The notes under the pieces are model-generated. The model made no database searches. It was not told where the DNA came from and saw nothing but the letters and a program-made list of their open reading frames with translations. A stretch of DNA of 64,000 bases from NCBI RefSeq assembly GCF_027359925.1, contig NZ_CP114767.1, positions 2,666,001 to 2,730,000 of the forward strand, written 5' to 3'. Positions 1-64,000 of this stretch are shown piece by piece. A program made the position numbers and the translations under genes. The DNA comes from Hymenobacter canadensis (GTDB lineage: Bacteria; Bacteroidota; Bacteroidia; Cytophagales; Hymenobacteraceae). Numbering within the stretch: the first letter of the stretch is position 1; the number at the start of each line of letters is the position of its first letter.

Positions 1-591
1 GTCGACCGATTCTCACCGGAGCAGGCAGTCAATCTGTTGCAGCAGGCGGGCTGGCGCAGAAAGGCCGATGGAACGTGGTGGAAGGGCCAAACGGGTCCGC
101 TGGCACTGAGCCTCAGCTACCGGAGCCAGGCCACCGACCATGAAACGGCGGCGCTGCAGTTCCTGGAGGCTGCTACCAAGCTGGGCATTGCCGTGCGGCT
201 GCGGCCTACAGAAGCCAGCCTGCTACAGCAGCAGCTTACTGCCGGCAGCGTTGATATGTTTATCCGAACGATATCGGGCACCCCTTTCGGGTACAACTTC
301 ATGCCTATTCTGCATTCGCAGGGCATTGGGTTATTCAATTTCACCCGGTTCAGCTCACCTGAATCCGACCAGCTGATTGAGGCTATATCTGCCGCCAGCC
401 AACCGGCTGAGCGCAACCAGCTGGTACGCCGTTTTCAGCGGCTGCTGCAGCAGGAGGCGCCCATCACTGTCTTGTATTTTTCGCGCAACCGGCTGGTTGC
501 TTCCCGCCGGTTGCAACCGGTGCGGGCCACCAGCGTACGGCCTGGCTATGATGCCCTGCATCTGAAGCTGGCCACTTCTTCGGCCCGTTAG
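1..591 (+). CDS. ABC transporter substrate-binding protein (peptide/nickel type), C-terminal part
   Basis: This is the last 196 residues of a protein whose reading frame is open from the first base, so the gene begins outside the window. The visible part resembles the C-terminal lobe of family 5 solute-binding proteins (DppA/OppA type): a stretch about multi-substrate lobe packing, then a segment with 'FTRFSSPESDQLIEA' and 'RRFQRLLQQEAPITVLYF', typical of the end of the family. It would bind peptides or a similar solute in the periplasm and deliver it to the membrane permeases. The next gene starts 3 nt after its stop and is a matching permease, which supports the call. The substrate cannot be told from this fragment. 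Confidence 0.8.
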   Translation, partial: VDRFSPEQAVNLLQQAGWRRKADGTWWKGQTGPLALSLSYRSQATDHETAALQFLEAATKLGIAVRLRPTEASLLQQQLTAGSVDMFIRTISGTPFGYNFMPILHSQGIGLFNFTRFSSPESDQLIEAISAASQPAERNQLVRRFQRLLQQEAPITVLYFSRNRLVASRRLQPVRATSVRPGYDALHLKLATSSAR

Positions 592-594
592 CGT

Positions 595-1650
595 ATGGTG
601 CGCCGCTTGGGTGTTCGGCTGGGGAAGCAGCTATTCATGACGTGGAGCATTCTCTCGGTTCTGTTTCTGCTGACCCGCACGCTGCCCGAGGAACAGGAAC
701 TGCTGGCGCGCTTTGGGGGCATTGCTACCGGTGCCGCCCCCAGCGCCCGGCAGATGCAGGCCGCACAGCAGCAGGCCCGCCGCCGCCTGGGCCTCGACAA
801 GCCGCTGTTTTATATCTCCCGCCGCCCGCCGCAGACCAATCAGCCCACGCAGGCGCTGGCTATGCGCTGGCAATGGGAAGGGTGCCACAACCAATATCAT
901 CAATGGCTAACGGAGCTTAGCCAGGGCGACTTAGGCACTTCTTACCAAACCCAGGAACCGGTACTGCCTCTTTTAGTGCAGGCACTGTGCCATACAATGC
1001 CGCTCGCGCTGCTGGCCATGCTGCTGCTTGTGGGGCTGGGCGGGGCGCTGGGAGTGGTGCAGGCCCGGCGGCCGGGGCCGCTGGTGGCGGTGCTATTTGC
1101 GCTGGATACCCTGCCGTTGTTTGTGGTGGCTTTGCTGCTGCTGCTGCTGCTGGCCAACCCTGATTTTCTCGCGCTTTTTCCGGCCTATGGCTTGGCTGAA
1201 GACACTGAGTCAGGCAGTTCTTTGACTTATCTGAGCTATCTGGCTTTGCCTGTGGCTAGCCTAGTGCTCACGGGCATTGCCGAGCCGGCCGTGCAGCTGG
1301 CGGCGACGCTACGCCATGAAACTCAGCAGCAGTATGCGCTGGCTGCACGCGCCAAAGGCCTATCGGAGCGGCAGGTGCTCTGGCACCACACCCTGCGCAA
1401 CGCCGCCCTACCCAGCCTCGTGCTCATCACTGATCTGCTGCCCAACCTGCTGGCTGGCTCCGTGGTGGTAGAACTGATTTTCGCCCTGCCGGGAGTGGGC
1501 AGGCTGCTGGCCGAAGCCGCCACTGCCCGCGACTATCCGGTGCTGCTGGCAGGTGTGCTGCTGCTCACGCTGCTGCGCCAGCTCTCGCTGTGGCTCGCCG
1601 ACGGCCTGCAGTACCTGCTCGACCCACGCCTTGGCACTGCGGCCACATGA
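595..1650 (+). CDS. ABC transporter permease, DppB/OppB-like
   Basis: Inner-membrane permease of a peptide/nickel-type ABC importer, 351 residues, about the usual family length. The N-terminal membrane segment follows a short basic stretch; a large periplasmic loop (roughly residues 30-130) separates it from the remaining helices, as in DppB. The cytoplasmic EAA loop that contacts the ATPase is visible near residues 245-270 ('AARAKGLSERQVLWHHTLRN'), followed by 'LPGVGRLLAEAATARDYPVL'. It starts 3 nt after the binding-protein gene and overlaps the second permease by 4 nt (ATGA), so the three are translationally coupled. The ATPase subunits are not in the window and may lie upstream or elsewhere. 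Confidence 0.88.
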   Translation: MVRRLGVRLGKQLFMTWSILSVLFLLTRTLPEEQELLARFGGIATGAAPSARQMQAAQQQARRRLGLDKPLFYISRRPPQTNQPTQALAMRWQWEGCHNQYHQWLTELSQGDLGTSYQTQEPVLPLLVQALCHTMPLALLAMLLLVGLGGALGVVQARRPGPLVAVLFALDTLPLFVVALLLLLLLANPDFLALFPAYGLAEDTESGSSLTYLSYLALPVASLVLTGIAEPAVQLAATLRHETQQQYALAARAKGLSERQVLWHHTLRNAALPSLVLITDLLPNLLAGSVVVELIFALPGVGRLLAEAATARDYPVLLAGVLLLTLLRQLSLWLADGLQYLLDPRLGTAAT

Positions 1651-2636
1651 GACGCCCCCACCAACTTTCCCGGTGGAGCCAGCGCCTGGGCTGGAGTTGG
1701 CTGCTGCTGCTTGTTGCGGCCGCCCTACTCGCCGACCTGTTGCCGCTCCCCGCATTTCCGGACCTGCTGCATACCAATGCTCCGCCCCTGACTGCCGGGC
1801 ATCCGTTAGGCACCGACCCCCAGGGGCACGATGTGCTGGGCAGCCTGATCTACGGGGCCCGCACGGTACTGCTGGTAAGTGTGCCGGCCACGCTGCTTGC
1901 CACCGCCCTGGGCATGGCTTTGGGAGGCGCAGCCGGATTCTGGGGCAATACCGGCCTGCGCCTACCACTTGCCACTTTGCTGGCCGGTGGGGTTGCTGCG
2001 CTACTGTTTGTCGTGGCCGGAGCACCAGCAACCAGCTCGCTGGCTGCATGGTGGCCCGTGCTGCTGCTGTCAGCCAGCATATTGGCCAACAGGCTCTTAT
2101 TTCGTAAAAAGTGGCTGCAGCAGCCTGTTGCATTGCCCATAGATACATGGGTTTCGGCCGCTATTGTGGCGCTGGCAGCATTACCGCGCCTGGTAGTAGT
2201 GTTGGTGGTGGCCGCAGCCACAGAGCCAAGTACGCTTACACTTACGGCCCTGCTTACCCTGGTTTTGTGGCCGGTGCCGGCCCGGCTGATGCGCGCCGAA
2301 ACCCGAAGAATCCAGCAGTTGCCTTATCTGGAGGCGGCCCGGGCACTGGGGCTGCCCACTTACAGCATACTGCTGCACCATGTGCTCCCCAATAGCTGGC
2401 GGGTGCTGCGGGTTTCTCTGCCCATGAACCTGGCCGTGCTTATAGGCCTGGAAACTACCTTATCCTTCCTCGGAGTGGGCCTGCCCCCTGAACTGCCAAG
2501 CTGGGGCCGTCTACTGGCAGCCAGCCGCTTAGCTGCTTCCAGCTGGTGGCTGATAGTATTCCCGGCAGTAGCCTTATTGTTCACTGCCCTGGCTCTGCGC
2601 CAGCTGCTTCCGGCCCCTAAGGCAGAGCGCAATTAA
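1647..2636 (+). CDS. ABC transporter permease, DppC/OppC-like
   Basis: Second permease of the peptide-type importer, 329 residues. The ATG lies inside the ATGA overlap with the first permease; the frame is also open further upstream but that would bury the start deep in the neighbour. Family marks are 'HPLGTDPQGHDVLGSLIYGA' near residue 52, and the EAA loop 'EAARALGLPTYSILLHHVLP' near residues 232-251, followed by 'ETTLSFLGVGLPPELPSWG'. Leucine- and alanine-rich helices fill the rest. It is the last gene of the operon; the DNA after it becomes AT-rich and has no continuing reading frame. Confidence 0.88.
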   Translation: MRRPHQLSRWSQRLGWSWLLLLVAAALLADLLPLPAFPDLLHTNAPPLTAGHPLGTDPQGHDVLGSLIYGARTVLLVSVPATLLATALGMALGGAAGFWGNTGLRLPLATLLAGGVAALLFVVAGAPATSSLAAWWPVLLLSASILANRLLFRKKWLQQPVALPIDTWVSAAIVALAALPRLVVVLVVAAATEPSTLTLTALLTLVLWPVPARLMRAETRRIQQLPYLEAARALGLPTYSILLHHVLPNSWRVLRVSLPMNLAVLIGLETTLSFLGVGLPPELPSWGRLLAASRLAASSWWLIVFPAVALLFTALALRQLLPAPKAERN

Positions 2637-2945
2637 AGGCGCTCTGGCCCTTCCTCATGTCACAAATCAGCCTTCTTTGGATAAATTTATCATCAGCTGT
2701 CATTAGTAACTCAGCTGTCTTTGCAATTGCAATCTTTTGATTATAAAAAATATAGATATTTTATAATATAAATTTTACTGCTGATACAGGAGGCAAAAAG
2801 GATAATTGCGCGGCGAAAATCCATAGTCACAAATATGCCGAAACTGTCCTTTACAGCGAATGGCCTTGCCTGTAGTTTTGTAATGTGCTAAGGGTTCTAG
2901 AAAGTTCTCTCAGCATTTCTACTGGCGCTTCTCTACTGGCTATCC

Positions 2946-3167
2946 ATGGCCTCACTTCTTCTCAAACGCCGGCAAGGACACGCATTGCGCTACTTGCTTC
3001 TGGAAATGGCTACCTGCCAGCGCGCAGCAGCCCCGTTCACCGGCTTCCAGACGATTGACGGAGAAATGGTGTCTTATGTCAGAGGAGAGCAGGCCATCCG
3101 GTCGGGCACTGCGGTGCTGATAGGCGGGCTGCTGGTAGGAACGGTATTGCCTCAATTCGATAGCTAG
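2946..3167 (+). CDS. Doubtful small ORF, 73 aa
   Basis: A 73-residue open frame with no family I recognise. It has a basic N-terminus (MASLLLKRRQG) and a short hydrophobic, glycine-rich stretch near the C-terminus ('AVLIGGLLVGTVLP') that could sit in a membrane. In its favour are a TAnnTTTG box 65 nt upstream and a terminator 90 nt downstream. Against it are its size, its unremarkable composition, and an overlapping frame on the other strand of similar length. It may be only part of a non-coding transcript. Confidence 0.25.
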   Translation: MASLLLKRRQGHALRYLLLEMATCQRAAAPFTGFQTIDGEMVSYVRGEQAIRSGTAVLIGGLLVGTVLPQFDS

Positions 3168-3255
3168 TAACCAATCGAATAGCATTATATTATTATTCAG
3201 GCTGGCGGTGCTTCTAAAGCATTCCATCCCGTGAACAATGTTGCAATAGGTGTGT

Positions 3256-3287
3256 AAAAACCCCGCCGGTTCTGCCCGCGGGGTTTT
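3256..3287 (+). terminator. Rho-independent terminator
   Basis: An 11-bp perfect stem, AAAAACCCCGC with GCGGGGTTTTT, around a 10-nt loop. The A and T runs at the two feet let it work in both directions: for a rightward transcript from the 2.9-kb region, and for the leftward gene ending at 3346. Confidence 0.8.
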
Positions 3288-3345
3288 TGCGTTTTACGCC
3301 GCCCAGTAACGCCGCCTTCACTTACTTTTTATAGCTGCTGCCGTT

Positions 3346-4251
3346 TCAGCTGGCCTCGGCTTGGCGGGCCACTTCTGCAATGCCTTGCTCAAAAGTGTGG
3401 GGCTGATAGCCTAGCGCACGGCGCGCCTTATCTATGATGAAGCCCGTGCGCAGAGGCCGCTCGGCCGTCTGTGAAAACGTGCTGGCGTCCACTCGCTCAA
3501 TCAAGGAGGCATCCAGCTGGAAATAGTCGGCTACCCGAAGCGCCATCTGGTAGGGCGTCAGCATCTCGTCGCTGCTGATGTGGTAGATGCCGGTAGCGTG
3601 GTGCTGGGCCGCCAGCCAGCAGCCCTGGGCCAAGTCTTCGGCCAGAGTAGGCGTCCGGAACTGGTCATTTACCACCTTAATGGGCTTTTTCGCTCGTAGC
3701 GAGTCGCGCACCCAAAGCACGATATTGGTGCGGCCATAGTCGTGCGCCACGCCGTACACGAGCACCGTGCGCACAATGGCCCACGGCGTGCGGCAGGCCT
3801 GCACCACCCGCTCGGCGGCTACCTTGCTGGCGCCGTAGAAATTGACCGGCGCCGGCACCGCGTCCTCGGCCAGCGGTCCGCCTTCGCCACTGAAAATGAA
3901 GTCGGTGCTGAGGTGGACGAGGTGAATCTGGTGCGCCTCGCAGGCGGCCACTAAGTACTCGACGGCAGTTACGTTTTGCTGCCAGCAGGCCTGCTGGTTC
4001 AGCTCGCACTCGTCCACGTTGGTCATGGCGGCCGTGTGGATGAGGTGCGTGGGCTGCTCCTGCGCCAGCACGGCCGCCACCTGCGCGGCATCGGTCACGT
4101 CCAGCGGCACGAAGCGCACCTGCGGGTACAGACCGGCCAGCTTGTTGGGGCCGCGCGAGGTAGCAATGAGTGTCAGACCAGGTTGGGCACTCAACAGCGC
4201 CACCAGCTTTTGCCCCAGCAAACCGTTGGAACCCGTAACGAGAATACGCAT
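3346..4251 (-). CDS. RmlD-like NAD(P)-dependent sugar-nucleotide reductase
   Basis: A 301-residue extended short-chain dehydrogenase of the RmlD (dTDP-4-dehydrorhamnose reductase) type. The nucleotide-binding glycine motif is at the very start (MRILVTGSNGLLGQK). The catalytic YxxxK is 'YGASK' near residue 142, after 'STDFIFSG', which is typical of RmlD. The start used is the ATG directly before the Rossmann strand; eight further codons upstream are open but add nothing. It is not in a rhamnose cluster, so the exact substrate is unknown. It is 42 nt upstream of the cyclophilin gene end on the same strand order, so the two are separately placed housekeeping genes. Confidence 0.85.
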   Translation of the reverse strand: MRILVTGSNGLLGQKLVALLSAQPGLTLIATSRGPNKLAGLYPQVRFVPLDVTDAAQVAAVLAQEQPTHLIHTAAMTNVDECELNQQACWQQNVTAVEYLVAACEAHQIHLVHLSTDFIFSGEGGPLAEDAVPAPVNFYGASKVAAERVVQACRTPWAIVRTVLVYGVAHDYGRTNIVLWVRDSLRAKKPIKVVNDQFRTPTLAEDLAQGCWLAAQHHATGIYHISSDEMLTPYQMALRVADYFQLDASLIERVDASTFSQTAERPLRTGFIIDKARRALGYQPHTFEQGIAEVARQAEAS

Positions 4252-4293
4252 AGCACTGGCAGTAGCAGGTGACACGGAAGGCGGTACCGGATG

Positions 4294-4935
4294 TTAGTAA
4301 GTGTAGCCGTAGAGCTCCGTAATTTTCTTTTTCTTCAGCTTCTCCACCTTCATCGTCATTTTAATGTCAGTAGTGGGCCGGTCGCGGCCGTCTTTGGGCT
4401 GGGCGGCAATCTTGTCGATGACGTCGAGGCCGCTTACGACCTGGCCGTAGACGGTGTACTGGCCGTTGAGGTGGGGTGTGCCGCGGTGATTCTGCACCAG
4501 ATAAAACTGCGAGGCACTGCTGGCCCGCTCGGGGTTCACGAAGTCGGCCTGGCGGGCAGCGGCCAGTGCGCCGAATTTGTGGGTGAATTCGGGCCGGATT
4601 TCGGCCGGAATGGTGGCCTCGCTGGGCTGGCCCTGGCCGTCGTTGCCGGGGTCCGCGTCTTTGCTGCCGGGGTCGCCGCCCTGCACCATGAAGTCGGAGA
4701 TGATGCGGTGGAAGGTGGTGCCGTTGTAGAAGCCGCTTTCGGCCAGCTTCAGGAAGTTGGCTTTATGCTTGGGAGTGGCATCGAACAGCACGAGCTTGAT
4801 GTCGCCGAGCGAGGTGCTGATGGTCACGAGCTGATCTTTCTTGCTGCTCTTAGGGAATTTGGCCGCATACAGGGCCGGAGCTAGCACTAGAAGGAATACT
4901 CCAAGCAAAGCAGAAAAACGGGAAACGAAACGCAT
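4294..4935 (-). CDS. Secreted peptidyl-prolyl cis-trans isomerase, cyclophilin type
   Basis: A 213-residue protein with an N-terminal signal peptide (MRFVSRFSALLGVFLLVLAP...) followed by a cyclophilin domain. Family motifs are 'FHRIISDFMVQGGD' and 'SQFYLVQNHRGTPHLNGQY', then 'VYGQVVSGLDVIDKI'. It speeds proline isomerisation in the periplasm or at the outer surface, aiding folding of exported proteins. The start is the ATG that opens the signal peptide; the frame continues upstream for 77 codons but with basic low-complexity sequence. A near-match to the Bacteroidota -7 box (TACTTTCG, 4970 to 4963) lies about 30 nt upstream. Confidence 0.92.
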   Translation of the reverse strand: MRFVSRFSALLGVFLLVLAPALYAAKFPKSSKKDQLVTISTSLGDIKLVLFDATPKHKANFLKLAESGFYNGTTFHRIISDFMVQGGDPGSKDADPGNDGQGQPSEATIPAEIRPEFTHKFGALAAARQADFVNPERASSASQFYLVQNHRGTPHLNGQYTVYGQVVSGLDVIDKIAAQPKDGRDRPTTDIKMTMKVEKLKKKKITELYGYTY

Positions 4936-5073
4936 AACGGGAAGACTACAGAATTTAAAGGGCGAAAGTAAGCGGTTTGCGGCAGAGCGTCCCGGCTCGG
5001 CGATACCGAACACGCAGCGAAACTGTTGAATATATTTTTCTGCCGATATCCGACCTAACGTCTTTATTGGCGT

Positions 5074-5760
5074 ATGATGCGCCAGTTTCCCCCTCACTTT
5101 TCCCTTATGACCACTGCCTTTACCCCTACCACTACTGCCCCCAGCCTCGCCCCGCCGCCGCCCCACTGGTTTCCGAAGCTGCTGCTGGCCGTGTACCTGA
5201 TTGAGTTTGTGGCGCTGGGCATCAACCCGGCTGAGCGCGGCACCTGGTGGGCCGAAAACGTGCCGATTTTCCTGATTGTGCTGGCCCTGACGGTGCTGTA
5301 CGTGCGCGGCACACGCTTCTCCAACCTAGCCTATGCCCTGATGAGCGTATTGCTGTTCATGCACACCATTGGCGGCCATTATACCTTCGAGAAAGTGCCG
5401 TTCGACTGGTTCAACAACCTGTTTGGCTTCAAGCGCAATATGTACGACCGGGTGGCGCACTTTTCGGTGGGCTTCTACGCCTACGCCATCATCGAGCTGA
5501 CGGACCGCTACGGCACCATCCGCAGCCGCGTCATCAGCTACCTGTTTCCGTTGTGCGTCATCGGCACGGTGGCCATGGCCTACGAGCTGATTGAATGGGT
5601 GTATGCCGAAGTAGCCGGCGGCGACGCCGGGGCCGCCTTCCTGGGCAGCCAGGGCGACATCTGGGATGCCCAGAAAGACATGCTGGCCGATACCAGCGGC
5701 GCCGTTTTCGCGCTGATTCTGTACGCGCTGTTTGGCCGGGGCCGCCGCCAGGACGTCTGA
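5074..5760 (+). CDS. DUF2238/YjdF-like inner-membrane protein
   Basis: A 228-residue multi-pass membrane protein of the YjdF (DUF2238) family, function unknown. About six hydrophobic segments are visible, beginning at 'LLLAVYLIEFVALGI'. The family's conserved core is present: 'GGHYTFEKVPF', then 'RNMYDRVAHFSVGFYAYAI', then 'AYELIEWVYAE' and 'GDIWDAQKDMLADTSGA'. Three ATGs are possible (5074, 5077, 5107); the first is used here, but 5107 would give a more compact N-terminus. It is divergent from the cyclophilin gene, and its transcript ends at the strong hairpin just downstream. Confidence 0.85.
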   Translation: MMRQFPPHFSLMTTAFTPTTTAPSLAPPPPHWFPKLLLAVYLIEFVALGINPAERGTWWAENVPIFLIVLALTVLYVRGTRFSNLAYALMSVLLFMHTIGGHYTFEKVPFDWFNNLFGFKRNMYDRVAHFSVGFYAYAIIELTDRYGTIRSRVISYLFPLCVIGTVAMAYELIEWVYAEVAGGDAGAAFLGSQGDIWDAQKDMLADTSGAVFALILYALFGRGRRQDV

Positions 5761-5774
5761 TCCACCTTCAAACT

Positions 5775-5824
5775 GCCCAACAAAAAGCCTCGCTTCCGTG
5801 CAGAAGCGAGGCTTTTTGTTGGGC
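5775..5824. terminator. Bidirectional terminator with 22-bp perfect stem
   Basis: Two 22-nt arms (5775-5796 and 5803-5824) are exactly complementary around the 6-nt loop CGTGCA. Each arm carries an A5 or T5 run. It lies between the convergent YjdF-like gene and hemC and can serve both. Confidence 0.88.
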
Positions 5825-5845
5825 ATAAAACCGCAGAAGCGACGC

Positions 5846-6784
5846 TTAAGCGTCTCTTTCCCGGCGAATTTCGTCGAGAATCTGCTGGCCGCCACGCGCC
5901 AGTACACTCTCGGCAATGCGGATTCCCAGCGCTTCGGCCTGGCTGGCGTCGGCAGTCTGGGCTTCTTCCAGCAGCTTGGCCCCATCGAGGCTAATGAGGC
6001 CGCCGTGCAGGTGCACCGTTGCGCCATCGGGGCTGAGCGTGGCCAACGCGAAGCTGGGGATGCTGCAGCCGCCTTCCATGGTGCGCAGAAAGGCTCGCTC
6101 CGCTGCCAGGCACACGTGGGTGGCCGGATGGTCAAGGATGCGGTGCAGCTCGGTTTTGAGGGCCGGCTCCAAGGCGCGGGCGCACTCAATGGCCACGCTG
6201 CCCTGCCCGGTGGCGGGCACAAACTGGGTTTCGGGCAGCACGTGCCGGATCAGGTGGTCGTACTCCATGCGGTGCACGCCGGCGTAGGCCAGCACCAGCG
6301 CGTCGTACTGGCCTTCCTCGAGCTTGCGCAGGCGGGTCTGAAGGTTGCCGCGGGCTTCGGCGGTGCTGGCGTTGGGCAGAAACCGGCGCAGCATGGCCTT
6401 GCGGCGGGTGCTGCTGGTGCCCAGCACGAGGCCCGGCTTGCGCAGATCCAGGTCGGCCTGAAAGCTCACCACTACGTCGTTCACCTGCTCGCGCTCCATG
6501 AACGCCAGCAGCTCCAGATCATCGGGGATGCTGCTTTGCACGTCTTTGGCGCTGTGCACGGCAATATCAATGTGGCCGGTGCGCAAACCCACTTCCAGCT
6601 CTTCGGTGAACACGCCTTTGGCCCCGATTTTATCAAGGGAGCGGTCCAGCACTACGTCGCCTTTGGTGGTGATGATGACAATTTCGGAAGCCAGGCCAGC
6701 CTGCTCCAGGCAAGCCGCTACGTGGTGGGCCTGCCACAGCGCCAGCTTGCTACCCCGGGTGCCGATGCGAATGGGCTTTTTCAA
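5846..6784 (-). CDS. hemC: Hydroxymethylbilane synthase (porphobilinogen deaminase)
   Basis: Polymerises four porphobilinogen units into hydroxymethylbilane in haem synthesis. With the TTG start used here it has 312 residues, the normal length. It opens 'KKPIRIGTRGSKLALWQAH'. The cysteine that holds the dipyrromethane cofactor is C240 in 'MEGGC', and 'TSSTRRKAM' and 'EARGNLQTRL' line the active site. A longer ATG frame begins at 6889, but a -7 box (TACCTTTG, 6894 to 6887) sits right there, so transcription probably starts just downstream, which favours TTG. No other haem gene is near. Confidence 0.93.
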   Translation of the reverse strand: MKKPIRIGTRGSKLALWQAHHVAACLEQAGLASEIVIITTKGDVVLDRSLDKIGAKGVFTEELEVGLRTGHIDIAVHSAKDVQSSIPDDLELLAFMEREQVNDVVVSFQADLDLRKPGLVLGTSSTRRKAMLRRFLPNASTAEARGNLQTRLRKLEEGQYDALVLAYAGVHRMEYDHLIRHVLPETQFVPATGQGSVAIECARALEPALKTELHRILDHPATHVCLAAERAFLRTMEGGCSIPSFALATLSPDGATVHLHGGLISLDGAKLLEEAQTADASQAEALGIRIAESVLARGGQQILDEIRRERDA

Positions 6785-6982
6785 GTAAGAATTCTGAATT
6801 AGAAAGTAAACGTGTAAGCTTGCGATGCGCAGCGGCTTTGTGGCCGGTTCTGCGCCGACGCTGACGCCGGCCCTCAGCAGTTCTGGCAAAGGTACGGTGC
6901 GGCTGGTTTTGGCGGCCGGCTATAGCAGTTTTAGCGCCAGCTATACCTATTTAGCAAACTGTATTTTCCGCCTTTATTCTCT

Positions 6983-8122
6983 CTAGACGGCCATTTTCAG
7001 CAGTGCCGCCATCCGCAGCGAGACATCCACGAACACCATTCGCGGGTTGGCGTTGCGCTCAATGTGGTAGTGCGCGTCGTTCAGCTCGCGGGTGATGGGG
7101 TCGGCGTTTTGAGGCGTGACGAAGCGGCTGAAGCCCTGCACAAACGGCTGCTCCTGTGTGGACAAGTGCGGCACTAGCTGCGGATCGAGACCGAAGAGCA
7201 GCACCTTGCGCAGCAGCGTGAGGGCGTACTGCAGAAACTCCTTCTGGTTTTCGCGGCCCAGTTTCTGAAACTCGTCGCTCTTTTCCAGCATCTCGCTCAC
7301 CTTGTTGCTGAAGCAAGTGCGCATCCAGCCCGCGAACAGGGCAAAGTAGTCGTGGTCGGTGGCGGCGGCGTGGTGGGCGGCCAGGGCGGCGCCGGGGTTG
7401 CCCTCCGCGAGTTGGGCCAGCTGCCGGGCCTTCACTTCGGGCACCTGATGCTCGTCGCGCAGCCAGTTGGTTAGGTCCTGCTCGGAGAGTGGGCGCACCA
7501 CCACGGGCTGCACCCGGCTGATGATGGTGGGCAGCAGCTGCTCGGGCGCGTGGCTCACCAGCAGAAACACCGTGGCGGCGGGTGGCTCTTCCAGCAGCTT
7601 GAGCACAGCGTTGGCGGCGGCCGGGTGCATTAGCTCGGGCTGCCAGATAACCACCAGCTTGTACTGCGCCTCAAAGGCCTTGAGGCTCACCAGCCGCAGC
7701 AACTGCAGGCTTTCTTCCTTGGAAATGCTGCCCTGCTTGTTCTCGGCCCCGATGTGCTGCATCCAGTCGTTGAGGCCCTGGTAGGGGCTGTCGAGCACGA
7801 AGGTGCGCCAGTCGGCCATGAACTTGCTGCTGGTGGCATCCTTGGCCACGGCCTTGGTGGTCGTGACGGGCACGATGAAGTTCAGGTCGGGATGGATGAG
7901 CTTGTCGATTTTCTGGCAGCTCGGGCAGCGGCCGCAGGAATCATCGGCGTCGGGTGTGCGGCTCTCGCAGTTCAGAAAAGCCGCGAAAGCCAGCGCCAAC
8001 GGCAGCGCCGCCGAGCCCTCAGCCCCGCGAAACAGCTGGGCGTGTGCCACGTGGTTGCGCTGCACGCTTTGCACAAGCAGCTGCTTTACCTGTTGCTGGC
8101 CGGGAATATCGGAGAAACGCAT
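6983..8122 (-). CDS. holB: DNA polymerase III subunit delta'
   Basis: A 379-residue clamp-loader subunit. The opening 'FSDIPGQQQVKQLLVQSVQ' and 'HAQLFRGAEGSAALPLALAF' match the delta' family; the P-loop is degenerate (GAEGSAAL), as expected because delta' does not hydrolyse ATP. A four-cysteine zinc module is visible ('NCES' then 'CGRCPSCQK'). 'LLEEPPAATVFLLVSHAPEQ' followed by 'TIISRVQPV' is the usual sensor region. It acts with the gamma/tau and delta subunits to load the sliding clamp. It lies downstream of, and in the same direction as, the GlmU-like gene, with a repeat-rich 54-nt gap. Confidence 0.92.
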   Translation of the reverse strand: MRFSDIPGQQQVKQLLVQSVQRNHVAHAQLFRGAEGSAALPLALAFAAFLNCESRTPDADDSCGRCPSCQKIDKLIHPDLNFIVPVTTTKAVAKDATSSKFMADWRTFVLDSPYQGLNDWMQHIGAENKQGSISKEESLQLLRLVSLKAFEAQYKLVVIWQPELMHPAAANAVLKLLEEPPAATVFLLVSHAPEQLLPTIISRVQPVVVRPLSEQDLTNWLRDEHQVPEVKARQLAQLAEGNPGAALAAHHAAATDHDYFALFAGWMRTCFSNKVSEMLEKSDEFQKLGRENQKEFLQYALTLLRKVLLFGLDPQLVPHLSTQEQPFVQGFSRFVTPQNADPITRELNDAHYHIERNANPRMVFVDVSLRMAALLKMAV

Positions 8123-8128
8123 GTTGTA

Positions 8129-8213
8129 TTAGTGAGCAATTGGCAATGGACTGTAAGCAGCTTGTTGGCTTGCCGACTATTGGTCCTTGCTCGTTGCTGA
8201 TTGCTCATTATTC
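8129..8213. repeat. GAGCAAT-type imperfect inverted repeat
   Basis: The segment 'attagtgagcaattggcaa' at 8129-8147 is mirrored by 'ttgctgattgctcatta' near 8195-8211 on the opposite strand. The right arm lies inside the end of the neighbouring gene and encodes its last residues (NNEQSATS). Such GAGCAAT/TTGCTCA repeats resemble mobile intergenic DNA rather than a terminator, as there is no T run. Confidence 0.5.
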
Positions 8214-9418
8214 GCAGCTTTCTCCCACACCCGGTCTTTCGCAGTCTGCTCATACACGTGGCGCATGATATCCTGCTCTATCTGGTTGTAGGGCAGGTTG
8301 CGGCGGGCCATTACGCGCTCCGCAACCTCAGCCACTTTGGGCAGCCGGAAGGTTTCGAAGCCGGCGGCGCCGCCCCAGCTAAAGCTCGGGATGAACGTGC
8401 GCGGGAAGCCGGCCCCGAAGATGTTGGCACCTACGCCCACCACCGTGCCGGTGTTGAACATGGTGTTGATGCCGCACTTGCTGTGGTCGCCCATCATCAG
8501 GCCGCAGAAGGTCTGGCCGGTGTTCACGAAGCGGCCCGCCGAGTGGCTCCAGATCTTGACGGGGGCGTAGTTGTTTTTGAGGTTGCTGGTGTTGGTGTCG
8601 GCGCCCAGGTTGCACCACTCGCCTATCACCGAGTTGCCGAGGTAGCCATCGTGGCCTTTGTTGCTGTAGCCGAGCAGGATGCTGTTGCCGACTTCGCCGC
8701 CCACCTTGCTGAACGGGCCCACGGTGTTGTCGCCGCGCATTTTGGCGCCGGCGTTGATGTGGCTGCCCTCGCAGAGCGCCAGCGGCCCGCTGATGATGGC
8801 TCCTTCGTGCACCTGCGAATTTTTGCCGAGGTAAATCGGGCCGTTTTCGGCGTTGAGAATGGCGGCGCGAATCTTCACGCCGGGCTCAATGAAGATGTTT
8901 TCCGGCGCGTACACAATGGTATGCGCGTCGCCCACCGGCGCCGACTCGCGGCCCTTGGTCAGCAGGTCGAAGTCGCGGCGGATTTCGGCGCCGTTGCGCA
9001 GAAACAGGTGCCACACTTCCCGGATGATGGTAATGGGCTCGGCTACGTCGCGGGTTTTAAGGAAGCCTTCCTGAATCAGCTCGGCCACCTGCGTGGCATC
9101 GGTGAGATGGGCCGCCACCAGTGTTTCATCGCAGAACAGCGCCTCGCCGGCAGCCAGAGCCTGCACCTGCTTCACCAGCACGTCGTCGGGGCAGACGGCG
9201 CCGTTGATGACCAGCGCCGGGCCCGACGTGGCGCCGGCCGGATACTTGGCCTGCAGGTACGGCGCGGTGAGGTAGCCGACGGGCTGCCCGCCCAGCCGGT
9301 GCTGCCACTTCTCAGCCAGCGTCAGGATGCCGCAGCGCAGGGCCGCCACCGGGCGCGTGAACGTGAAGGGCAGCAGGTGGGGCCGGATGGCCGGGTCGTC
9401 GAAGAGCAGAACGTGCAT
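8177..9418 (-). CDS. GlmU-family putative sugar nucleotidyltransferase with left-handed beta-helix
   Basis: A 413-residue protein of the GlmU-like family common in Bacteroidota. The N-terminal half ('MHVLLFDDPAIRPHLLPFTF' then 'RPVAALRCGILTLAEKW') is a diverged nucleotidyltransferase domain. The second half has hexapeptide repeats forming a left-handed beta-helix: 'PIYLGKNSQVHEGAIISGP', 'GDNTVGPFSKVGGEVGNSI', 'GHDGYLGNSVIGEW'. By family it would transfer a nucleotide to a sugar phosphate or acetylate a sugar, but the substrate is not known and the N-terminal lobe lacks the classic GlmU start motif. Its C-terminal tail is encoded by an intergenic-type repeat. Confidence 0.82.
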   Translation of the reverse strand: MHVLLFDDPAIRPHLLPFTFTRPVAALRCGILTLAEKWQHRLGGQPVGYLTAPYLQAKYPAGATSGPALVINGAVCPDDVLVKQVQALAAGEALFCDETLVAAHLTDATQVAELIQEGFLKTRDVAEPITIIREVWHLFLRNGAEIRRDFDLLTKGRESAPVGDAHTIVYAPENIFIEPGVKIRAAILNAENGPIYLGKNSQVHEGAIISGPLALCEGSHINAGAKMRGDNTVGPFSKVGGEVGNSILLGYSNKGHDGYLGNSVIGEWCNLGADTNTSNLKNNYAPVKIWSHSAGRFVNTGQTFCGLMMGDHSKCGINTMFNTGTVVGVGANIFGAGFPRTFIPSFSWGGAAGFETFRLPKVAEVAERVMARRNLPYNQIEQDIMRHVYEQTAKDRVWEKAANNEQSATSKDQ

Positions 9419-9422
9419 GGAA

Positions 9423-9600
9423 TTGGTGCTTAGTGCTTCGTGCCTGGTGCTTAGCAGAGTGGTGAGCAGGCTTCCAGAAGAAATCAGGCAATGGGCTGCA
9501 AAGGTGGGCAGAAAAGCAAAAACTCCTGCCAGGCGAGCCGGCAGGAGTTTTTAGAATATCAGTTGTACGAAGCACCAGGCACTAAGCACCAGGCACTCAG
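9423..9600. repeat. GGTGCTTAGTGC repeat arms flanking the rpmE terminator
   Basis: A short unit related to TGCCTGGTGCTTAG is repeated about twice at 9425-9455 and about twice in the opposite orientation at 9569-9600. The two clusters flank the rpmE terminator (9518-9552) in the gap between the GlmU-like gene and rpmE. The pairing is imperfect. Confidence 0.5.
9518..9552 (-). terminator. Terminator of rpmE
   Basis: A perfect 13-bp stem (AAAAACTCCTGCC at 9518-9530 with its complement at 9540-9552) and a 9-nt loop. On the minus strand it ends in a T-rich run, so it would end the rpmE transcript. Confidence 0.82.
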
Positions 9601-9604
9601 AAAA

Positions 9605-9850
9605 CTACTTCTTCTTGTAGCGGGTCATGAACTTCTCTACGCGGCCAGCCGTGTCGAGCAGAACGTTTTTGCCGGTGTAGAAGGGATGCGACTCCGAGCT
9701 AACTTCCACTTTCACGACGGGATACGTCTTACCGTCTTCCATCGTGATGGTCTCGTTGGAGTTCATCGTCGAGCGGGTAACGAATTTGAAACCGCTGGAG
9801 CTGTCCTGGAATACCACTTCGCGGTACTCGGGGTGGATGTCTTTTTTCAT
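9605..9850 (-). CDS. rpmE2: 50S ribosomal protein L31, type B (zinc-free)
   Basis: An 81-residue L31 of the type that lacks the zinc-binding cysteines: no CxxC pair is present. It starts '[20 protein letters not shown]' and continues with '[21 protein letters not shown]', both hallmarks of L31. The basic tail (TRYKKK) contacts rRNA. In bacteria with two L31 forms the zinc-free one is made under zinc limitation; whether a second copy exists here cannot be seen. A longer frame begins at 9904 but the family start is the ATG at 9850. A promoter lies at 9902-9930. Confidence 0.95.
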
Positions 9851-9901
9851 GTCGGAATACCGTTTGTGCCTGGTTGCCTGCCGATTTTGCGGAAGGGACT
9901 G

Positions 9902-9930
9902 CAAAAGTACACGTTACGCGCAACTTTCAA
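9902..9930 (-). promoter_or_regulatory. Bacteroidota-type promoter for rpmE2
   Basis: On the minus strand a TTG (9930-9928) stands 18 nt before TACTTTTG (9909-9902), a full match to TAnnTTTG. Transcription would start near 9896, about 45 nt before the rpmE2 ATG. Confidence 0.55.
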
Positions 9931-10050
9931 AAGCTTCTACGGCTCTTTTCTCTAAAACCGGTTTCAGACGGCCTGAGCTACCGGATTTTGTTTATTTTTG
10001 AAGCGTTGCCACTACTATTGCCTATTCAGCCTACCTATACTCTCTCCCTC

Positions 10051-10452
10051 ATGCTCCCTCACAAAGCTACGCGGCCGCTGGTGCTGCTTTTGCTCCTGTG
10101 CACTACCCTGGCCCTGGGAGCCACCATTACGCTTTTTCAGGCCGCTTTCGAAAACGACAATGTGCGCGTGACCTGGGAAACGGCCAGTGAAAGCGGCGTG
10201 CAGGGTTACGACCTCTACCGCAAAACCAACTCCGACCCTGGCTTCAACCGCCTCACCACCCTCGCCCCCACCGGCCAGGGCCGCTACCAATACCTCGATA
10301 CCGACGTGTACCGCGGCACGCAGGGCGGGCCGTTCATCTACCGCCTGACCGTACGCACTGCCACCGGCGACCAGCACTACACAAGCACCCTCGGCCAGAC
10401 GCCCAGCGCCGTGCAGCGCTCCTGGGGCAGCATCAAGTCGATGTTTCGCTAG
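10051..10452 (+). CDS. Exported FN3-like hypothetical protein
   Basis: A 133-residue protein with a signal peptide or membrane anchor (residues 8-25, 'PLVLLLLLCTTLALGATIT') and one small beta-sandwich-like domain. 'NVRVTWETASESGVQGYDLY' followed by 'FIYRLTVRTATGDQHY' has the spacing of a fibronectin type III-like fold. No function can be assigned. The start is the ATG directly before the signal segment. A -7 box (TATTTTTG, 9993-10000) lies 50 nt upstream. The downstream gap is filled by a long hairpin repeat. Confidence 0.72.
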   Translation: MLPHKATRPLVLLLLLCTTLALGATITLFQAAFENDNVRVTWETASESGVQGYDLYRKTNSDPGFNRLTTLAPTGQGRYQYLDTDVYRGTQGGPFIYRLTVRTATGDQHYTSTLGQTPSAVQRSWGSIKSMFR

Positions 10453-10466
10453 AGAGTGGACGTAAA

Positions 10467-10596
10467 AGAACGTCATTCCGAGCGTAGGCGGAGCCGGAGC
10501 CGAGGAATCTCGCGTGCTGATGTTGTGGTGCCATTACTTTACCACACTAGCGAGATTCCTCGGCTCCGGCTCCGCCCACGCTCGGAATGACGTTCT
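10467..10596. repeat. Long hairpin element A (GTCATTCCGAGC family), 47-nt arms
   Basis: Arms at 10467-10513 and 10550-10596 pair over 47 nt with one mismatch, around a 36-nt spacer that holds a further short stem. The outer ends carry GTCATTCCGAGC. The inner part (GGCGGAGCCGGAGCC then GAGGAATCTCGC) is found in both arms but not in most other family members. It lies between two rightward genes and has no T run of its own. Confidence 0.9.
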
Positions 10597-10632
10597 TCTG
10601 TGCTGTTTGTTCACTTCATCACCAAACTTAAG

Positions 10633-11217
10633 ATGCGCCTTTGCTTTGCTTCCAATAACGCTCATAAGCTCGACGAAATCCGGCCGCTACTGCCGGCCGG
10701 TACGGAGCTGCTGAGCCTCGCCGACATCGGCTGCCACGAGGAGCTGCCCGAAACGCAGGATACCCTGGCCGGCAACGCCCGCCAGAAAGCCGAATACGTG
10801 TGGGAACACTACGGCGTGGCCTGCTTCGCCGACGATACGGGCCTGGAGGTAGCGGCGCTGGGCGGCGCGCCCGGCGTGTACTCGGCGCGCTATGCCGGCC
10901 CCCAGCGCCTGGCCACCGACAACGTGCAGAAGCTGCTCACGGAGTTGCGCGGCCACGCCGACCGCTCGGCGCAGTTCCGCACGGTGGTGGCACTGGTGCT
11001 GCCCGGCGGCGTGGTGCACGAGTTTGAGGGCGCCGTGGGCGGCCACATCACCGAGGAGCTCAGCGGTGCCGGCGGCTTCGGCTACGACCCGGTATTTCAG
11101 CCCGGCGAAGGCGACGGCCGCACGTTTGCCGAAATGACCACCACCGAGAAAAACCAGATCAGCCACCGGGCCCGGGCCGTGGCCGGCCTGGTGGCATTTT
11201 TGGGCGTTATGGAGTAA
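10633..11217 (+). CDS. rdgB: XTP/dITP pyrophosphatase (Ham1/RdgB family)
   Basis: A 194-residue house-cleaning enzyme that hydrolyses non-canonical purine triphosphates (ITP, dITP, XTP) to monophosphates, keeping them out of DNA and RNA. Family motifs: 'CFASNNAHKLDEI' at the start, 'CFADDTGLEVAALGGAPGVYSARYAG' region near residues 65-90 (metal-binding acid residues in ADDTGLE), and 'GFGYDPVFQP' near residue 150, then 'ISHRARAVAG'. The start is the ATG just before the first strand; an upstream ATG at 10600 would run into the hairpin element. Confidence 0.94.
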   Translation: MRLCFASNNAHKLDEIRPLLPAGTELLSLADIGCHEELPETQDTLAGNARQKAEYVWEHYGVACFADDTGLEVAALGGAPGVYSARYAGPQRLATDNVQKLLTELRGHADRSAQFRTVVALVLPGGVVHEFEGAVGGHITEELSGAGGFGYDPVFQPGEGDGRTFAEMTTTEKNQISHRARAVAGLVAFLGVME

Positions 11218-11218
11218 T

Positions 11219-11305
11219 GAGGGAATGAAGTGATGGGATGAACGGTGAAACCCGGATTACCGGCCCTCTCCTCACCATTTACTTCATCACCTTATCATCC
11301 TAAGC
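11219..11305. repeat. Loose GTGATG/CATCAC inverted repeat
   Basis: 'atgaagtgatgggatgaacggtga' (11224-11247) is echoed in inverted form by 'tcctcaccatttacttcatcacc' (11269-11291). The match is imperfect, but the words resemble the GTGATGAGG arms at 20271-20414 and 63925-63994, so this may be a decayed member of that family. Confidence 0.4.
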
Positions 11306-11363
11306 CCCTAACTTCTTACCTTTGCAAGGTTGGCCCTACCTGTACGGGCCGTTTCCCCACACC

Positions 11364-11981
11364 ATGCAACATCCTTTCATCGTCGGTATCACGGGCGGCA
11401 GTGCCTCCGGCAAGACCACCTTCCTGCGCCGGCTGCTGGCTTCGTTTCCCGAAGAAGAAATTTGCCTGATTTCGCAGGACAACTACTACCACCCGCGCGA
11501 AAACCAGTCGGTGGATGCGCAGGGTGTCACCAACTTCGACCTGCCCTCCAGCATCGACTCGGCGGCCTACGCGGCCGATGTGCTGCGCATCAGCCAGGGC
11601 CTGGAAGTGCGCCGGCCGGAGTACACGTTCAATAACCCGGGTGTGGTGCCGCAGGAGCTGGTGTTCCGGCCTGCCCCTATCGTGGTAGTGGAAGGCATCT
11701 TCGTGTTTTACTTCGAGGAAGTGGCCAAGCTGCTGGATTTGAAAGTTTACATCGATGCCCGCGAGCATGTGAAGCTGCAGCGCCGCATCGTGCGCGACCG
11801 GGACGAGCGCGGCTACGACCTGGAGGACGTGCTCTACCGCTACACCAACCACGTAGCGCCTACTTACGAGAAATACATCAAGCCTTTCAAGCAGGATGCC
11901 GACATCGTCATCCCCAACAACCGGCACTTCGACCGGGGCCTGGACGTGCTGGTGTCGTTCCTGAAAAGCAAAGTAGCCTAA
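11364..11981 (+). CDS. udk: Uridine kinase
   Basis: A 205-residue P-loop kinase that phosphorylates uridine and cytidine in pyrimidine salvage. The Walker A motif is 'GGSASGKTT' at residues 11-19, followed by 'ISQDNYYHPRE' and 'NFDLPSSIDSAAY', the uridine-binding stretch; 'VVVEGIFVF' is the Walker B region and 'RIVRDRDERGYDLEDVLYRY' the lid. The ATG at 11364 fits the family; a TTG further upstream is also in frame. A full -7 box (TACCTTTG, 11317-11324) lies 40 nt upstream, without a clear -33 TTG. Confidence 0.95.
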   Translation: MQHPFIVGITGGSASGKTTFLRRLLASFPEEEICLISQDNYYHPRENQSVDAQGVTNFDLPSSIDSAAYAADVLRISQGLEVRRPEYTFNNPGVVPQELVFRPAPIVVVEGIFVFYFEEVAKLLDLKVYIDAREHVKLQRRIVRDRDERGYDLEDVLYRYTNHVAPTYEKYIKPFKQDADIVIPNNRHFDRGLDVLVSFLKSKVA

Positions 11982-12065
11982 CCATTACTCCGGCGAAAGA
12001 CAGGAATCCGGGGACCATTGTTGAAGGACTTTGCCTAGCTTCCGCTGGCCGGGACAACCCTAAGT

Positions 12066-12102
12066 AAAAGAGAGCCCCGCCGGCCGGCAGGGCTCTCTTT
12101 TT
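12066..12102 (+). terminator. Terminator downstream of udk
   Basis: A 12-bp stem (AAAAGAGAGCCC at 12066-12077 with 12090-12101) around a GC-rich, itself palindromic loop, followed by T residues. Confidence 0.8.
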
Positions 12103-12143
12103 GGCTTCTGGCCCCGGCAACCGGCCCGAATACCCGGCGGCCG

Positions 12144-12174
12144 TTGCCTCGCCCGGCCGGTTTGGCTATATTTG
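12144..12174 (+). promoter_or_regulatory. Strong Bacteroidota-type promoter
   Basis: TTG (12144-12146), exactly 20 nt, then TATATTTG (12167-12174), a complete -33/-7 match. Transcription should start near 12181, about 11 nt before the ATG of the next ORF. Confidence 0.65.
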
Positions 12175-12191
12175 TAGCTCTTAGGTTTTTC

Positions 12192-12563
12192 ATGCTGCCC
12201 TTTTTCTCCCACTTTTTGCCCCGCGTGCGTTTCGCGCTGCTCACAGCCACCGTGCTGTTTGTGCTGTCGTTGAACCACCAGGCCGTGGCCACCTTCCGGG
12301 TGCCGGCCGGCAAAACCACGCGCATCGGGCAGCCGCTGCGCGTGTCGGTGGTGAAGCAGAAAGTGACTTTGGAAGCCACCGGCCCTTTGGTGCTGCACAC
12401 GGCGCCCGAGCTGGCCGCGTGGCTGCCCTGGCCCGCTCCGCAGAGCTGGCTGCCGGCCATGCGCCGGGCCTTGGCCGTGCCGCGCCCTTTGGCGGGCATC
12501 CGGCCGGCGGCCGTGTTCCGCACGCGCCTCTTGGTGGCGGCCCTTTCGCCGCAGGCTCCTTAG
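12192..12563 (+). CDS. Hypothetical protein, membrane-anchored
   Basis: A 123-residue protein that I cannot assign to a family. It has one N-terminal hydrophobic stretch (about residues 10-30, 'VRFALLTATVLFVLSLNHQ') that may be a signal anchor, then a basic, proline- and alanine-rich region without clear motifs. Support for the gene comes from a complete promoter directly upstream and good codon use. It precedes secDF by about 180 nt; a functional link is not shown. Confidence 0.6.
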   Translation: MLPFFSHFLPRVRFALLTATVLFVLSLNHQAVATFRVPAGKTTRIGQPLRVSVVKQKVTLEATGPLVLHTAPELAAWLPWPAPQSWLPAMRRALAVPRPLAGIRPAAVFRTRLLVAALSPQAP

Positions 12564-12745
12564 AGGAGCTGCTGACAGGTTGCGGTGCTGGTGCGCTGAT
12601 TTGTCCGGAGCTGATGCGGGCAAAATATAGCGCCAGACGTAAGCAACGTGCTTTTTGGCAGTAGCCAGGCACAACGGCAACCTGTATCGACAGCACACTC
12701 CGGGCACATCAGCACATCCCGAATTAGCACATCAATTAATCAAAC

Positions 12746-15700
12746 ATGCGTAATAAAGGACTCATCATTGCGCTGACCATCATTGTGTCGGCGCTGTGTA
12801 TCTACTTTCTGACCTTCACGTTTATTTCGCGGCGGGTGCAGAACGACGCCGTGGTGTATGCCACCAAAGGCGGCCAGGTAAACCAGAAGCTGCGCCAGCG
12901 CTACCTCGACTCGGTGTGGCGCGCGCCCGTGACCAGCCTGCTCGGCGTAGACTACACCTACCGCGACGTGCGCTCGTCGGAGCTGGGCCTCGGCCTTGAC
13001 CTGAAAGGCGGCATGCACGTGACACTGGAAGTATCGCCGGTGGAGATTGTGCGCGCCATGAGCGGCAACTCCAAGGACCCGAAGTTCAACCAGGCCATGA
13101 CGCAGGCGCAGGAAGCCCAGAAGGCCAATCCTTCGACGCCTTTCACTACGCTCTTCGCCCAGGCCTACCAAACGGCCGCGCCCGGCCAGAACCTGGCCCG
13201 CATCTTCGCCAACACCACCAACAAGAGCCGCGGCATCGACATCAACTCGACCAACGAGAAGGTTATCGGCGCCATCAACAAGGAAGTGGAAGAAGCCATC
13301 GACCGCTCGTTCAACATCCTGCGGACCCGCATCGACAAATTCGGCACCAGCCAGCCCAGCATTCAGCGCGTGAAAGGCACGGGCCGCATTCAGGTGGAGC
13401 TGCCCGGCGTAGACAACCCGGACCGCGTGCGCAAGCTGCTGCAAGGCCAGGCCAAGCTGGAGTTCTGGGAAGTATGGCGTCAGGATGAGTTCGGCCCTTA
13501 CCTGCAGCAGCTCGACCAGGCCCTGATTGCCAAAGAGAAAGCCGCTACCACTGCCAAGCCGGCCACGTTGGCCGCCGCCACTGATACCGCTGCCGTAGCC
13601 GCTGGTGACTCTACCTCGCTGGCCAGCCAGCTGGCCAAGAAAAACGCCGCTCCGACTGCTAAGACTGACACCGCCGCCGCTGCCCAGCAGGGCTCGGTAC
13701 TGGCCCGCCTGTTCACGATGCCGGTTCCCGGCCAGCTGGGCGTAAACGTGCAGGACACGGCCCGCATGAACACCATCCTGCGTTCCGACGAAGCCCGCGC
13801 TATTCTGCCCCCCAACCTGACGTTCCTGTGGAGCGTAAAGCCAGACGCCATCAATGGCCAGGAATACCTGAAGCTGAACGCCATCCGCAAGCAGCCCGGC
13901 ACCGAGGCTCCGCTGGGTGGTGAGGTGGTGGCTGATGCCCGCCAGGACTACGACCAGGGTGGCCGCCCCGAAGTGAGCATGGCCATGAACCCCTCGGGCG
14001 CCAAGAAATGGCAGAAACTGACCGGCGCCAACATCGGCCGCCAGGTAGGTATCGTGCTCGACGACTACGTGTACTCTGACCCGGTGGTGCAATCGGAAAT
14101 TGCCGGTGGCAACACCAGCATTTCGGGCAACTTCTCCATCGAGGAAGCCCAGGACCTTTCCAACGTACTGAAAGCCGGTAAGCTGCCCGCCCCGACGCGC
14201 ATCGTGGAAGAAGCCGTAGTTGGTCCGTCGCTGGGCCAGGAGGCCATCAACCAGGGCCTGTACTCGTCGCTGGCCGGTCTGATCATCATCATGGCCTTCA
14301 TGGCTCTGTACTATGGCCGCGCCGGTATGGTGGCTGATGCCGCCCTGCTGTTCAACGGCTTCCTGATTCTGGGCGTACTGGCCCAGTTTTCCTTCGCCCT
14401 CACGCTGCCCGGCATTGCCGGTCTGATCCTGGTATTTGCCTCGTCGGTGGATGCCAACGTACTGATCTTCGAACGGATCCGGGAAGAACTGGACCACGGC
14501 CTGGGCCTGCACGACGCCATCAACAAAGGCTACTCGCGCGCTTTCTCGGCTATTTTTGACTCCAACGTTACCACGCTCATCATCGCCCTGATCCTGTTCA
14601 TCTTCGGTACGGGTCCGGTGCAGAACTTCGCCGTAACGCTACTCATCGGTATTTTCACCTCGTTCCTGTCGGCCGTATTCATCTCGCGTCTCATCATCGA
14701 GTGGCTGGTGAAGGGCAAGGAGAAGAGCAGCATGACGTTCTCGACCTTCCTGTCGCGCAAGCTGTTCAAGGATGTCAACTTCGACATCGTGGGCAAGCGC
14801 AAGATTGCCTACGCCTTCTCGACCATCGTTATCGTGGCCGGCTTCGTGCTGATGGCCATTCAGGGCGGCCCGAACCTGGGCGTTGACTTCCGCGGCGGCC
14901 GCGCTTACGTGGTTGACTTCAATAAGGACATGGACGCTTCCAAGGTGCACGACGCCCTGGTGGAGCGGGCTTTCCAGGGTGCTGGTACGGAGGTGAAAAC
15001 CTTCGGCGCCCCGAACCGTCTGCGCATCACCACCGGCTACCTGGCCGATGACGAATCGGTGGTTGCCGACAAAAAAGTGGAGTCGGCCATGGTTTCGGAG
15101 CTCACCAAGGACTTCGCCGCCGATGCCCCGGTTATCAAGTCCACGTCGAAAGTAGGCGCTACCATCGCCGACGACATCAAGCGCACTTCGGTGCTGAGCC
15201 TGGGCCTGACGCTGCTCGGCATCTTCATCTACGTGCTGTTCCGCTTCGAGAAGTGGCAGTATTCGATGGCCGCTGTAATTGCGCTCTTCCACGATGCGCT
15301 GCTGGTAATTGCCTGCTACCCGATTGCCCGTCTGTTCGGCCTGAACTACGAAATGGACCAGATTTTCGTGGCTGCCGTGCTTACCGTAATTGGTTTCTCG
15401 ATGAACGATACCGTAGTTATCTACGACCGGATCCGCGAGTATCTGCGCGAAAACCCGAAGCTGACGTTTGCGCAGGTAGCCAATCCGGCCCTGAACTCCA
15501 CGTTCTCGCGCACCATGATTACGTTCACCACGGTGTTCCTGGTGGTGGCCGTGCTTTACGTGTTCGGGGGTGAAACGCTGCGCTCGTTCTCGTTTGCCAT
15601 GCTCGTGGGCATGATCTTCGGCACGTACTCGTCGCTGTTCATCGCCACGCCGATCATCCTCGACACCTACGGCCGCAAAGAGGCCCGCGAGCGGGGCACC

Positions 15701-15763
15701 GACATGTCGACGCACATCAACGACGGCACCGACGCCCCGAAACTCTCGACGGCGCAGGTATAA
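12746..15763 (+). CDS. secDF: Protein translocase subunit SecDF (fusion)
   Basis: SecD and SecF joined in one 1005-residue chain, as usual in Bacteroidota. SecDF uses the proton gradient to pull exported proteins out of the SecYEG channel on the periplasmic side. The SecD half has a first membrane helix (residues 5-25), the signature 'DLKGGMHVTLEV' near residue 86, a periplasmic domain, and five further helices after 'VVGPSLGQEAINQG'. SecF begins near residue 663 ('MTFSTFLSRKLFKDVNF') with 'GVDFRGGRAYVVDF' and 'SMNDTVVIYDRIRE'. An unusual alanine/threonine-rich stretch (about residues 265-315) is a low-complexity insert in the periplasmic part. A terminator follows. Confidence 0.97.
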   Translation: MRNKGLIIALTIIVSALCIYFLTFTFISRRVQNDAVVYATKGGQVNQKLRQRYLDSVWRAPVTSLLGVDYTYRDVRSSELGLGLDLKGGMHVTLEVSPVEIVRAMSGNSKDPKFNQAMTQAQEAQKANPSTPFTTLFAQAYQTAAPGQNLARIFANTTNKSRGIDINSTNEKVIGAINKEVEEAIDRSFNILRTRIDKFGTSQPSIQRVKGTGRIQVELPGVDNPDRVRKLLQGQAKLEFWEVWRQDEFGPYLQQLDQALIAKEKAATTAKPATLAAATDTAAVAAGDSTSLASQLAKKNAAPTAKTDTAAAAQQGSVLARLFTMPVPGQLGVNVQDTARMNTILRSDEARAILPPNLTFLWSVKPDAINGQEYLKLNAIRKQPGTEAPLGGEVVADARQDYDQGGRPEVSMAMNPSGAKKWQKLTGANIGRQVGIVLDDYVYSDPVVQSEIAGGNTSISGNFSIEEAQDLSNVLKAGKLPAPTRIVEEAVVGPSLGQEAINQGLYSSLAGLIIIMAFMALYYGRAGMVADAALLFNGFLILGVLAQFSFALTLPGIAGLILVFASSVDANVLIFERIREELDHGLGLHDAINKGYSRAFSAIFDSNVTTLIIALILFIFGTGPVQNFAVTLLIGIFTSFLSAVFISRLIIEWLVKGKEKSSMTFSTFLSRKLFKDVNFDIVGKRKIAYAFSTIVIVAGFVLMAIQGGPNLGVDFRGGRAYVVDFNKDMDASKVHDALVERAFQGAGTEVKTFGAPNRLRITTGYLADDESVVADKKVESAMVSELTKDFAADAPVIKSTSKVGATIADDIKRTSVLSLGLTLLGIFIYVLFRFEKWQYSMAAVIALFHDALLVIACYPIARLFGLNYEMDQIFVAAVLTVIGFSMNDTVVIYDRIREYLRENPKLTFAQVANPALNSTFSRTMITFTTVFLVVAVLYVFGGETLRSFSFAMLVGMIFGTYSSLFIATPIILDTYGRKEARERGTDMSTHINDGTDAPKLSTAQV

Positions 15764-15810
15764 ATCATCGGTTGCGCTGAGCTTATCTGCTTGGTTGACT
15801 GCTTTACTGA

Positions 15811-15841
15811 AAACGCCCGGCCAAATGGTCGGGCGTTTTTT
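15811..15841 (+). terminator. Terminator of secDF
   Basis: A 12-bp stem (AAACGCCCGGCC with its complement, one G-T pair) around AAAT, ending in six T. Confidence 0.85.
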
Positions 15842-15901
15842 GTTGGCGCGTTGGAGCCTTCATTGCGGCAGTTCATTTCGCCACACTTCCTGCTGATACA
15901 C

Positions 15902-15935
15902 AAAAAAGCCCCGAACCAGCTGGTTCGAGGCTTTT
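15902..15935 (-). terminator. Terminator of the NifU-family gene
   Basis: A 15-bp stem (15904-15918 with 15921-15935, one wobble pair). Read leftwards it ends in a T run, 20 nt after the NifU-like stop codon. Confidence 0.8.
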
Positions 15936-15956
15936 GATGTTGAGATAGTCCGGCGC

Positions 15957-16595
15957 TTAGTGCTGGGCGATGATGCCTTCGGCTACTACCTCTTTCACTT
16001 CGGGTACCATGCGCTTGAGCAGGTTTTCGATGCCCGATTTCAGCGTGACGGTGGCCGAAGGGCAGCCCGAGCACGAACCCTGTAGGTTCACGGTCACAAT
16101 GCCTTCGTGGTAGCTTTTGAAGGTGATGTTGCCACCATCCTGCTCCACGGCGGGGCGCACGTAGTTATCGAGCAGGTCGATGATTTTCTGGCTGGTCTGC
16201 TGGTCGGCTTCCGACGAATCGGCTGAGCCGCTGGCGGCAGCCTGCTGGGCGGCTTTCTGCTCGGCGGCGGGGTCGACGGTGAAGATCGGGCCGCTGGCTT
16301 CCACGTACGACTTCAGGAAGGTGCGCAACTCGGGAATGAGCTGGGCCCACTGGTGGTCGGTGGTTTTGGTGACGGTGACGAAGTTCTGGGCGATGAACAC
16401 GCGGCCCACATAATCGAAGTTGAAAAGCTCCTGAGCCAGAGGCGAGTTGGCCGCGGCTTCGAGGTTGGGATAGTCCACGCTTACGCCATCAGCTAGCAGC
16501 TGGGCATTGAGCACAAACTTCATGGATTCGGGGTTGGGCGAGGCTTCGGCGTAGATAGAAACCGGGCCGGCGGGGGCAGTGAGTTGTTCAGCCAT
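15957..16595 (-). CDS. NifU-family Fe-S cluster scaffold (Nfu type)
   Basis: A 212-residue iron-sulfur carrier. The N-terminal part (residues 12-100) is an Nfu N-terminal domain ('EASPNPESMKFVLN'). A linker rich in alanine and glutamine (about 110-135) leads to the C-terminal NifU domain with the cluster-binding pair C175 and C178 in 'GSCSGCPSATVTLK'. It holds and passes on a 4Fe-4S cluster. The ATG at 16595 is the family start; seven more codons upstream are open. A candidate promoter is at 16682-16714. Confidence 0.93.
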   Translation of the reverse strand: MAEQLTAPAGPVSIYAEASPNPESMKFVLNAQLLADGVSVDYPNLEAAANSPLAQELFNFDYVGRVFIAQNFVTVTKTTDHQWAQLIPELRTFLKSYVEASGPIFTVDPAAEQKAAQQAAASGSADSSEADQQTSQKIIDLLDNYVRPAVEQDGGNITFKSYHEGIVTVNLQGSCSGCPSATVTLKSGIENLLKRMVPEVKEVVAEGIIAQH

Positions 16596-16681
16596 GTTTG
16601 AAAGACTTGGAGACAAGCGGGAGAAAGTCGGCCGTATTCGTTCGGCCTGACACGTAAAACCGCACGGGGCGGCAATAGTTG

Positions 16682-16714
16682 CAAAGGTAGCCAGGAAATG
16701 GAGGATCGAGGCAA
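16682..16714 (-). promoter_or_regulatory. Candidate promoter of the NifU-family gene
   Basis: On the minus strand TTG (16714-16712), 22 nt, then TACCTTTG (16689-16682). The -7 box is a full match; the spacing is slightly long. It sits between the nhaA stop and the NifU-like start. Confidence 0.5.
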
Positions 16715-16724
16715 TCGGGCGCCG

Positions 16725-18044
16725 TCAGGCTGCTTCGGGCAGGGCGGGCGCGCTGCGCAGCAGCAGGAAGCCCACGGTGCCCGATATAAAGGAGGCGCTC
16801 AGAATGGCCACCTTGGCCACCGGCTCACCCTCGGAATGCTCGCCCAGCGCCAGCAGCGTAATAAACAGCGACATGGTGAAGCCGATGCCGCCCAGCACGC
16901 CGGCGCCCCACAAATGCCGCCACGTGACGCCGGCCGGCAGCGAGGCCCAGCCCAGCCGCACGCTCAGCCACGACAGCGCCCCGATGCCCAGCGGCTTGCC
17001 CACCACCAACCCCAGCAGAATACCCAGCCCCAGCGGCGAAAACAGCTGCCCAAACACACCGGCATCAATGACGAGGCTGGTATTGGCGAAGGCAAACAGC
17101 GGAATGATACCAAACGCCACCACCGAGTGCAGGCGCTGCTCCAGCTTCTGGGCCGGCGAGCTGATGGCGTCGGACAGGTACTCCAGCTCCTCGCTGATGA
17201 TGCGCGGATTGGCTTCGGCCCCGTGCACCTCGTGCTGCAGCATGCCCAGCCGGTCGTTGAGCATCAGCAGAATCTCGGGGCGGGCCCGCCCGATGCGCGC
17301 CGGGATGGCCAGCGCCAGCAGCACGCCCGCCAGCGTGGCATGAATGCCCGACTGGTGCATAAAAAACCAGAGCAGCACGCCCAGCGGCAGGTAAATAGCC
17401 AGGCTGCGCGCGCCCAGGAAATTCAGGTTCAGCAGCAGCGCCCACGTGCCCAGCGCCAGCAGCAGGTAGGTCAGGTCGAGGTTGGTGGTGTAGAAGCCGG
17501 CAATAACCAGCACCGCGCCCAAATCATCGACGATGGCCAGGGCCGTGAGGAACACCTTGAGACCCAGCGGCACGCGCGGCCCCAGCAGCTGCAGCACCGC
17601 CAGCGCAAAGGCAATGTCGGTGGCCATGGGAATGCCCCAGCCGTTTTGGGTGGGCAGGCCGCGGTTCACCAGAAAATAAAGCAATGCCGGCAGCAGCATC
17701 CCGCCCAGCGCGCCCGCAATCGGCAGGGCCGCGTGCCGCCACTCCGACAGCTCGCCTTCCATCACCTCCCGTTTGATTTCCAGCCCCACAATCAGGAAAA
17801 ACACGCTCATCAGCCCGTCGTTGATCCAGTGCACAAGGCTCATATCGAGCACCACGCCGTTGAGCGAGAGGTTCAGGTGCTTTTCCCAGATCTGCGGAAA
17901 GTAGGCGGCCGGCCCCCAGCTGGTATTGGCCAGCAGCAACGCCAGCGCGGCGCTGGCCATCAGCATGATGCCGCCGGCCGCTTCGCGCCGAAAAAACTCT
18001 GTAAAAGGCCGCACCAGCGGACGCACAAGTTGAGGAACAGCCAT
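16725..18044 (-). CDS. nhaA: Na+/H+ antiporter NhaA
   Basis: A 439-residue inner-membrane antiporter that exchanges sodium (or lithium) for protons and sustains pH and salt homeostasis. The essential aspartates are visible: D143 in 'MATDIAFALAVLQLLG' and the pair D173-D174 in 'ALAIVDDLGAVLV', matching the E. coli D133/D163/D164 set. The family opening 'REAAGGIMLMASAALALLLA' is present, as is 'VFFLIVGLEIKREVMEGEL'. The ATG at 18044 is used rather than one 20 codons earlier because the earlier stretch has no family match. The next gene downstream (NifU-type) is on the same strand, but has its own promoter. Confidence 0.96.
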   Translation of the reverse strand: MAVPQLVRPLVRPFTEFFRREAAGGIMLMASAALALLLANTSWGPAAYFPQIWEKHLNLSLNGVVLDMSLVHWINDGLMSVFFLIVGLEIKREVMEGELSEWRHAALPIAGALGGMLLPALLYFLVNRGLPTQNGWGIPMATDIAFALAVLQLLGPRVPLGLKVFLTALAIVDDLGAVLVIAGFYTTNLDLTYLLLALGTWALLLNLNFLGARSLAIYLPLGVLLWFFMHQSGIHATLAGVLLALAIPARIGRARPEILLMLNDRLGMLQHEVHGAEANPRIISEELEYLSDAISSPAQKLEQRLHSVVAFGIIPLFAFANTSLVIDAGVFGQLFSPLGLGILLGLVVGKPLGIGALSWLSVRLGWASLPAGVTWRHLWGAGVLGGIGFTMSLFITLLALGEHSEGEPVAKVAILSASFISGTVGFLLLRSAPALPEAA

Positions 18045-18309
18045 AGGCAATGAGTGGAAAGAGCAAGGCAAACGCGCCTGGCTAATACGTTGAAAACGGA
18101 GCAAAGAGCTAGTGCCGGGCCCACGCCGTAGCGCCGGACGGCACTATAGCAAGGGTTGATGCCCTCCGATATGCTGGTGAAAAAGCAGGTTTTAATTCAA
18201 GGCATGGGTTGTTAACTTGCCTGCCTGAATTATAGATGATTCCATCTAGCCGGCTGGCATTATGCCGCCCGTTCTGGCAGCTTTCCAACATATTTTCACA
18301 TATCCCTTT

Positions 18310-19140
18310 ATGAGTGATTTAGGTGTAATAGGCCTCATTATAGCATTGGTTACAGCCATAGTATCGTATCAGGGACTGAAGGACACCCGCTATTTTCATC
18401 AATACTCTTTTGAAGTAGGTGCTATTCGCTCCCAGCGGCAGTACTACCGGCTGCTCACAAGCGGATTCCTGCACACCAGCTGGCTTCATCTCATCCTGAA
18501 TCTGTTTACGATCTGGTGCTTTGGCGGAATTCTGGAGCAGGTGTTGGGTATGCGCAGCTTTCTTGCGCTGTACTTGCTCAGCATGTTGGGGGGCAACCTG
18601 TTTTCCTTGTGGCTGCACAGGCATGAGCCCCAGTACACTGCCGTAGGCGCATCCGGCGGGATGAGCGGGCTGATATTTGCCGGTATTGCCTTGTTTCCGG
18701 GGATTGAGGTGGGCATGGTGGGCCTGTACCTGCCGGGCTGGCTGTACGGGTTGCTTTACGTGCTCATAGCGGCCTACGGCGTGACGACCCGCACAAGCAA
18801 CATCGGCCACGATGCGCACCTTGTTGGCGCGCTCACCGGCCTGCTGGCGGCCATTGGCATGGTGCCCGGGGCGCTGCTGACCAACTATTGGGTGATTCTG
18901 GCCTTGGCCGTTCCGGCCCTGGCGTTTCTGGTGCTGCTGATCTGCCGCCCCGCTGCCTATCTGCAAGGCAACTTACTGGCCCGCCCGACCCGCCTGCAAA
19001 CAGTTGACGACCGTTTTCATGGCCGACGCAAACAGCAGCAAGTAGCCTTGGATGAGCTGCTGGAAAAAGTACACAGTGAAGGGCTGGCCTCTCTTTCCAA
19101 ACAGGAGCTGCAACAGCTGAAAGAGCTTTCCAGCTGGTAG
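18310..19140 (+). CDS. Rhomboid-family intramembrane serine protease
   Basis: A 276-residue membrane protease that cuts substrates within or next to their transmembrane segments. The catalytic serine is S115 in 'GASGGMSGLIFAG' and the catalytic histidine H170 in 'GHDAHLVGALTG'. About six helices are visible, with 'RLLTSGFLHTSWLHLILNL' typical of helix 2 of the family. The soluble tail after residue 215 is charged and ends in a helical segment. An ATG 16 codons upstream (18262) is also possible. It converges on aroC. Confidence 0.93.
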   Translation: MSDLGVIGLIIALVTAIVSYQGLKDTRYFHQYSFEVGAIRSQRQYYRLLTSGFLHTSWLHLILNLFTIWCFGGILEQVLGMRSFLALYLLSMLGGNLFSLWLHRHEPQYTAVGASGGMSGLIFAGIALFPGIEVGMVGLYLPGWLYGLLYVLIAAYGVTTRTSNIGHDAHLVGALTGLLAAIGMVPGALLTNYWVILALAVPALAFLVLLICRPAAYLQGNLLARPTRLQTVDDRFHGRRKQQQVALDELLEKVHSEGLASLSKQELQQLKELSSW

Positions 19141-19176
19141 ACACAGCTGATATCGTCCCTTTGCCTTCCCTCCAGC

Positions 19177-20253
<1,077 letters not shown>

Positions 20254-20270
20254 ATGTTTTGGGGTGATGG

Positions 20271-20414
20271 GGTGACTGGTGATGAGGTGACAAAGGTAAC
20301 CGTCATTTGGAGCTTGCGCAGGCCGCAGTAGCTGCACGGCAAGCAATAATTCCGCAATCAACGCCAACGCACGCCACCCGGCCTCGCCCCGTTTTCACCT
20401 CATCAACTATCACC
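20271..20414. repeat. GTGATGAGG-family inverted repeat
   Basis: Arms at 20271-20290 and 20395-20414 pair over 20 nt with three mismatches; the common word is GATGAGGTGA. The right arm reaches into the neighbouring batD stop codon (TGA inside AAGGTGATAG on the minus strand). The same word recurs at the end of the window. Confidence 0.55.
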
Positions 20415-21906
20415 TTTTAGCCTGCCACCAGCCCCAGCCGGCCACCACCAGCAAGCCGGCCAGAATGTAAGTGGCGTAGCGGCGCACGTCGCGGTAGGCA
20501 TCCAGGGGCTGCAGGCGGTTGCCGGCATCGAGGAGCACCGCTTGGTAGTACGGGTCGTCGGTGCGGGCGCGGAAGGGTAGCTCCGTCCGCACTACGCCGC
20601 GCACGTCAGGGCGCAGCTCCGGGTGCAGCGTGTCGTAGCGGGCCGTTTCAGGGTCGAAATACACCAGCTGCAGCAGGCTATCCAGGGGCAGCACGCCTGG
20701 CTGGCGCGCCACCAGCCGGTATTTGAACACCTTGCGCCCGCCTACCCGGCCGGCCTGGCGGGTCAGTTCCTGCTGCACGTCGGGCCCGTACACCTCCAGG
20801 CCCGGCCGCGGCTGCAGCACCGGCGCGTTCAGCGCTGCCAGGTTGCCCTCGCCTTCCACCCCGAACGTGTAGGTGAAGGCCTGCCCGGTCCGGAACGCCG
20901 TGCGGTCAATGGCCTCGCGCAGCTGGTAGCTGCCCACGGCCACCTGGTCGCGCAGCGGGTGCGGCGGCAGGGGCTTCACGGCAATGGTGCGGGCGGCCGT
21001 GCGGTAGGTCTTGTAGCCTTCCATGCGGTTGTCGAGGCCCTCGGCGGGCTTTTTGGCCAGGCGGTACTTCACCATCTGCAGCGCTACGGCCTCAAACACC
21101 AGTGGCTCGGTGTTGAGCGGGTAATATTCGGCCTCGTAGAGCCGGTAGCGCAGAAATGGCTTGCCACCCATCGTCACCGGCTCCGGCACAATCTCCTGCT
21201 CGTTGAACGACTCCTCCCAGGCCGTGCGCTGGCGCAGCTGGCGCAGGATGCCCGGTAGCTGCCCCGGGAAATTGTAGAAATCCAGCAGGCCCTGGTCGGA
21301 GGGCGTGAGGTAGAAATACAGTCCTATGTGCACGCCTTCGCCCACGTACACACTGGTTTTGTCGGGTACCAGCGCCAGAAAGGCATTGTCCTTGGGCTCG
21401 ACATACTCCTGCGGCTTGGGCTTACCAAACAGCAGATCCATCAGACCAATACCCTGCGGGGCACTACCGGCCGGCGGCGTGGCCGCGGCCGCCGGAGCCG
21501 GGGCCACCGTAAGCTTCGCCCCCGCTGAGCGCGCCACCTGCCTGTTCACGGTCATTGAAAACGGCTTGATGGTGTATTCGCCCTCGGCGTAGGCAGCGTA
21601 GCGCTGCGTGATGGTCAGCTCGGTGGTGGTGCGGCCCTCAACAATGCGCGTGGTGGTGGTGCTGGACTTCCCGCTTTTTTTAAAGCCTTCGAGGTCGGGG
21701 AAGGCCGAGTACCGCTCCAGCGGGGCCCCGCTCAGCCGGAAGCTCACGGTGAAGTATTCCGTCACCGGAAAAGTCGAGTGCCCCAGCTCCAGCTCTACCC
21801 GAGCTGCGGGCGCAGTAGCTAGCGGACGTACAGGCTGTTGGGCCCAGACTCGCGGGCCGGCAGCACTGCACAGAAATAGGAGCATCCAGCCCAGAAACCG
21901 AATCAT
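20410..21906 (-). CDS. batD: BatD-family protein
   Basis: A 498-residue envelope protein of the BatD (aerotolerance) family. A signal peptide (residues 1-23, ending 'SAAGPRVWAQ') is followed by repeated beta-sandwich domains beginning 'STFPVTEYFTVSFRLSGAPL' and 'EGRTTTELTITQRYAAYA', typical of BatD. A single C-terminal helix ('YILAGLLVVAGWGWW') ends in a short basic tail. In other Bacteroidota batD sits with batA, batB and moxR; here the only moxR is 34 kb away, so this copy is isolated. Exact function is unknown. A -7 box (TAATTTTG, 21931 to 21924) lies about 20 nt upstream of the ATG. Confidence 0.82.
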   Translation of the reverse strand: MIRFLGWMLLFLCSAAGPRVWAQQPVRPLATAPAARVELELGHSTFPVTEYFTVSFRLSGAPLERYSAFPDLEGFKKSGKSSTTTTRIVEGRTTTELTITQRYAAYAEGEYTIKPFSMTVNRQVARSAGAKLTVAPAPAAAATPPAGSAPQGIGLMDLLFGKPKPQEYVEPKDNAFLALVPDKTSVYVGEGVHIGLYFYLTPSDQGLLDFYNFPGQLPGILRQLRQRTAWEESFNEQEIVPEPVTMGGKPFLRYRLYEAEYYPLNTEPLVFEAVALQMVKYRLAKKPAEGLDNRMEGYKTYRTAARTIAVKPLPPHPLRDQVAVGSYQLREAIDRTAFRTGQAFTYTFGVEGEGNLAALNAPVLQPRPGLEVYGPDVQQELTRQAGRVGGRKVFKYRLVARQPGVLPLDSLLQLVYFDPETARYDTLHPELRPDVRGVVRTELPFRARTDDPYYQAVLLDAGNRLQPLDAYRDVRRYATYILAGLLVVAGWGWWQAKR

Positions 21907-22192
21907 ATGGTCAGCGTCAGCTTCAAAATTACGCCAAAAAGCCAATCCAGTGCTAAGAGGCTGATTCTGGCGGCTTTCACAGTTAGTTACGGGGCTGTTC
22001 CTGTATTTTATGTATACCGACGGCTACCCATTAGGTACAAAATTTAGGCTTCCGACAATCCCTACTTGAGAAGCCGCCGTAAGTGCATTTCAAATACCCA
22101 ACCTCCTTTATTTCCACTTTTCTAAAAAGCGGCTTTGTAGGCTGGCAGGTATTGTATTGCCGAAACCTTCCCCTTACCTAATTTTCTACCCC

Positions 22193-22945
22193 ATGTCCAA
22201 CAACCTCAAAAAAGGTGGCGACGAGGCTGATTTCACCAAGCCGCTGCTCGTTCCCATCAAGCGCCGTTCGTTCTTCATGTATGCTGGCGCCACCGCCGGT
22301 GCTACTGCTCTGCTGCTCTCGGGCTGCGACGACGATGACGACAATGGCAGCAACATGCCCGGCATGGTGAATGTAGGCTCGGGCAGCGTAGGCGTACTGA
22401 ACTATGCTTATGCACTGGAGCAACTGGAAGCCGCTTTCTACACCCAGGTGCGCACCGGCACTTACTATACCGGCCTGGCAGCTGGCAGCGCCGAAAAGCA
22501 GATTCTGGACGACTTGTACTACCATGAAGTAATTCACCGCGAATTCTTCAAGGCAGCCCTGACGCGTGATGCCGGCACTGCCATCATCAAGCCGCTGGAG
22601 CCTGACTTCTCGACCATCAACTTTGGCACCCGCGCCAGCGTACTCGGCGCCGCTAAGGCATTCGAAGATCTGGGCGTATCGGCCTACAATGGCGCCGCCC
22701 GTTTCCTGGGCACCGACAACGCCGGCCTGAACTACCTGGTAGCTGCCGGCAAAATTGTATCGGTGGAAGCCCGTCACGCCGCCATCATCCGCGACTTGCT
22801 GTCGGAAGGCTCGTTCCTCGACGCCGACGTTGTGAATGTCGGCACCAACGGCCTGGAGATTTCCAAGACGCCGTCTGAGGTAGCGGCTGTCGCCAACACT
22901 TTCCTGAAGGATGGGTCTAAACTCAACGTTACCGGCCTCGTGTAG
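22193..22945 (+). CDS. Exported ferritin-like lipoprotein, first copy (A1)
   Basis: A 250-residue protein of the Ferritin_2 type, related to desiccation-associated PCC13-62-like proteins. The N-terminus combines a twin-arginine-like motif (R24-R25 in 'RRSFF') with a lipobox (LLSGC, C45), followed by a run of aspartates, so it is probably exported folded and lipid-anchored. Four-helix ligands are intact: E80, E113 and H116 (EVIH), E159, and E193 with H196 (VEARH). It could bind a di-iron centre. It starts a four-gene group with a partner protein 43 nt downstream. Confidence 0.85.
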   Translation: MSNNLKKGGDEADFTKPLLVPIKRRSFFMYAGATAGATALLLSGCDDDDDNGSNMPGMVNVGSGSVGVLNYAYALEQLEAAFYTQVRTGTYYTGLAAGSAEKQILDDLYYHEVIHREFFKAALTRDAGTAIIKPLEPDFSTINFGTRASVLGAAKAFEDLGVSAYNGAARFLGTDNAGLNYLVAAGKIVSVEARHAAIIRDLLSEGSFLDADVVNVGTNGLEISKTPSEVAAVANTFLKDGSKLNVTGLV

Positions 22946-22988
22946 TCCGGTCGCCTTCCTTACTTCCACCTAAAATTCGCCTTCAGTT

Positions 22989-24005
22989 ATGAATTTCTTC
23001 CATATCCTTTCCGAAATCGAAAAAACAGACCCAGAGGTCTTCGAACGTTTCGATTCGCGCCGCCAAGTGTTCAAGCACATGACCGGCTTCGGCAAAAAGA
23101 TGACGGCTGCCGCCTTGCCACTGGCAATGGGTGCCATCTTCAACAAAGCGTACGGCCAGACGACCAGCGCGCCCGGTGTTAACGATGTTCTCAACTTCGC
23201 TCTGAAGCTGGAATATCTGGAAGCCTACTTCTACAACATCGGCCTGTCGGGCGACGGCACCATCGGCAACAACACGACTACCGCTGCCCAGACCGCTCTG
23301 CGGGCTCAGTTTAGCGCTACCAACCTGTCGTCGCTGCTCAAGATTCGTACCGATGAAAACAACCACGTAAACTTCCTGCGTACGGCACTTGGCGCTGATG
23401 CCATTGCTGCTCCAGCTGTTTCGCAGTTCGACTTCACGGGTGGTAAAGGCACCAACGCGGGTCCGTTTGCTGGCCTGTTCAGCAACGCCGCGCTGTTCCT
23501 GGCAGTAGCCCAGTCCTTGGAAGACACCGGCGTACGTGCCTACAAAGGCGGTGCTCCTTATTTGGCCTCCAACAAAGACGTGCTGACGGCAGCCCTCAAC
23601 ATTCACTCCGTTGAAGCCCGTCACGCTTCCCGTCTGCGCACCATGCGCCGCGGTGGCCCGATGAACGACAACGCTTCGGCTACGGCTGGTGCCGGCACCG
23701 GCGCTTCGCCTAAGAGCTGGATTTCCGGCCAGGATGGCGGCGGCGCTTCGCCGGCCCAGACGGCCCCAATCTACGCCGCTGGTTCGGCCCCGGCCTACAC
23801 GCCGGCTGGCATTACGTTCCCGGCTGAAGACAACGTAACGCAAGGCGCTACCGGTGCTGCTGCTGGCGTAAACCTGCAGACGGCGCTGGCTTCGTTGAGC
23901 TTCCCAGCCGCAGCCTTCTCCGAGGCGTTCGACGAGCCGCTGGACGTTCCGACGGTTTCGACCATCGCCCGCACGTTCACCATCACGGGCAGCACCATTT
24001 TCTAG
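22989..24005 (+). CDS. Exported ferritin-like protein, first copy of partner (B1)
   Basis: A 338-residue ferritin-like protein paired with the preceding lipoprotein. It has a Tat-like start (S23-R24-R25 with 'QVFKHMTGFG') and a hydrophobic segment ending at 'AYGQ', but no lipobox cysteine. All expected helix ligands are present: E78, E123 with H126 (ENNH), E178, and E209 with H212 (VEARH). A low-complexity, glycine- and alanine-rich stretch separates the helices from the C-terminal 'FDEPLDVPTVSTIARTF', shared with the second copy. It follows the first gene by 43 nt and ends at a strong terminator. Confidence 0.85.
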   Translation: MNFFHILSEIEKTDPEVFERFDSRRQVFKHMTGFGKKMTAAALPLAMGAIFNKAYGQTTSAPGVNDVLNFALKLEYLEAYFYNIGLSGDGTIGNNTTTAAQTALRAQFSATNLSSLLKIRTDENNHVNFLRTALGADAIAAPAVSQFDFTGGKGTNAGPFAGLFSNAALFLAVAQSLEDTGVRAYKGGAPYLASNKDVLTAALNIHSVEARHASRLRTMRRGGPMNDNASATAGAGTGASPKSWISGQDGGGASPAQTAPIYAAGSAPAYTPAGITFPAEDNVTQGATGAAAGVNLQTALASLSFPAAAFSEAFDEPLDVPTVSTIARTFTITGSTIF

Positions 24006-24027
24006 TAGCTGCATCGTTTTGATTCCT

Positions 24028-24064
24028 AAAACAAGGATGGCCTTACCGGCCATCCTTGTTTTGT
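24028..24064 (+). terminator. Terminator between the two ferritin-like pairs
   Basis: A perfect 15-bp stem (AAAACAAGGATGGCC with its complement) around a 5-nt loop, followed by T residues. It closes the first A1-B1 pair, so the second pair is a separate transcription unit. Confidence 0.9.
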
Positions 24065-24191
24065 TTGTGGGGCTATGCAACTCTGTTTGCCAGCCGAGTA
24101 TCTTGATGCTAGAGCATCCCATCTTAACAGGCTATCTTTGTTGAGTTGGAACCGGGCTGTTTTCTGCTCTGGTACCGCCCAACCTTTCCTT

Positions 24192-24908
24192 ATGCACACT
24201 CCTTCTTCTCCGGCGCGGATGCTTGCCCGCCGCTCCTTCTTTCGCGTAGCCGGGGCCGGTGCGGCAGTTTCGGCGCTTGTTCTGGCTGGCTGCGGCAAAG
24301 ACGACCCCGAGCCGCCAGTGCCCGGCACGCCTACCCTGTCGCTGGGCAATTTCGTGGCCACCGCCACCTCCGACCCTAACATTACGGTGCTCAACTACGC
24401 CTATCTGCTCGAGCAGATTGAGGCCGCCTTCTACGACAAGGTAGTAACCACGCCCCCCGCCGACCTGCTGCCGGGCGAGCTGGCCTACCTCACCGACATG
24501 CGCGACCATGAGCTGATCCATCGGGAGTACCTGAAGTACGCCCTGGGCACCTCGGCCTACGACAATACGCTGGCCACACCGCTGGTTTTCGACTTTTCCA
24601 CGTTCACGCTTACCACCCGCACCGGCGTCTGGACGGCGGCGCGGCAGCTGGAGGAAATTGGGGTGGCCGCCTACAACGGCGCTGCCAAATACCTCACCTC
24701 AGCCGACCATCTGAACGCGCTGGGCAAGATTGTATCGGTGGAAGCCCGGCACGCAGCGCTGGCCCGGGAAGTGCTGCAGCCCGGCTCCTTCGCCGACAAC
24801 GTAGGCACCACCGGCCTCGACGACGCCAAAACTCCGGCCCAAGTAGTTGCCCTGATCCAGCCGTTCGTTCCAATAGCTATTTCCACGGCAAACCTGCCGA
24901 CCACCTAA
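24192..24908 (+). CDS. Exported ferritin-like lipoprotein, second copy (A2)
   Basis: A 238-residue paralog of the gene at 22193. It keeps the twin-arginine-like motif (R13-R14 in 'RRSFF') and a lipobox (LAGC, C34). Ligands match the first copy: E77, E107 with H110 (ELIH), E154, and E184 with H187 in 'KIVSVEARHAAL', which is nearly identical in both. The ATG at 24192 opens the signal; the frame is open 39 codons further up without meaning. A full -7 box (TATCTTTG, 24133-24140) lies about 50 nt upstream, without a well-placed -33 TTG. It is followed after 13 nt by its partner. Confidence 0.85.
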   Translation: MHTPSSPARMLARRSFFRVAGAGAAVSALVLAGCGKDDPEPPVPGTPTLSLGNFVATATSDPNITVLNYAYLLEQIEAAFYDKVVTTPPADLLPGELAYLTDMRDHELIHREYLKYALGTSAYDNTLATPLVFDFSTFTLTTRTGVWTAARQLEEIGVAAYNGAAKYLTSADHLNALGKIVSVEARHAALAREVLQPGSFADNVGTTGLDDAKTPAQVVALIQPFVPIAISTANLPTT

Positions 24909-24921
24909 GGCGCCGCTTGCT

Positions 24922-25788
24922 ATGTATCTTCTGAAGCTTCTGGCCGAACTGGCCACCACCGATACCACCCAGCTGGAGCAGTCGGCCCCGCGCCGCGCCG
25001 CCCTGGAGAGCCTGGGCCGTTTCAGCGCCAAAACCCTGGCGGCAGCCCTGCCGCTGGGTTTGGCGGCCCTACCGGCGCAGGCCGGCACCACCACCATCCT
25101 CGACTCGCTGGGCTTAGCGCTGCAGCTGGAGCGCCTGCAGGAAGCCTTCTACACGCAGGCCCTGGCTGCCCCGGCCGGTTTCTTCCCCGCCGATGCCACC
25201 ATCCGCACGTCCATCGTGACGATGCAGCGACAGCAGCAGCAGCACATCACGCTGCTCACCGACGCCATCATCAACTCAGGCGGCCCGGTGCCGGCCCGGC
25301 CCAACTACGATTTCACGGGTAGCCGCAACAGCACGCAGCCGGCCTTTTTCGCGTCGGTGTTCAGCAACTTCGACGATTTTCTGCGGCTCGCGCAGCTCCT
25401 CGAAGACACCGGTGTGCGGGCCTACAAAGGCCAGGTAGAATCCCTGATCAGCAACGACTTTATTCTGCAGACCGCCCTGCAGATACACTCCACCGAAGCC
25501 CGCCACGCGGCCCGCATCCGCATCATCCGGCAGAAGCGCGGCGCCGTGGTCAAGCCCTGGCCCAGCCCTACCGACGCGTCTATTACGGTAGCCGGCAAAA
25601 CGGATATCGTGTACAGCGGCGAGAATGCGCTGGAGCAATCGGTGCCCAGCTACCGGCCGGTGCCGTTCCGGCTGCTACCCATCGGCTTCCCCGGCACCAA
25701 CATCCTCACGCAGGGTGTGCCCGAGGCGTTTGATGAGCCCCTCAACACGGCCCAGGCTGGCACTATTCTGGGGCTGTTTACCTACTAG
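24922..25788 (+). CDS. Ferritin-like protein, second copy of partner (B2), ligand-depleted
   Basis: A 288-residue paralog of the gene at 22989, recognised by 'LEDTGVRAYKG', 'QIHSTEARHAARIR' and 'EAFDEPLN'. Compared with B1, two expected metal ligands are changed: the glutamate of helix 1 is Q73 (LERLQEAF against LEYLEAYF), and that of helix 2 is Q105 (QQQH against ENNH). E161, E192 and H195 remain. It probably binds iron weakly or not at all and may be a structural partner. The Tat-like start (P-R24-R25) is weaker than in B1. The gene is 13 nt after A2. Confidence 0.82.
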   Translation: MYLLKLLAELATTDTTQLEQSAPRRAALESLGRFSAKTLAAALPLGLAALPAQAGTTTILDSLGLALQLERLQEAFYTQALAAPAGFFPADATIRTSIVTMQRQQQQHITLLTDAIINSGGPVPARPNYDFTGSRNSTQPAFFASVFSNFDDFLRLAQLLEDTGVRAYKGQVESLISNDFILQTALQIHSTEARHAARIRIIRQKRGAVVKPWPSPTDASITVAGKTDIVYSGENALEQSVPSYRPVPFRLLPIGFPGTNILTQGVPEAFDEPLNTAQAGTILGLFTY

Positions 25789-25821
25789 CAGCACCTGCTT
25801 CGTAAGGTGCCTGCCGACCCT

Positions 25822-25853
25822 AAAAAGGAACGACCTACGTCGTTCTTTTTTTT
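25822..25853 (+). terminator. Terminator of the second ferritin-like pair
   Basis: A GAACGAC stem with GTCGTTC around CTAC, then eight T (25846-25853). The following 200 nt are AT-rich without a clear promoter match. Confidence 0.75.
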
Positions 25854-26051
25854 ATATATTCTGCTTTCACGATGCGCAAAAGCACTTTTGCCCATAATCA
25901 TGTTTGAACCTAATCGTTTTTATTTTGTAATTTTCAATAGAATATCATGGCATCCCCGGCACGAAGCCGACCTATTTTTCCTGGCTTCGTATAGTCAACC
26001 CGCAGCCGTCCTGTTTATCACCCACCCCACCCGAAATCAAGCTTTACCCCA

Positions 26052-26246
26052 ATGCTCGAGTACGCTAAAACCATCCTGCTAAAAGTTAGCTTCGATAAGA
26101 TTCTCTTCGAAAAAGAGCTGCGCAAAGCCCTGCGCACCATGCTCCCCGACGAACTGCTTCAGCTCAAAGCCTGGTGCTACGAGCAGTTTTCCAAGCTCTA
26201 CCGCCGCATTCTCAACCGTGTTTTCACGCAGGCACTTCCTGCCTAG
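26052..26246 (+). CDS. Small conserved-looking helical protein, 64 aa
   Basis: A 64-residue protein rich in leucine, lysine and arginine, with a regular amphipathic helix pattern ('FEKELRKALRTMLPDELLQL' then 'YEQFSKLYRRILNRVF'). It has no signal peptide and no domain I can name. Its composition is strongly protein-like and it ends just before a terminator-type hairpin, so I think it is real. It lies downstream of the ferritin-like genes but separated from them by a terminator. Confidence 0.6.
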   Translation: MLEYAKTILLKVSFDKILFEKELRKALRTMLPDELLQLKAWCYEQFSKLYRRILNRVFTQALPA

Positions 26247-26266
26247 TACGCCAGCTTCCCTGGTAC

Positions 26267-26315
26267 GCAAACTGCCCCGGCCCCCAGCATTACGCTGGCA
26301 GCCGGGGCAGTTTGC
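26267..26315. terminator. Long hairpin between convergent genes
   Basis: A perfect 15-bp outer stem (26267-26281 with 26301-26315, core GCAAACTGCCCCGGC) enclosing a second stem CCAGC/GCTGG. It is placed between the convergent 64-aa gene and queG, so it probably ends both transcripts. Confidence 0.75.
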
Positions 26316-26327
26316 CGTTCAGACGGT

Positions 26328-27263
26328 TCACTCGTCGCCGGTTACGAAGCGGATGTTGCGCTTCAGGCCTGCGTAGCCGGTGCGCTTCACCGCTGACTGC
26401 CGGAACAGCTCCGAAAACAGCTCGTGCGTGATTTCCTGCCAGTCGCCGCGGGTGAGGTCCTTCAGGCCGGGGTGGGGATTGAACTGCGGCTCCTGGTGGG
26501 GCTTGCTGAACCGGTTCCAGGGGCATACATCCTGGCAGATGTCGCAGCCGAACACCCAGTTGCCGAATTTGCCATCCACCTCGCGCGGAATCTGGTCTTT
26601 CAGCTCGATGGTGAAGTAGCTGATGCACTTGCTGCCGTCCACGACGTAGGGCTCCGTAATGGCCTGGGTGGGGCAGGCATCCACGCACTTGGTGCAGTTG
26701 CCGCAATAGTCCTTGATGGGGCCGTCGTAGTCTAGGGGCACGTCCACGATCAGCTCGGCAATGAAGAAGAAGCTGCCGGTGCCGGGCCGGATCAGATTGG
26801 CGTTTTTGCCCACCCAGCCCAGACCGCTCTTTTTGGCCCACGCCTTGTCCATCACCGGCGCCGAATCAACAAAGCAGCGTCCCCCGATTTCGCCGATTTC
26901 CTCCTGCATATCGGCCAGCAGCGTCTTCAGCTTGTCTTTGATGACGAAGTGGTAGTCGCGGCCATAGGCGTATTTGCTGATTTTGAGCGTGTCGTCGGGC
27001 TGCTGGGTTTCCTCGGGCGGGTAGTAGTTGAGCAGCAGCGAAATCACCGATTTAGCGCCATCCACGAGCAGACGCGGGTCGAGGCGCTTGTCGAAGTGGT
27101 TGGCCATGTAGGCCATCTGGCCGTGCATGTTCTTGTTCAGCCAGTCTTCGAGGCGCGGCGCCTCCTCCTCCAGAAACCCGGCCTCGGAAATCCCGCAGTA
27201 CATAAAGCCCAGCTCCGCCGCGCGGCGCTTGATAAAAGCAGTATAGTGGGCGGTAGGCAGCAC
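26328..27263 (-). CDS. queG: Epoxyqueuosine reductase QueG
   Basis: Final step of queuosine synthesis in tRNA: reduces epoxyqueuosine using a cobalamin cofactor and two 4Fe-4S clusters. Both cluster motifs are plain: '[13 protein letters not shown]' and '[11 protein letters not shown]'. '[20 protein letters not shown]' near residue 125 contains the catalytic aspartate. With the GTG start used here it has 311 residues; a TTG eight codons earlier (27287) is also open, and no ATG is available. A hairpin repeat lies just upstream, between this gene and ruvB. Confidence 0.93.
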
Positions 27264-27292
27264 GGGAGTTGGGTAAGTAGGCCACAAAAATA

Positions 27293-27390
27293 CGTCATCC
27301 TGAGCAGAGCGAAGGATCTTCTCACGTCTGGATGACCAACAAATGGCTCATTCCAGCGTGAGAAGATCCTTCGCTTCGCTCAGGATGACG
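27293..27390. repeat. Long hairpin element B (GTCATCCTGAGC family), 34-nt arms
   Basis: Arms at 27293-27326 and 27357-27390 pair over 34 nt with two mismatches, around a 30-nt spacer. Outer ends carry GTCATCCTGAGC; inner arm sequence is GAAGGATCTTCTCACG. It lies between the co-directional ruvB and queG. Confidence 0.9.
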
Positions 27391-27403
27391 GGAGGTTTTT
27401 CGG

Positions 27404-28453
27404 CTACGAGAACAGCTCGCCGGTGGTGCCGGAGTTGCCGCGCAGGTGCTGCGGCATGGCGCGGCCCAGGTGCAGGTAGGCAGCTTCCGTAGCCTCGCGG
27501 CCGCGGCTGGTGCGCTTGATGTAGCCTTCCTGAATCAGGAACGGCTCGTACACTTCCTCGATGGTTTCGCCTTCCTCGCCGCAAGCCGTGGCAATGGTGC
27601 TGATGCCCACCGGCCCGCCTTTGAACTTGTCGATGATGGTGGTCAGGATGCGCTTGTCCATGTCGTCGAGGCCGCGGGCGTCCACGTCGAGGGCGTTGAG
27701 GGCAAACTGGGCAATGTCCATCGTGATGCTGCCGTCGCCTTTCACCTGGGCGAAGTCGCGGGTGCGGCGCAGCAGGTTGTTGGCGATACGCGGCGTGCCA
27801 CGCGAGCGGCGCGCAATTTCGTAGGCGGCGTCCTCGTAAATCGGGGTGCCCAGGATTTCGGCCGAGCGCTGCACAATGCTGGTTAGCAGCTTGGAATCGT
27901 AGTATTCGAGGCGGGAGCTGATGCCGAAGCGGGCCCGCAGCGGCGAGGTGAGCATGCCCGAGCGGGTGGTAGCCCCGATCAGCGTAAACGGCGACAGCGA
28001 AATCTGCACCGACCGCGCATTCGGGCCCGAATCGAGCATGATGTCGATGCGGTAGTCCTCCATAGCCGAGTACAGGTACTCTTCCACTACGGGGTTGAGG
28101 CGGTGGATTTCGTCGATGAACAGCACGTCGTGCGGCTCCAGGTTGGTGAGCAGGCCGGCCAGGTCGGAGGGCTTGTCAAGCACCGGGCCGCTGGTCATTT
28201 TGATGCCCGACTGCAGCTCGTTGGCGATGATGTGCGAAAGGGTGGTTTTGCCGAGGCCGGGAGGGCCGTGCAGCAGCACGTGGTCGAGGGCGTCGCCGCG
28301 GCGGCGGGCAGCGGCCACAAACACCTTCAGGTTCTCGACCACCTTATCCTGGCCCGCAAAATCGTCGAAGGAAAGCGGCCGGAGCGCCTTGTCAATGTCT
28401 TTTTCGGTGGCGTCCATGTGGTCGTCGCCGCCGGTTAGAAATGGTTCGCGCAT
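27404..28453 (-). CDS. ruvB: Holliday junction DNA helicase RuvB
   Basis: A 349-residue AAA+ motor that drives branch migration at Holliday junctions with RuvA. Walker A is 'GPPGLGKT' at residues 63-70; Walker B '[18 protein letters not shown]'; sensor '[19 protein letters not shown]'. The C-terminal winged helix ends with '[17 protein letters not shown]'. The ATG at 28453 starts the usual family N-terminus; ten more upstream codons are open. RuvA and RuvC are not in the window. Confidence 0.97.
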
Positions 28454-28652
28454 AGTGCGGAGGGTAAAGGTTGATAGCAGCAAGGTAACACCTGCACCCG
28501 GCAGATTGTGCCCTTTTTAGCAAAAAAATAGTCCGGCGCTATTATTTACTAACCTCACTAGCAAAGCAGCACGCATAGCGGGTGGGCGAGGCAGTAAGCC
28601 CGGTATCTGCGCGGCTTGCTGCCTACCTTTGCGCCCTTCCGCACGTTGTTCT

Positions 28653-29630
28653 ATGCCCACGCCTTCCGCCTCCCACGACTGGCTGCACGCCATTCCCGCC
28701 GACTTCTACGACCAGCTGGCGCACTGCCTGTCGCTGCACGGCATGGCCTGCGCTGAGCTGCTGAGCCGCCCGCAGGATGCGCCGCTGCTGCAGCTCACGG
28801 CCCTCACCGGTCTCAATACGCTACGTGTAGCCGAGCTGAACACCATTGCCAGCCACGAGCAACTGCTGCAGGCGCTGGAGCAGCATCCCCGCGCCCTCTA
28901 CGACCTAATACTGCTGGGCCGCCTCACCCTCGATACCAGCTTGGCCACGCCCGTGCTGCAGTACGTGCAGCGCCAGATGGCCATTGAACCCGAGCAGGTG
29001 CAGGCGTTGAAAACCTATTGTCTGGAGCTGAGTGGTGCTTTTCTGGCGCTGCTGGAAGAACACCTGCCGGCCACGCCTTCGCTGGGGCTGCACCGGCTGA
29101 GCGTGGAGGAAGCGTTTGCGCAGTACTTGGCCGCCCACCCGGCCCCGGCGCCGCTGGCGGCCACGGTGCGCTTCTCGGAGCCGCAGCTGCAGATGATGCG
29201 GCTGGCCCTGCTGCTAGTGCACTCCCTGCCCGAAGCCGGCGAGCATGCGTTTCTGACCGCCGTAGCCGACCTGGAGGACCTGCGCCCGGCCGCGCTGGAG
29301 CCGATGATAGCGCGCCTGAGCACTCTGGAGCCTGGCGAAGAATTGGCGCTGAGCATGCCGGAGCTGGTGCAGCTCTACCAGGCCATGCAGGTGTGCGGCA
29401 TGGTGTTCGTGAGCGAGGTGCTGGAAAAAGTGGGCCTGGGCAGTGTATTCCCGACCGTGGCACCCGACGAAGTCGCGGCCTCGGCGCTGGCCACCAACGA
29501 GCCCAGCGGCCGGCAGGCCGTGGGCGAGATGGTCAGCGGCTTCACACGCTGGGTGCAGCATACGTTTCCGCAGGAGCCGGCGCTGCACAAAGCCCGCGAG
29601 CAGGTGCTGGCCCTGGCTGATTCTCTTTAG
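28653..29630 (+). CDS. Hypothetical helical protein, 325 aa
   Basis: A leucine- and alanine-rich protein with no family I recognise and no signal peptide or membrane helix. It looks all-helical, with many heptad-like stretches. The ATG at 28653 follows a full -7 box (TACCTTTG, 28624-28631) by about 20 nt, though a -33 TTG at the right distance is missing. Codon use is like the neighbours. It is divergent from ruvB. The stop codon TAG lies inside the left arm of a perfect inverted repeat, so the repeat marks the gene's end exactly. Confidence 0.7.
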   Translation: MPTPSASHDWLHAIPADFYDQLAHCLSLHGMACAELLSRPQDAPLLQLTALTGLNTLRVAELNTIASHEQLLQALEQHPRALYDLILLGRLTLDTSLATPVLQYVQRQMAIEPEQVQALKTYCLELSGAFLALLEEHLPATPSLGLHRLSVEEAFAQYLAAHPAPAPLAATVRFSEPQLQMMRLALLLVHSLPEAGEHAFLTAVADLEDLRPAALEPMIARLSTLEPGEELALSMPELVQLYQAMQVCGMVFVSEVLEKVGLGSVFPTVAPDEVAASALATNEPSGRQAVGEMVSGFTRWVQHTFPQEPALHKAREQVLALADSL

Positions 29631-29758
29631 GGCTTAGGGATTAGGGCCTGGGGATTAGGGATTAGGATATTAGGCCGTTAGACACAGGAATCAGCTTGTG
29701 TGCTGTAGAGGCGCAATACCTAAGCACTAATCCCCAGGCCCTAATCCCTAAGCCCTAA
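29627..29758. repeat. TTAGGGATTAGGG perfect inverted repeat overlapping a stop codon
   Basis: A 31-nt arm (29627-29657) is perfectly complementary to 29728-29758. The word TTAGGGATTAGGG is repeated within each arm. The left arm contains the stop codon (29628-29630) of the preceding gene; the right arm ends 8 nt before the stop of the HIRAN gene on the other strand. A spacer of about 70 nt lies between. Confidence 0.9.
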
Positions 29759-29765
29759 CAACCAT

Positions 29766-30095
29766 CTACCTCGGCATCAGCACTTCGATTTCCAGGTGCA
29801 GCCACTCGTCTTCCCAGGCTTTGTGGGTGAGGCGGCCGGTCAGCGGGAAGCCGGCGTCGAGCATGCGGGCGACGGTTTCGTTGTGGCCTTCGGGCAGGTA
29901 GCCCAGCCAGAACGGCTCGGCGCCTTCGGTCAGCACTTTCACGGCCCAGTCGTCATAGGCGCTGTCGGCTTCGCGCTGCAGGGCCAGGCGCTGTCCGGCT
30001 TTCAGCTGGGGCTCGAACTCGCGCAGGCCGGGGCGGTGGGTGGTGCCGGCCACCAGGCATTCAAGCAGAATCAGGGAATCGGAGGTTTTGGGCAT
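29766..30095 (-). CDS. HIRAN-domain protein
   Basis: A 109-residue protein that is almost entirely one HIRAN domain: 'ECLVAGTTHRPGLREFEPQL' then 'LQREADSAYDDWAVKVLTEG' and 'FWLGYLPEGHNETVARMLDAG'. HIRAN domains occur at the N-terminus of some SNF2 helicases and restriction-associated proteins and bind DNA ends or damaged DNA; stand-alone copies are of unknown role. The ATG at 30095 is used; eleven open codons precede it. It is convergent with the 325-aa gene. Confidence 0.78.
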   Translation of the reverse strand: MPKTSDSLILLECLVAGTTHRPGLREFEPQLKAGQRLALQREADSAYDDWAVKVLTEGAEPFWLGYLPEGHNETVARMLDAGFPLTGRLTHKAWEDEWLHLEIEVLMPR

Positions 30096-30350
30096 AGAGG
30101 AGAGCCGTAATGAGGCAGTAAAATACACAGCAAAATAGTTTTACACCGTCAGCCCGACAATTCGGGCACTGCTCACCGGGCTTGCCGCCACCGCGCGGCG
30201 CGTGCCCGATTGTTGCCTGGCCACCTGTCTTGCGCGTATAATCCTACCCGGCGCGCGAGGTGCCGACGCCAACGCCCTGCCTGGCTGGCCGCCACCCGCC
30301 GGCGCGGCCCGGGCTTCATTCCCCTATCAGAAGCGTTATTTTTGTGGCCC

Positions 30351-30812
30351 ATGTATAGCAAAACTGAAGTAACACAGCTCCGCCAGGCTTTCTGGACCAC
30401 TTTCGGCCAATATATGACCCCCGTGCCTTCCGCCGAGGGCGTGCCCACCAACTGGATCAACTACAAAACCGGCCTCAAGAACGTGCACTTCCGCCTGCAC
30501 GCCGACGCCCGCCACGCCACCATAGCCATCGAGCTGACGCACCCGGACGCCGGGGTGCGGGAGCTATTCTTTGAGCAGCTGCGCGAGCTGAAGGCCATGC
30601 TGCAGGAGGCCGTGGGCGAGCCCTGGCGCTGGGAAGCCGACACCACCGACGCCAACGGCCAGCCCATCAGCCGCGTTTTCACGGAACTCACGCCCGTAAA
30701 CCTGTTCAGCCGCGACGACTGGCCCGCCCTGATTTCGTTCTTCAAGCCCCGCCTGATGGCCCTGGACGAGTTCTGGAGCACCGGGCAGTACGCTTTCGAC
30801 GAACTACGGTAA
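30351..30812 (+). CDS. DUF4268-family protein
   Basis: A 153-residue protein resembling the DUF4268 domain seen at the end of some restriction-like proteins and also alone: 'YSKTEVTQLRQAFWTTFGQY' and 'ELREQLRELKAM'-like helical stretch, then 'WPALISFFKPRLMALDEFW'. No catalytic motif is visible. A TATTTTTG box (30337-30344) lies only 6 nt before the ATG, so the mRNA may be leaderless, but a -33 match is lacking. The next gene starts 21 nt downstream on the same strand. Confidence 0.72.
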   Translation: MYSKTEVTQLRQAFWTTFGQYMTPVPSAEGVPTNWINYKTGLKNVHFRLHADARHATIAIELTHPDAGVRELFFEQLRELKAMLQEAVGEPWRWEADTTDANGQPISRVFTELTPVNLFSRDDWPALISFFKPRLMALDEFWSTGQYAFDELR

Positions 30813-30833
30813 GGTTTTTGAACGACGGATAGC

Positions 30834-31190
30834 ATGAAAAAATCTATCCTTTATCTATTCGCGGTGCTGGCCATCGTCAGCAGCCTGGCCTTCCATCCCA
30901 AACCAACTACTGAGGCGGGCTACATGCTGCTGACGCTGCACACCGGGGGCCGGCCCGCGTTAGTTTCCATCTCCCCCACCGGTGAGCAGCAGCAATACCC
31001 GCTGCTTAAGAAAGCCAAAGGGTCGTACGATTATCATGCCCAGCTCATGCTGAAGCTCAATGAGCTGCGCCAGCAAGGCTGGACAGTAGTGCAGATGCAA
31101 ACCACCGAAGCCGTGGTGCCCGACATCCAGTATCCGCTGCTAGGCCCGGATAAGTTCGCCACGCTTACGTTTCTGCTGGAGAAACGGTAG
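30834..31190 (+). CDS. Small exported hypothetical protein
   Basis: A 118-residue protein with a clear signal peptide (MKKSILYLFAVLAIVSSLAF). The mature part is beta-rich at first ('GYMLLTLHTGGRPALVSI') and helical later ('QLMLKLNELRQQGWTVVQM'). No family is recognised. It is 21 nt after the DUF4268 gene and could be co-transcribed with it. Confidence 0.65.
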   Translation: MKKSILYLFAVLAIVSSLAFHPKPTTEAGYMLLTLHTGGRPALVSISPTGEQQQYPLLKKAKGSYDYHAQLMLKLNELRQQGWTVVQMQTTEAVVPDIQYPLLGPDKFATLTFLLEKR

Positions 31191-31302
31191 GCCTGGGCAG
31201 TATCCAGCTGGATTCCGGGTTGCGTCTGTCTACCGGGAGTTCAGCTGGCACCTGTAAGCCGGTATTTCTAATCCATACCCAGGTCGCTAGTGAAGCTGTC
31301 GG

Positions 31303-31866
31303 TTAGCCGGATTTCGGGCACCGGCACGCCACATCGGTCACTGGTGAGGCCGACGACGGCCCGACCTCATAGAGCGTAGCGGGCTGTGGCAGCAGCAGTT
31401 GGTAGTTCTGAGAAAGCAGCCACTCCGTGAGGTCGGCGACGGTGCTTTGGGCCCAGTTGGGCGAAAGTGGCGGCGGCGTGGGTGCCGCTGCCATAGTTCC
31501 GAACAGGCGCTCCCACCAGCCCGGCAGACGGGGCTGCCAGCTGGCTTGGGGCAAATCAGGCATGTGTAGCTGCAGGCAGGTGGCCAGGGCCTGGGCTCGC
31601 GCTTTGTTGGCGCCCAGCAGCTCCAGCTGCGTGAGCGGCGTGGTTTCGGTGGTGGCCGGGTAGCGCGGGTGCAGGCACGCCAGCAGGCGCGTGAGTAACT
31701 GGTAGTACACCGTTGTGCGCGCCGGGTCGGCGGGCAGGCCTTTCAGGTAGGCGATGGCCGCCGCCGCCTGTTTCACGGTGCCGATTGTTTCCGCCACTTG
31801 GTTCGGGATGGCCAGTTGAAAATGCTCCTCAAAAGCAACGACGAGTTCAACGATATCGAGGCCCAT
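31303..31866 (-). CDS. Acyl-carrier-like protein lacking the phosphopantetheine serine
   Basis: The first 45 residues ('MGLDIVELVVAFEEHFQLA' then 'IPNQVAETIGTVKQAAAAI') resemble helices II-III of acyl carrier proteins. The position of the serine that carries phosphopantetheine in the DSLD motif is a glycine here (MGLD), and helix I is absent, so it cannot be a normal carrier. A C-terminal extension to 187 residues has no recognised family and ends in a basic cysteine-containing tail. It starts 5 nt after the stop of the upstream membrane-anchored gene, so the two form an operon. The frame also continues upstream, overlapping that gene. Confidence 0.6.
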   Translation of the reverse strand: MGLDIVELVVAFEEHFQLAIPNQVAETIGTVKQAAAAIAYLKGLPADPARTTVYYQLLTRLLACLHPRYPATTETTPLTQLELLGANKARAQALATCLQLHMPDLPQASWQPRLPGWWERLFGTMAAAPTPPPLSPNWAQSTVADLTEWLLSQNYQLLLPQPATLYEVGPSSASPVTDVACRCPKSG

Positions 31867-31871
31867 ACTTT

Positions 31872-32597
31872 CTAGCGGCTGACTGCTCTGAGTATACCCC
31901 AACGGCCATTCTTCTTCTCCATTACCAACGCCGTTGTATTCCCAACTCCACAAAATATCCCAATGGATAGCGTAATGGTTGTCAATGCATAACGACCATC
32001 CAGAGAAAACAGAGGAGCACTTAAACTGGAAATAAAATCTGTCTGATACTTATTTTTCAGGTAGGCCAGAGCAGTGCCTGCACCAGCTTCAGGAATAGCG
32101 TGCTGCCTTGCCAAACGCGTGAGAGTGTCTACTGGGATAATCCTACAGCTGGGCAGAAAACGAGGTTCCAGTTGGAAGCCAGTAGAATAATGGATTTGCC
32201 GCTGCATAAAGACAGTGTCTGCAGCCGATAGTATTCGTTCAGCGTGTAACTGCCGCATCATCCAGGCCGATTCCTGACCATATGGATAGCGGATATCAGC
32301 AGCATCTACATGAGCATAGCTAATGGGTAGCAATGCGTGCTCAAATAGTACTCTACTAACCCAATAATCAGCCTTTTTCTTCACATATGGACTTGGTGGA
32401 GTAGAGTCAGCCTGCGCCAGCAGCTCCCGCACAAACCCATACAGCACTCTGTCGGACACCAGCAGGCGCGGCGCCCCCCACCGCCGCTCCGGCTCTAGCT
32501 CCGGCGGCGGCGGATACGCCACCCGCAGATACACCGCGCAGAACACGGCCCCCAGCAACAGGGCGGCACCAAAGAAACGACGGGTATCAGCTTGCAT
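31872..32597 (-). CDS. Hypothetical membrane-anchored protein
   Basis: A 241-residue protein with an N-terminal signal anchor (residues 8-27, 'FFGAALLLGAVFCAVYLRV') and a soluble remainder I cannot place. The middle is mixed helix and strand; near the C-terminus is a hydrophobic stretch ('YALTTITLSIGIFCGVGNTT') that may be a second membrane segment or strand. The DNA is more AT-rich than the genes around it, which could indicate recent acquisition. It directly precedes the acyl-carrier-like gene (5 nt). Confidence 0.6.
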   Translation of the reverse strand: MQADTRRFFGAALLLGAVFCAVYLRVAYPPPPELEPERRWGAPRLLVSDRVLYGFVRELLAQADSTPPSPYVKKKADYWVSRVLFEHALLPISYAHVDAADIRYPYGQESAWMMRQLHAERILSAADTVFMQRQIHYSTGFQLEPRFLPSCRIIPVDTLTRLARQHAIPEAGAGTALAYLKNKYQTDFISSLSAPLFSLDGRYALTTITLSIGIFCGVGNTTALVMEKKNGRWGILRAVSR

Positions 32598-32611
32598 AGT
32601 CGAGTAGATAA

Positions 32612-32651
32612 TAAATAAAAAACGGCCGCCCTGCTTCCAGGACGGCCGTTT
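32612..32651 (-). terminator. Terminator of the acyl-CoA dehydrogenase gene
   Basis: A 14-bp stem (32620-32633 with 32638-32651, one mismatch or wobble) and, read leftwards, a T-rich run. It lies about 20 nt after the dehydrogenase stop codon, so the two hypothetical genes to the left are likely a separate unit. Confidence 0.8.
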
Positions 32652-32671
32652 GAAGATACGCGGGCAGACGC

Positions 32672-33904
32672 TTACTTGAACGCCTGAATGCCCGTAATGT
32701 CGGCGCCGGTGATGAGCAGGTGGATGTCGTGGGTGCCTTCGTAGGTCACGACGGATTCCAGGTTCATCATGTGGCGCATGATGGAGTACTCGCCGGTGAT
32801 GCCCATGCCGCCGTGAATCTGGCGGGCTTCGCGGGCAATGTGCAGGGCAATTTCCACCGAGTTGCGCTTGGCCATCGAAATCTGGGCCGAGGTGGCCTTG
32901 CCTTCGTTTTTGAGCACCCCGAGGCGCCACACCAGCAGCTGGGCCTTGGTGATTTCGGTGAGCATTTCGGCCAGCTTCTTCTGCTGCAGCTGGAAGCCGC
33001 CAATTGGCTTGCCGAACTGCTCACGCTCCAGCGAATACTTCAGCGCCGACTCGTAGCAGTCGATGGCGGCACCAATGGCACCCCAGGCAATGCCGAAGCG
33101 GGCCGAGTCGAGGCAGGAGAGCGGGCCGCGGAGGCCGCTGACGTTGGGCAGGATGTTCTCTTTCGGAATCTTCACGTTGTCGAACACCAGCTCGCCGGTG
33201 ATGCTGGCGCGCAGGCTCCATTTGTTGTGGATTTCGGGGGCCGTGAAGCCTTCCATGCCCTTCTCCACAATCACGCCCCGGATGCGGCCGGTTTCGTCCT
33301 TGGCCCATACCACCGCCACTTGGCTCTGGGGCGAGTTGCTGATCCAGAGCTTGGCCCCATTCAGCAGGTAATAGTCGCCCATGCCCTTGATGTTGGTGGT
33401 CATGCCGCCGGGGTTGGAGCCGTGGTCGGGTTCCGTGAGGCCGAAGCAGCCCAGCCACTCGCCGGAGGCCAGCTTGGGCAGGAACTTGCGGCGCTGCTCT
33501 TCCGAGCCGTAGGCGTAAATCGGGAACATCACCAGGGAGCCCTGCACCGAGGCCGTGGAGCGCATGCCGGAGTCGCCGCGCTCAATTTCCTGCATGATCA
33601 GGCCGTAGCTGATGTAGTCGAGGCCGCCGCCGCCGTACTCGGTGGGGATGGTGGGCCCGAACGCGCCCACGTCGCCGAACTTGCGCACGATTTCCGAGGG
33701 GAAGTGCGCGTCCTGCGCCCACTTTTCAATGTTGGGGCTGATTTCCTTCTTGACGAAGTCGCGGATGCTTTGGCGGATGAGCTTGTGCTCCTCGGTCAGC
33801 AGGCCGTCGAGGTCGAAATAATCGGTGAAGCCGGCGGCGTTGGTAGAGCCGTGCGCTTTGGCCGCTTTGGCCTGGGGCGAGAGAACGTCAGCTTGCGAAG
33901 ACAT
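32672..33904 (-). CDS. Acyl-CoA dehydrogenase, glutaryl-CoA dehydrogenase type
   Basis: A 410-residue flavoenzyme. The sequence is very close in pattern to glutaryl-CoA dehydrogenase: 'SVQGSLVMFPIYAYGSEEQR' with the preceding arginine (RSTASVQ), 'GCFGLTEPDHGSNPGG', and the C-terminal 'YEGTHDIHLLITGADITGIQ' with the catalytic glutamate in YEGTHD. It would oxidise and decarboxylate glutaryl-CoA to crotonyl-CoA in lysine and tryptophan breakdown, feeding electrons to ETF. Family separation from other acyl-CoA dehydrogenases is by motif only. It stands alone between a terminator and a hairpin repeat. Confidence 0.9.
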   Translation of the reverse strand: MSSQADVLSPQAKAAKAHGSTNAAGFTDYFDLDGLLTEEHKLIRQSIRDFVKKEISPNIEKWAQDAHFPSEIVRKFGDVGAFGPTIPTEYGGGGLDYISYGLIMQEIERGDSGMRSTASVQGSLVMFPIYAYGSEEQRRKFLPKLASGEWLGCFGLTEPDHGSNPGGMTTNIKGMGDYYLLNGAKLWISNSPQSQVAVVWAKDETGRIRGVIVEKGMEGFTAPEIHNKWSLRASITGELVFDNVKIPKENILPNVSGLRGPLSCLDSARFGIAWGAIGAAIDCYESALKYSLEREQFGKPIGGFQLQQKKLAEMLTEITKAQLLVWRLGVLKNEGKATSAQISMAKRNSVEIALHIAREARQIHGGMGITGEYSIMRHMMNLESVVTYEGTHDIHLLITGADITGIQAFK

Positions 33905-33972
33905 GAGTAAAGGATTGGGTGGGAATCAGATTCAAAGATACAGAATCTGCTAGGTTGGCCGACGAAAACCGT

Positions 33973-34076
33973 CTGTCATCCTGAGCGAAGCGAAGGACCT
34001 GATGGTGGTTGAACAACCGATGCCACTGCAACATGTTCTGGCGTGGCAAGGTCCTTCGCTCTGCTCAGGATGACAG
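33973..34076. repeat. Long hairpin element C (GTCATCCTGAGC family), 28-nt arms
   Basis: Arms at 33973-34000 and 34049-34076 pair over 28 nt with two mismatches. Outer word CTGTCATCCTGAGC; inner arm GAAGCGAAGGACCT-type. The spacer holds a small stem (GGTTG/CAACC). It lies between the co-directional TonB-receptor gene and the acyl-CoA dehydrogenase gene. Confidence 0.9.
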
Positions 34077-34095
34077 GCAATTACCCGATAACACC

Positions 34096-36579
34096 CTACA
34101 GCTTCACGCCCACCGATACGAGGAAGTTGCGCGTGGCCTGCGGGTAGTACCAGTTGAAGGTGTCGAGGCCGCCGCTGGCGCCGGGGTAGCTGTAGGTGTA
34201 GCCGTTGGCCACGTACTCGCGGTTGAGCACGTTGCTGACCAGCAGGCCCAGCTCAATCTCCTTCACAAACTGCGGCCGGATGGCGTAGCGCACCCGGAAA
34301 TCGAGCACCTGGTAGGGCTTGATGCTGCGGTTGAGGTTTTCGGAATTGTCGAGGTACTGGCGGCTCACGGTTTTGTAGAGCAGCGCCAGGCGCAGCCCGT
34401 TCAGCGGCTGCCCCTCCAGCGTGTGCGCCGACACCGCGCCGGGCGAGTAGGAAATGGTGCTGGTGCGGGCTTCCCCCAGCACGGGGTTGAAGTCCTTGTC
34501 GAAGGTCACGTCGCGGAAGCCCAGAATGCGGTTCTGGCTGAGCGTGAGCGTACTGCTGAGGCTGATTTTGTCGTTGGCCGACAGGAAGCCGGTCAGCTCG
34601 GCGCCGCGGCGGTAGCTGCGGGCCACGTTGGTACGCAGCGGCGTGCCCACGTCGTTCAGCTGCCCGATGGACACCAGCTGGTTGCGGTAGTTCATGTAGA
34701 AGAAGTTGGCTTCCAGCCGCGCCACGGCCCGGGTGCCCAGCACGCTGGCCTCGGGCAAACTGAGGCGGTAGCCGCCTTCCACATCCACCAGACGCTCGGC
34801 CTGGGGGGTGGGGTCGTTGGCAAGCCGGTCGGTGAAGTCGGCGCGTACCGGCTCGCGCCGGCCCACGCCAATGCTGGCGTAGAGCTGCCGGCCCTCGGCC
34901 AGCGTGAAGGTGGCGCCGGCCTTGGGGTTGAAGAACGTGTAGCTGGCGCGGGTGCGCACGTCGTTCTGGTCGTCTTCCACGCCGTCAATCGTGTAGCGGA
35001 TACGGCGCAGCTGCAAATCGGCATAGACGCCCAGCCGCGACAGCGCCTGCCACGTAACGCGGGCGTAGCCGTTGTAGTCGGTCTTGACGGCGTTGTTGAA
35101 GTAGTAGCGCTGGCCGAGGGTGCTGTTGGAGGCATACTGGGCCCAGATGACTTCGCCGTAATGGTCGCCGTCGTAGCGGTTCCAGGCGCCGCCCAGCGTG
35201 GCCTGCAGCCGGTCGTTGGCCTTGGGCTGGTAGTTGAGGGCAAAAGTGCCGCCGTAAAAGTAGTTGTCCAGCCACTTGCGGTCCACCAGGTTAGTGCGGG
35301 TGAGCGTGTCGCCCCCGATAATGACGTCCTGCAGGCCGTAATCCACGAATTCGCGGCTATCCCGGTAGCTTTCGTAGTAGCCGAGGCCGCGCGTCAGGTG
35401 CAGGGCCCCGCCCAGGTTCCAGTCCTGGCCCAGGCCCTGCGAGAGGTGCAGCTGGTAGTGGTTCTGCTGGTAGTTGTCGGTCTGGTTGTCGTAGGTGTAG
35501 TAGCTGTAGCGGCGGCCTTCGCGGCGCACCCGCTCGGCATCGGCCTCGCTCAGCTCGCCGTTGTCGATGTAGTTCTGCAGCAGCGTTTGGTCGCCGGTGA
35601 TGGCAGGCTCGGGCACGCCATTCCAGGCCTGGTAGGTTTTCTCGCGGCCCGAGAAGGTGATAAACTTAACCAGCGTATTGGCCTGCTGGTAGCCGGCCGC
35701 GAAGTAATACGACTTCAGATCCGACGACGCCCGGTTCATATAGCCGTCGGACTTGATGCGCGACAACCGGCCGTCCAGGGTGAAATGACCGCTCACCAGC
35801 CCGGTGCCAAACTGCACCGTGTTTTTCACCGTGCCAAAGGAGCCGACGCTGTTCTGGGTTTCGCCGTAGGCCTCGCGGCGGTTGTCGAGGGTGCTGATAT
35901 TCACGCTGGCCCCGAAGGCCGCGCCGCCGTTTTGGCTGGTGCCCACGCCGCGCTGCACCTGTAGGCTGCTCACCGACGAGGCCAGGTCCGGCAGGTTCAC
36001 CAGAAACGCACCGCGCGACTCGGCATCATTCAGCGGCACCCCGTTGATGGTCATGTTGATGCCGGTTGTGCTCGTGCCCCGGATGCGGATGTCGGTGTAG
36101 CCCACGCCCGCGCCGGCGTCGGAGGTCACCACTACGGAAGGCGTCTGGTCGAGCAGGTAGGGCAGATCCTGGCCGAAATTGCGCTTGGCCAGGTCTTCCT
36201 TGCTGAGGTTGGTGTAGGCCGTGGCCGTGCGCTCGTTGGCGCGGCTGGCCGTCACGAGGGCCTCGCCGGTAAGGATGCCGCCGGGCTGCAACGTGGCCGC
36301 CAGGCGCTGGGCGGCCGCTTGGCCCTGTAACTGGCGCACCAGCGGCTCGTAGCCCACAAACGTGATGCGCAGCTCGTGCGCGCCGGCCGCCACGGCCGGG
36401 ATGGTGAAGATGCCCGCCGCATCGGTAGCGGCGCTGGCCGCGCCGTCAATCAGGATGGTGGCGCCGGGCAGCGGCGTGCCCGTCTGGGCATCGGTAAGCG
36501 TGCCGGACACGGGGCCTTGCGCCCATGCCGGACCGGACAGCGCCAAAAGCGCTACGCCGGTGGTTAGAAAATTTTTCAA
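34096..36579 (-). CDS. TonB-dependent receptor, probable thiamine (or precursor) uptake
   Basis: An 827-residue outer-membrane receptor. After a signal peptide ('KNFLTTGVALLALSGPAWAQ') comes a carboxypeptidase-like regulatory domain (about residues 22-100, 'GTPLPGATILIDGAAS'), then a plug (about 120-235, 'IRIRGTSTTGINMTINGVPL', 'GAAFGASVNIST'), then the 22-strand barrel ending 'RNFLVSVGVKL'. A TPP riboswitch lies in its leader, so its ligand is probably thiamine or a precursor. The start is a TTG; the only in-frame ATG upstream (36672) falls inside the riboswitch. No energising TonB or inner-membrane thiamine gene is adjacent. Confidence 0.92.
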   Translation of the reverse strand: MKNFLTTGVALLALSGPAWAQGPVSGTLTDAQTGTPLPGATILIDGAASAATDAAGIFTIPAVAAGAHELRITFVGYEPLVRQLQGQAAAQRLAATLQPGGILTGEALVTASRANERTATAYTNLSKEDLAKRNFGQDLPYLLDQTPSVVVTSDAGAGVGYTDIRIRGTSTTGINMTINGVPLNDAESRGAFLVNLPDLASSVSSLQVQRGVGTSQNGGAAFGASVNISTLDNRREAYGETQNSVGSFGTVKNTVQFGTGLVSGHFTLDGRLSRIKSDGYMNRASSDLKSYYFAAGYQQANTLVKFITFSGREKTYQAWNGVPEPAITGDQTLLQNYIDNGELSEADAERVRREGRRYSYYTYDNQTDNYQQNHYQLHLSQGLGQDWNLGGALHLTRGLGYYESYRDSREFVDYGLQDVIIGGDTLTRTNLVDRKWLDNYFYGGTFALNYQPKANDRLQATLGGAWNRYDGDHYGEVIWAQYASNSTLGQRYYFNNAVKTDYNGYARVTWQALSRLGVYADLQLRRIRYTIDGVEDDQNDVRTRASYTFFNPKAGATFTLAEGRQLYASIGVGRREPVRADFTDRLANDPTPQAERLVDVEGGYRLSLPEASVLGTRAVARLEANFFYMNYRNQLVSIGQLNDVGTPLRTNVARSYRRGAELTGFLSANDKISLSSTLTLSQNRILGFRDVTFDKDFNPVLGEARTSTISYSPGAVSAHTLEGQPLNGLRLALLYKTVSRQYLDNSENLNRSIKPYQVLDFRVRYAIRPQFVKEIELGLLVSNVLNREYVANGYTYSYPGASGGLDTFNWYYPQATRNFLVSVGVKL

Positions 36580-36655
36580 CAGTGAAAAATGAAAAAAGTG
36601 GAACGGACCGGACACCAGGGGTCGGTGCCTTCGGCTTGTCGCTCGCGGATCGTTT

Positions 36656-36739
36656 GTTCCCTTCGCCGGCATTACCCGGACAGGTTCAATGGGTATGATC
36701 TCAGCCTCGCACCACTCCCGGTACGGGGCACCCCTAAAC
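36656..36739 (-). promoter_or_regulatory. TPP (THI-box) riboswitch
   Basis: Read leftwards from 36739 the sequence follows the thiamine pyrophosphate aptamer: GGGGTGCCCC, a variable stem, GGCTGAGAT, ATACCC, GAACCTG, CCGGGTAATGCCGGCG, AGGGAAC. The first and last bases (GTT and AAC) can form the closing stem P1. A -7 box (TACCTTTG, 36751 to 36744) ends 4 nt upstream, so the transcript would begin with the aptamer. Downstream a short stem (GGCACC/GGTGTC) before T-rich sequence could be the switch that lowers expression when TPP is bound. It controls the TonB-receptor gene that starts at 36579. Confidence 0.93.
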
Positions 36740-37009
36740 TATGGCGCAAAGGTAAGCGGGCATTCGGTTTTCACACCAGCGCCGGTGGGGTTTCGGCGTT
36801 TCGGCCAGGTCAGCTGGCGGCGGCAGGCGGCGCTTGCAGCGGTTGCGCTACGTAGCGGGGGCTTTCCTTTTGATTGATTATCAGTTAACTTAGAAAGACC
36901 ATTGCCCGCCAAAATCCCCGCATTTTCTAAAACAACCGCCCCGCGCGCCCCGTTACTTAGTAGGCGGTACCCAGCGAGTCCGCCCGTTCGTTTTTCAGCT
37001 CTCCCAGCC

Positions 37010-37255
37010 ATGACTCCCCTTGTCTACCTGCTGCTGTTTCTGGCCCTAGCCATCTATTTCGTCGTGATTCCACGGCGGCGCTTCCCCAGTCCGCCCCACC
37101 CCGACAACGACGACGAGGGCGGCGAGCCGCTCGACGACGGCCTGCCCGACCTGGACCTGCCCCCCGGCATCACGCGCCCCATCAACGACTGGGAGCCCGA
37201 CTACAACCGCCGCCCCCAAACGCCCGTGCGCCCCACCGAACCGCTGATGGTGTGA
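37010..37255 (+). CDS. Small single-pass membrane protein
   Basis: An 81-residue protein with one N-terminal membrane helix (residues 3-19, 'PLVYLLLFLALAIYFVV') and an acidic, proline-rich tail ('DNDDEGGEPLDDGLPDLDLP'). No family is recognised. The ATG directly before the helix is used. It is divergent from the TonB receptor and ends in a hairpin repeat that also serves the convergent GNAT gene. Confidence 0.6.
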   Translation: MTPLVYLLLFLALAIYFVVIPRRRFPSPPHPDNDDEGGEPLDDGLPDLDLPPGITRPINDWEPDYNRRPQTPVRPTEPLMV

Positions 37256-37283
37256 GGCGGACGGGTTGATCATTGCATCAAAA

Positions 37284-37387
37284 CAAGGCCGTCCTGCTAA
37301 GCTTGCAGAAGCAGCTCTACCGCAGTGCTAATCAAAGAATTTAGCCAGAGGTATTGATGCTTCAACAAGCTCAGCACGACGGCCTTG
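37284..37387. repeat. Hairpin element K (GTCnTGCTGAGC family), also a terminator
   Basis: Arms at 37284-37313 and 37358-37387 pair over 30 nt with about four mismatches; the better-preserved arm reads, inverted, GTCGTGCTGAGCTTG then TTGAAGCA. A run of six T follows at 37391-37396, so this copy may have been adopted as a terminator between the convergent genes at 37255 and 37408. Confidence 0.8.
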
Positions 37388-37407
37388 CTGTTTTTTAGAC
37401 TTACCAC

Positions 37408-37824
37408 CTACAGTTCCATGCCCATTCGCACGTAGGGCATGTCGCCTTTGTAGAACACTGTGCCTTCGGGCTGCAGGTAGAAGCGGGTGTAGAAGGCGGC
37501 GCTATCCTGGCGGGCGTCGCACCAGAGGCGGCGGGCGCCCAGGCGGCGGGCTTCGGCTACTACGTAGTGCAGTAAGGCGCTGCCGATGCCTTGGCGCTGG
37601 TAGGCCGGCAGCATGGCAAACTTGCGGAACCGCGCCTCGTCGCCGTCCACGAACAGCGAAACAACTCCTACCAGCTGGTCGTCGAAGAAGGCGCCGTAGT
37701 GGTAGCCGGCGGTGTCCTCGTCCAGCTTCACGTAGTCCAGCGGCTTATCGGGCCAGAGCACTTCGTGGCGCAGCAAGTAGGTGTGGCTGGGCGCAATGGC
37801 CCAGATGGTGGGTTCGGCGGCCAT
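37408..37824 (-). CDS. GNAT-family N-acetyltransferase
   Basis: A 138-residue acetyltransferase. The acetyl-CoA pyrophosphate loop is 'YQRQGIGSALLHYVV' at about residues 75-89, after the strand 'ARFRKFAMLP'. 'ARRLWCDARQDSAAFYTRF' is the usual second half. The substrate is unknown. It starts 2 nt after the aldose epimerase gene's stop, so they are likely co-transcribed. Confidence 0.85.
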   Translation of the reverse strand: MAAEPTIWAIAPSHTYLLRHEVLWPDKPLDYVKLDEDTAGYHYGAFFDDQLVGVVSLFVDGDEARFRKFAMLPAYQRQGIGSALLHYVVAEARRLGARRLWCDARQDSAAFYTRFYLQPEGTVFYKGDMPYVRMGMEL

Positions 37825-37826
37825 CC

Positions 37827-38702
37827 TTACTCCACCGTGATGCTGTAGGACGTGCTGAACTGCTGGCCGGGCTCCAGCGCCAGGATGCCTTCCTTATCGG
37901 CCAATTCGCCCGGGGTGCCCACGCTGCTGGCAATGCCATGCCAGGGCTCGATGCACACGAAGGGCGCGCCGGGGCCTTTGGTCCAGAGGCCGAGGTAGGG
38001 AAACCCATCGAAGCGCACCCGCACCGCGCGGCCTGACTGGCGGCTGCGCAGCGTGATATGCGTGAAGTCGAAGTGTTTCAGCACCAGCGCATCCTGCGCA
38101 AACAGCTCGTAGCTGAGCGGCAGGGTGGTTTGCTGCTCCACTACGGGCTCGGTCTGGCCGGTGAGCAGGCCACCGTCCAACAGGTACCGCTCGAAGCTGA
38201 CCGGGTGGTCGAACACGAACTCGTAGTCCTCGAACGTCTCGCCGGGCAGCAGCGGGCACCGGAAAGCCGGGTGCGCCCCAATGCTGAACAGCAGTTCGGC
38301 GGCACCCACGTTGCGCACATCCCAGCCGATGGTGAGCTGCGAGCCAGCCAGACGATACGAAATCTGCAAACTGAACCCGAACGGAAATACGGCGCGGGTG
38401 GCCTCATTCGCGCGCAGTTCCAGCACCAGCTCGGCCGCAGTCTGGCGCACCAGCCGGAACTCCTGGTCGCGGGCGAAACCGTGCTGGGGCAGCTGATAGG
38501 CCTGGCCCTGGTGCTGGTAGGTGTCCTGGGACAGGCGGCCGACCAGCGGGAACAGCACCGGCGCATGGCGGCCCCACACGGCCGGATCGGCCTCCCAGAT
38601 GTATTCCAGGTTGTCGAGGTCTTTGCGCACGAAGCTGCTCAGCTCGGCGCCGTGGGCCTGCACCTGCACGCGGCACAGCTCGTTTTCGAGGGTATAAGTC
38701 AT
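37827..38702 (-). CDS. Aldose 1-epimerase family protein
   Basis: A 291-residue galactose-mutarotase-like enzyme, expected to interconvert alpha and beta anomers of a sugar. Motifs: 'AELSSFVRKDLDNLEYIWEA' at the start, 'RHAPVLFPLVGRL', 'HGFARDQEF' with the catalytic histidine region, and 'FSIGAHPAFRCPLLPGE' near residue 160. Several ATGs are clustered (38720, 38711, 38702); the last gives the family N-terminus. The GNAT gene follows 2 nt downstream. The exact sugar is unknown. Confidence 0.85.
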   Translation of the reverse strand: MTYTLENELCRVQVQAHGAELSSFVRKDLDNLEYIWEADPAVWGRHAPVLFPLVGRLSQDTYQHQGQAYQLPQHGFARDQEFRLVRQTAAELVLELRANEATRAVFPFGFSLQISYRLAGSQLTIGWDVRNVGAAELLFSIGAHPAFRCPLLPGETFEDYEFVFDHPVSFERYLLDGGLLTGQTEPVVEQQTTLPLSYELFAQDALVLKHFDFTHITLRSRQSGRAVRVRFDGFPYLGLWTKGPGAPFVCIEPWHGIASSVGTPGELADKEGILALEPGQQFSTSYSITVE

Positions 38703-38764
38703 AGGAAGCATACTACGCATCAGCCCAAAGCCGGTGCGGTGGAATGGTGATACGGCGTATACTG

Positions 38765-38847
38765 TAGCGCGAACTTTGTAGTTCGCGTTTCGGCGCCGTT
38801 CAGCTGGTTGTGACGGCGCGGGGACGCGAACTGCAAAGTTCGCGCTA
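38765..38847. repeat. TAGCGCGAACTTTG inverted repeat, 24-nt arms
   Basis: Arms at 38765-38788 and 38824-38847 pair over 24 nt with one mismatch, around a 35-nt GC-rich spacer. It lies between the NadR-like kinase (stop 38853) and the epimerase start, with neither T run nor promoter match in the arms. Confidence 0.88.
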
Positions 38848-38852
38848 CTGTG

Positions 38853-39386
38853 CTAGCCCAGCAGCAACTCATCCACGTGAAAGCAGGCCTGCTCGAAGCG
38901 CTGGGATGGCGGGCCGCTGATTTCAGCGAAATGGGAAAGCTGCTCCTGCAGCGTGTGGTGGTAGAGGCGGTAGAATTGCTGCCGCAGGTGCGGATGCTCC
39001 CGCAGCGGGTCCGGCGCCCAGGGCAAATCCACGCCAAGCAGCAACACCAGATGGTACTGCTGCTCCTCAATCTGCTCCAGAATCCACTCGGGGCAATGGC
39101 CAAATGCGTGTTCCGACCAGATTTTTATCACCAGCAGGTCGGTGTCGCAAAAGAACAGCGGCCGGTCCTGCTGAATGGCTTGGATTTCTGCTTCCGCCTC
39201 GGCCCGCAGCTGGCCGTGGGCAATATCCTCCAGATCGGCGAGCGTGTAGTGGTAGTTTGCCCCGCGCTTTTCCAGATATGCCCGGGCATACTCGGGGGCC
39301 CAACTGGTCTGGTAGTGGGCGGCCAGCTGGCGGCTCAGGGTGGTTTTGCCCGTCGATTCGGGGCCGGTGAGGGCTACGCGCAGCAT
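38853..39386 (-). CDS. NadR-like ATPase/kinase (ribosylnicotinamide kinase type)
   Basis: A 177-residue P-loop kinase resembling the C-terminal kinase domain of NadR. Walker A is 'GPESTGKTTL' at residues 8-17; 'WAPEYARAYLEKRG' and 'FFCDTDLLVIKIWSE' are NadR-domain signatures; 'PWAPDPLREHPHLR' is the lid region. It would phosphorylate nicotinamide riboside to NMN. It lacks the NadR repressor and adenylyltransferase domains. It is 86 nt downstream of a PnuC-type transporter on the same strand, which supports a shared role in NAD salvage. Confidence 0.85.
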   Translation of the reverse strand: MLRVALTGPESTGKTTLSRQLAAHYQTSWAPEYARAYLEKRGANYHYTLADLEDIAHGQLRAEAEAEIQAIQQDRPLFFCDTDLLVIKIWSEHAFGHCPEWILEQIEEQQYHLVLLLGVDLPWAPDPLREHPHLRQQFYRLYHHTLQEQLSHFAEISGPPSQRFEQACFHVDELLLG

Positions 39387-39472
39387 GGGTAGGAAGCAGT
39401 GTGTAACGATGAATAAGCAGGGAAGGGCAGCGCAAACAATAGCGTCAGCAGAGCGAATTACGGCTCATGCGC

Positions 39473-40099
39473 TCAGGCCGGATTGCGCAGGGCTACCTGC
39501 TCTTTGTTCATCGACTTCCGCCATTCCCAGTAGCCGTACACGGCCAGCCCCAGGTACAGCGCGTACAGCACACTGGTGGGGTAGAGCTGCTTGTACCACA
39601 GAATGGGCACGTAAATAAGGTCGACCACAATCCAGAGCCACCAGTTTTCCAGGCGCTTGCGCATCAGCAGAAACTGCGCCGCCAAGCTGCCGGCCGTCGT
39701 GAAACTGTCCCAGTGCGGCAGGGCGGCATCGGTGCGGGTGCTGAGGTAGTAGCCGAAGCCGGCCGTGAACACGCCCACAAACGCCAGCGTAGCCAGCCAC
39801 TCCCAGCGCCGCGTGCGCGACACCGGCAGCTCGGTTTTGCTGCGGCCGCCGTACAGCCACTCGTACCAGCCGTAGAGGCTCAGCGCAATGAACATGATCT
39901 GCAGCAGCGAGTCGGAGTAGAGGCCGGCGCGGTAGTACACCACGATGTAGAGCGCGCAGCTGACCAGAGCCACCGGAAAATTCCACAACGACTCGCGAGC
40001 GGCCAGCCACACGCAGGCAAAGCCGGTGAGCACCGCAATCCACTCCAAAGGGCCAGGGCCGGCGGCGGCGGTCCAGAACTCGTACAACGTCTGCGTCAA
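39473..40099 (-). CDS. pnuC: PnuC-family nicotinamide riboside (or related vitamin) transporter
   Basis: A 208-residue membrane transporter with about seven hydrophobic segments. Family marks are 'ESLWNFPVALVSCALYIVVY' and 'YGWYEWLYGG', then 'WWLWIVVDLIYVPILWYKQL' near the end. PnuC proteins carry nicotinamide riboside by facilitated diffusion; a sister group, PnuT, carries thiamine. The adjacent NadR-like kinase points to nicotinamide riboside. The start is uncertain: there is no ATG at the family start, so a TTG is used; the frame is open to 40150 through repeat-like DNA. Confidence 0.87.
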   Translation of the reverse strand: MTQTLYEFWTAAAGPGPLEWIAVLTGFACVWLAARESLWNFPVALVSCALYIVVYYRAGLYSDSLLQIMFIALSLYGWYEWLYGGRSKTELPVSRTRRWEWLATLAFVGVFTAGFGYYLSTRTDAALPHWDSFTTAGSLAAQFLLMRKRLENWWLWIVVDLIYVPILWYKQLYPTSVLYALYLGLAVYGYWEWRKSMNKEQVALRNPA

Positions 40100-40216
40100 A
40101 GGTGACAGGTAACAGGTGAGAAGGGAGGGGCTCGGGCGGGCAGCCCGCAAAGGCCGGGGCCAAAGCTAACCAGCCACCGACTAATTTTGCGCTTTCCCCT
40201 CACCTGCTCTGCTGCC

Positions 40217-40540
40217 ATGCTGCCCGAACTCACGCCCGAAGACCTGCACTCCCGCCTCGCCAACGGCGAAAACCTGCAGCTCGTGGATGTGCGGCAGCCC
40301 GAGGAATACGCCTACTGCCGCATCGAAGGCAGCGTGCTGATTCCGCTGGGCGAGCTGGCCCGCCGCGCCGACGAAATCGACGACACCCGGCCCGTGGTGC
40401 TCATCTGCCACCACGGCGTGCGCTCCATGCAGGCCCTGGCCTACCTGCAGCACCGCCACGAGCTAACCAACCTGCTGAACCTGCGCGGTGGCATCCACGC
40501 CTGGAGCACGCGCGTGGACCCGTCGGTGGCGGTGTACTAA
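40217..40540 (+). CDS. Rhodanese-like domain protein
   Basis: A 107-residue single-domain rhodanese. 'LQLVDVRQPEEYAYCRIEGS' and 'VLICHHGVRSMQALAYLQ' carry the active-site loop, with the cysteine at C64 in CHHGVRS. It may transfer sulfur from a persulfide; partner unknown. A hairpin repeat follows the gene immediately. It is divergent from pnuC. Confidence 0.87.
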   Translation: MLPELTPEDLHSRLANGENLQLVDVRQPEEYAYCRIEGSVLIPLGELARRADEIDDTRPVVLICHHGVRSMQALAYLQHRHELTNLLNLRGGIHAWSTRVDPSVAVY

Positions 40541-40556
40541 CCCTTGCGTCGGTTCC

Positions 40557-40614
40557 CGCAGAGGGCGCAGAGGAAGGCGCAGAGCGTTCTGCACCTTCCT
40601 CTGCGCCCTCTGCG
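40557..40614. repeat. GCAGAGGGCGCAGAGG inverted repeat
   Basis: Arms 40557-40577 and 40594-40614 are perfectly complementary over 21 nt. Further GCAGAGG-type units continue to 40636. It fills the gap between the rhodanese gene and hrpB. Confidence 0.85.
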
Positions 40615-40656
40615 CTTTCTTCCGCGTCCTCTGCGGGCTAAACCCATCAGAACATC

Positions 40657-43296
40657 ATGCAATACCCAGACCTCCCGATAGTCCAAGCCCTGCCCGACCT
40701 GCTTGCAGCGCTCAGCCAGCACGAGCGGGTGGTGCTGCAGGCTCCACCCGGCGCCGGCAAAACCACCGTGGTGCCGCTGGCACTGCTGGAGGCCGCCTGG
40801 CGTGACGGAGGCAAGATTCTGATGCTGGAGCCGCGGCAGCTGGCCGCACGCGCCGCCGCCACCCGCTTGGCCAAACTGCTGCACGAGCCCGTGGGCGAAA
40901 CCGTGGGCTACCGCGTGCGGCTGGAAAGCAAGGTGTCCAGCCGCACCCGCATCGAGGTTATCACTGAAGGCATCCTGACGCGCCTCATTCAGGACGACCC
41001 GGCCCTGGAAGGCGTGGCGGCTGTCATCTTCGACGAGTTTCACGAGCGTAGCCTGCGAGCTGATCTGGGTTTGGCGCTGGCCCTTGATGCCCAGGCCGTG
41101 TTGCGGCCCGAGCTGCGCATTCTGGTGATGAGCGCCACGCTGGAAGCCGAGCGAATGGGCGCCTGGCTGCATGCCCCGGTGGTGAGCAGCGCGGGTTTTC
41201 TGTTTCCCGTCGAGACGCAATACCTAAGCCCGCGCCAAGCGTCGGCTGGCGGCAGCCGCCCCGCCGAGCGGCTGGCCACGCTGGTGCCCACGGCCGTGCG
41301 CGAAGCCCTGCGCCAGCACCCTACCGGCGACATACTGGTGTTTCTACCCGGCCTCGCCGACCTGCGCCGCGTGGCCGACAAGCTGCAGCCCGCCCTGCCC
41401 GAGGCCGTGCAGCTGCACCTGCTGCACGGCGAGCTGCCCCTCTCCGAGCAGGACGCCGCCCTGCGCCCGGTGCCGGCCGGGCAGCGCAAAATCGTGCTCA
41501 GCACGGCTATTTCGGAAACCAGCCTTACCATTGAGGGCGTGACGGTGGTGGTCGACGGCGGGTTTGCCCGGGTGCCGCGCTTCCAGGCCCGCACCGGCTT
41601 CAGCACCCTCGAAACCGTGCCCGTGAGCCAGGCCGCCGCCGACCAGCGCCGGGGCCGCGCCGGCCGCCTCGGGCCCGGCACCTGCTACCGCCTCTGGACC
41701 ACCGCCGAGCACGACGCCCTGCCGGCCTACCTGCCCCCTGAAATCCTCACCGCCGACCTCAGCGGCCTGGCCCTGGAGATGGCCCTCTGGGGCGCCGCCC
41801 CGCAAAGCCTGCGCTGGCTCGACGCGCCCCCAGCTCCCGCCCTGGCCCTCGCCCACGACCTGCTCCGCCGCCTGGGAGCCGTTGTTAATGATGGGGCGAA
41901 TGGAAATGGAGTAAGCGGGAATGCCACCGAATTACCCCTATCCATATCATCAGCCCAACCCACCAATCCACCATCCACCAACCCACCACTGAAACCCACC
42001 CCGCACGGCCGGGCGCTGGCGCGGCTGGGACTGGCGCCGCGGCTGGGCCATTTGGTGGTGCGCGGGCACGAGCTGGGCCACGGCCCCGCCGCCGCTGCGC
42101 TGGCGGCGCTGCTGTCGGAGCGTGACGTGCTGCGGGCGGCCGACGCCCACCCTACCCCGCCTGATTTGCGGCTGCGGTTTGAGGCCATTGCCAGCGGCCG
42201 GGCGCCGCTGCCGGGCCTGCTGGTGCAGCACAACACCCTGCACCGCGTCCGGGATGCGGCCCGCAACCTGCGCCAGCGTGCCGGTATCCGCGACGTGGCC
42301 ACTGCTGCCGATGCCGACGCGGCCGGCCTGCTCACGGCCCTGGCCTACCCCGACCGCCTGGCCCAGCGCGAAACGCCGGACCGGGTGCGCCTCGCCACTG
42401 GCCAGCGCGTGACCCTGCCCGCCGAGCATTTCGGCCGCGACGACCAGTTTCTGGCCGTGGCCTACCTCGATGGGCCACCGCACCAACTGCGCGCCGCCCT
42501 GGCCGCGCCCGTGAGCCGCCAAGAGCTGGAAGAGCTGTTTGCGGAGCAGATTGAACAAGCTGACGAAGTGCGCTGGGATGCCGCCACCGGCCGCGTGCAG
42601 GCCCGCCGCCAGCGCCGCCTGGGCGCGCTGCTGCTCTCTGATGCCGCCCTCCCCCAACCCGATGTGGCCTTGGTGGCCGCCGCCCTGCTGGAGGCCCTGC
42701 GCACAGCCGGCGTAGCGCGCCTGCCGTGGAGCGAGGCCGCCACGGCGCTGCGGCAGCGGCTGGAGTTTCTGCACCACCACTTCCCCGAAAACTGGCCTGC
42801 GGTGTCGGACGAAGTATTGACGGCGGAACTGGAAGAGTGGCTGGCCCCGCACATAACGGGTCTGAAAAGCCTGAACGACGTAAGCCGCCTCGACTGGCCG
42901 GAACTGCTGCTGCAGCGCCTGCCCGGCGGCTGGGCCCAGCGTCAGGAGCTGGACCGCCTCGCCCCTGCCCACCTGGAAGTACCCAGCGGTTCGCACGTCG
43001 CCCTCGACTACGCCGACCCCACCACGCCAGTGCTGGCCGTGAAGCTGCAGGAGCTGTTTGGCCTCATCGAAACGCCCACCGTGGCCGGGGGCCGGGTGCC
43101 GCTGCTGCTGCACCTGCTCTCGCCCGGCGGCCGCCCCGCCCAGGTCACCCGCGACCTGCGCAGCTTCTGGGAGAAGGGCTATTTCGAGGTGCGCAAAGAC
43201 CTGAAGGGCCGCTACCCCAAGCATCCCTGGCCCGACAAACCCATGGAGCACGTCCCGACCAAACTCACCAAAAAGCGGTTTGAGGCGAATCAGTAG
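40657..43296 (+). CDS. hrpB: ATP-dependent helicase HrpB
   Basis: An 879-residue DEAH/RHA-type helicase. Walker A 'APPGAGKTT' lies near residues 28-37, the DExH box 'IFDEFHERSLRADLGLALAL' near 124, and the helicase C domain includes 'STAISETSLTIEGVTVVVDG' and 'QRRGRAGRLGPGTCYRLW'. The HrpB C-terminal domain ends 'GRYPKHPWPDKPM'. An insert of about 40 residues (nucleotides 41881-42000) is threonine-, proline- and serine-rich and unlike the rest of the protein. Its substrate is unknown. It starts 43 nt after a repeat. Confidence 0.93.
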   Translation: MQYPDLPIVQALPDLLAALSQHERVVLQAPPGAGKTTVVPLALLEAAWRDGGKILMLEPRQLAARAAATRLAKLLHEPVGETVGYRVRLESKVSSRTRIEVITEGILTRLIQDDPALEGVAAVIFDEFHERSLRADLGLALALDAQAVLRPELRILVMSATLEAERMGAWLHAPVVSSAGFLFPVETQYLSPRQASAGGSRPAERLATLVPTAVREALRQHPTGDILVFLPGLADLRRVADKLQPALPEAVQLHLLHGELPLSEQDAALRPVPAGQRKIVLSTAISETSLTIEGVTVVVDGGFARVPRFQARTGFSTLETVPVSQAAADQRRGRAGRLGPGTCYRLWTTAEHDALPAYLPPEILTADLSGLALEMALWGAAPQSLRWLDAPPAPALALAHDLLRRLGAVVNDGANGNGVSGNATELPLSISSAQPTNPPSTNPPLKPTPHGRALARLGLAPRLGHLVVRGHELGHGPAAAALAALLSERDVLRAADAHPTPPDLRLRFEAIASGRAPLPGLLVQHNTLHRVRDAARNLRQRAGIRDVATAADADAAGLLTALAYPDRLAQRETPDRVRLATGQRVTLPAEHFGRDDQFLAVAYLDGPPHQLRAALAAPVSRQELEELFAEQIEQADEVRWDAATGRVQARRQRRLGALLLSDAALPQPDVALVAAALLEALRTAGVARLPWSEAATALRQRLEFLHHHFPENWPAVSDEVLTAELEEWLAPHITGLKSLNDVSRLDWPELLLQRLPGGWAQRQELDRLAPAHLEVPSGSHVALDYADPTTPVLAVKLQELFGLIETPTVAGGRVPLLLHLLSPGGRPAQVTRDLRSFWEKGYFEVRKDLKGRYPKHPWPDKPMEHVPTKLTKKRFEANQ

Positions 43297-43394
43297 TCGA
43301 TAAGCCATTCATCTTTCAGACAGATACTTGCAGTTGCAAAAATATAGTTGGTAACATTGGCGTAACAAGCGTAATAATTCGGTAATATGGGTTT

Positions 43395-44189
43395 ATGACC
43401 TCACTTCTACCTGTCCTGTCCTGGAAGCAGATGCTGGCGGTGCTGGCCCTGACCCTGGCAGCAGGTACGGCCGGCTACGCCCAGCGCCCCGTTTCATCCC
43501 CCATTGCCGCCCCTGCCGGCGCCAACACGTGGCTCACGTTTCTCAGCGACGCCCGCCTCAGCCAGCGCTGGGGCCTGCATCTTGACGGGCAGCTGCGCCG
43601 CGCCAAAGACGCTTACCAGCCGCAGCAGCTGGCCCGCATCGGCGTCAACTACCACGTAGCGCCGGCTTTGCAGCTCACGGCCGGCTACGCCCGTGCCTCG
43701 TCCTACTTCTACAACGACTACGCCTCAGCCAGCCCGCTGCCCGAGCACCGCCTCTACCAGCAGGTGCTGCTGCGCGAAGACTCCGGCCGGGTGCACACCC
43801 AACACCGCTACCGCCTGGAGCAGCGCTGGGTGCGCCGCCCCGGCGACGCGCAGGCCACCTACCTGAACCGCATGCGCTACCAGCTGCGGCTGCTTGTGCC
43901 CCTCGGCAACAAGGGCAAGCTGGAGCCGGGCACGCCCTATCTGGCGGGAGCCGACGAGCTTTTTCTGGGCTTCGGGGCCAGTGCCGGCCGCAATTTCTTC
44001 GAGCAGAACCGAGCGTATCTGGCGCTGGGCTATCAGCTCACGAAAGCCGTGGCAGTGGAGGCTGGCTACCAGCATCAGATGGTGCAGCCGGCGGCCGGCT
44101 ATGCGCTGCGCTACAACCATACGTTGCAGCTGGCCCTCAGCTTCCAGCCCGACTTACGGCGCGGCCTGGCGCTGGCCTCAGCGCTGTAA
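43395..44189 (+). CDS. DUF2490-family outer-membrane protein
   Basis: A 264-residue protein with a signal peptide (residues 12-29, 'QMLAVLALTLAAGTAGYAQ') and an alternating-hydrophobicity pattern typical of a small beta-barrel: 'GLHLDGQLRRAKDAYQPQQL', 'NRMRYQLRLLVPLG', 'AYLALGYQLTKAVAVEAGYQ'. DUF2490 proteins are common in Bacteroidota and have no known function. It converges on the FRG-domain gene. Confidence 0.82.
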   Translation: MTSLLPVLSWKQMLAVLALTLAAGTAGYAQRPVSSPIAAPAGANTWLTFLSDARLSQRWGLHLDGQLRRAKDAYQPQQLARIGVNYHVAPALQLTAGYARASSYFYNDYASASPLPEHRLYQQVLLREDSGRVHTQHRYRLEQRWVRRPGDAQATYLNRMRYQLRLLVPLGNKGKLEPGTPYLAGADELFLGFGASAGRNFFEQNRAYLALGYQLTKAVAVEAGYQHQMVQPAAGYALRYNHTLQLALSFQPDLRRGLALASAL

Positions 44190-44233
44190 GGCTAAGGCCA
44201 GCCACGTTTCAGCGCGCAACGCCGCCCAGGTTC

Positions 44234-45073
44234 TCACCCAGGTATCTGGTCGTCGAGCAGGTCCTGGGCGGTTTGGCCGGGCGTGGGCGTGTAGTGGCGG
44301 TGCAGCCAGCGGCTCAGGCCCCCGAGGCCCGGAAACAGCACCCGCTCCGTAATGCCGGCCTGGTCGAGCTTGTCGCGGATTTCCCATTTCAGCTGGGCCG
44401 GAATGATGATGCGAAAATACAGCTCCGGATGCTGCTCCAGCCAGCCGTGCAGCGTGTCCTGCGCCGTATTGATTAGCGAAAACAGCGCGTACTGGTGCAC
44501 GATGCGCGCATCCAGCGAAGGCGGCTCCAGAAACAGCAGAAACGGCTCCCGCTGCAGTAGCTCCAGCTCGCGCAGGTTGGTGCAGAGCGGCTCCAGCAGC
44601 TCGGGCGTAAACACGTTGGAGCCTTCATTGCGCAGAGCTTCGCGCAGGCTGGGTGGCAGAAACTCGGCCGTTTTCACGTAGTTGATGGCCCAGATTACCC
44701 CCGGCTGGTCGTAGGCCTCCAGGTCGTCGGTGGCGAAGTGCAGAGCCACGTAGGGCGAGTAGGTCCAGTCGAGCAGGCGCGTGGGCAGGCCGTGGTGCTG
44801 GGCCAGCGCCAGCCAGTTCCACACCGAAGCACCGGGCAGCGCCGAGTCGCGGGCGTATTTGCGGAAGTTGCGCAGCAGATGGTTTTCCAGCAACTGGTAC
44901 TCGCCGCCGAGGCGCTGCAGGCTGGTGGTCAGGGGCCAGCTTTGGGTGCGCAGCCCGCGGTACACAAACGGCGAGCGGAACCGCCCGATGCGGCCGTCCC
45001 AGGTTTCCTGAAACAGCGCCTGCTGCAAATCAGCCCAGGAAGTTACTTCGACATCGTTGGAGGTGTGGGGCAC
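44234..45073 (-). CDS. FRG-domain protein
   Basis: A 279-residue protein with the FRG motif: 'FVYRGLRTQSWPLTTSLQR' at about residues 37-55, then 'HHGLPTRLLDWTYSPYVALH' near 93-112, then a long C-terminal region. FRG proteins are widespread, of unknown biochemical function, and often sit near mobile or defence genes; here no such partner is visible. The frame has good codon use. Confidence 0.78.
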   Translation of the reverse strand: MPHTSNDVEVTSWADLQQALFQETWDGRIGRFRSPFVYRGLRTQSWPLTTSLQRLGGEYQLLENHLLRNFRKYARDSALPGASVWNWLALAQHHGLPTRLLDWTYSPYVALHFATDDLEAYDQPGVIWAINYVKTAEFLPPSLREALRNEGSNVFTPELLEPLCTNLRELELLQREPFLLFLEPPSLDARIVHQYALFSLINTAQDTLHGWLEQHPELYFRIIIPAQLKWEIRDKLDQAGITERVLFPGLGGLSRWLHRHYTPTPGQTAQDLLDDQIPG

Positions 45074-45146
45074 GGCGGCAGGGATTGAGGCGGAAGATGG
45101 CAGGCCCGGGCAAGATAAGCACGGCAGGCCGGGCTCCTAACGAAAG

Positions 45147-45256
45147 ACGCCTGTCATCCTGAGCTTGCTAAGGAGCTTATGCCAACCAAACGACGGCCGC
45201 CATAACGACCCGTTCAACTGCAATAAGATCCTTCGCAAGCTCAGGATGACAGGCGT
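45147..45256. repeat. Long hairpin element D (GTCATCCTGAGC family), 34-nt arms
   Basis: Arms at 45147-45180 and 45223-45256 pair over 34 nt with two mismatches. Outer word ACGCCTGTCATCCTGAGC; inner arm TTGCGAAGGATCTTAT. It lies between the co-directional SDR gene and the FRG gene. Confidence 0.9.
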
Positions 45257-45271
45257 TTTCTGTCAGATGCC

Positions 45272-47872
<2,601 letters not shown>

Positions 47873-47898
47873 GGCCGGGCGCGATTCTCACCCGAGGA

Positions 47899-47966
47899 AA
47901 AGGCCAGGAAGCCGGGCCGGAGGCAAGCTCAACCGTAGCGCTCCGACCGGCCTCCTGGCCTTTCTG
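47899..47966 (+). terminator. Hairpin terminator of guaB
   Basis: A 17-bp stem (47899-47915 with 47947-47963, one wobble) around a 31-nt loop, with a short T run at its foot. Confidence 0.65.
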
Positions 47967-48076
47967 CTTATTGAAGCTGCTATTTCCCACCTAGAAAAGC
48001 CGTCTTATCTTAGCGGTCCGTTTTGCCCCCGCGTCTTACTGATTCCGCGGATTACGGGGGACACTATTCCGCCTCT

Positions 48077-50179
48077 ATGCCCTTTCGCCACCGCTTGCAA
48101 TCCACCCTGTACCCGCTGACCATTTTCAGTTGGGTGCTGTTGCTGCTCAGCACCCTCAGCAACACGCAGGGCCAGGCCGCCAGCTGGCTGGGTGGGCCGT
48201 GGCCGGAATGGGTGACGCTGGTAACGCAGGCCGCCTTTGCGGCGGGCATGTTCATGCACCAGCGCGAGCTACCCGAACCCCTGCGTGGCAACGACTTCGT
48301 GGGCCTGCTGCGGCGGCTGGTGCTGGGCCCGGGCCTGCTGGCTACTTTGTGCGTGGGGCTGCACCTGCTGGAGCGCGTCATCCAGTACCAGCTTCCCACC
48401 AACGACCGCACGCTGTTCGCCCTGATCTACACCATCAACCTGGGGTTGTTCGTGTTCTTTCTGGCCAAAACCAATTACTCCTGGCGCAGCCTGGTGCTGT
48501 TTCGGTCCAGCACCCGCATTCAGCGCGAGTGGGTGTGGTTTGAAATACTGCTGGGCGCTACCCTGCTGTTCCGGCTCTTCGACTGGGTGCCACCACACCC
48601 GATTGACTACATTGTTATCGGGACTCTGGGCGCGTTTGGCGTGTACCTGAGCGGCAACCAGCAGTGGGTGGCCTACCTCAACCGCCGCCAGAAATGGGAA
48701 GCCGTGCTGCTGCAGGTAGCCATGCTGCTCTCGATGGCCGTGTTTGTGTCGTACTTTCTGCGCATTGCCCAGGACCCCAAGCTGGTGGCCCCGGCCCCAC
48801 AGCACGCCTTCCTGCTGCTCACCGTATTCTTCTCCACCTTCTATGCCCTGATGGGGTTGCTGGTGACGCTGTTCAACCTGCCCACGGCGGGCGTATTCGA
48901 GCAGAAGCGCGAGGAAATCCTGAGTCTGCAGCGCCTCACGCAGCTGATTCAGAAAGGCCAGAGCGAAGACGAAATCCACCGCATGCTGCTCGACTCGGCC
49001 GTGCAGACCGTGGATGCCGACGCTGCCTGGATTATGCTGGACAACGAGGAGCAACGCCCGCAGGTGGCACAAAGCTTCCAGATTGCCCCCGAGCAGATGG
49101 CGCAGGTGTATGCGCTGCTACAGGAATACAACCTGCATCTGATTGAGTACCTCAACAACGACCTGCCCAACTCTAACGGCTTCCGCAGCCTTGCCTTGCC
49201 CTACGGCTCACTGATTGTGATGCCGCTGCGCTCGGCCAAGCGCCGTTACGGAGCCATTTATATGCTCAAGAAGGGCCGGCAGGGCTTCGACCGCGAGAAC
49301 CTGAGCATCCTGCAGACCTTCGCCAGCCAGACGGTGCTCAGCATCGAAAACCTGCGCCTGATGAACGTGTCGCTGGAAAACCAGCGGGTGCAGGAGGAGC
49401 TCAAGATTGCCTCACTTGTGCAGGACAGCCTGATTCCGAAAAATCTGCCCATCGACAGCTGGTTTGCCATCAGCTCCTACGCCGAATCGGCCAAGGAAGT
49501 GGGCGGCGACTTCTACGACTTCCTGCATCTGCCGGGCCGCCGCCTGGCCATCCTCATCGGCGACGTGAGCGGCAAGGGCGTAACGGCCGCCTTCCACGTG
49601 GCCCAGATGAAAGGCATTTTCCATGCCCTGATGCAGGAAAATCCGCTGGCCCGCTCCGAGCGCGACAAGTTTCCGCTGCCCAGCAAGTTCATGGCCCAGG
49701 CCAACCACGCGCTGGCCCGCTGCCTGGAAAAGTCGGCGTTCATCACGGCCTCGCTCTACATCATCGACTATGAGAACGGTGGCTTTATGTTTGCGCGCGC
49801 CGGCCACTGCCACACGCTCTACTATCACTCCATCAAGGAGGAGGTGTCGTACTTCCAGACGGCCGGTCTGGGCCTGGGCATCATTCGCAACGAGTCGTAC
49901 GAGAAGCACATCAAGAACCAGTTTTACGACTACAACCCCGGCGACGTGATGGTGATTTACACCGACGGCATCGTGGAGGCCCGCAATGCGGCGCAGGATG
50001 AATACGGCGAAGAACGTCTGCAGCAGATGCTGGAACAGACCTATTTCCTGGATGCCGACGCCATCAAAGAACAGATTCTCACGGATCTGGCCGAGTTCAG
50101 CCACGGCCAGCCCATGCACGACGACCAGACCCTGCTGGTGGTGAAGTTCAAAGCCGCCCAACCTGGTTCCCACAACTGA
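48077..50179 (+). CDS. Membrane-bound SpoIIE-type PP2C phosphatase with GAF domain
   Basis: A 700-residue signalling phosphatase. Residues about 10-275 hold seven or so membrane helices; residues about 295-440 a GAF domain ('DEIHRMLLDSAVQTVDADAA'); residues about 475-697 the PP2C domain with metal-binding motifs 'GGDFYDFLHLPG', 'GDVSGKGVTAAFHVAQMKG', 'DGIVEARNA' and 'MHDDQTLLVV'. It should dephosphorylate the STAS protein encoded next, in response to a signal at the membrane. It is followed after 14 nt by the STAS gene and then by an RsbW-like kinase: a complete partner-switching set. Confidence 0.92.
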   Translation: MPFRHRLQSTLYPLTIFSWVLLLLSTLSNTQGQAASWLGGPWPEWVTLVTQAAFAAGMFMHQRELPEPLRGNDFVGLLRRLVLGPGLLATLCVGLHLLERVIQYQLPTNDRTLFALIYTINLGLFVFFLAKTNYSWRSLVLFRSSTRIQREWVWFEILLGATLLFRLFDWVPPHPIDYIVIGTLGAFGVYLSGNQQWVAYLNRRQKWEAVLLQVAMLLSMAVFVSYFLRIAQDPKLVAPAPQHAFLLLTVFFSTFYALMGLLVTLFNLPTAGVFEQKREEILSLQRLTQLIQKGQSEDEIHRMLLDSAVQTVDADAAWIMLDNEEQRPQVAQSFQIAPEQMAQVYALLQEYNLHLIEYLNNDLPNSNGFRSLALPYGSLIVMPLRSAKRRYGAIYMLKKGRQGFDRENLSILQTFASQTVLSIENLRLMNVSLENQRVQEELKIASLVQDSLIPKNLPIDSWFAISSYAESAKEVGGDFYDFLHLPGRRLAILIGDVSGKGVTAAFHVAQMKGIFHALMQENPLARSERDKFPLPSKFMAQANHALARCLEKSAFITASLYIIDYENGGFMFARAGHCHTLYYHSIKEEVSYFQTAGLGLGIIRNESYEKHIKNQFYDYNPGDVMVIYTDGIVEARNAAQDEYGEERLQQMLEQTYFLDADAIKEQILTDLAEFSHGQPMHDDQTLLVVKFKAAQPGSHN

Positions 50180-50193
50180 CGTAAGCCGGATTT

Positions 50194-50523
50194 ATGAAAA
50201 TAACCCAACACTCTTCCGCAACTACCCTCACCCTGAGTCTGGACGGCGAACTGGATGCCAGTTCTTCTGTTTTGTTGGATACTGAGCTGGCCAAGCCCGA
50301 AACGCTCCAGTTTCAGAAGGTTTTGATTGACTGCCAGAAGCTGAATTATATCTCTTCGGCCGGTTTGGGCGTGTTTATCTCCCACCTGCAGCAGTTTCAG
50401 GATGCTGGTGTGAAGCTGGTGTTCTTCAACATGCAGGACAAAGTGCACAACGTATTCGAGATTCTGGGTCTGGATGCGCTGATGACCATCGTGCCCTCAG
50501 AAGCCGAAGCCACGGCCGTTTAA
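50194..50523 (+). CDS. STAS-domain anti-sigma-factor antagonist-like protein
   Basis: A 109-residue single STAS domain. 'LDGELDASSSVLLDTEL' begins the fold and 'LNYISSAGLGVFISHLQQF' carries S54 and S55, in the loop where SpoIIAA/RsbV proteins are phosphorylated by their kinase. In its unphosphorylated form it would bind the RsbW-like kinase and release the kinase's other partner. It lies between its likely phosphatase (14 nt upstream) and kinase (28 nt downstream). Confidence 0.9.
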   Translation: MKITQHSSATTLTLSLDGELDASSSVLLDTELAKPETLQFQKVLIDCQKLNYISSAGLGVFISHLQQFQDAGVKLVFFNMQDKVHNVFEILGLDALMTIVPSEAEATAV

Positions 50524-50551
50524 ACCGCCTCTATTCCGATAGGCCCGCAGG

Positions 50552-50968
50552 ATGAAAAACGCCCTCCGTATCAGCTGTAGCCGCAACAACCTCAAGGTTG
50601 TTCGTGACTTCGTGACGGATTACCTCGCTGCCTATCACCTGGCCGATCTACAGCTCAACCAGATTATCCTGGCCGTAGACGAAGTGGTAGCCAACCTGAT
50701 CATCCACGGCAACGCGGAAGACGAGTCGCAGCACCTGGATCTGGCGGTGGAGGTAAAGGGCGAGATGTTTGGCATCGAGATACTCGACCAGGCCACGCAT
50801 TCTTACAAGCCGGCCAGCTACCACGAGCCCGACCTGCAGGAGTTCATCCGGCAGGGCAAAAAGGGCGGCATGGGCATGACGCTGGTCAACCGCATCATGG
50901 ACCGGGTGGAATTCACGACCAGCGGCAGCCGCAACGTGTGTCGGCTCTACAAGCGAATAGCTATTTAG
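50552..50968 (+). CDS. RsbW/SpoIIAB-like serine kinase
   Basis: A 138-residue GHKL-fold ATPase. The N box is 'LAVDEVVANLIIHGN' near residues 45-60, and the glycine-rich lid is 'GKKGGMGMTLVNRIMDRVEF' near the end. Such kinases phosphorylate the STAS antagonist and hold another target. In Firmicutes the target is an alternative sigma factor; none is encoded in the window, and the usual RsbW-regulated sigma factor is not expected in Bacteroidota. The target is therefore open. Confidence 0.9.
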   Translation: MKNALRISCSRNNLKVVRDFVTDYLAAYHLADLQLNQIILAVDEVVANLIIHGNAEDESQHLDLAVEVKGEMFGIEILDQATHSYKPASYHEPDLQEFIRQGKKGGMGMTLVNRIMDRVEFTTSGSRNVCRLYKRIAI

Positions 50969-51012
50969 CCAGGCCCGCTAAGGCGCGCCGCCCTGCTTAC
51001 TCTCTGATTTTG

Positions 51013-51051
51013 AAGCGCCTCCCTTGCTGCCCGCAGCGAAGGAGGCGTTTG
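51013..51051 (+). terminator. Probable terminator of the partner-switch operon
   Basis: A GC-rich stem of about 16 bp with small bulges (GCGCCTCC...GCTGC with GCAGC...GGAGGCG) followed by TTT, 45 nt after the kinase stop codon. Confidence 0.6.
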
Positions 51052-51209
51052 TGCTACCGGCGCCCTTGCCCGCCGTATGGCCAGACCGGGCATCGTTGGC
51101 CGGGAAACTGCTTTCCCCCGAAAAAAATCCGTAAAATTGCAACAGGCAGATTGCCAGGTTCCGCCTCGCCGGCAGCATTTGCCGCGTATTGCAGTTTCTA
51201 CTATCTCGT

Positions 51210-53522
51210 ATGCACAAACGCATTTTGTACGCCGGCACCGCTGCCGTCGGGCTACTGGCCGCGTGCCAGGCCACCAAGCCTACCACCGCTTCCAAGCAAC
51301 CCGTTATCGAAACGCTGGGCACCACGCCGGTACCCGCCGGGGAATTTGCCTACGTGTACCGCAAAAACAACGGTACTGCCCCCGAGTACGGCACCCGGCC
51401 CAGCGTCCAGGAGTACTTGGATCTGTACACCAACTTCAAGCTGAAAGTGCTGGAGGCCGAACAGCGCGGCCTCGACACCACTCAGGCCTTCAAGCGCGAG
51501 CTGGACGGCTACAAGCAGCAGCTGGCCCAGCCCTACCTCACCGAGAAAAGCGTGACCGACCAGCTGGTGCGCGAAGCCTACGAGCGGATGGGCAAGGAAA
51601 TCAACGCCTCACATATCCTGCTACGCCTCGCCCCCGATGCCGAGCCCAAGGACACGCTGGCTGCCTATCAAAAGATTGTAGCGCTGCGCCAGCGCGTGAG
51701 CGGCGGCGAGAACTTCGAGCAGGTAGCCCGTGAAGTGAGCGAAGACCCCTCGGCCCGCGAAAACGGCGGCAAGCTGGGCTACTTCACGGCCATGCAGATG
51801 GTGTATCCGTTCGAGTCAGCCGCGTTCAAAACGGCCGTGGGCCAGGTGTCGCAGCCAGTGCGCACCCGCTTCGGCTACCACCTGATCAAGGTGAACGACA
51901 TCCGGCCGGCGCAGGGAGAAATCAAGGTGGCCCACCTCATGATTCGCTCCACGCCCGGCATGCCCAAAGCCGACTCGGTGACGGCCAAAAAGAAAATCGA
52001 CGAGCTGTATAGCCGCCTCGCCCAGCGCAAAGAGCCCTGGGAGAAGCTGGTAGCGCAGTTTTCGGAAGATGCCGGCTCGGCCGCCAACGGCGGCGAGCTG
52101 CCGCCTTTCGGCACGGGCCGCATGATTCCGAGCTTCGAGGAAGTGGCCTTCAAGATGGGCACGCCCGGCGAGCTGTCGAAGCCGGTACAGACGCCCTACG
52201 GCTGGCACATCATCAAGCTGATTGAAAAGCAGCCGGTGCCCACGTTTGAGGCCATGGAGCCGTCGTTGAAAAGCAAAGTGGCCAAAGACTCCCGCTCGGA
52301 GCTCAACAAAACTGCTTTCCTCAAGCGTGTCCGCCAGGAAAACCAGTTCGTGGAAAACCAGGCCGCCAAAGATTATGTGCTGGGTAAAACCGATACCGCG
52401 CTGGTAAACGGCCGGTTCAAGTACACGGCACCGGCCGCCCCGGCTGCCACCGGCAAAGCCAGCAAAAAGATGGAAGGCGACGCCCAGACGCTTTTCAGCA
52501 TCAAAGGCAAGCCCTACACGGCCGCCGACTTCCTGACCTACGCCCAGCAGAACCAGCGCCCGCGCCCCGGTGCCGAGCCCCGCTTCGTGACCCAGCAGCT
52601 CTACGACCAGTACGTGGAGCAGAGCCTGACCAACTACGAGCGCGACAACCTGGAGTTCAAGTACGAAGACTACCGCATGCTCGTGAAAGAGTACCGCGAC
52701 GGCATTCTGCTGTTCCAGCTCATGGACGAGAAAGTGTGGAGCAAGGCCATTGAGGACACCGTGGGCCTGCAGAAGTTTTTCACCGAAAACCAAAGTAAAT
52801 ACCAGTGGGATGCCCGTGCGCAGGGCACAGTTATCAGCGCGGCCTCGCCGGAGCTGCTGGCCAAAGCCAAGCAGCAGCTCAAAGCCGGCCGCTACGAGCT
52901 GACGCGCCTCACGCTGCAGCCCGCCGGCTACACGCCCGGCACCGATAAGCTGCTAAAAGGCGCCAAGCTCAACCTCGACCGGCTGGTGAGCGTGCTGCAG
53001 GGCGACAACAGCCTGAGCGTGACCCTGACCGGCCGCGCCCGCAAAGGCGAAGCCGCTGGCATGGCCCGCCGCCGCGCCGCCGCTGTGGCCACCTATCTCA
53101 CCGAGAAAGGCGTGGAAGCCAGCCGCATCCGGCAGGTGGCCCAGGCCAAGCCTTCCACCGATATTGCCACGCTGCAGATGATGTCCAGCACTAGCGTCAC
53201 AGCGCTGGAAGAGCAGCTGAACGCGCAAAACCCGCTGTCGGTGCAAATCACGCAGAAGGCCTTTGCCAAAGGCGACAACAAGGTGGTAGACGAGCTGACG
53301 GCCCGCGGCCCCGGCTCCTACGACGTGCAGAAAGACGGCCGCTTCTACACTGTTATGATTGACAAGGTGCTGCCCGCCGGCCCCAAAACGCTGGCCGAAG
53401 CCCGCGGCCAGGCTACTTCCGACTACCAGAACTACCTGGAGAAAGAGTGGATAGCCCAGCTAAAAGCCAAGAATCCGGTCCAGATCAACCAGGCCGAAGT
53501 AGACAAGCTGGTAACGAAATAA
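51210..53522 (+). CDS. Lipoprotein peptidyl-prolyl isomerase with two parvulin domains
   Basis: A 770-residue folding factor. The start is a lipoprotein signal (MHKRILYAGTAAVGLLAAC), so it is anchored at the periplasmic face. Two PpiC/parvulin domains lie at about residues 132-231 ('ASHILLRLAP', 'FGYHLIKVNDI') and 239-340 ('VAHLMIRSTPGMP', 'YGWHIIKLIEK'). Near residues 600-650 a stretch ('SLSVTLTGRARKGEAAGMAR', 'AVATYLTEKGVEASRI') resembles part of an OmpA-like peptidoglycan-binding domain. It is upstream of a SurA-like protein; the two probably help fold outer-membrane proteins. Confidence 0.87.
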   Translation: MHKRILYAGTAAVGLLAACQATKPTTASKQPVIETLGTTPVPAGEFAYVYRKNNGTAPEYGTRPSVQEYLDLYTNFKLKVLEAEQRGLDTTQAFKRELDGYKQQLAQPYLTEKSVTDQLVREAYERMGKEINASHILLRLAPDAEPKDTLAAYQKIVALRQRVSGGENFEQVAREVSEDPSARENGGKLGYFTAMQMVYPFESAAFKTAVGQVSQPVRTRFGYHLIKVNDIRPAQGEIKVAHLMIRSTPGMPKADSVTAKKKIDELYSRLAQRKEPWEKLVAQFSEDAGSAANGGELPPFGTGRMIPSFEEVAFKMGTPGELSKPVQTPYGWHIIKLIEKQPVPTFEAMEPSLKSKVAKDSRSELNKTAFLKRVRQENQFVENQAAKDYVLGKTDTALVNGRFKYTAPAAPAATGKASKKMEGDAQTLFSIKGKPYTAADFLTYAQQNQRPRPGAEPRFVTQQLYDQYVEQSLTNYERDNLEFKYEDYRMLVKEYRDGILLFQLMDEKVWSKAIEDTVGLQKFFTENQSKYQWDARAQGTVISAASPELLAKAKQQLKAGRYELTRLTLQPAGYTPGTDKLLKGAKLNLDRLVSVLQGDNSLSVTLTGRARKGEAAGMARRRAAAVATYLTEKGVEASRIRQVAQAKPSTDIATLQMMSSTSVTALEEQLNAQNPLSVQITQKAFAKGDNKVVDELTARGPGSYDVQKDGRFYTVMIDKVLPAGPKTLAEARGQATSDYQNYLEKEWIAQLKAKNPVQINQAEVDKLVTK

Positions 53523-53524
53523 GG

Positions 53525-53554
53525 AAAAAGCCCGGCCCCGGCCGGGCTTTTTTT
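53525..53554 (+). terminator. Terminator after the parvulin lipoprotein gene
   Basis: An 11-bp stem (AAAAGCCCGGC with its complement) around CCCG, then eight T. It abuts an inverted repeat on its right. Confidence 0.88.
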
Positions 53555-53638
53555 GTGGCCCGGACTTCAGTCCGGAGCCCTTGTGTATTGCGCTGGCTAT
53601 CCTATTCAGTAGGGCTCCGGACTGAAGTCCGGGCCACA
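53554..53638. repeat. GTGGCCCGGACTTC inverted repeat, 28-nt perfect arms
   Basis: Arms 53554-53581 and 53611-53638 are perfectly complementary over 28 nt. Each arm itself contains a palindrome (CCGGACTTCAGTCCGG), so the element can fold as one long hairpin or as two short ones. It directly follows a terminator and precedes the surA-like gene. Confidence 0.9.
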
Positions 53639-53811
53639 GCCAAGCGCGTGCAACTTCCCGCCCCGTTTGCGGCTCTGTAGGCTGTAGCCCGGCCAGCGAA
53701 GGCAGTTTTTGCCGGAGAAGGGATTTATGTTGAAATTTACCGGCGGTTTTGTGCGTTCAGCCAACTACCGGGGCCCGGGCTTGCGCTCTGGCCACACCTA
53801 TTGATGCTTCC

Positions 53812-55200
53812 ATGATTCAGTTCTTTTCTTTGCCCAAGCGGGCTGTTCTGCTGACCGCCGTGCTACTGGCCGGCACCATCACCTCGGGTTTTGCCCAGCT
53901 CGGCATCGGCCGGCCCGCTGGCCGCCAGGTAGTTGACGGCATCATCGCCAAGATTGACAACCAGATTGTATTGCGCTCCGACCTGGAGGCCATCTATGCC
54001 CAGGAAGTGGCGCGGGCCGAAGGCAAGCCGCTGCCGCCTGACCTGCAGTGCCGCATTATGCAGAGCCTGGCCCTCAACAAGCTGCTGCTGGCCAAAGCTG
54101 AAACCGACTCCGTGGTGGTGGAAGATGCCCAGGTGAAAAGCGAGTTGGACCGCCGCATGAACTACTTCGCCCAGCAGATCGGCTCGGAGAAGAAGCTGGA
54201 AGAGTACTACAACAAACCCATCAAGCAGCTCAAGGAAGACCTGCGCCCGCAGGTGCGCGAGCAGCTCACGCAGCAGAAGATGCAGGAGCAGATTTCGGGC
54301 AAAGTGACCGTGACGCCGCGCGAGGTGCGCCAGTATTTCAGTCGTATTCCCAAGGACAGCCTGCCCTACTACTCCACTGAGGTGGAAGTGGGCCAGATCA
54401 TCAAGTACGCCAAAATCAACTCGTCGGCGAAGCAGGCCACCCAGGCCAAGCTCAATGAGCTGCGCGCCCGCATTCTGGCCGGCGAAAGTTTCGAGGAGCT
54501 AGCCAAGAAGTATTCCGAAGACCCCGGCTCGGGGGCGCAGGGCGGCTACCTCGGCTTCTTCAAGCGCAAGGAGTTGGTGCCCGAGTACGAGGCCGCGGCT
54601 CTGCGCCTGGAGCCGGGCGGTTTGTCGCCGGTAGTGGAGTCGCAGTTCGGCTTTCACCTGATTCAGCTGATTGAGCGCAAAGGCGAGCAGTTCAGCTCGC
54701 GCCATATCCTGCTCAAGCCCGCCACCGGCACCACCGACGCCAACGAGGCCGCCCTGGACCTGACCAAGCTCCGCCGCCGCATCCTGGCCGACAGCCTCAC
54801 CTTCGCCAAAGCCGCCAAAGACAACTCCGACGACAAAACCAGCGGCGCCAACGGTGGCCTGCTGTCCAACCGCGAAGACGGCAGCAGCTACCTGCCCCTC
54901 GATAAGCTGGACCCGGCCATCTTCTTCACCATCGACACGATGAAGGTGGGCAATATCACGCCGCCCATGCCCTACCGCACCGACGACGGCAAGGACGCGG
55001 TGCGCATCATCTGGCTGAAGTCGAACACGGCGCCGCACCAGGCCAACTTCAAGGACGACTACCAGAAACTGTCGCAGGCGGCCCTGAGCGAGAAGAAAAA
55101 CAAAGCCCTGGACGGCTGGTTCCGTGAAAACCGCGGCAGCGTCTACATCGAAGTGGACCCGCAATATTCCGGCTGCAACCTGCTGGACGCGACCAATTAG
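53812..55200 (+). CDS. SurA-like periplasmic chaperone with two parvulin domains
   Basis: A 462-residue SurA-type protein. A signal peptide (residues 1-28, 'RAVLLTAVLLAGTITSGFAQ') is followed by an N-terminal SurA domain ('VVDGIIAKIDNQIVLRSDLE') and two parvulin domains at about residues 192-285 and 295-405 ('VGQIIKYAK', 'SEDPGSGAQGGYLGFFKR', 'FGFHLIQLIERKGE', 'SRHILLKPA'). It would escort beta-barrel proteins to the assembly machinery. The ATG at 53812 opens the signal peptide. It sits between another parvulin lipoprotein and moxR. Confidence 0.9.
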   Translation: MIQFFSLPKRAVLLTAVLLAGTITSGFAQLGIGRPAGRQVVDGIIAKIDNQIVLRSDLEAIYAQEVARAEGKPLPPDLQCRIMQSLALNKLLLAKAETDSVVVEDAQVKSELDRRMNYFAQQIGSEKKLEEYYNKPIKQLKEDLRPQVREQLTQQKMQEQISGKVTVTPREVRQYFSRIPKDSLPYYSTEVEVGQIIKYAKINSSAKQATQAKLNELRARILAGESFEELAKKYSEDPGSGAQGGYLGFFKRKELVPEYEAAALRLEPGGLSPVVESQFGFHLIQLIERKGEQFSSRHILLKPATGTTDANEAALDLTKLRRRILADSLTFAKAAKDNSDDKTSGANGGLLSNREDGSSYLPLDKLDPAIFFTIDTMKVGNITPPMPYRTDDGKDAVRIIWLKSNTAPHQANFKDDYQKLSQAALSEKKNKALDGWFRENRGSVYIEVDPQYSGCNLLDATN

Positions 55201-55320
55201 CGTAGAAGAGTAGCTGCCGGTACCCGGGCTTTGGCTGCGGGGCCGGCAGTTTTCGAATAAAGGCTAGTTCTGGCTTCCGTATTCGCGCATCTACGCCGTA
55301 CTTCTTCCGTCTCTGACTGC

Positions 55321-56292
<972 letters not shown>

Positions 56293-56311
56293 GCAGCATT
56301 TAACCCAGAAC

Positions 56312-56403
56312 GTCATTCCGAGCTTGCCAGGGAATCTCGCTAGTGTGCCAATCAAAAAAGCGCATACTGCACTGGCGAGATTCCCCGGCAGACTCGGAAT
56401 GAC
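56312..56403. repeat. Long hairpin element E (GTCATTCCGAGC family), 29-nt arms
   Basis: Arms at 56312-56340 and 56375-56403 pair over 29 nt with three mismatches. Outer word GTCATTCCGAG; inner arm GGGAATCTCGC, the same inner word as element A. It lies between the co-directional moxR-type gene and the 146-aa gene. Confidence 0.88.
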
Positions 56404-56423
56404 AAACTCTCTAAGTACCTACC

Positions 56424-56864
56424 ATGGAAGTCCCCGGCTACTACCAGCAGTTTGAGCGCAACCTCGATATTCTGCTTGATGCCCTGCAGGCAGGCCTCAA
56501 CCTGCGCACTACGGCCCTCGAAACGTCGTTGCCGCTCGAAATCTACGTGCTGTGCGAGGTGCTGAACCAAGGCGGCGCGCAGTACCGCCTCACTACTGAA
56601 GGTTTGGCCCGCGTACAGGAATTCCAGACCCAATTTGTAGCTCAGCAAGCCGAAACCGACGCCATCATGCGCCGCCTGCTCGATGACCAGCGCTCCAGCA
56701 TGCGCACGCCCGAAGGCCGCGTGCTGACCAAGGAAATGCTGATCCGGCGCCTGGAGTATTTCAACGAAGCCGCCCGCCAAGTGAACGTAATGCGCAACCA
56801 GCAGGCGCTGGGCAGCCCTAACCAGCGCAAGTCCGGTATCGGCGCCGAGCTGCAGAAAGGTTAA
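56424..56864 (+). CDS. Hypothetical helical protein, 146 aa
   Basis: A 146-residue soluble helical protein with no family I can name. The central part has coiled-coil-like spacing ('QFVAQQAETDAIMRRLLDDQ', 'LIRRLEYFNEAARQVNVMR'). It is the last gene before a terminator and starts about 20 nt after a hairpin repeat. No signal peptide. Confidence 0.65.
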   Translation: MEVPGYYQQFERNLDILLDALQAGLNLRTTALETSLPLEIYVLCEVLNQGGAQYRLTTEGLARVQEFQTQFVAQQAETDAIMRRLLDDQRSSMRTPEGRVLTKEMLIRRLEYFNEAARQVNVMRNQQALGSPNQRKSGIGAELQKG

Positions 56865-56911
56865 TCACGGATTTTACTCGGGTTACACGGATTTTGTGGA
56901 CGATGAAAACG

Positions 56912-56943
56912 AAAAGAGCTTGCCTGCGGCAAGCTCTTTTTTT
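56912..56943 (+). terminator. Terminator after the 146-aa gene
   Basis: A 13-bp perfect stem (AAAAGAGCTTGCC with 56928-56940) around TGC, followed by more T. Confidence 0.9.
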
Positions 56944-57009
56944 GTTCTTGCTTCCCGCCTGTACGTAAGCAGGCGCGGTAACCTTGCCCCAACCATATCC
57001 GCCGCTGCC

Positions 57010-57567
57010 GTGCCGCCCGCCGCTCCGCCTACCACCTCCCGCCACACGGCCCGCCTCACGCTCCGCCCCTATCAGCCCACCGACGAGGCCGACTTTTTTG
57101 CGGTGCTGCATCACAATCGCACCCGGCTGCAGAATGCCTTTCCGGCGCGCCTGGCCGCCGTGCAGGCCCTACCCGATGCCGGCCGGGTGCTCCGGCAGTT
57201 TGCCCAGGACTGGCAGCAGGGCCGGCTGTACGTGTTTGGCATCTGGCACACGGCCGCTGGCACCTATCTCGGCGACATCAGTCTGCGGCCGTCCTGGAGT
57301 GCGCCGGTGAGTGCCGAAATCGGGTATTATCTGGCCGGGGCCGCCGAGGGCAACGGCTACGCCCGCGAGGCCCTCGGCGCCATCGTGCAGTTCGGGTTTG
57401 AGATGCCGGTGCAGGCCCAGAGTCTCACGCTGCGCTGCCGCGCCAACAACCCGCGCAGCATGGCCGTGGCCGAGCACGCCGGCTTTCGGCCCGTAGTGGC
57501 CCGCCGGCGCCTCTGGAGCCTACGCGGTGCCTCCGACATCGTGCACTACCGCCTGGACCGGGCGTAA
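57010..57567 (+). CDS. RimJ/RimL-type GNAT acetyltransferase
   Basis: A 185-residue acetyltransferase. 'LRPYQPTDEADFFAVLHHN' opens the fold, 'EIGYYLAGAAEGNGYAREAL' carries the acetyl-CoA loop, and 'LRCRANNPRSMAVAEHAGF' is the family signature. It may acetylate a protein N-terminus or a small amine; substrate unknown. A GTG start is used because the frame upstream runs through the preceding terminator. No ATG is available at the family start. Confidence 0.86.
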   Translation: MPPAAPPTTSRHTARLTLRPYQPTDEADFFAVLHHNRTRLQNAFPARLAAVQALPDAGRVLRQFAQDWQQGRLYVFGIWHTAAGTYLGDISLRPSWSAPVSAEIGYYLAGAAEGNGYAREALGAIVQFGFEMPVQAQSLTLRCRANNPRSMAVAEHAGFRPVVARRRLWSLRGASDIVHYRLDRA

Positions 57568-57583
57568 ACCGCGCTCCAACGGC

Positions 57584-58747
57584 CTATTCGCCGCGCACAG
57601 TGGTCAGCAGGAAGCTCTGGTTGAAGTTGAAATAGAGCGCGAAGGAGAAGTCCAGCCCGCCGTTGTTGAGGTCATAGATCGGCTCGAAACGGGTGGTCAT
57701 AATCAGGTTGCCAGGCAGCCGGTAGTCCTTCAGAAAACGCGCAATCAGCAGCTGGCGGTCTTTTTCCAGGTACTGCGGGTCGCTGACGGAATTGGAGATG
57801 GAACGGTACAGCAGGCCGCCCAACGGCGAGATGTAGCCGTTGCCGCGCCAATACGCCACCTGCACGTTGGACAGGCGCGTGTCTACGCCCGCATTCAGGT
57901 ACAGGCCCGTGCCCCGCTTGTAAGGCAGCTGGTACGTGAAGGAATAGTCGTGGAAATAGGTGGCGTAGAGGTCGGCGTGCACGGCGTGAAAGAACCGCGA
58001 CGCCAGCGGCTTACGCGCCCGCACGCCGCTGGCCAGGTTGAACAGCGTCTGGAGTGGCGTGTCCACGGTATCGATCTGGCCACCGCGGTGCGTGCCCGTG
58101 AACTGAAACGGCACCCGCAGCCACCAGCCGCTGGAGTCGCCGAGCACAGTCTGCTCCACGACCAGCCCGCCCGCCACTTCCTCCTGGAAGTTGCTGAACC
58201 GGTACTGCTGCCGCTGCCAGTCCACCCAAGCATCCAGGTTCAGGCGCGGCTTCTGCAGCTTATACTGCAGCCCTTCCTCCAAACGGTTGGTCATCACCCG
58301 CTCGAAATCTAGCATCGGCTCGATGTAGCCATGGTGCAGGTTGCCTTCAATGTTGCCGAACAGGATGCTGTGCGGCCCGTTCTGGTACTTCACCGTCAGC
58401 AAGGGCCGCACCTGTTGGAAGCGGGGCGTGCCGTAGTCCTTCCACAGAAAAATGCCGGCTTCCACCCGCAGGTTGGCACTCGGGAAATATACCAGCCGCG
58501 GCAGCAGTTGCGCCCCGAAGTAGGTGCGACCGGGCTCAATCTTGTTGAAATACTCGTTGTCTTTATTGAACAGAAACGCCTGCACATCCAGCCGCAGCTG
58601 GCGCGTATACTGCGGCCCCACCGGCAGCGGATGCAAAAAAGCCCGGTTGTCCAGCTGCGCGTGCGTTGAGTGCGGCAAAAGCAGCACGCCTACCAGCATC
58701 AGTATCAATGTGGTAGAAAGTCGTAGTTTTGCCAAATATTTTAGCAC
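57584..58747 (-). CDS. Hypothetical outer-membrane beta-barrel protein
   Basis: A 387-residue exported protein with a signal peptide ('LRLSTTLILMLVGVLLLPHS') and many alternating strands with aromatic ends ('GRTYFGAQLLPRLVYF', 'NLRVEAGIFLWKDYG', 'DFSFALYFNFNQSFLLTTV'), ending in a short tail. It looks like a barrel of more than ten strands. No family is recognised and no substrate can be named. A GTG start is listed; a TTG at 58735 is equally possible. It is convergent with the GNAT gene and divergent from recA. Confidence 0.68.
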   Translation of the reverse strand: MLKYLAKLRLSTTLILMLVGVLLLPHSTHAQLDNRAFLHPLPVGPQYTRQLRLDVQAFLFNKDNEYFNKIEPGRTYFGAQLLPRLVYFPSANLRVEAGIFLWKDYGTPRFQQVRPLLTVKYQNGPHSILFGNIEGNLHHGYIEPMLDFERVMTNRLEEGLQYKLQKPRLNLDAWVDWQRQQYRFSNFQEEVAGGLVVEQTVLGDSSGWWLRVPFQFTGTHRGGQIDTVDTPLQTLFNLASGVRARKPLASRFFHAVHADLYATYFHDYSFTYQLPYKRGTGLYLNAGVDTRLSNVQVAYWRGNGYISPLGGLLYRSISNSVSDPQYLEKDRQLLIARFLKDYRLPGNLIMTTRFEPIYDLNNGGLDFSFALYFNFNQSFLLTTVRGE

Positions 58748-58872
58748 AGAAAGTTCGGGTCAGATTCAACGAATTTTTTTAGCATTGCGGGCACAAAATA
58801 TAGGCGGACTGCGTTACCACTAGCCGGCCCGAAAACAGCCGGTAATCTGGTTTCCCGAAGCCTCACAAGGGT

Positions 58873-58903
58873 TTGCGCGACCCACCGAAAACGCCTACAT
58901 TCA
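58873..58903 (+). promoter_or_regulatory. Candidate promoter of recA
   Basis: TTG (58873-58875), 20 nt, then TACATTCA (58896-58903), a partial match (six of eight positions, counting the two free ones) to TAnnTTTG. It lies 34 nt before the recA ATG. I see no clear LexA-type operator. Confidence 0.45.
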
Positions 58904-58936
58904 CCAAACCTAAGCATTTCCTAACAACCCATTCTA

Positions 58937-60079
58937 ATGGCTGCAACCACCACTGACAAGGCTGAGAAAGCGGAGAAGGCTGAAAAAACCAGCAAGCCCA
59001 CCAACCTCAGCAACGCTAACGCCGAGAAAATGAAGGCGCTTCAGCTCACGCTGGACAAGCTCGACAAGGCGTACGGCAAAGGCACGGTCATGAAACTCAG
59101 CGACAACAAGGTGATGGACGTCGAAGTCATCAGCACCGGTTCGCTGGGCCTCGACATTGCGCTGGGAGTAGGCGGCCTGCCCAAAGGCCGTGTCGTTGAA
59201 ATCTACGGTCCTGAGTCGTCGGGTAAGACCACGCTCACGATGCACTGCATCGCCGAAGCCCAGAAGCGCGGCGGCGTAGCGGCCTTCATCGACGCCGAGC
59301 ACGCCTTCGACCCTTTGTATGCCAAGAAGCTCGGCATCGACACCGAAAACCTGCTCATTGCCCAGCCCGACAACGGCGAGCAGGCCCTGGAAATTGCCGA
59401 TCAGCTGATTTCCAGCGGTGCCATCGACATTATCGTTATTGACTCCGTGGCCGCGCTGGTGCCGAAAGGCGAGCTGGAAGGCGACATGGGCGACTCGAAA
59501 GTGGGTCTGCACGCCCGCCTCATGAGCCAGGCCCTGCGCAAGCTCACCGGCACCATCAACAAAACCGGCTGCTGCTGCATCTTCATCAACCAGTTGCGCG
59601 AAAAAATCGGCGTGATGTTCGGCTCGCCCGAAACCACGACCGGTGGTAACGCCCTCAAGTTCTACGCTTCCGTGCGCCTCGATATCCGCCGCATCGGCCA
59701 GATCAAGGAGGACAAGGACAACGTGACCGGCAACCGCACCAAGGTGAAGGTGGTGAAAAACAAAGTAGCTCCACCTTTCAAAGTGGTCGAGTTCGACATC
59801 ATCTACAACGAAGGCATTTCCAAGGTGGGCGAAATCCTGGACCTGGGTGTTGACATGGGCATTATTGCCAAGTCGGGCTCGTGGTTCAGCTACAACGGCG
59901 ACCGGCTCGGCCAAGGCCGTGAAGGCGTAAAAACCATCCTGCAGGATAACCCTGAGCTGGCCGACAAGATCGAGGCCCAGATCCGGGCCCTGGTAAAAGG
60001 CGAGCCGGAAGCTGCACTGGCTGCCATTCCGGAAGACCGCTCCACCGACGAGGACGACGACGCCGACGAGGCGCTGTAG
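58937..60079 (+). CDS. recA: Recombinase RecA
   Basis: A 380-residue recombinase that coats single-stranded DNA, searches for homology and exchanges strands. Walker A '[10 protein letters not shown]' at about residues 92-101, '[19 protein letters not shown]' and '[20 protein letters not shown]' follow the family closely, as does the L2 loop region '[19 protein letters not shown]'. The N-terminus has a lysine- and glutamate-rich leader of about 25 residues. The acidic tail ([10 protein letters not shown]) is typical. A terminator follows. Confidence 0.98.
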
Positions 60080-60100
60080 CCTTCCGTTGCCTCTTGCCTG

Positions 60101-60132
60101 AAAGCCTTCCCGGTACGCCGGGAAGGCTTTTT
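60101..60132 (+). terminator. Terminator of recA
   Basis: A 13-bp perfect stem (AAAGCCTTCCCGG with 60118-60130) around TACG, followed by T residues. Confidence 0.9.
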
Positions 60133-60235
60133 CGTGCCCGGCGTCGTATAGTCTGCCAACGGGACATTCGCAGTATATTTGCTGGCACCGCTTTTGTCTG
60201 GAGTCCCGGGATATGCTTCCCGTTTTCGTTGCCTT

Positions 60236-61063
60236 ATGAACCGCCGCTGGCTTCTTTCTCCTCTTCTATTGCTGCCGGCGCTGGTGCTGCAGGCCTTTGG
60301 CCCTGCTGACACGCTGCGGAAAGTGCCCAACACCAGCTTTCAGTCGGGCGAAGTGTTGCAGTATAAGGTGCACTACGGCCTCATCAACGCTGCCGAAGCC
60401 ACCATTGAAGTAGCCAACGACCTGCAACGCGTGAACGAGCGGCCCTGCTACAAGGCCACCGTCACAGGCCGCACCACGGGCTCCTTCGACTTCTTCCTGC
60501 GCATCCGCGACACCTGGCGATCCTACATTGACACGACCAGCATTCTGCCGCAGAAGTTTTTCCGCAACATCGAGGAAAACCACTACCGCAAAAAGGAAAC
60601 TGTGGATTTCGACCATGTGCGGGACGTAGCCGAGGTGGAAAAGCACGGCAAAGACAAGGAAAACGTGAAGCGCGGCACCTACAAAGTCCCCGACAACGTG
60701 CAGGACCTGGTGAGTGCCTTCTACTACCTGCGCACGCTCAACTACGACCAGCGCCGCCTGGGCGAAGTCATCCGGGTGCAGGGCTTCTTCGACGACCAGG
60801 TGTTTGCCATGGAAGTGGTGTACCGGGGCCGCGAAACCGTGGAAACTAAGGCCGGTACCATCCGGGCCATCAAGCTGGTGCCCAAGATGCCTGGCAACAA
60901 GCTGTTCAAAGGTGAAAACGCCGTGTCGGTGTACCTCTCCGACGACCGCAACAAGGTGCCGGTGCTCATTCAGGCCGAGCTGATGCTGGGGGCCGTGAAA
61001 GTGGATATGTACAAATACAAAGGCCTCAAAGGCCGGCTCAACCTGGTGGCCCGCAATCAATAA
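60236..61063 (+). CDS. DUF3108-family exported protein
   Basis: A 275-residue protein of the DUF3108 type, common in Bacteroidota and of unknown function. A signal peptide ('RRWLLSPLLLLPALVLQAF') is followed by 'SFQSGEVLQYKVHYGLINAA', 'ATVTGRTTGSFDFFLRIRDT' and 'VQGFFDDQVFAMEVVYRGRE'. The fold is mostly beta strands and probably sits in the periplasm. The ATG at 60236 begins the signal peptide. A TATATTTG box (60174-60181) lies about 55 nt upstream. Confidence 0.85.
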   Translation: MNRRWLLSPLLLLPALVLQAFGPADTLRKVPNTSFQSGEVLQYKVHYGLINAAEATIEVANDLQRVNERPCYKATVTGRTTGSFDFFLRIRDTWRSYIDTTSILPQKFFRNIEENHYRKKETVDFDHVRDVAEVEKHGKDKENVKRGTYKVPDNVQDLVSAFYYLRTLNYDQRRLGEVIRVQGFFDDQVFAMEVVYRGRETVETKAGTIRAIKLVPKMPGNKLFKGENAVSVYLSDDRNKVPVLIQAELMLGAVKVDMYKYKGLKGRLNLVARNQ

Positions 61064-61072
61064 AAGCCCGTG

Positions 61073-61104
61073 GCGGCTCCCTTCCGGGGAGCCGCTTTGC
61101 GTTT
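61073..61104 (+). terminator. Possible weak terminator after the DUF3108 gene
   Basis: A stem of about nine bp (GCGGCTCCC with GGGAGCCGC) around a small loop, with TTT and then GCGTTTT. Weaker than the others. Confidence 0.5.
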
Positions 61105-61198
61105 TAGCGCGGGTTAACGAAAACGTAACACGCCGAAGGTGCCGCCCGGCGGTACTTTTGCGGCAGCGTAGTCAGTTTCATCTTAAACGCCCCGCCCC

Positions 61199-61900
61199 GT
61201 GCAAGCACCCACCAACCCCAACGCCTACAAGATTCTCGTTGTCGATGATGACCCCGACATTGTGGAGCTGCTGGAGTACAACCTGCGCAAAGAAGGCTAT
61301 ACGGTGGCCTCGGCCCCGGATGGGCGCAAAGCACTGGAAGTAGCTCCCCAGTTCGGGCCCGACATCATCGTGCTGGATGTGATGATGCCCCACCTCGACG
61401 GCATTGCCACCTGCCGGCAGCTGCGCGAACAGCCCAAATTCAAAGACACCTATATCATCTTCCTGACGGCCCGCGCCGAGGAGTTTTCCGAAGTTGCGGC
61501 CTTTGAGGCCGGCGCCGACGACTTCATTGCCAAGCCCATCAAGCCGCGCGCCCTGCTCAGCCGCCTCGGGGCCTTCGTGCGCCGCGACCGGGACCCGCAG
61601 AGCACCCAGGACACCATTGAAATCAACGGCCTGAAGATTGACCGGACTGCGTTTTCGGTGTACCAGGAAGGCCGCAAAATCACGCTGCCCAAGAAAGAAT
61701 TTGAGTTGCTGGCATTCTTGGCCGCCACGCCCCACAAGGTGTTCGGGCGCGAGGAGCTGCTGCAGAACATCTGGGGCAACGACGTCTTCGTGCTGGCCCG
61801 CACCGTGGACGTGCACGTGCGCAAGGTGCGCGAGAAAGTCGGCGAGCATCACATCCAGACCATCAAAGGCGTCGGCTACAAGTTCAACACGGATAATTAA
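61199..61900 (+). CDS. OmpR/PhoB-family response regulator
   Basis: A 233-residue DNA-binding regulator. The receiver domain has the acidic pocket D16-D17 ('KILVVDDDPD') and the phospho-acceptor D60 ('IIVLDVMMPH'). The output domain is a winged helix (about residues 140-232, 'LPKKEFELLAFLAATPHKVF', 'VDVHVRKVREKVGEHHIQTI'). It starts at GTG; a full -7 box (TACTTTTG, 61153-61160) lies 40 nt upstream. Its kinase follows, separated by a perfect hairpin repeat. Confidence 0.93.
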   Translation: MQAPTNPNAYKILVVDDDPDIVELLEYNLRKEGYTVASAPDGRKALEVAPQFGPDIIVLDVMMPHLDGIATCRQLREQPKFKDTYIIFLTARAEEFSEVAAFEAGADDFIAKPIKPRALLSRLGAFVRRDRDPQSTQDTIEINGLKIDRTAFSVYQEGRKITLPKKEFELLAFLAATPHKVFGREELLQNIWGNDVFVLARTVDVHVRKVREKVGEHHIQTIKGVGYKFNTDN

Positions 61901-61916
61901 GCCGGAGCACCCCTGG

Positions 61917-62009
61917 AACGTCATGCTGAGCTTGCCGAAGCATCTCTCCCGCAACAGTAATCAAGTTACTTTGGCGGGAGAGATGCTTCGGCAAGCTCAG
62001 CATGACGTT
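61917..62009. repeat. Perfect hairpin element F (GTCATGCTGAGC family), 36-nt arms
   Basis: Arms at 61917-61952 and 61974-62009 match perfectly over 36 nt. Outer word AACGTCATGCTGAGC; inner arm TTGCCGAAGCATCTCTCCCGC. The 21-nt spacer can form a further small stem (AGTAA/TTACT). It lies between the response regulator and its kinase and ends 16 nt before the kinase ATG. Confidence 0.93.
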
Positions 62010-62025
62010 TTTTTACTTTTCACCA

Positions 62026-63123
62026 ATGAGACTCAACATTTCCTCCCGCACCATTGCCATTCTACTCTCGTTGCTGGTGGCGGGTGTGCTCACTACGCTG
62101 GCCTGGGTGGGCCCCACCATGTCGATGCAGGATGGGGTGCTGGCGGCGGGCATTACGGTGGCGGCGTGCTTTCTGCTGTTGTATCTGATGTTTGAGGCCC
62201 TGATTTTCCGGGAAATCAACAACATTTACGCCGGGCTGGAGCACATCAAGCGCAAGGAGCTGCGGCGCATGTCCAGCAAGTTCCTGTTCCGGCCGGAGCC
62301 GCTCAAACGCATGCGCGACGAGATTCTGGACATGGCCCAGCGCAAGCAGCAGGAAATCGACGAGCTGAAGCGCCTGCAGGCCCTGCGCCGCGAGTTTCTG
62401 GCCGATGTGTCGCACGAGCTCAAAACGCCCATTTTTGCCGCCCAGGGCTTCCTGCACACCGTCCTCGACGACGACGATGTGGACGATTTCACCCGCCAGA
62501 AGTTTCTGCGCAAAGCCGCCAACAGCCTCGACGCGCTGGATGCGCTGGTGCAGGACCTGGTCACCATCTCGCAGCTGGAAAAGGGCGTGGTGCGCATGCG
62601 CCGCCAGGGCTTCGATATTGTGGTGCTGGTGCACGAGATATTCGAGCAGCTGGAGCGCAAGGCGGCGCTGCGACAGGTGAAGCTGGAGCTGTTTCCGCCC
62701 GAGCTGCCGGCCGGCGGCCTGCGGGTGCTGGCCGACCGCAACCGCATCCGGCAGGTGCTCATCAACCTCATCGATAACGCCATCAAGTATGGCCGCGAAA
62801 ACGGCCACGTGGTGGTGAGCCTGGTGGAAAGCGGCAAGGGCGTGAGTGTGCGCGTGCGCGACGACGGCGCGGGCATCCCGAAGCAGCACCTCAACCGCAT
62901 CTTCGAGCGGTTCTACCGCATCGACAAGAGCCGCTCGCGCGACTCCGGCGGCTCGGGCCTGGGGCTGGCCATCAGCAAGCACATCGTGGAAGCCCACCGC
63001 TCCGCCATCCGGGTACGCAGCGAAATCGGGCAGGGCACCACCCTGGAGTTCAAGCTGCCCAAGCCCAAAAACCCGGCCCCGCCGGCCCACCACGTCCTGT
63101 CCCGGCCCGACGGCGAGGCGTAG
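62026..63123 (+). CDS. Sensor histidine kinase (PhoR-like)
   Basis: A 365-residue membrane kinase. Two membrane helices (about residues 9-29 and 37-58) flank only a very short extracytoplasmic loop, so a large sensor domain is lacking. The phospho-histidine is H130 in 'DVSHELKTPIFAAQGFLHT'; the ATPase domain has the N box 'QVLINLIDNAIKYG', G1 'DDGAGIPKQH' and G2 'GGSGLGLAISKHIVEAH'. It pairs with the regulator just upstream. A proline-rich tail follows the catalytic domain. Confidence 0.93.
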   Translation: MRLNISSRTIAILLSLLVAGVLTTLAWVGPTMSMQDGVLAAGITVAACFLLLYLMFEALIFREINNIYAGLEHIKRKELRRMSSKFLFRPEPLKRMRDEILDMAQRKQQEIDELKRLQALRREFLADVSHELKTPIFAAQGFLHTVLDDDDVDDFTRQKFLRKAANSLDALDALVQDLVTISQLEKGVVRMRRQGFDIVVLVHEIFEQLERKAALRQVKLELFPPELPAGGLRVLADRNRIRQVLINLIDNAIKYGRENGHVVVSLVESGKGVSVRVRDDGAGIPKQHLNRIFERFYRIDKSRSRDSGGSGLGLAISKHIVEAHRSAIRVRSEIGQGTTLEFKLPKPKNPAPPAHHVLSRPDGEA

Positions 63124-63203
63124 CCGCTGCGGTCGGGGGCGTCTGGCCTGCGGGCTTTTGCCAAACGGGTTGGAGCGGGGTTTCGTACCTTTGCGGCCGC
63201 CTT

Positions 63204-63917
63204 ATGAAGCTACCCGATTTCCAAGACCTGATTCTGTTCGAAGACGACGACTACATCGTCATCAACAAGCCCCCATTCCTGGCCACGCTCGACGAGCGGT
63301 TTGGCGGCGCGCCCAACATCCTGCGCCTCGCCCGTGAGCAATACGACGACGTGCAGGCCTGCCACCGCCTCGACAAGGAAACCAGCGGCTCGCTGGCCTT
63401 GGCCAAAAACCCCGCCGCCTACCGCCACCTGGCCATGCAGTTCGAGGACCGCAAGGTGAAGAAGGTGTACCACGCCGCCGCCTGGGGCGTGCACGACTAC
63501 GACGGCCTGCGCGTGGAGCGCAGCATCGAAACCACCACCAAGGGCAAGGCGCGGCTAGCCTACAAGGGCAAGCCGGCCGTGACGCTGGTGCGTACGCTGG
63601 AGGCTTTTGCCAAGCACACGCTGCTGGAATGCCAGCCCATCACGGGCCGCATGCACCAGATCCGGCTGCACCTGGCCTATTTGCAGGCTCCCATCATCGG
63701 CGACCAGATGTACGGCGGTGAGGACTTCTTTCTGTCGTCGCTCAAAAGGAAGTTCAACATGAAGGAAGGGCAGGAAGAACAGCCGTTCATTAAGCGCTTC
63801 GCCCTGCACGCCGCCAACCTCACGTTTGCCAAGCTCGACGGCGAATCCGTGACGGTAGAAGCTCCCTATCCCAAGGATTTCCGGGTGCTGGTCGAGACGC
63901 TGCGGCAGTATCAGTAA
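63204..63917 (+). CDS. RluA-family pseudouridine synthase
   Basis: A 237-residue RNA-modifying enzyme that converts uridine to pseudouridine in rRNA or tRNA. The catalytic aspartate is D57 in 'CHRLDKETSGSLALAKN'; 'LLECQPITGRMHQIRLHLAY' and 'PIIGDQMYGG' are further family marks. It lacks an S4 domain. The exact target site cannot be assigned. A -7 box (TACCTTTG, 63186-63193) lies 10 nt before the ATG, so the leader is very short or absent. Confidence 0.9.
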   Translation: MKLPDFQDLILFEDDDYIVINKPPFLATLDERFGGAPNILRLAREQYDDVQACHRLDKETSGSLALAKNPAAYRHLAMQFEDRKVKKVYHAAAWGVHDYDGLRVERSIETTTKGKARLAYKGKPAVTLVRTLEAFAKHTLLECQPITGRMHQIRLHLAYLQAPIIGDQMYGGEDFFLSSLKRKFNMKEGQEEQPFIKRFALHAANLTFAKLDGESVTVEAPYPKDFRVLVETLRQYQ

Positions 63918-63924
63918 GCCAGAT

Positions 63925-63994
63925 GATGAGGGGAATGGTGATGAGGCAACAGGGACCAAATGACCCGATTTACCTCATCACTATTCCCCTCATC
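63925..63994. repeat. GTGATGAGG-family inverted repeat, 22-nt arms
   Basis: Arms at 63925-63946 and 63973-63994 pair over 22 nt with one mismatch (GATGAGGGGAATGGTGATGAGG on the left). It begins 8 nt after the pseudouridine synthase stop codon. Confidence 0.85.
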
Positions 63995-64000
63995 ACCTCA

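Follow-up and report, generated by a model that had tools for sequence, protein, structure and literature searches.

The seven long hairpins studied here, which lie in a 64,000-nucleotide stretch of the Hymenobacter canadensis genome (the window), appear to be CGTC-type REP-like dimers that have spread as families and whose arms have at times been rewritten from each other by correction at the DNA level; we give this reading a probability of about 0.57. It is based on the anatomy, the copy number and the 3′ placement of the elements, an excess of identical loops in the two arms, loop inversions with paired changes, and the lack of a bias toward G·T mismatches. The repeat family to which the hairpins belong is largely of a known type and closely resembles CGTC-tagged REP dimers, and the combination of features together with the strand test described below may be new.

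All seven hairpins of the original prediction were present at the predicted places and, with 20 nt of sequence included on either side, gave strong folds (−56 to −117 kcal/mol). A motif-blind inverted-repeat finder detected 15 long hairpins in the window and recovered all seven intervals with a deviation of at most one base. The shared outer ends were likewise confirmed, as the outer motif occurred 13 times in the window with at most one mismatch, compared to a mean of 1.08 and a maximum of 5 in shuffled sequences. The hairpins had no Rfam match over the gathering thresholds, the sole match in the window being a TPP riboswitch. The features are listed below.

10466..10597, T-type dimer with arms 10466-10513 and 10550-10597 and a 36-nt spacer; GTC begins 19 nt past the stop of a plus-strand ORF ending at 10452; both arms carry a long loop containing GGCGGAGCCGGAGCC, the motif being present on both sides.
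27293..27390, C-type dimer with arms 27293-27326 and 27357-27390 and loops AGAGC and GAAGC; 14 nt past the stop of the minus-strand RuvB gene (27404-28483).
33973..34076, C-type dimer with arms 33973-34000 and 34049-34076; 21 nt past the stop of a minus-strand TonB-dependent receptor gene (34096-36672).
37284..37387, decayed G-type dimer with arms 37284-37313 and 37358-37387, within an AAGGCC/GGCCTT stem; 20 nt past the stop of a minus-strand GNAT gene (37408-37824).
45147..45256, C-type dimer with arms 45147-45180 and 45223-45256 and an outer ACGCCT/AGGCGT extension followed by TTTT; 21 nt past the stop of a minus-strand short-chain dehydrogenase gene (45272-46117).
56312..56403, T-type dimer with arms 56312-56345 and 56370-56403; 19 nt past the stop of a plus-strand ORF (55321-56292).
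61917..62009, G-type dimer with arms 61917-61960 and 61966-62009; 19 nt past the stop of a plus-strand ORF (61199-61900).

Each single arm is a small palindrome with a CGTC or TGTC tag, a feature that had been overlooked in the original prediction, and two arms form a dimer with the tags outward. Parsing succeeded for 118 of 122 elements (236 arms) and failed for the other four. The predicted outer ends and inner word both exist, but their tie lies within one arm rather than between the arms: inside each arm, the outer "n" and the inner word pair with each other and so change together, and 231 of 236 arms agree at n. The base before GTC was C in 71 and T in 47 of the 122 left ends, with the same numbers at the right ends. 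The stem of an arm consists of about five Watson-Crick pairs followed by GA/GA and a loop, which is 4–5 nt in most arms and far longer in some. Inner AT was found in 98 of 99 G-type, 53 of 54 T-type, and 22 of 83 C-type arms, with AC in 60 C-type arms. The three bases after the stem were CTC in 142 and CTT in 70 of the 236 arms, and CCA was absent from the eight commonest tails, which account for 234 arms. Genome-wide, the motif was found 194 times in forward and 200 times in reverse orientation, whereas the reversed control gave 2 and 0; the host genome holds roughly 200–300 motif copies per strand. Among 211 forward and 217 reverse motifs at 161 loci, 173 tags-outward pairs (<300 bases) and no tags-inward pairs (<150 bases) were counted. 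Five spaced motif pairs of 393–2799 bases were also seen, which are candidates for an autonomous parent element.

Di Nocera, De Gregorio, and Rocco (2013, PMC3733652) describe CGTC-tagged REPs with a terminal CGTC, often TGTC or CCTC, almost invariably complementary AT at stem positions one and two, a stem of 8–9 bp, a loop of 4–5 nt, a 3-base tail that is mostly but not always CCA, and a predominance of HH dimers (tags outside) over rare TT dimers. The Hymenobacter elements share with that description the tag often altered to TGTC, the dimer orientation, the location downstream of coding regions between unidirectional or convergent genes, the occurrence in Bacteroidetes, and, as far as Y1 transposases are concerned, the lack of a known dedicated transposase. 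They differ from it in having a tail of mostly CTC or CTT instead of CCA and no first A-T pair in most C-type arms, and probably also in the stem, with about five Watson-Crick pairs plus GA/GA instead of 8–9 bp. REPINs with RAYTs (Bertels and Rainey 2011, PMC3116915) are reportedly similar in that an inverted REP pair forms one long hairpin dispersed intergenically; however, no RAYT association was found for the Hymenobacter elements, and RAYT-linked REPs carry GTAG (PMC3733652) in place of CGTC. Literature searches with the letters of the motif gave, among the matches listed, papers unrelated by title, and no report on such repeats in Hymenobacter was found among the matches listed.

The arms of one element had been predicted to match each other far better than those of other elements. 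On average this held, as the identity of 45-nt arms was 0.768 with the own partner and 0.638 with a random other arm, but it failed against the best arm elsewhere. When each left arm of 120 elements was compared with its partner and with the best of 238 other arms, the partner was strictly best in 7 and tied in 1; an arm elsewhere was equal or better in 113 and strictly better in 112, including all six window elements in the set, which does not contain 37284. In an ungapped comparison of the 14 nt that lie past the inner word, identity with the partner was hardly higher than with same-type others for C-type (0.679 vs. 0.648) and T-type (0.610 vs. 0.584) and clearly higher for G-type arms (0.748 vs. 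0.602). Since an arm's own partner seldom ranks first and partners of the C- and T-types resemble each other only weakly past the inner word, family spread explains much of the arm similarity. On the other hand, the two outer loops were identical in 48 of 109 same-type elements, compared to about 19 expected. In 10000 permutations, the counts for C-type (24/40; permutation mean 8.9, maximum 18) and T-type elements (8/24; mean 2.0, maximum 7) were never reached, while that for G-type elements was (16/45; mean 8.2, maximum 16). The two flanks agreed at little above chance level once about five bases outside the motif had been passed, which speaks against a spread of symmetry into the flanks of the kind that a general correction would allow. 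A few copies are nested inside other inverted repeats and form exceptions to this flank pattern.

Individual sites were compared in orthologous pairs. A template-switch alignment beat point-mutation simulations in 6 of 22 such pairs at five slots, the gain being reached in 0, 0, 1, 0, 3, and 8 of 150 simulations, of which the last is borderline; the signal was not significant in the other 16. The supported pairs include the window's 61917 copy and its orthologue L179, for which the inverted match was slightly higher than the direct one (0.884 vs. 0.863). Four of the six come from one clade (L062, L068, and L095), in which the T-type copies are much alike, so that replacement by another copy is possible there. 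The 37284 copy, of which L085 has a more intact version at the same site, exhibited decay without correction: the changes against L085 differ between its arms, and 117 of 150 simulations reached its gain. The 27293 hairpin has the same left junction in nine relatives. At this site, L082 (H. rigui) has a left arm that equals the 42-nt right arm of L091 (H. metallilatus) in every base when the latter is read inward, and the left arms of the two are equal except for the last two bases. From this alignment, L091 appears to have the L082 sequence with an inverted loop and with pairing gained at four columns of the right arm. Only column 33 of these four has a state seen solely in L091 among nine species; because the L091 base at column 30 is also found in L085 and L077, L082 and L092 may have decayed instead, and most of the changes may have run in either direction; L080 and L091 may branch in more than one order. 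Covariation among the nine species was modest, with 86.6% paired compared to 80.5% after shuffling (maximum 86.6%) and nine pair types, a number reached by 172 of 2000 shuffles.

In the closer genome pair G019/G004, the inverted match was better in 3 of 23 alignable hairpins (simulated mean 0.04; three reached in 0 of 300 simulations), and 5 of 519 stem pairs had changed on both sides while remaining paired, compared to 0.31 expected. The three inverted hairpins lie outside the CGTC family and have loops of just 2–3 nt, which weighs against the main reading. The pair G018/G023 proved too distant for counting conversions: both flanks of 17 of the 25 G018 elements were found in G023, a CGTC element was present at 8 of the 17, and these were mostly different elements as judged by eye. 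The hallmark of quasipalindrome correction, clustered identity-restoring changes at a fixed site, was found, but in a minority of pairs and hairpins only, and the suggested correction of one arm from the other is supported to this extent. In the scheme we propose, an element composed of a tag and an imperfect palindrome of about 20 nt per arm, with tags outward and a spacer between the arms, would spread through Hymenobacter genomes as families and settle just past stop codons. Copying at the DNA level would at times overwrite one arm with the sequence of its partner. The most likely mechanism is template switching, or quasipalindrome correction, in which a strand under replication switches from arm to arm, and such an event could also leave the loop inverted; point mutations would then drive the arms apart until they are corrected anew or lost. 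We infer template switching, rather than recombination between the arms or re-insertion, as the cause of the changes; which way most of them ran, the origin of further copies, and any part in transcript ends are likewise inferences.

Monttinen and Loytynoja (2022, PMC8794818), on template switching at RNA hairpins including bacterial rRNA, and Abraham and Hazkani-Covo (2021, PMC8604942), on homogenisation of yeast inverted repeats with spacer inversion, describe a similar arm homogenisation and loop inversion, at times in one event. They deal with rRNA, microRNA, and yeast coding repeats, whereas intergenic bacterial REP-like dimers and terminator-like hairpins are concerned here, and our analysis adds a strand test that speaks against selection on RNA. 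Among the matches listed in literature searches, none reported that REP dimers undergo arm correction or loop inversion. A 1988 paper by Higgins, McLaren, and Newbury, which reportedly concerns REPs of the E. coli type, asks in its title whether REPs evolve by gene conversion.

Selection for a hairpin in RNA was the first cause suggested in the original prediction; in this reading, the hairpins would act as transcribed terminators or stabilisers of mRNA 3′ ends, and each broken pair would be restored. The stretch just past stop codons is the usual place of terminators, and 101 of the 115 elements having an upstream gene start 0–40 nt past its stop codon (median 21). Only 4 of 119 elements lie between divergent genes, compared to 101 of 735 gene pairs overall; as predicted, all six window hairpins in the gene-context set lie between co-directional genes, and the seventh (37284) lies between the minus-strand ORFs 34096-36672 and 37408-37824. 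Among 165 orthologous intervals shorter than 420 bases at the seven sites (67 longer ones were left out), 115 contain a significant hairpin, which carries the CGTC motif in 36 and is of another kind in 79, and 50 have none. T is enriched just outside the hairpin ends (0.38 and 0.36 at positions 5–14, compared to 0.26 and 0.23 further out), but TTTT occurs at outward positions 4–17 on either side in only 35 of 122 elements. Against restoration pair by pair, G·T and A·C mismatches on the gene strand were equally frequent in 115 family elements (199 vs. 187), in two further counts (106 vs. 117 and 195 vs. 182), and in a set of 542 long hairpins of any kind that overlaps with the family elements (307 vs. 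312). Short T-tailed hairpins from the same DNA with the same strand assignment, after removal of duplicates, showed 86 G·T and 25 A·C; these served as the control because tRNA acceptor stems had too few mismatches (3 vs. 0) and were dropped. The excess of G·U over A·C on the transcribed strand that marks structured RNA is hence present in the control and absent in the long hairpins, unlike the stems of PMC3733652, where G·T pairs are read as a sign of RNA function. Selection for pairing alone also yields no loop inversion. The results leave selection base pair by base pair unsupported, making this explanation unlikely, and favour correction at the DNA level by template switching; the argument concerns single base pairs, and the hairpin as a whole may still have a role.

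Amplification of symmetric master hairpins in several subfamilies, with arms too young to have diverged and no correction, is possible but doubtful as the sole explanation. As a contributing cause, suggested from the outset, whole-hairpin amplification is supported by the three subfamilies (C-, G-, and T-type), the many copies, and the better matches elsewhere, and turnover of sites between species is high. It does not account for several different loops within one subfamily, each present in both arms, or for the inversions seen, along with double changes, at orthologous sites, some of them in hairpins that are not part of the CGTC family. Recombination with the own arm or other copies (inverted-repeat inversion plus mismatch repair) would be expected to give the same products as template switching, and arms of 30–45 bp and many dispersed copies exist; we consider it rather improbable, since the inversions in G019/G004 occur at hairpins with arms of 18–34 bp, which is short for RecA-type recombination, and loops of only 2–3 nt, although sequence alone cannot separate the two processes. 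More tentatively, under correction by template switching a perfect hairpin might be a mutational attractor in these bacteria: any long inverted repeat after a gene, whether a REP or not, would be kept symmetric and flipped in place, giving arm covariation without RNA selection, and REP dimers might persist, and perhaps arise, in this way without a transposase. Covariation across a stem is routinely taken as evidence of a functional RNA structure; if DNA copying keeps long intergenic hairpins symmetric, such evidence can mislead. The comparison of G·T with A·C on the gene strand offers a simple test separating the two causes. Hymenobacter would be well suited to measuring the effect, as its genomes hold many copies of the hairpins and numerous species have been sequenced, and the question bears on the often-matching arms of CGTC-type REP dimers, for which no transposase is known.

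A REPIN mobilised by a RAYT (Y1 HuH transposase) would explain the inverted REP dimer anatomy, and the check for such a gene proposed earlier turned up four Y1 matches in the own genome, of which three scored above the curated cut-off; none was linked to the elements as a RAYT gene flanked by the same REPs. Of 41 Hymenobacter genomes, 22 had a Y1_Tnp match at E ≤ 1e-5, and none was found in G023 (566/555 motifs), G003 (232/218), G006, G022, G034, and G016. The 104 kb around 32 Y1 loci contained five motifs, indicating no enrichment. Motif-rich genomes lacking Y1_Tnp and the absence of enrichment disfavour a RAYT as the source, which we regard as very improbable. One Y1 gene of the own genome has an element about 0.8 kb away (L002).

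All seven intergenic hairpins of the window (10467–10596, 27293–27390, 33973–34076, 37284–37387, 45147–45256, 56312–56403, and 61917–62009) were confirmed, and their shared outer motif was enriched far beyond chance in both the window and the genome. In the H. canadensis genome (5.09 Mb; the window spans 2,666,001–2,730,000 of contig 1), the motif occurred 194 times on the forward and 200 times on the reverse strand, compared with 2 and 0 for the control. A slightly wider motif was present in all 20 chosen Hymenobacter genomes, ranging from 38 to 585 copies per strand against 1 to 8 for reversed-pattern controls. A stricter form was found in 26 of 61 Bacteroidota genomes, three of which, including H. 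canadensis, exceeded 30 copies per strand. The best 80 relatives of one window protein were mostly from Hymenobacter, the top match being from H. piscis (91%).

Collection from the window plus 60 stretches (1.26 Mb) yielded 123 elements, or 122 after removal of one nested duplicate; six came from the window, the decayed 37284 copy being missed by the pairing rule. GTC was preceded by C in 71 elements and by T in 47. Within a single arm, the outer ATnYY is matched by a complementary inner RRn'A(T), with n agreeing in 231 of 236 arms; each arm is thus a small tagged palindrome, and two arms form a tags-outward dimer. The arms fall into three subfamilies:

C-type arm: ATCCT..AGGAT or AGGAC
G-type arm: ATGCT..AGCAT
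T-type arm: ATTCC..GGAAT

Across 161 loci, 173 tags-outward pairs and no tags-inward pairs were found. This arrangement resembles the CGTC-tagged REPs with HH dimers described in PMC3733652, from which the elements differ in their shorter stem, in a tail of mostly CTC/CTT instead of CCA, and in the first pair, which is A-C in 60 of 83 C-type arms. At window 38764–38848, there is an inverted dimer of a palindrome (GTAGCGCGAACTTTGTAGTTCGCG) with GTAG, the tag of another REP class, and hairpins of this type fill the 27293 slot in two relatives (L051 and L055). In four other loci (L164 2991–3124, L168 12632–12752, L128 9427–9649, and L159 7023–7193), the element flanks are inverted repeats of 13–18 bp, as if the elements had been inserted mid-way into another hairpin.

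Gene context, called with a simple codon-based gene finder, was co-directional for 96 elements, convergent for 19, and divergent for 4, with 2 inside predicted genes and 1 at an edge; the corresponding numbers for all adjacent gene pairs were 514, 120, and 101. Among 115 elements with an upstream gene, 101 begin 0–40 nt past its stop codon (median, 21). The scanned window neighbours include RuvB, QueG, a TonB-dependent receptor, acyl-CoA dehydrogenase, a GNAT protein, an FRG-domain protein, a short-chain dehydrogenase, and a Ham1-family protein. Relatives supplied 232 intervals orthologous to the seven sites; after exclusion of 67 intervals of at least 420 bases, 36 contained a CGTC-motif hairpin, 79 a significant hairpin of another kind, and 50 neither.

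According to the original prediction, the arms of one element match each other far better than they match other elements. This held on average (0.768 for the own partner against 0.638 for randomly chosen arms of other elements), but the partner was seldom the best match: of 120 elements, only 7 had a partner strictly better than the best arm elsewhere, and 1 had a tie. Membership of families of copies accounts for much of the likeness between arms. Beyond the inner word, only G-type arms showed a clear own-partner advantage (0.748 vs 0.602; C-type, 0.679 vs 0.648; T-type, 0.610 vs 0.584). The residual signal after family likeness is an excess of identical loops on both sides, observed in 24 of 40 C-type, 16 of 45 G-type, and 8 of 24 T-type elements, with permutation means of 8.9, 8.2, and 2.0, respectively.

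If pairs were kept in RNA, the transcribed strand should tolerate G.U more readily than A.C. G.T and A.C numbered 199 and 187 in 115 CGTC elements, 106 and 117 in 200 other hairpins of the same genome, and 195 and 182 in 384 hairpins of all kinds from relatives. A joint set of 542 long hairpins, which overlaps these three sets, gave 307 and 312. Short T-tailed control hairpins with the same strand assignment gave 86 and 25 (Fisher p 3e-8 vs long hairpins). The gene strand matched the T-tail strand in 90 of 124 controls, so the strand calls are imperfect, and the skew was plain despite this. With G.T and A.C about equal in long hairpins, unlike the control, single base pairs do not look maintained by RNA selection; the whole hairpin may still be of importance.

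The reading we favour, with a probability of roughly 0.57, is that CGTC-type REP-like dimers spread through genomes as families of copies, occupy places just after stop codons, and occasionally have their arms re-symmetrised in place at the DNA level. Template switching is the simplest copying event that would produce an inverted loop together with a corrected arm, an outcome described for rRNA and microRNA hairpins (PMC8794818) and for yeast genes (PMC8604942). Recombination between the arms would yield identical products and is considered the less likely route. Of 708 orthologous hairpin pairs, 51 had an identity of at least 0.72 in either orientation, and 7 of the 16 pairs at 0.86 or above fitted better inverted, some by small margins. 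When 22 pairs with an identity of at least 0.80 were each compared with 150 point-mutation simulations, the template-switch gain stood out in 6 pairs at 5 slots (reached by 0, 0, 1, 0, 3, and 8 simulations), 4 of the 6 pairs belonging to one clade; the other 16, including the decayed 37284 copy, showed no standout gain. For a closer genome pair (G019/G004; 400 kb from each genome), flanks were orthologous for 36 of 45 hairpins, and 23 were alignable; 3 of these, none a CGTC element, fitted better inverted (simulated mean, 0.04; 3 reached in 0 of 300). Six of 519 stem pairs had changed on both sides and 5 were still paired (expected, 0.93 and 0.31); in the reverse direction, the numbers were 6 and 5 of 442 (expected, 0.62 and 0.21).

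At the 27293 site, the left junction is identical in the window and nine relatives. The right arm of H. metallilatus (L091), read inward over 42 nt, equals the left arm of H. rigui (L082), and its own left arm differs from that arm in the last two bases. Relative to L082, L091 has an inverted loop and four right-arm columns brought to pair; among nine rows, a state unique to L091 was seen at column 33 only, and at the others the change may lie on either side. L082 and L092 are sisters. Over the nine rows (L098, with a 22-nt loop in both arms, excluded), pairing was 86.6% vs 80.5% in column shuffles, and the number of pair types was unexceptional (reached by 172 of 2000 shuffles).

A REP-associated Y1 transposase (RAYT) had been suggested as a check, and Y1 transposases were not linked to the elements. 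They occurred in 22 of 41 Hymenobacter genomes (E<=1e-5) and were absent at this threshold from two copy-rich genomes (G023 and G003); around Y1 genes (32 loci, 104 kb, covering 31 of 45 Y1 places and one weaker hit in H. canadensis), only 5 motifs were found, with no enrichment.

Several neighbouring structures were also observed. A TPP riboswitch (36639–36745, minus strand) precedes the TonB-dependent receptor gene (34096–36672, minus strand), which suggests a thiamine-related outer membrane receptor. The 37284 element is flanked by AAGGCC and GGCCTT, and three relatives without it (L038, L057, and L094) carry terminator-like hairpins with GGCC stems in the same slot, so its insertion into a terminator is possible. 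Long hairpins at 29627–29758, 63924–63995, and 9426–9596 consist of degenerate 7–10-mer runs (TTAGGG-like, TGATGAGGGG-like, and GTGCTTAGTGCTT). Similar A+T-rich-run hairpins, differing in sequence among species and matching between arms, occupy the 56312 slot in several relatives (e.g., L213, L215, and L229). A hairpin of CGCAGAGG words lies at 40557–40614, and similar ones occupy the same slot in L038, L042, and L098.
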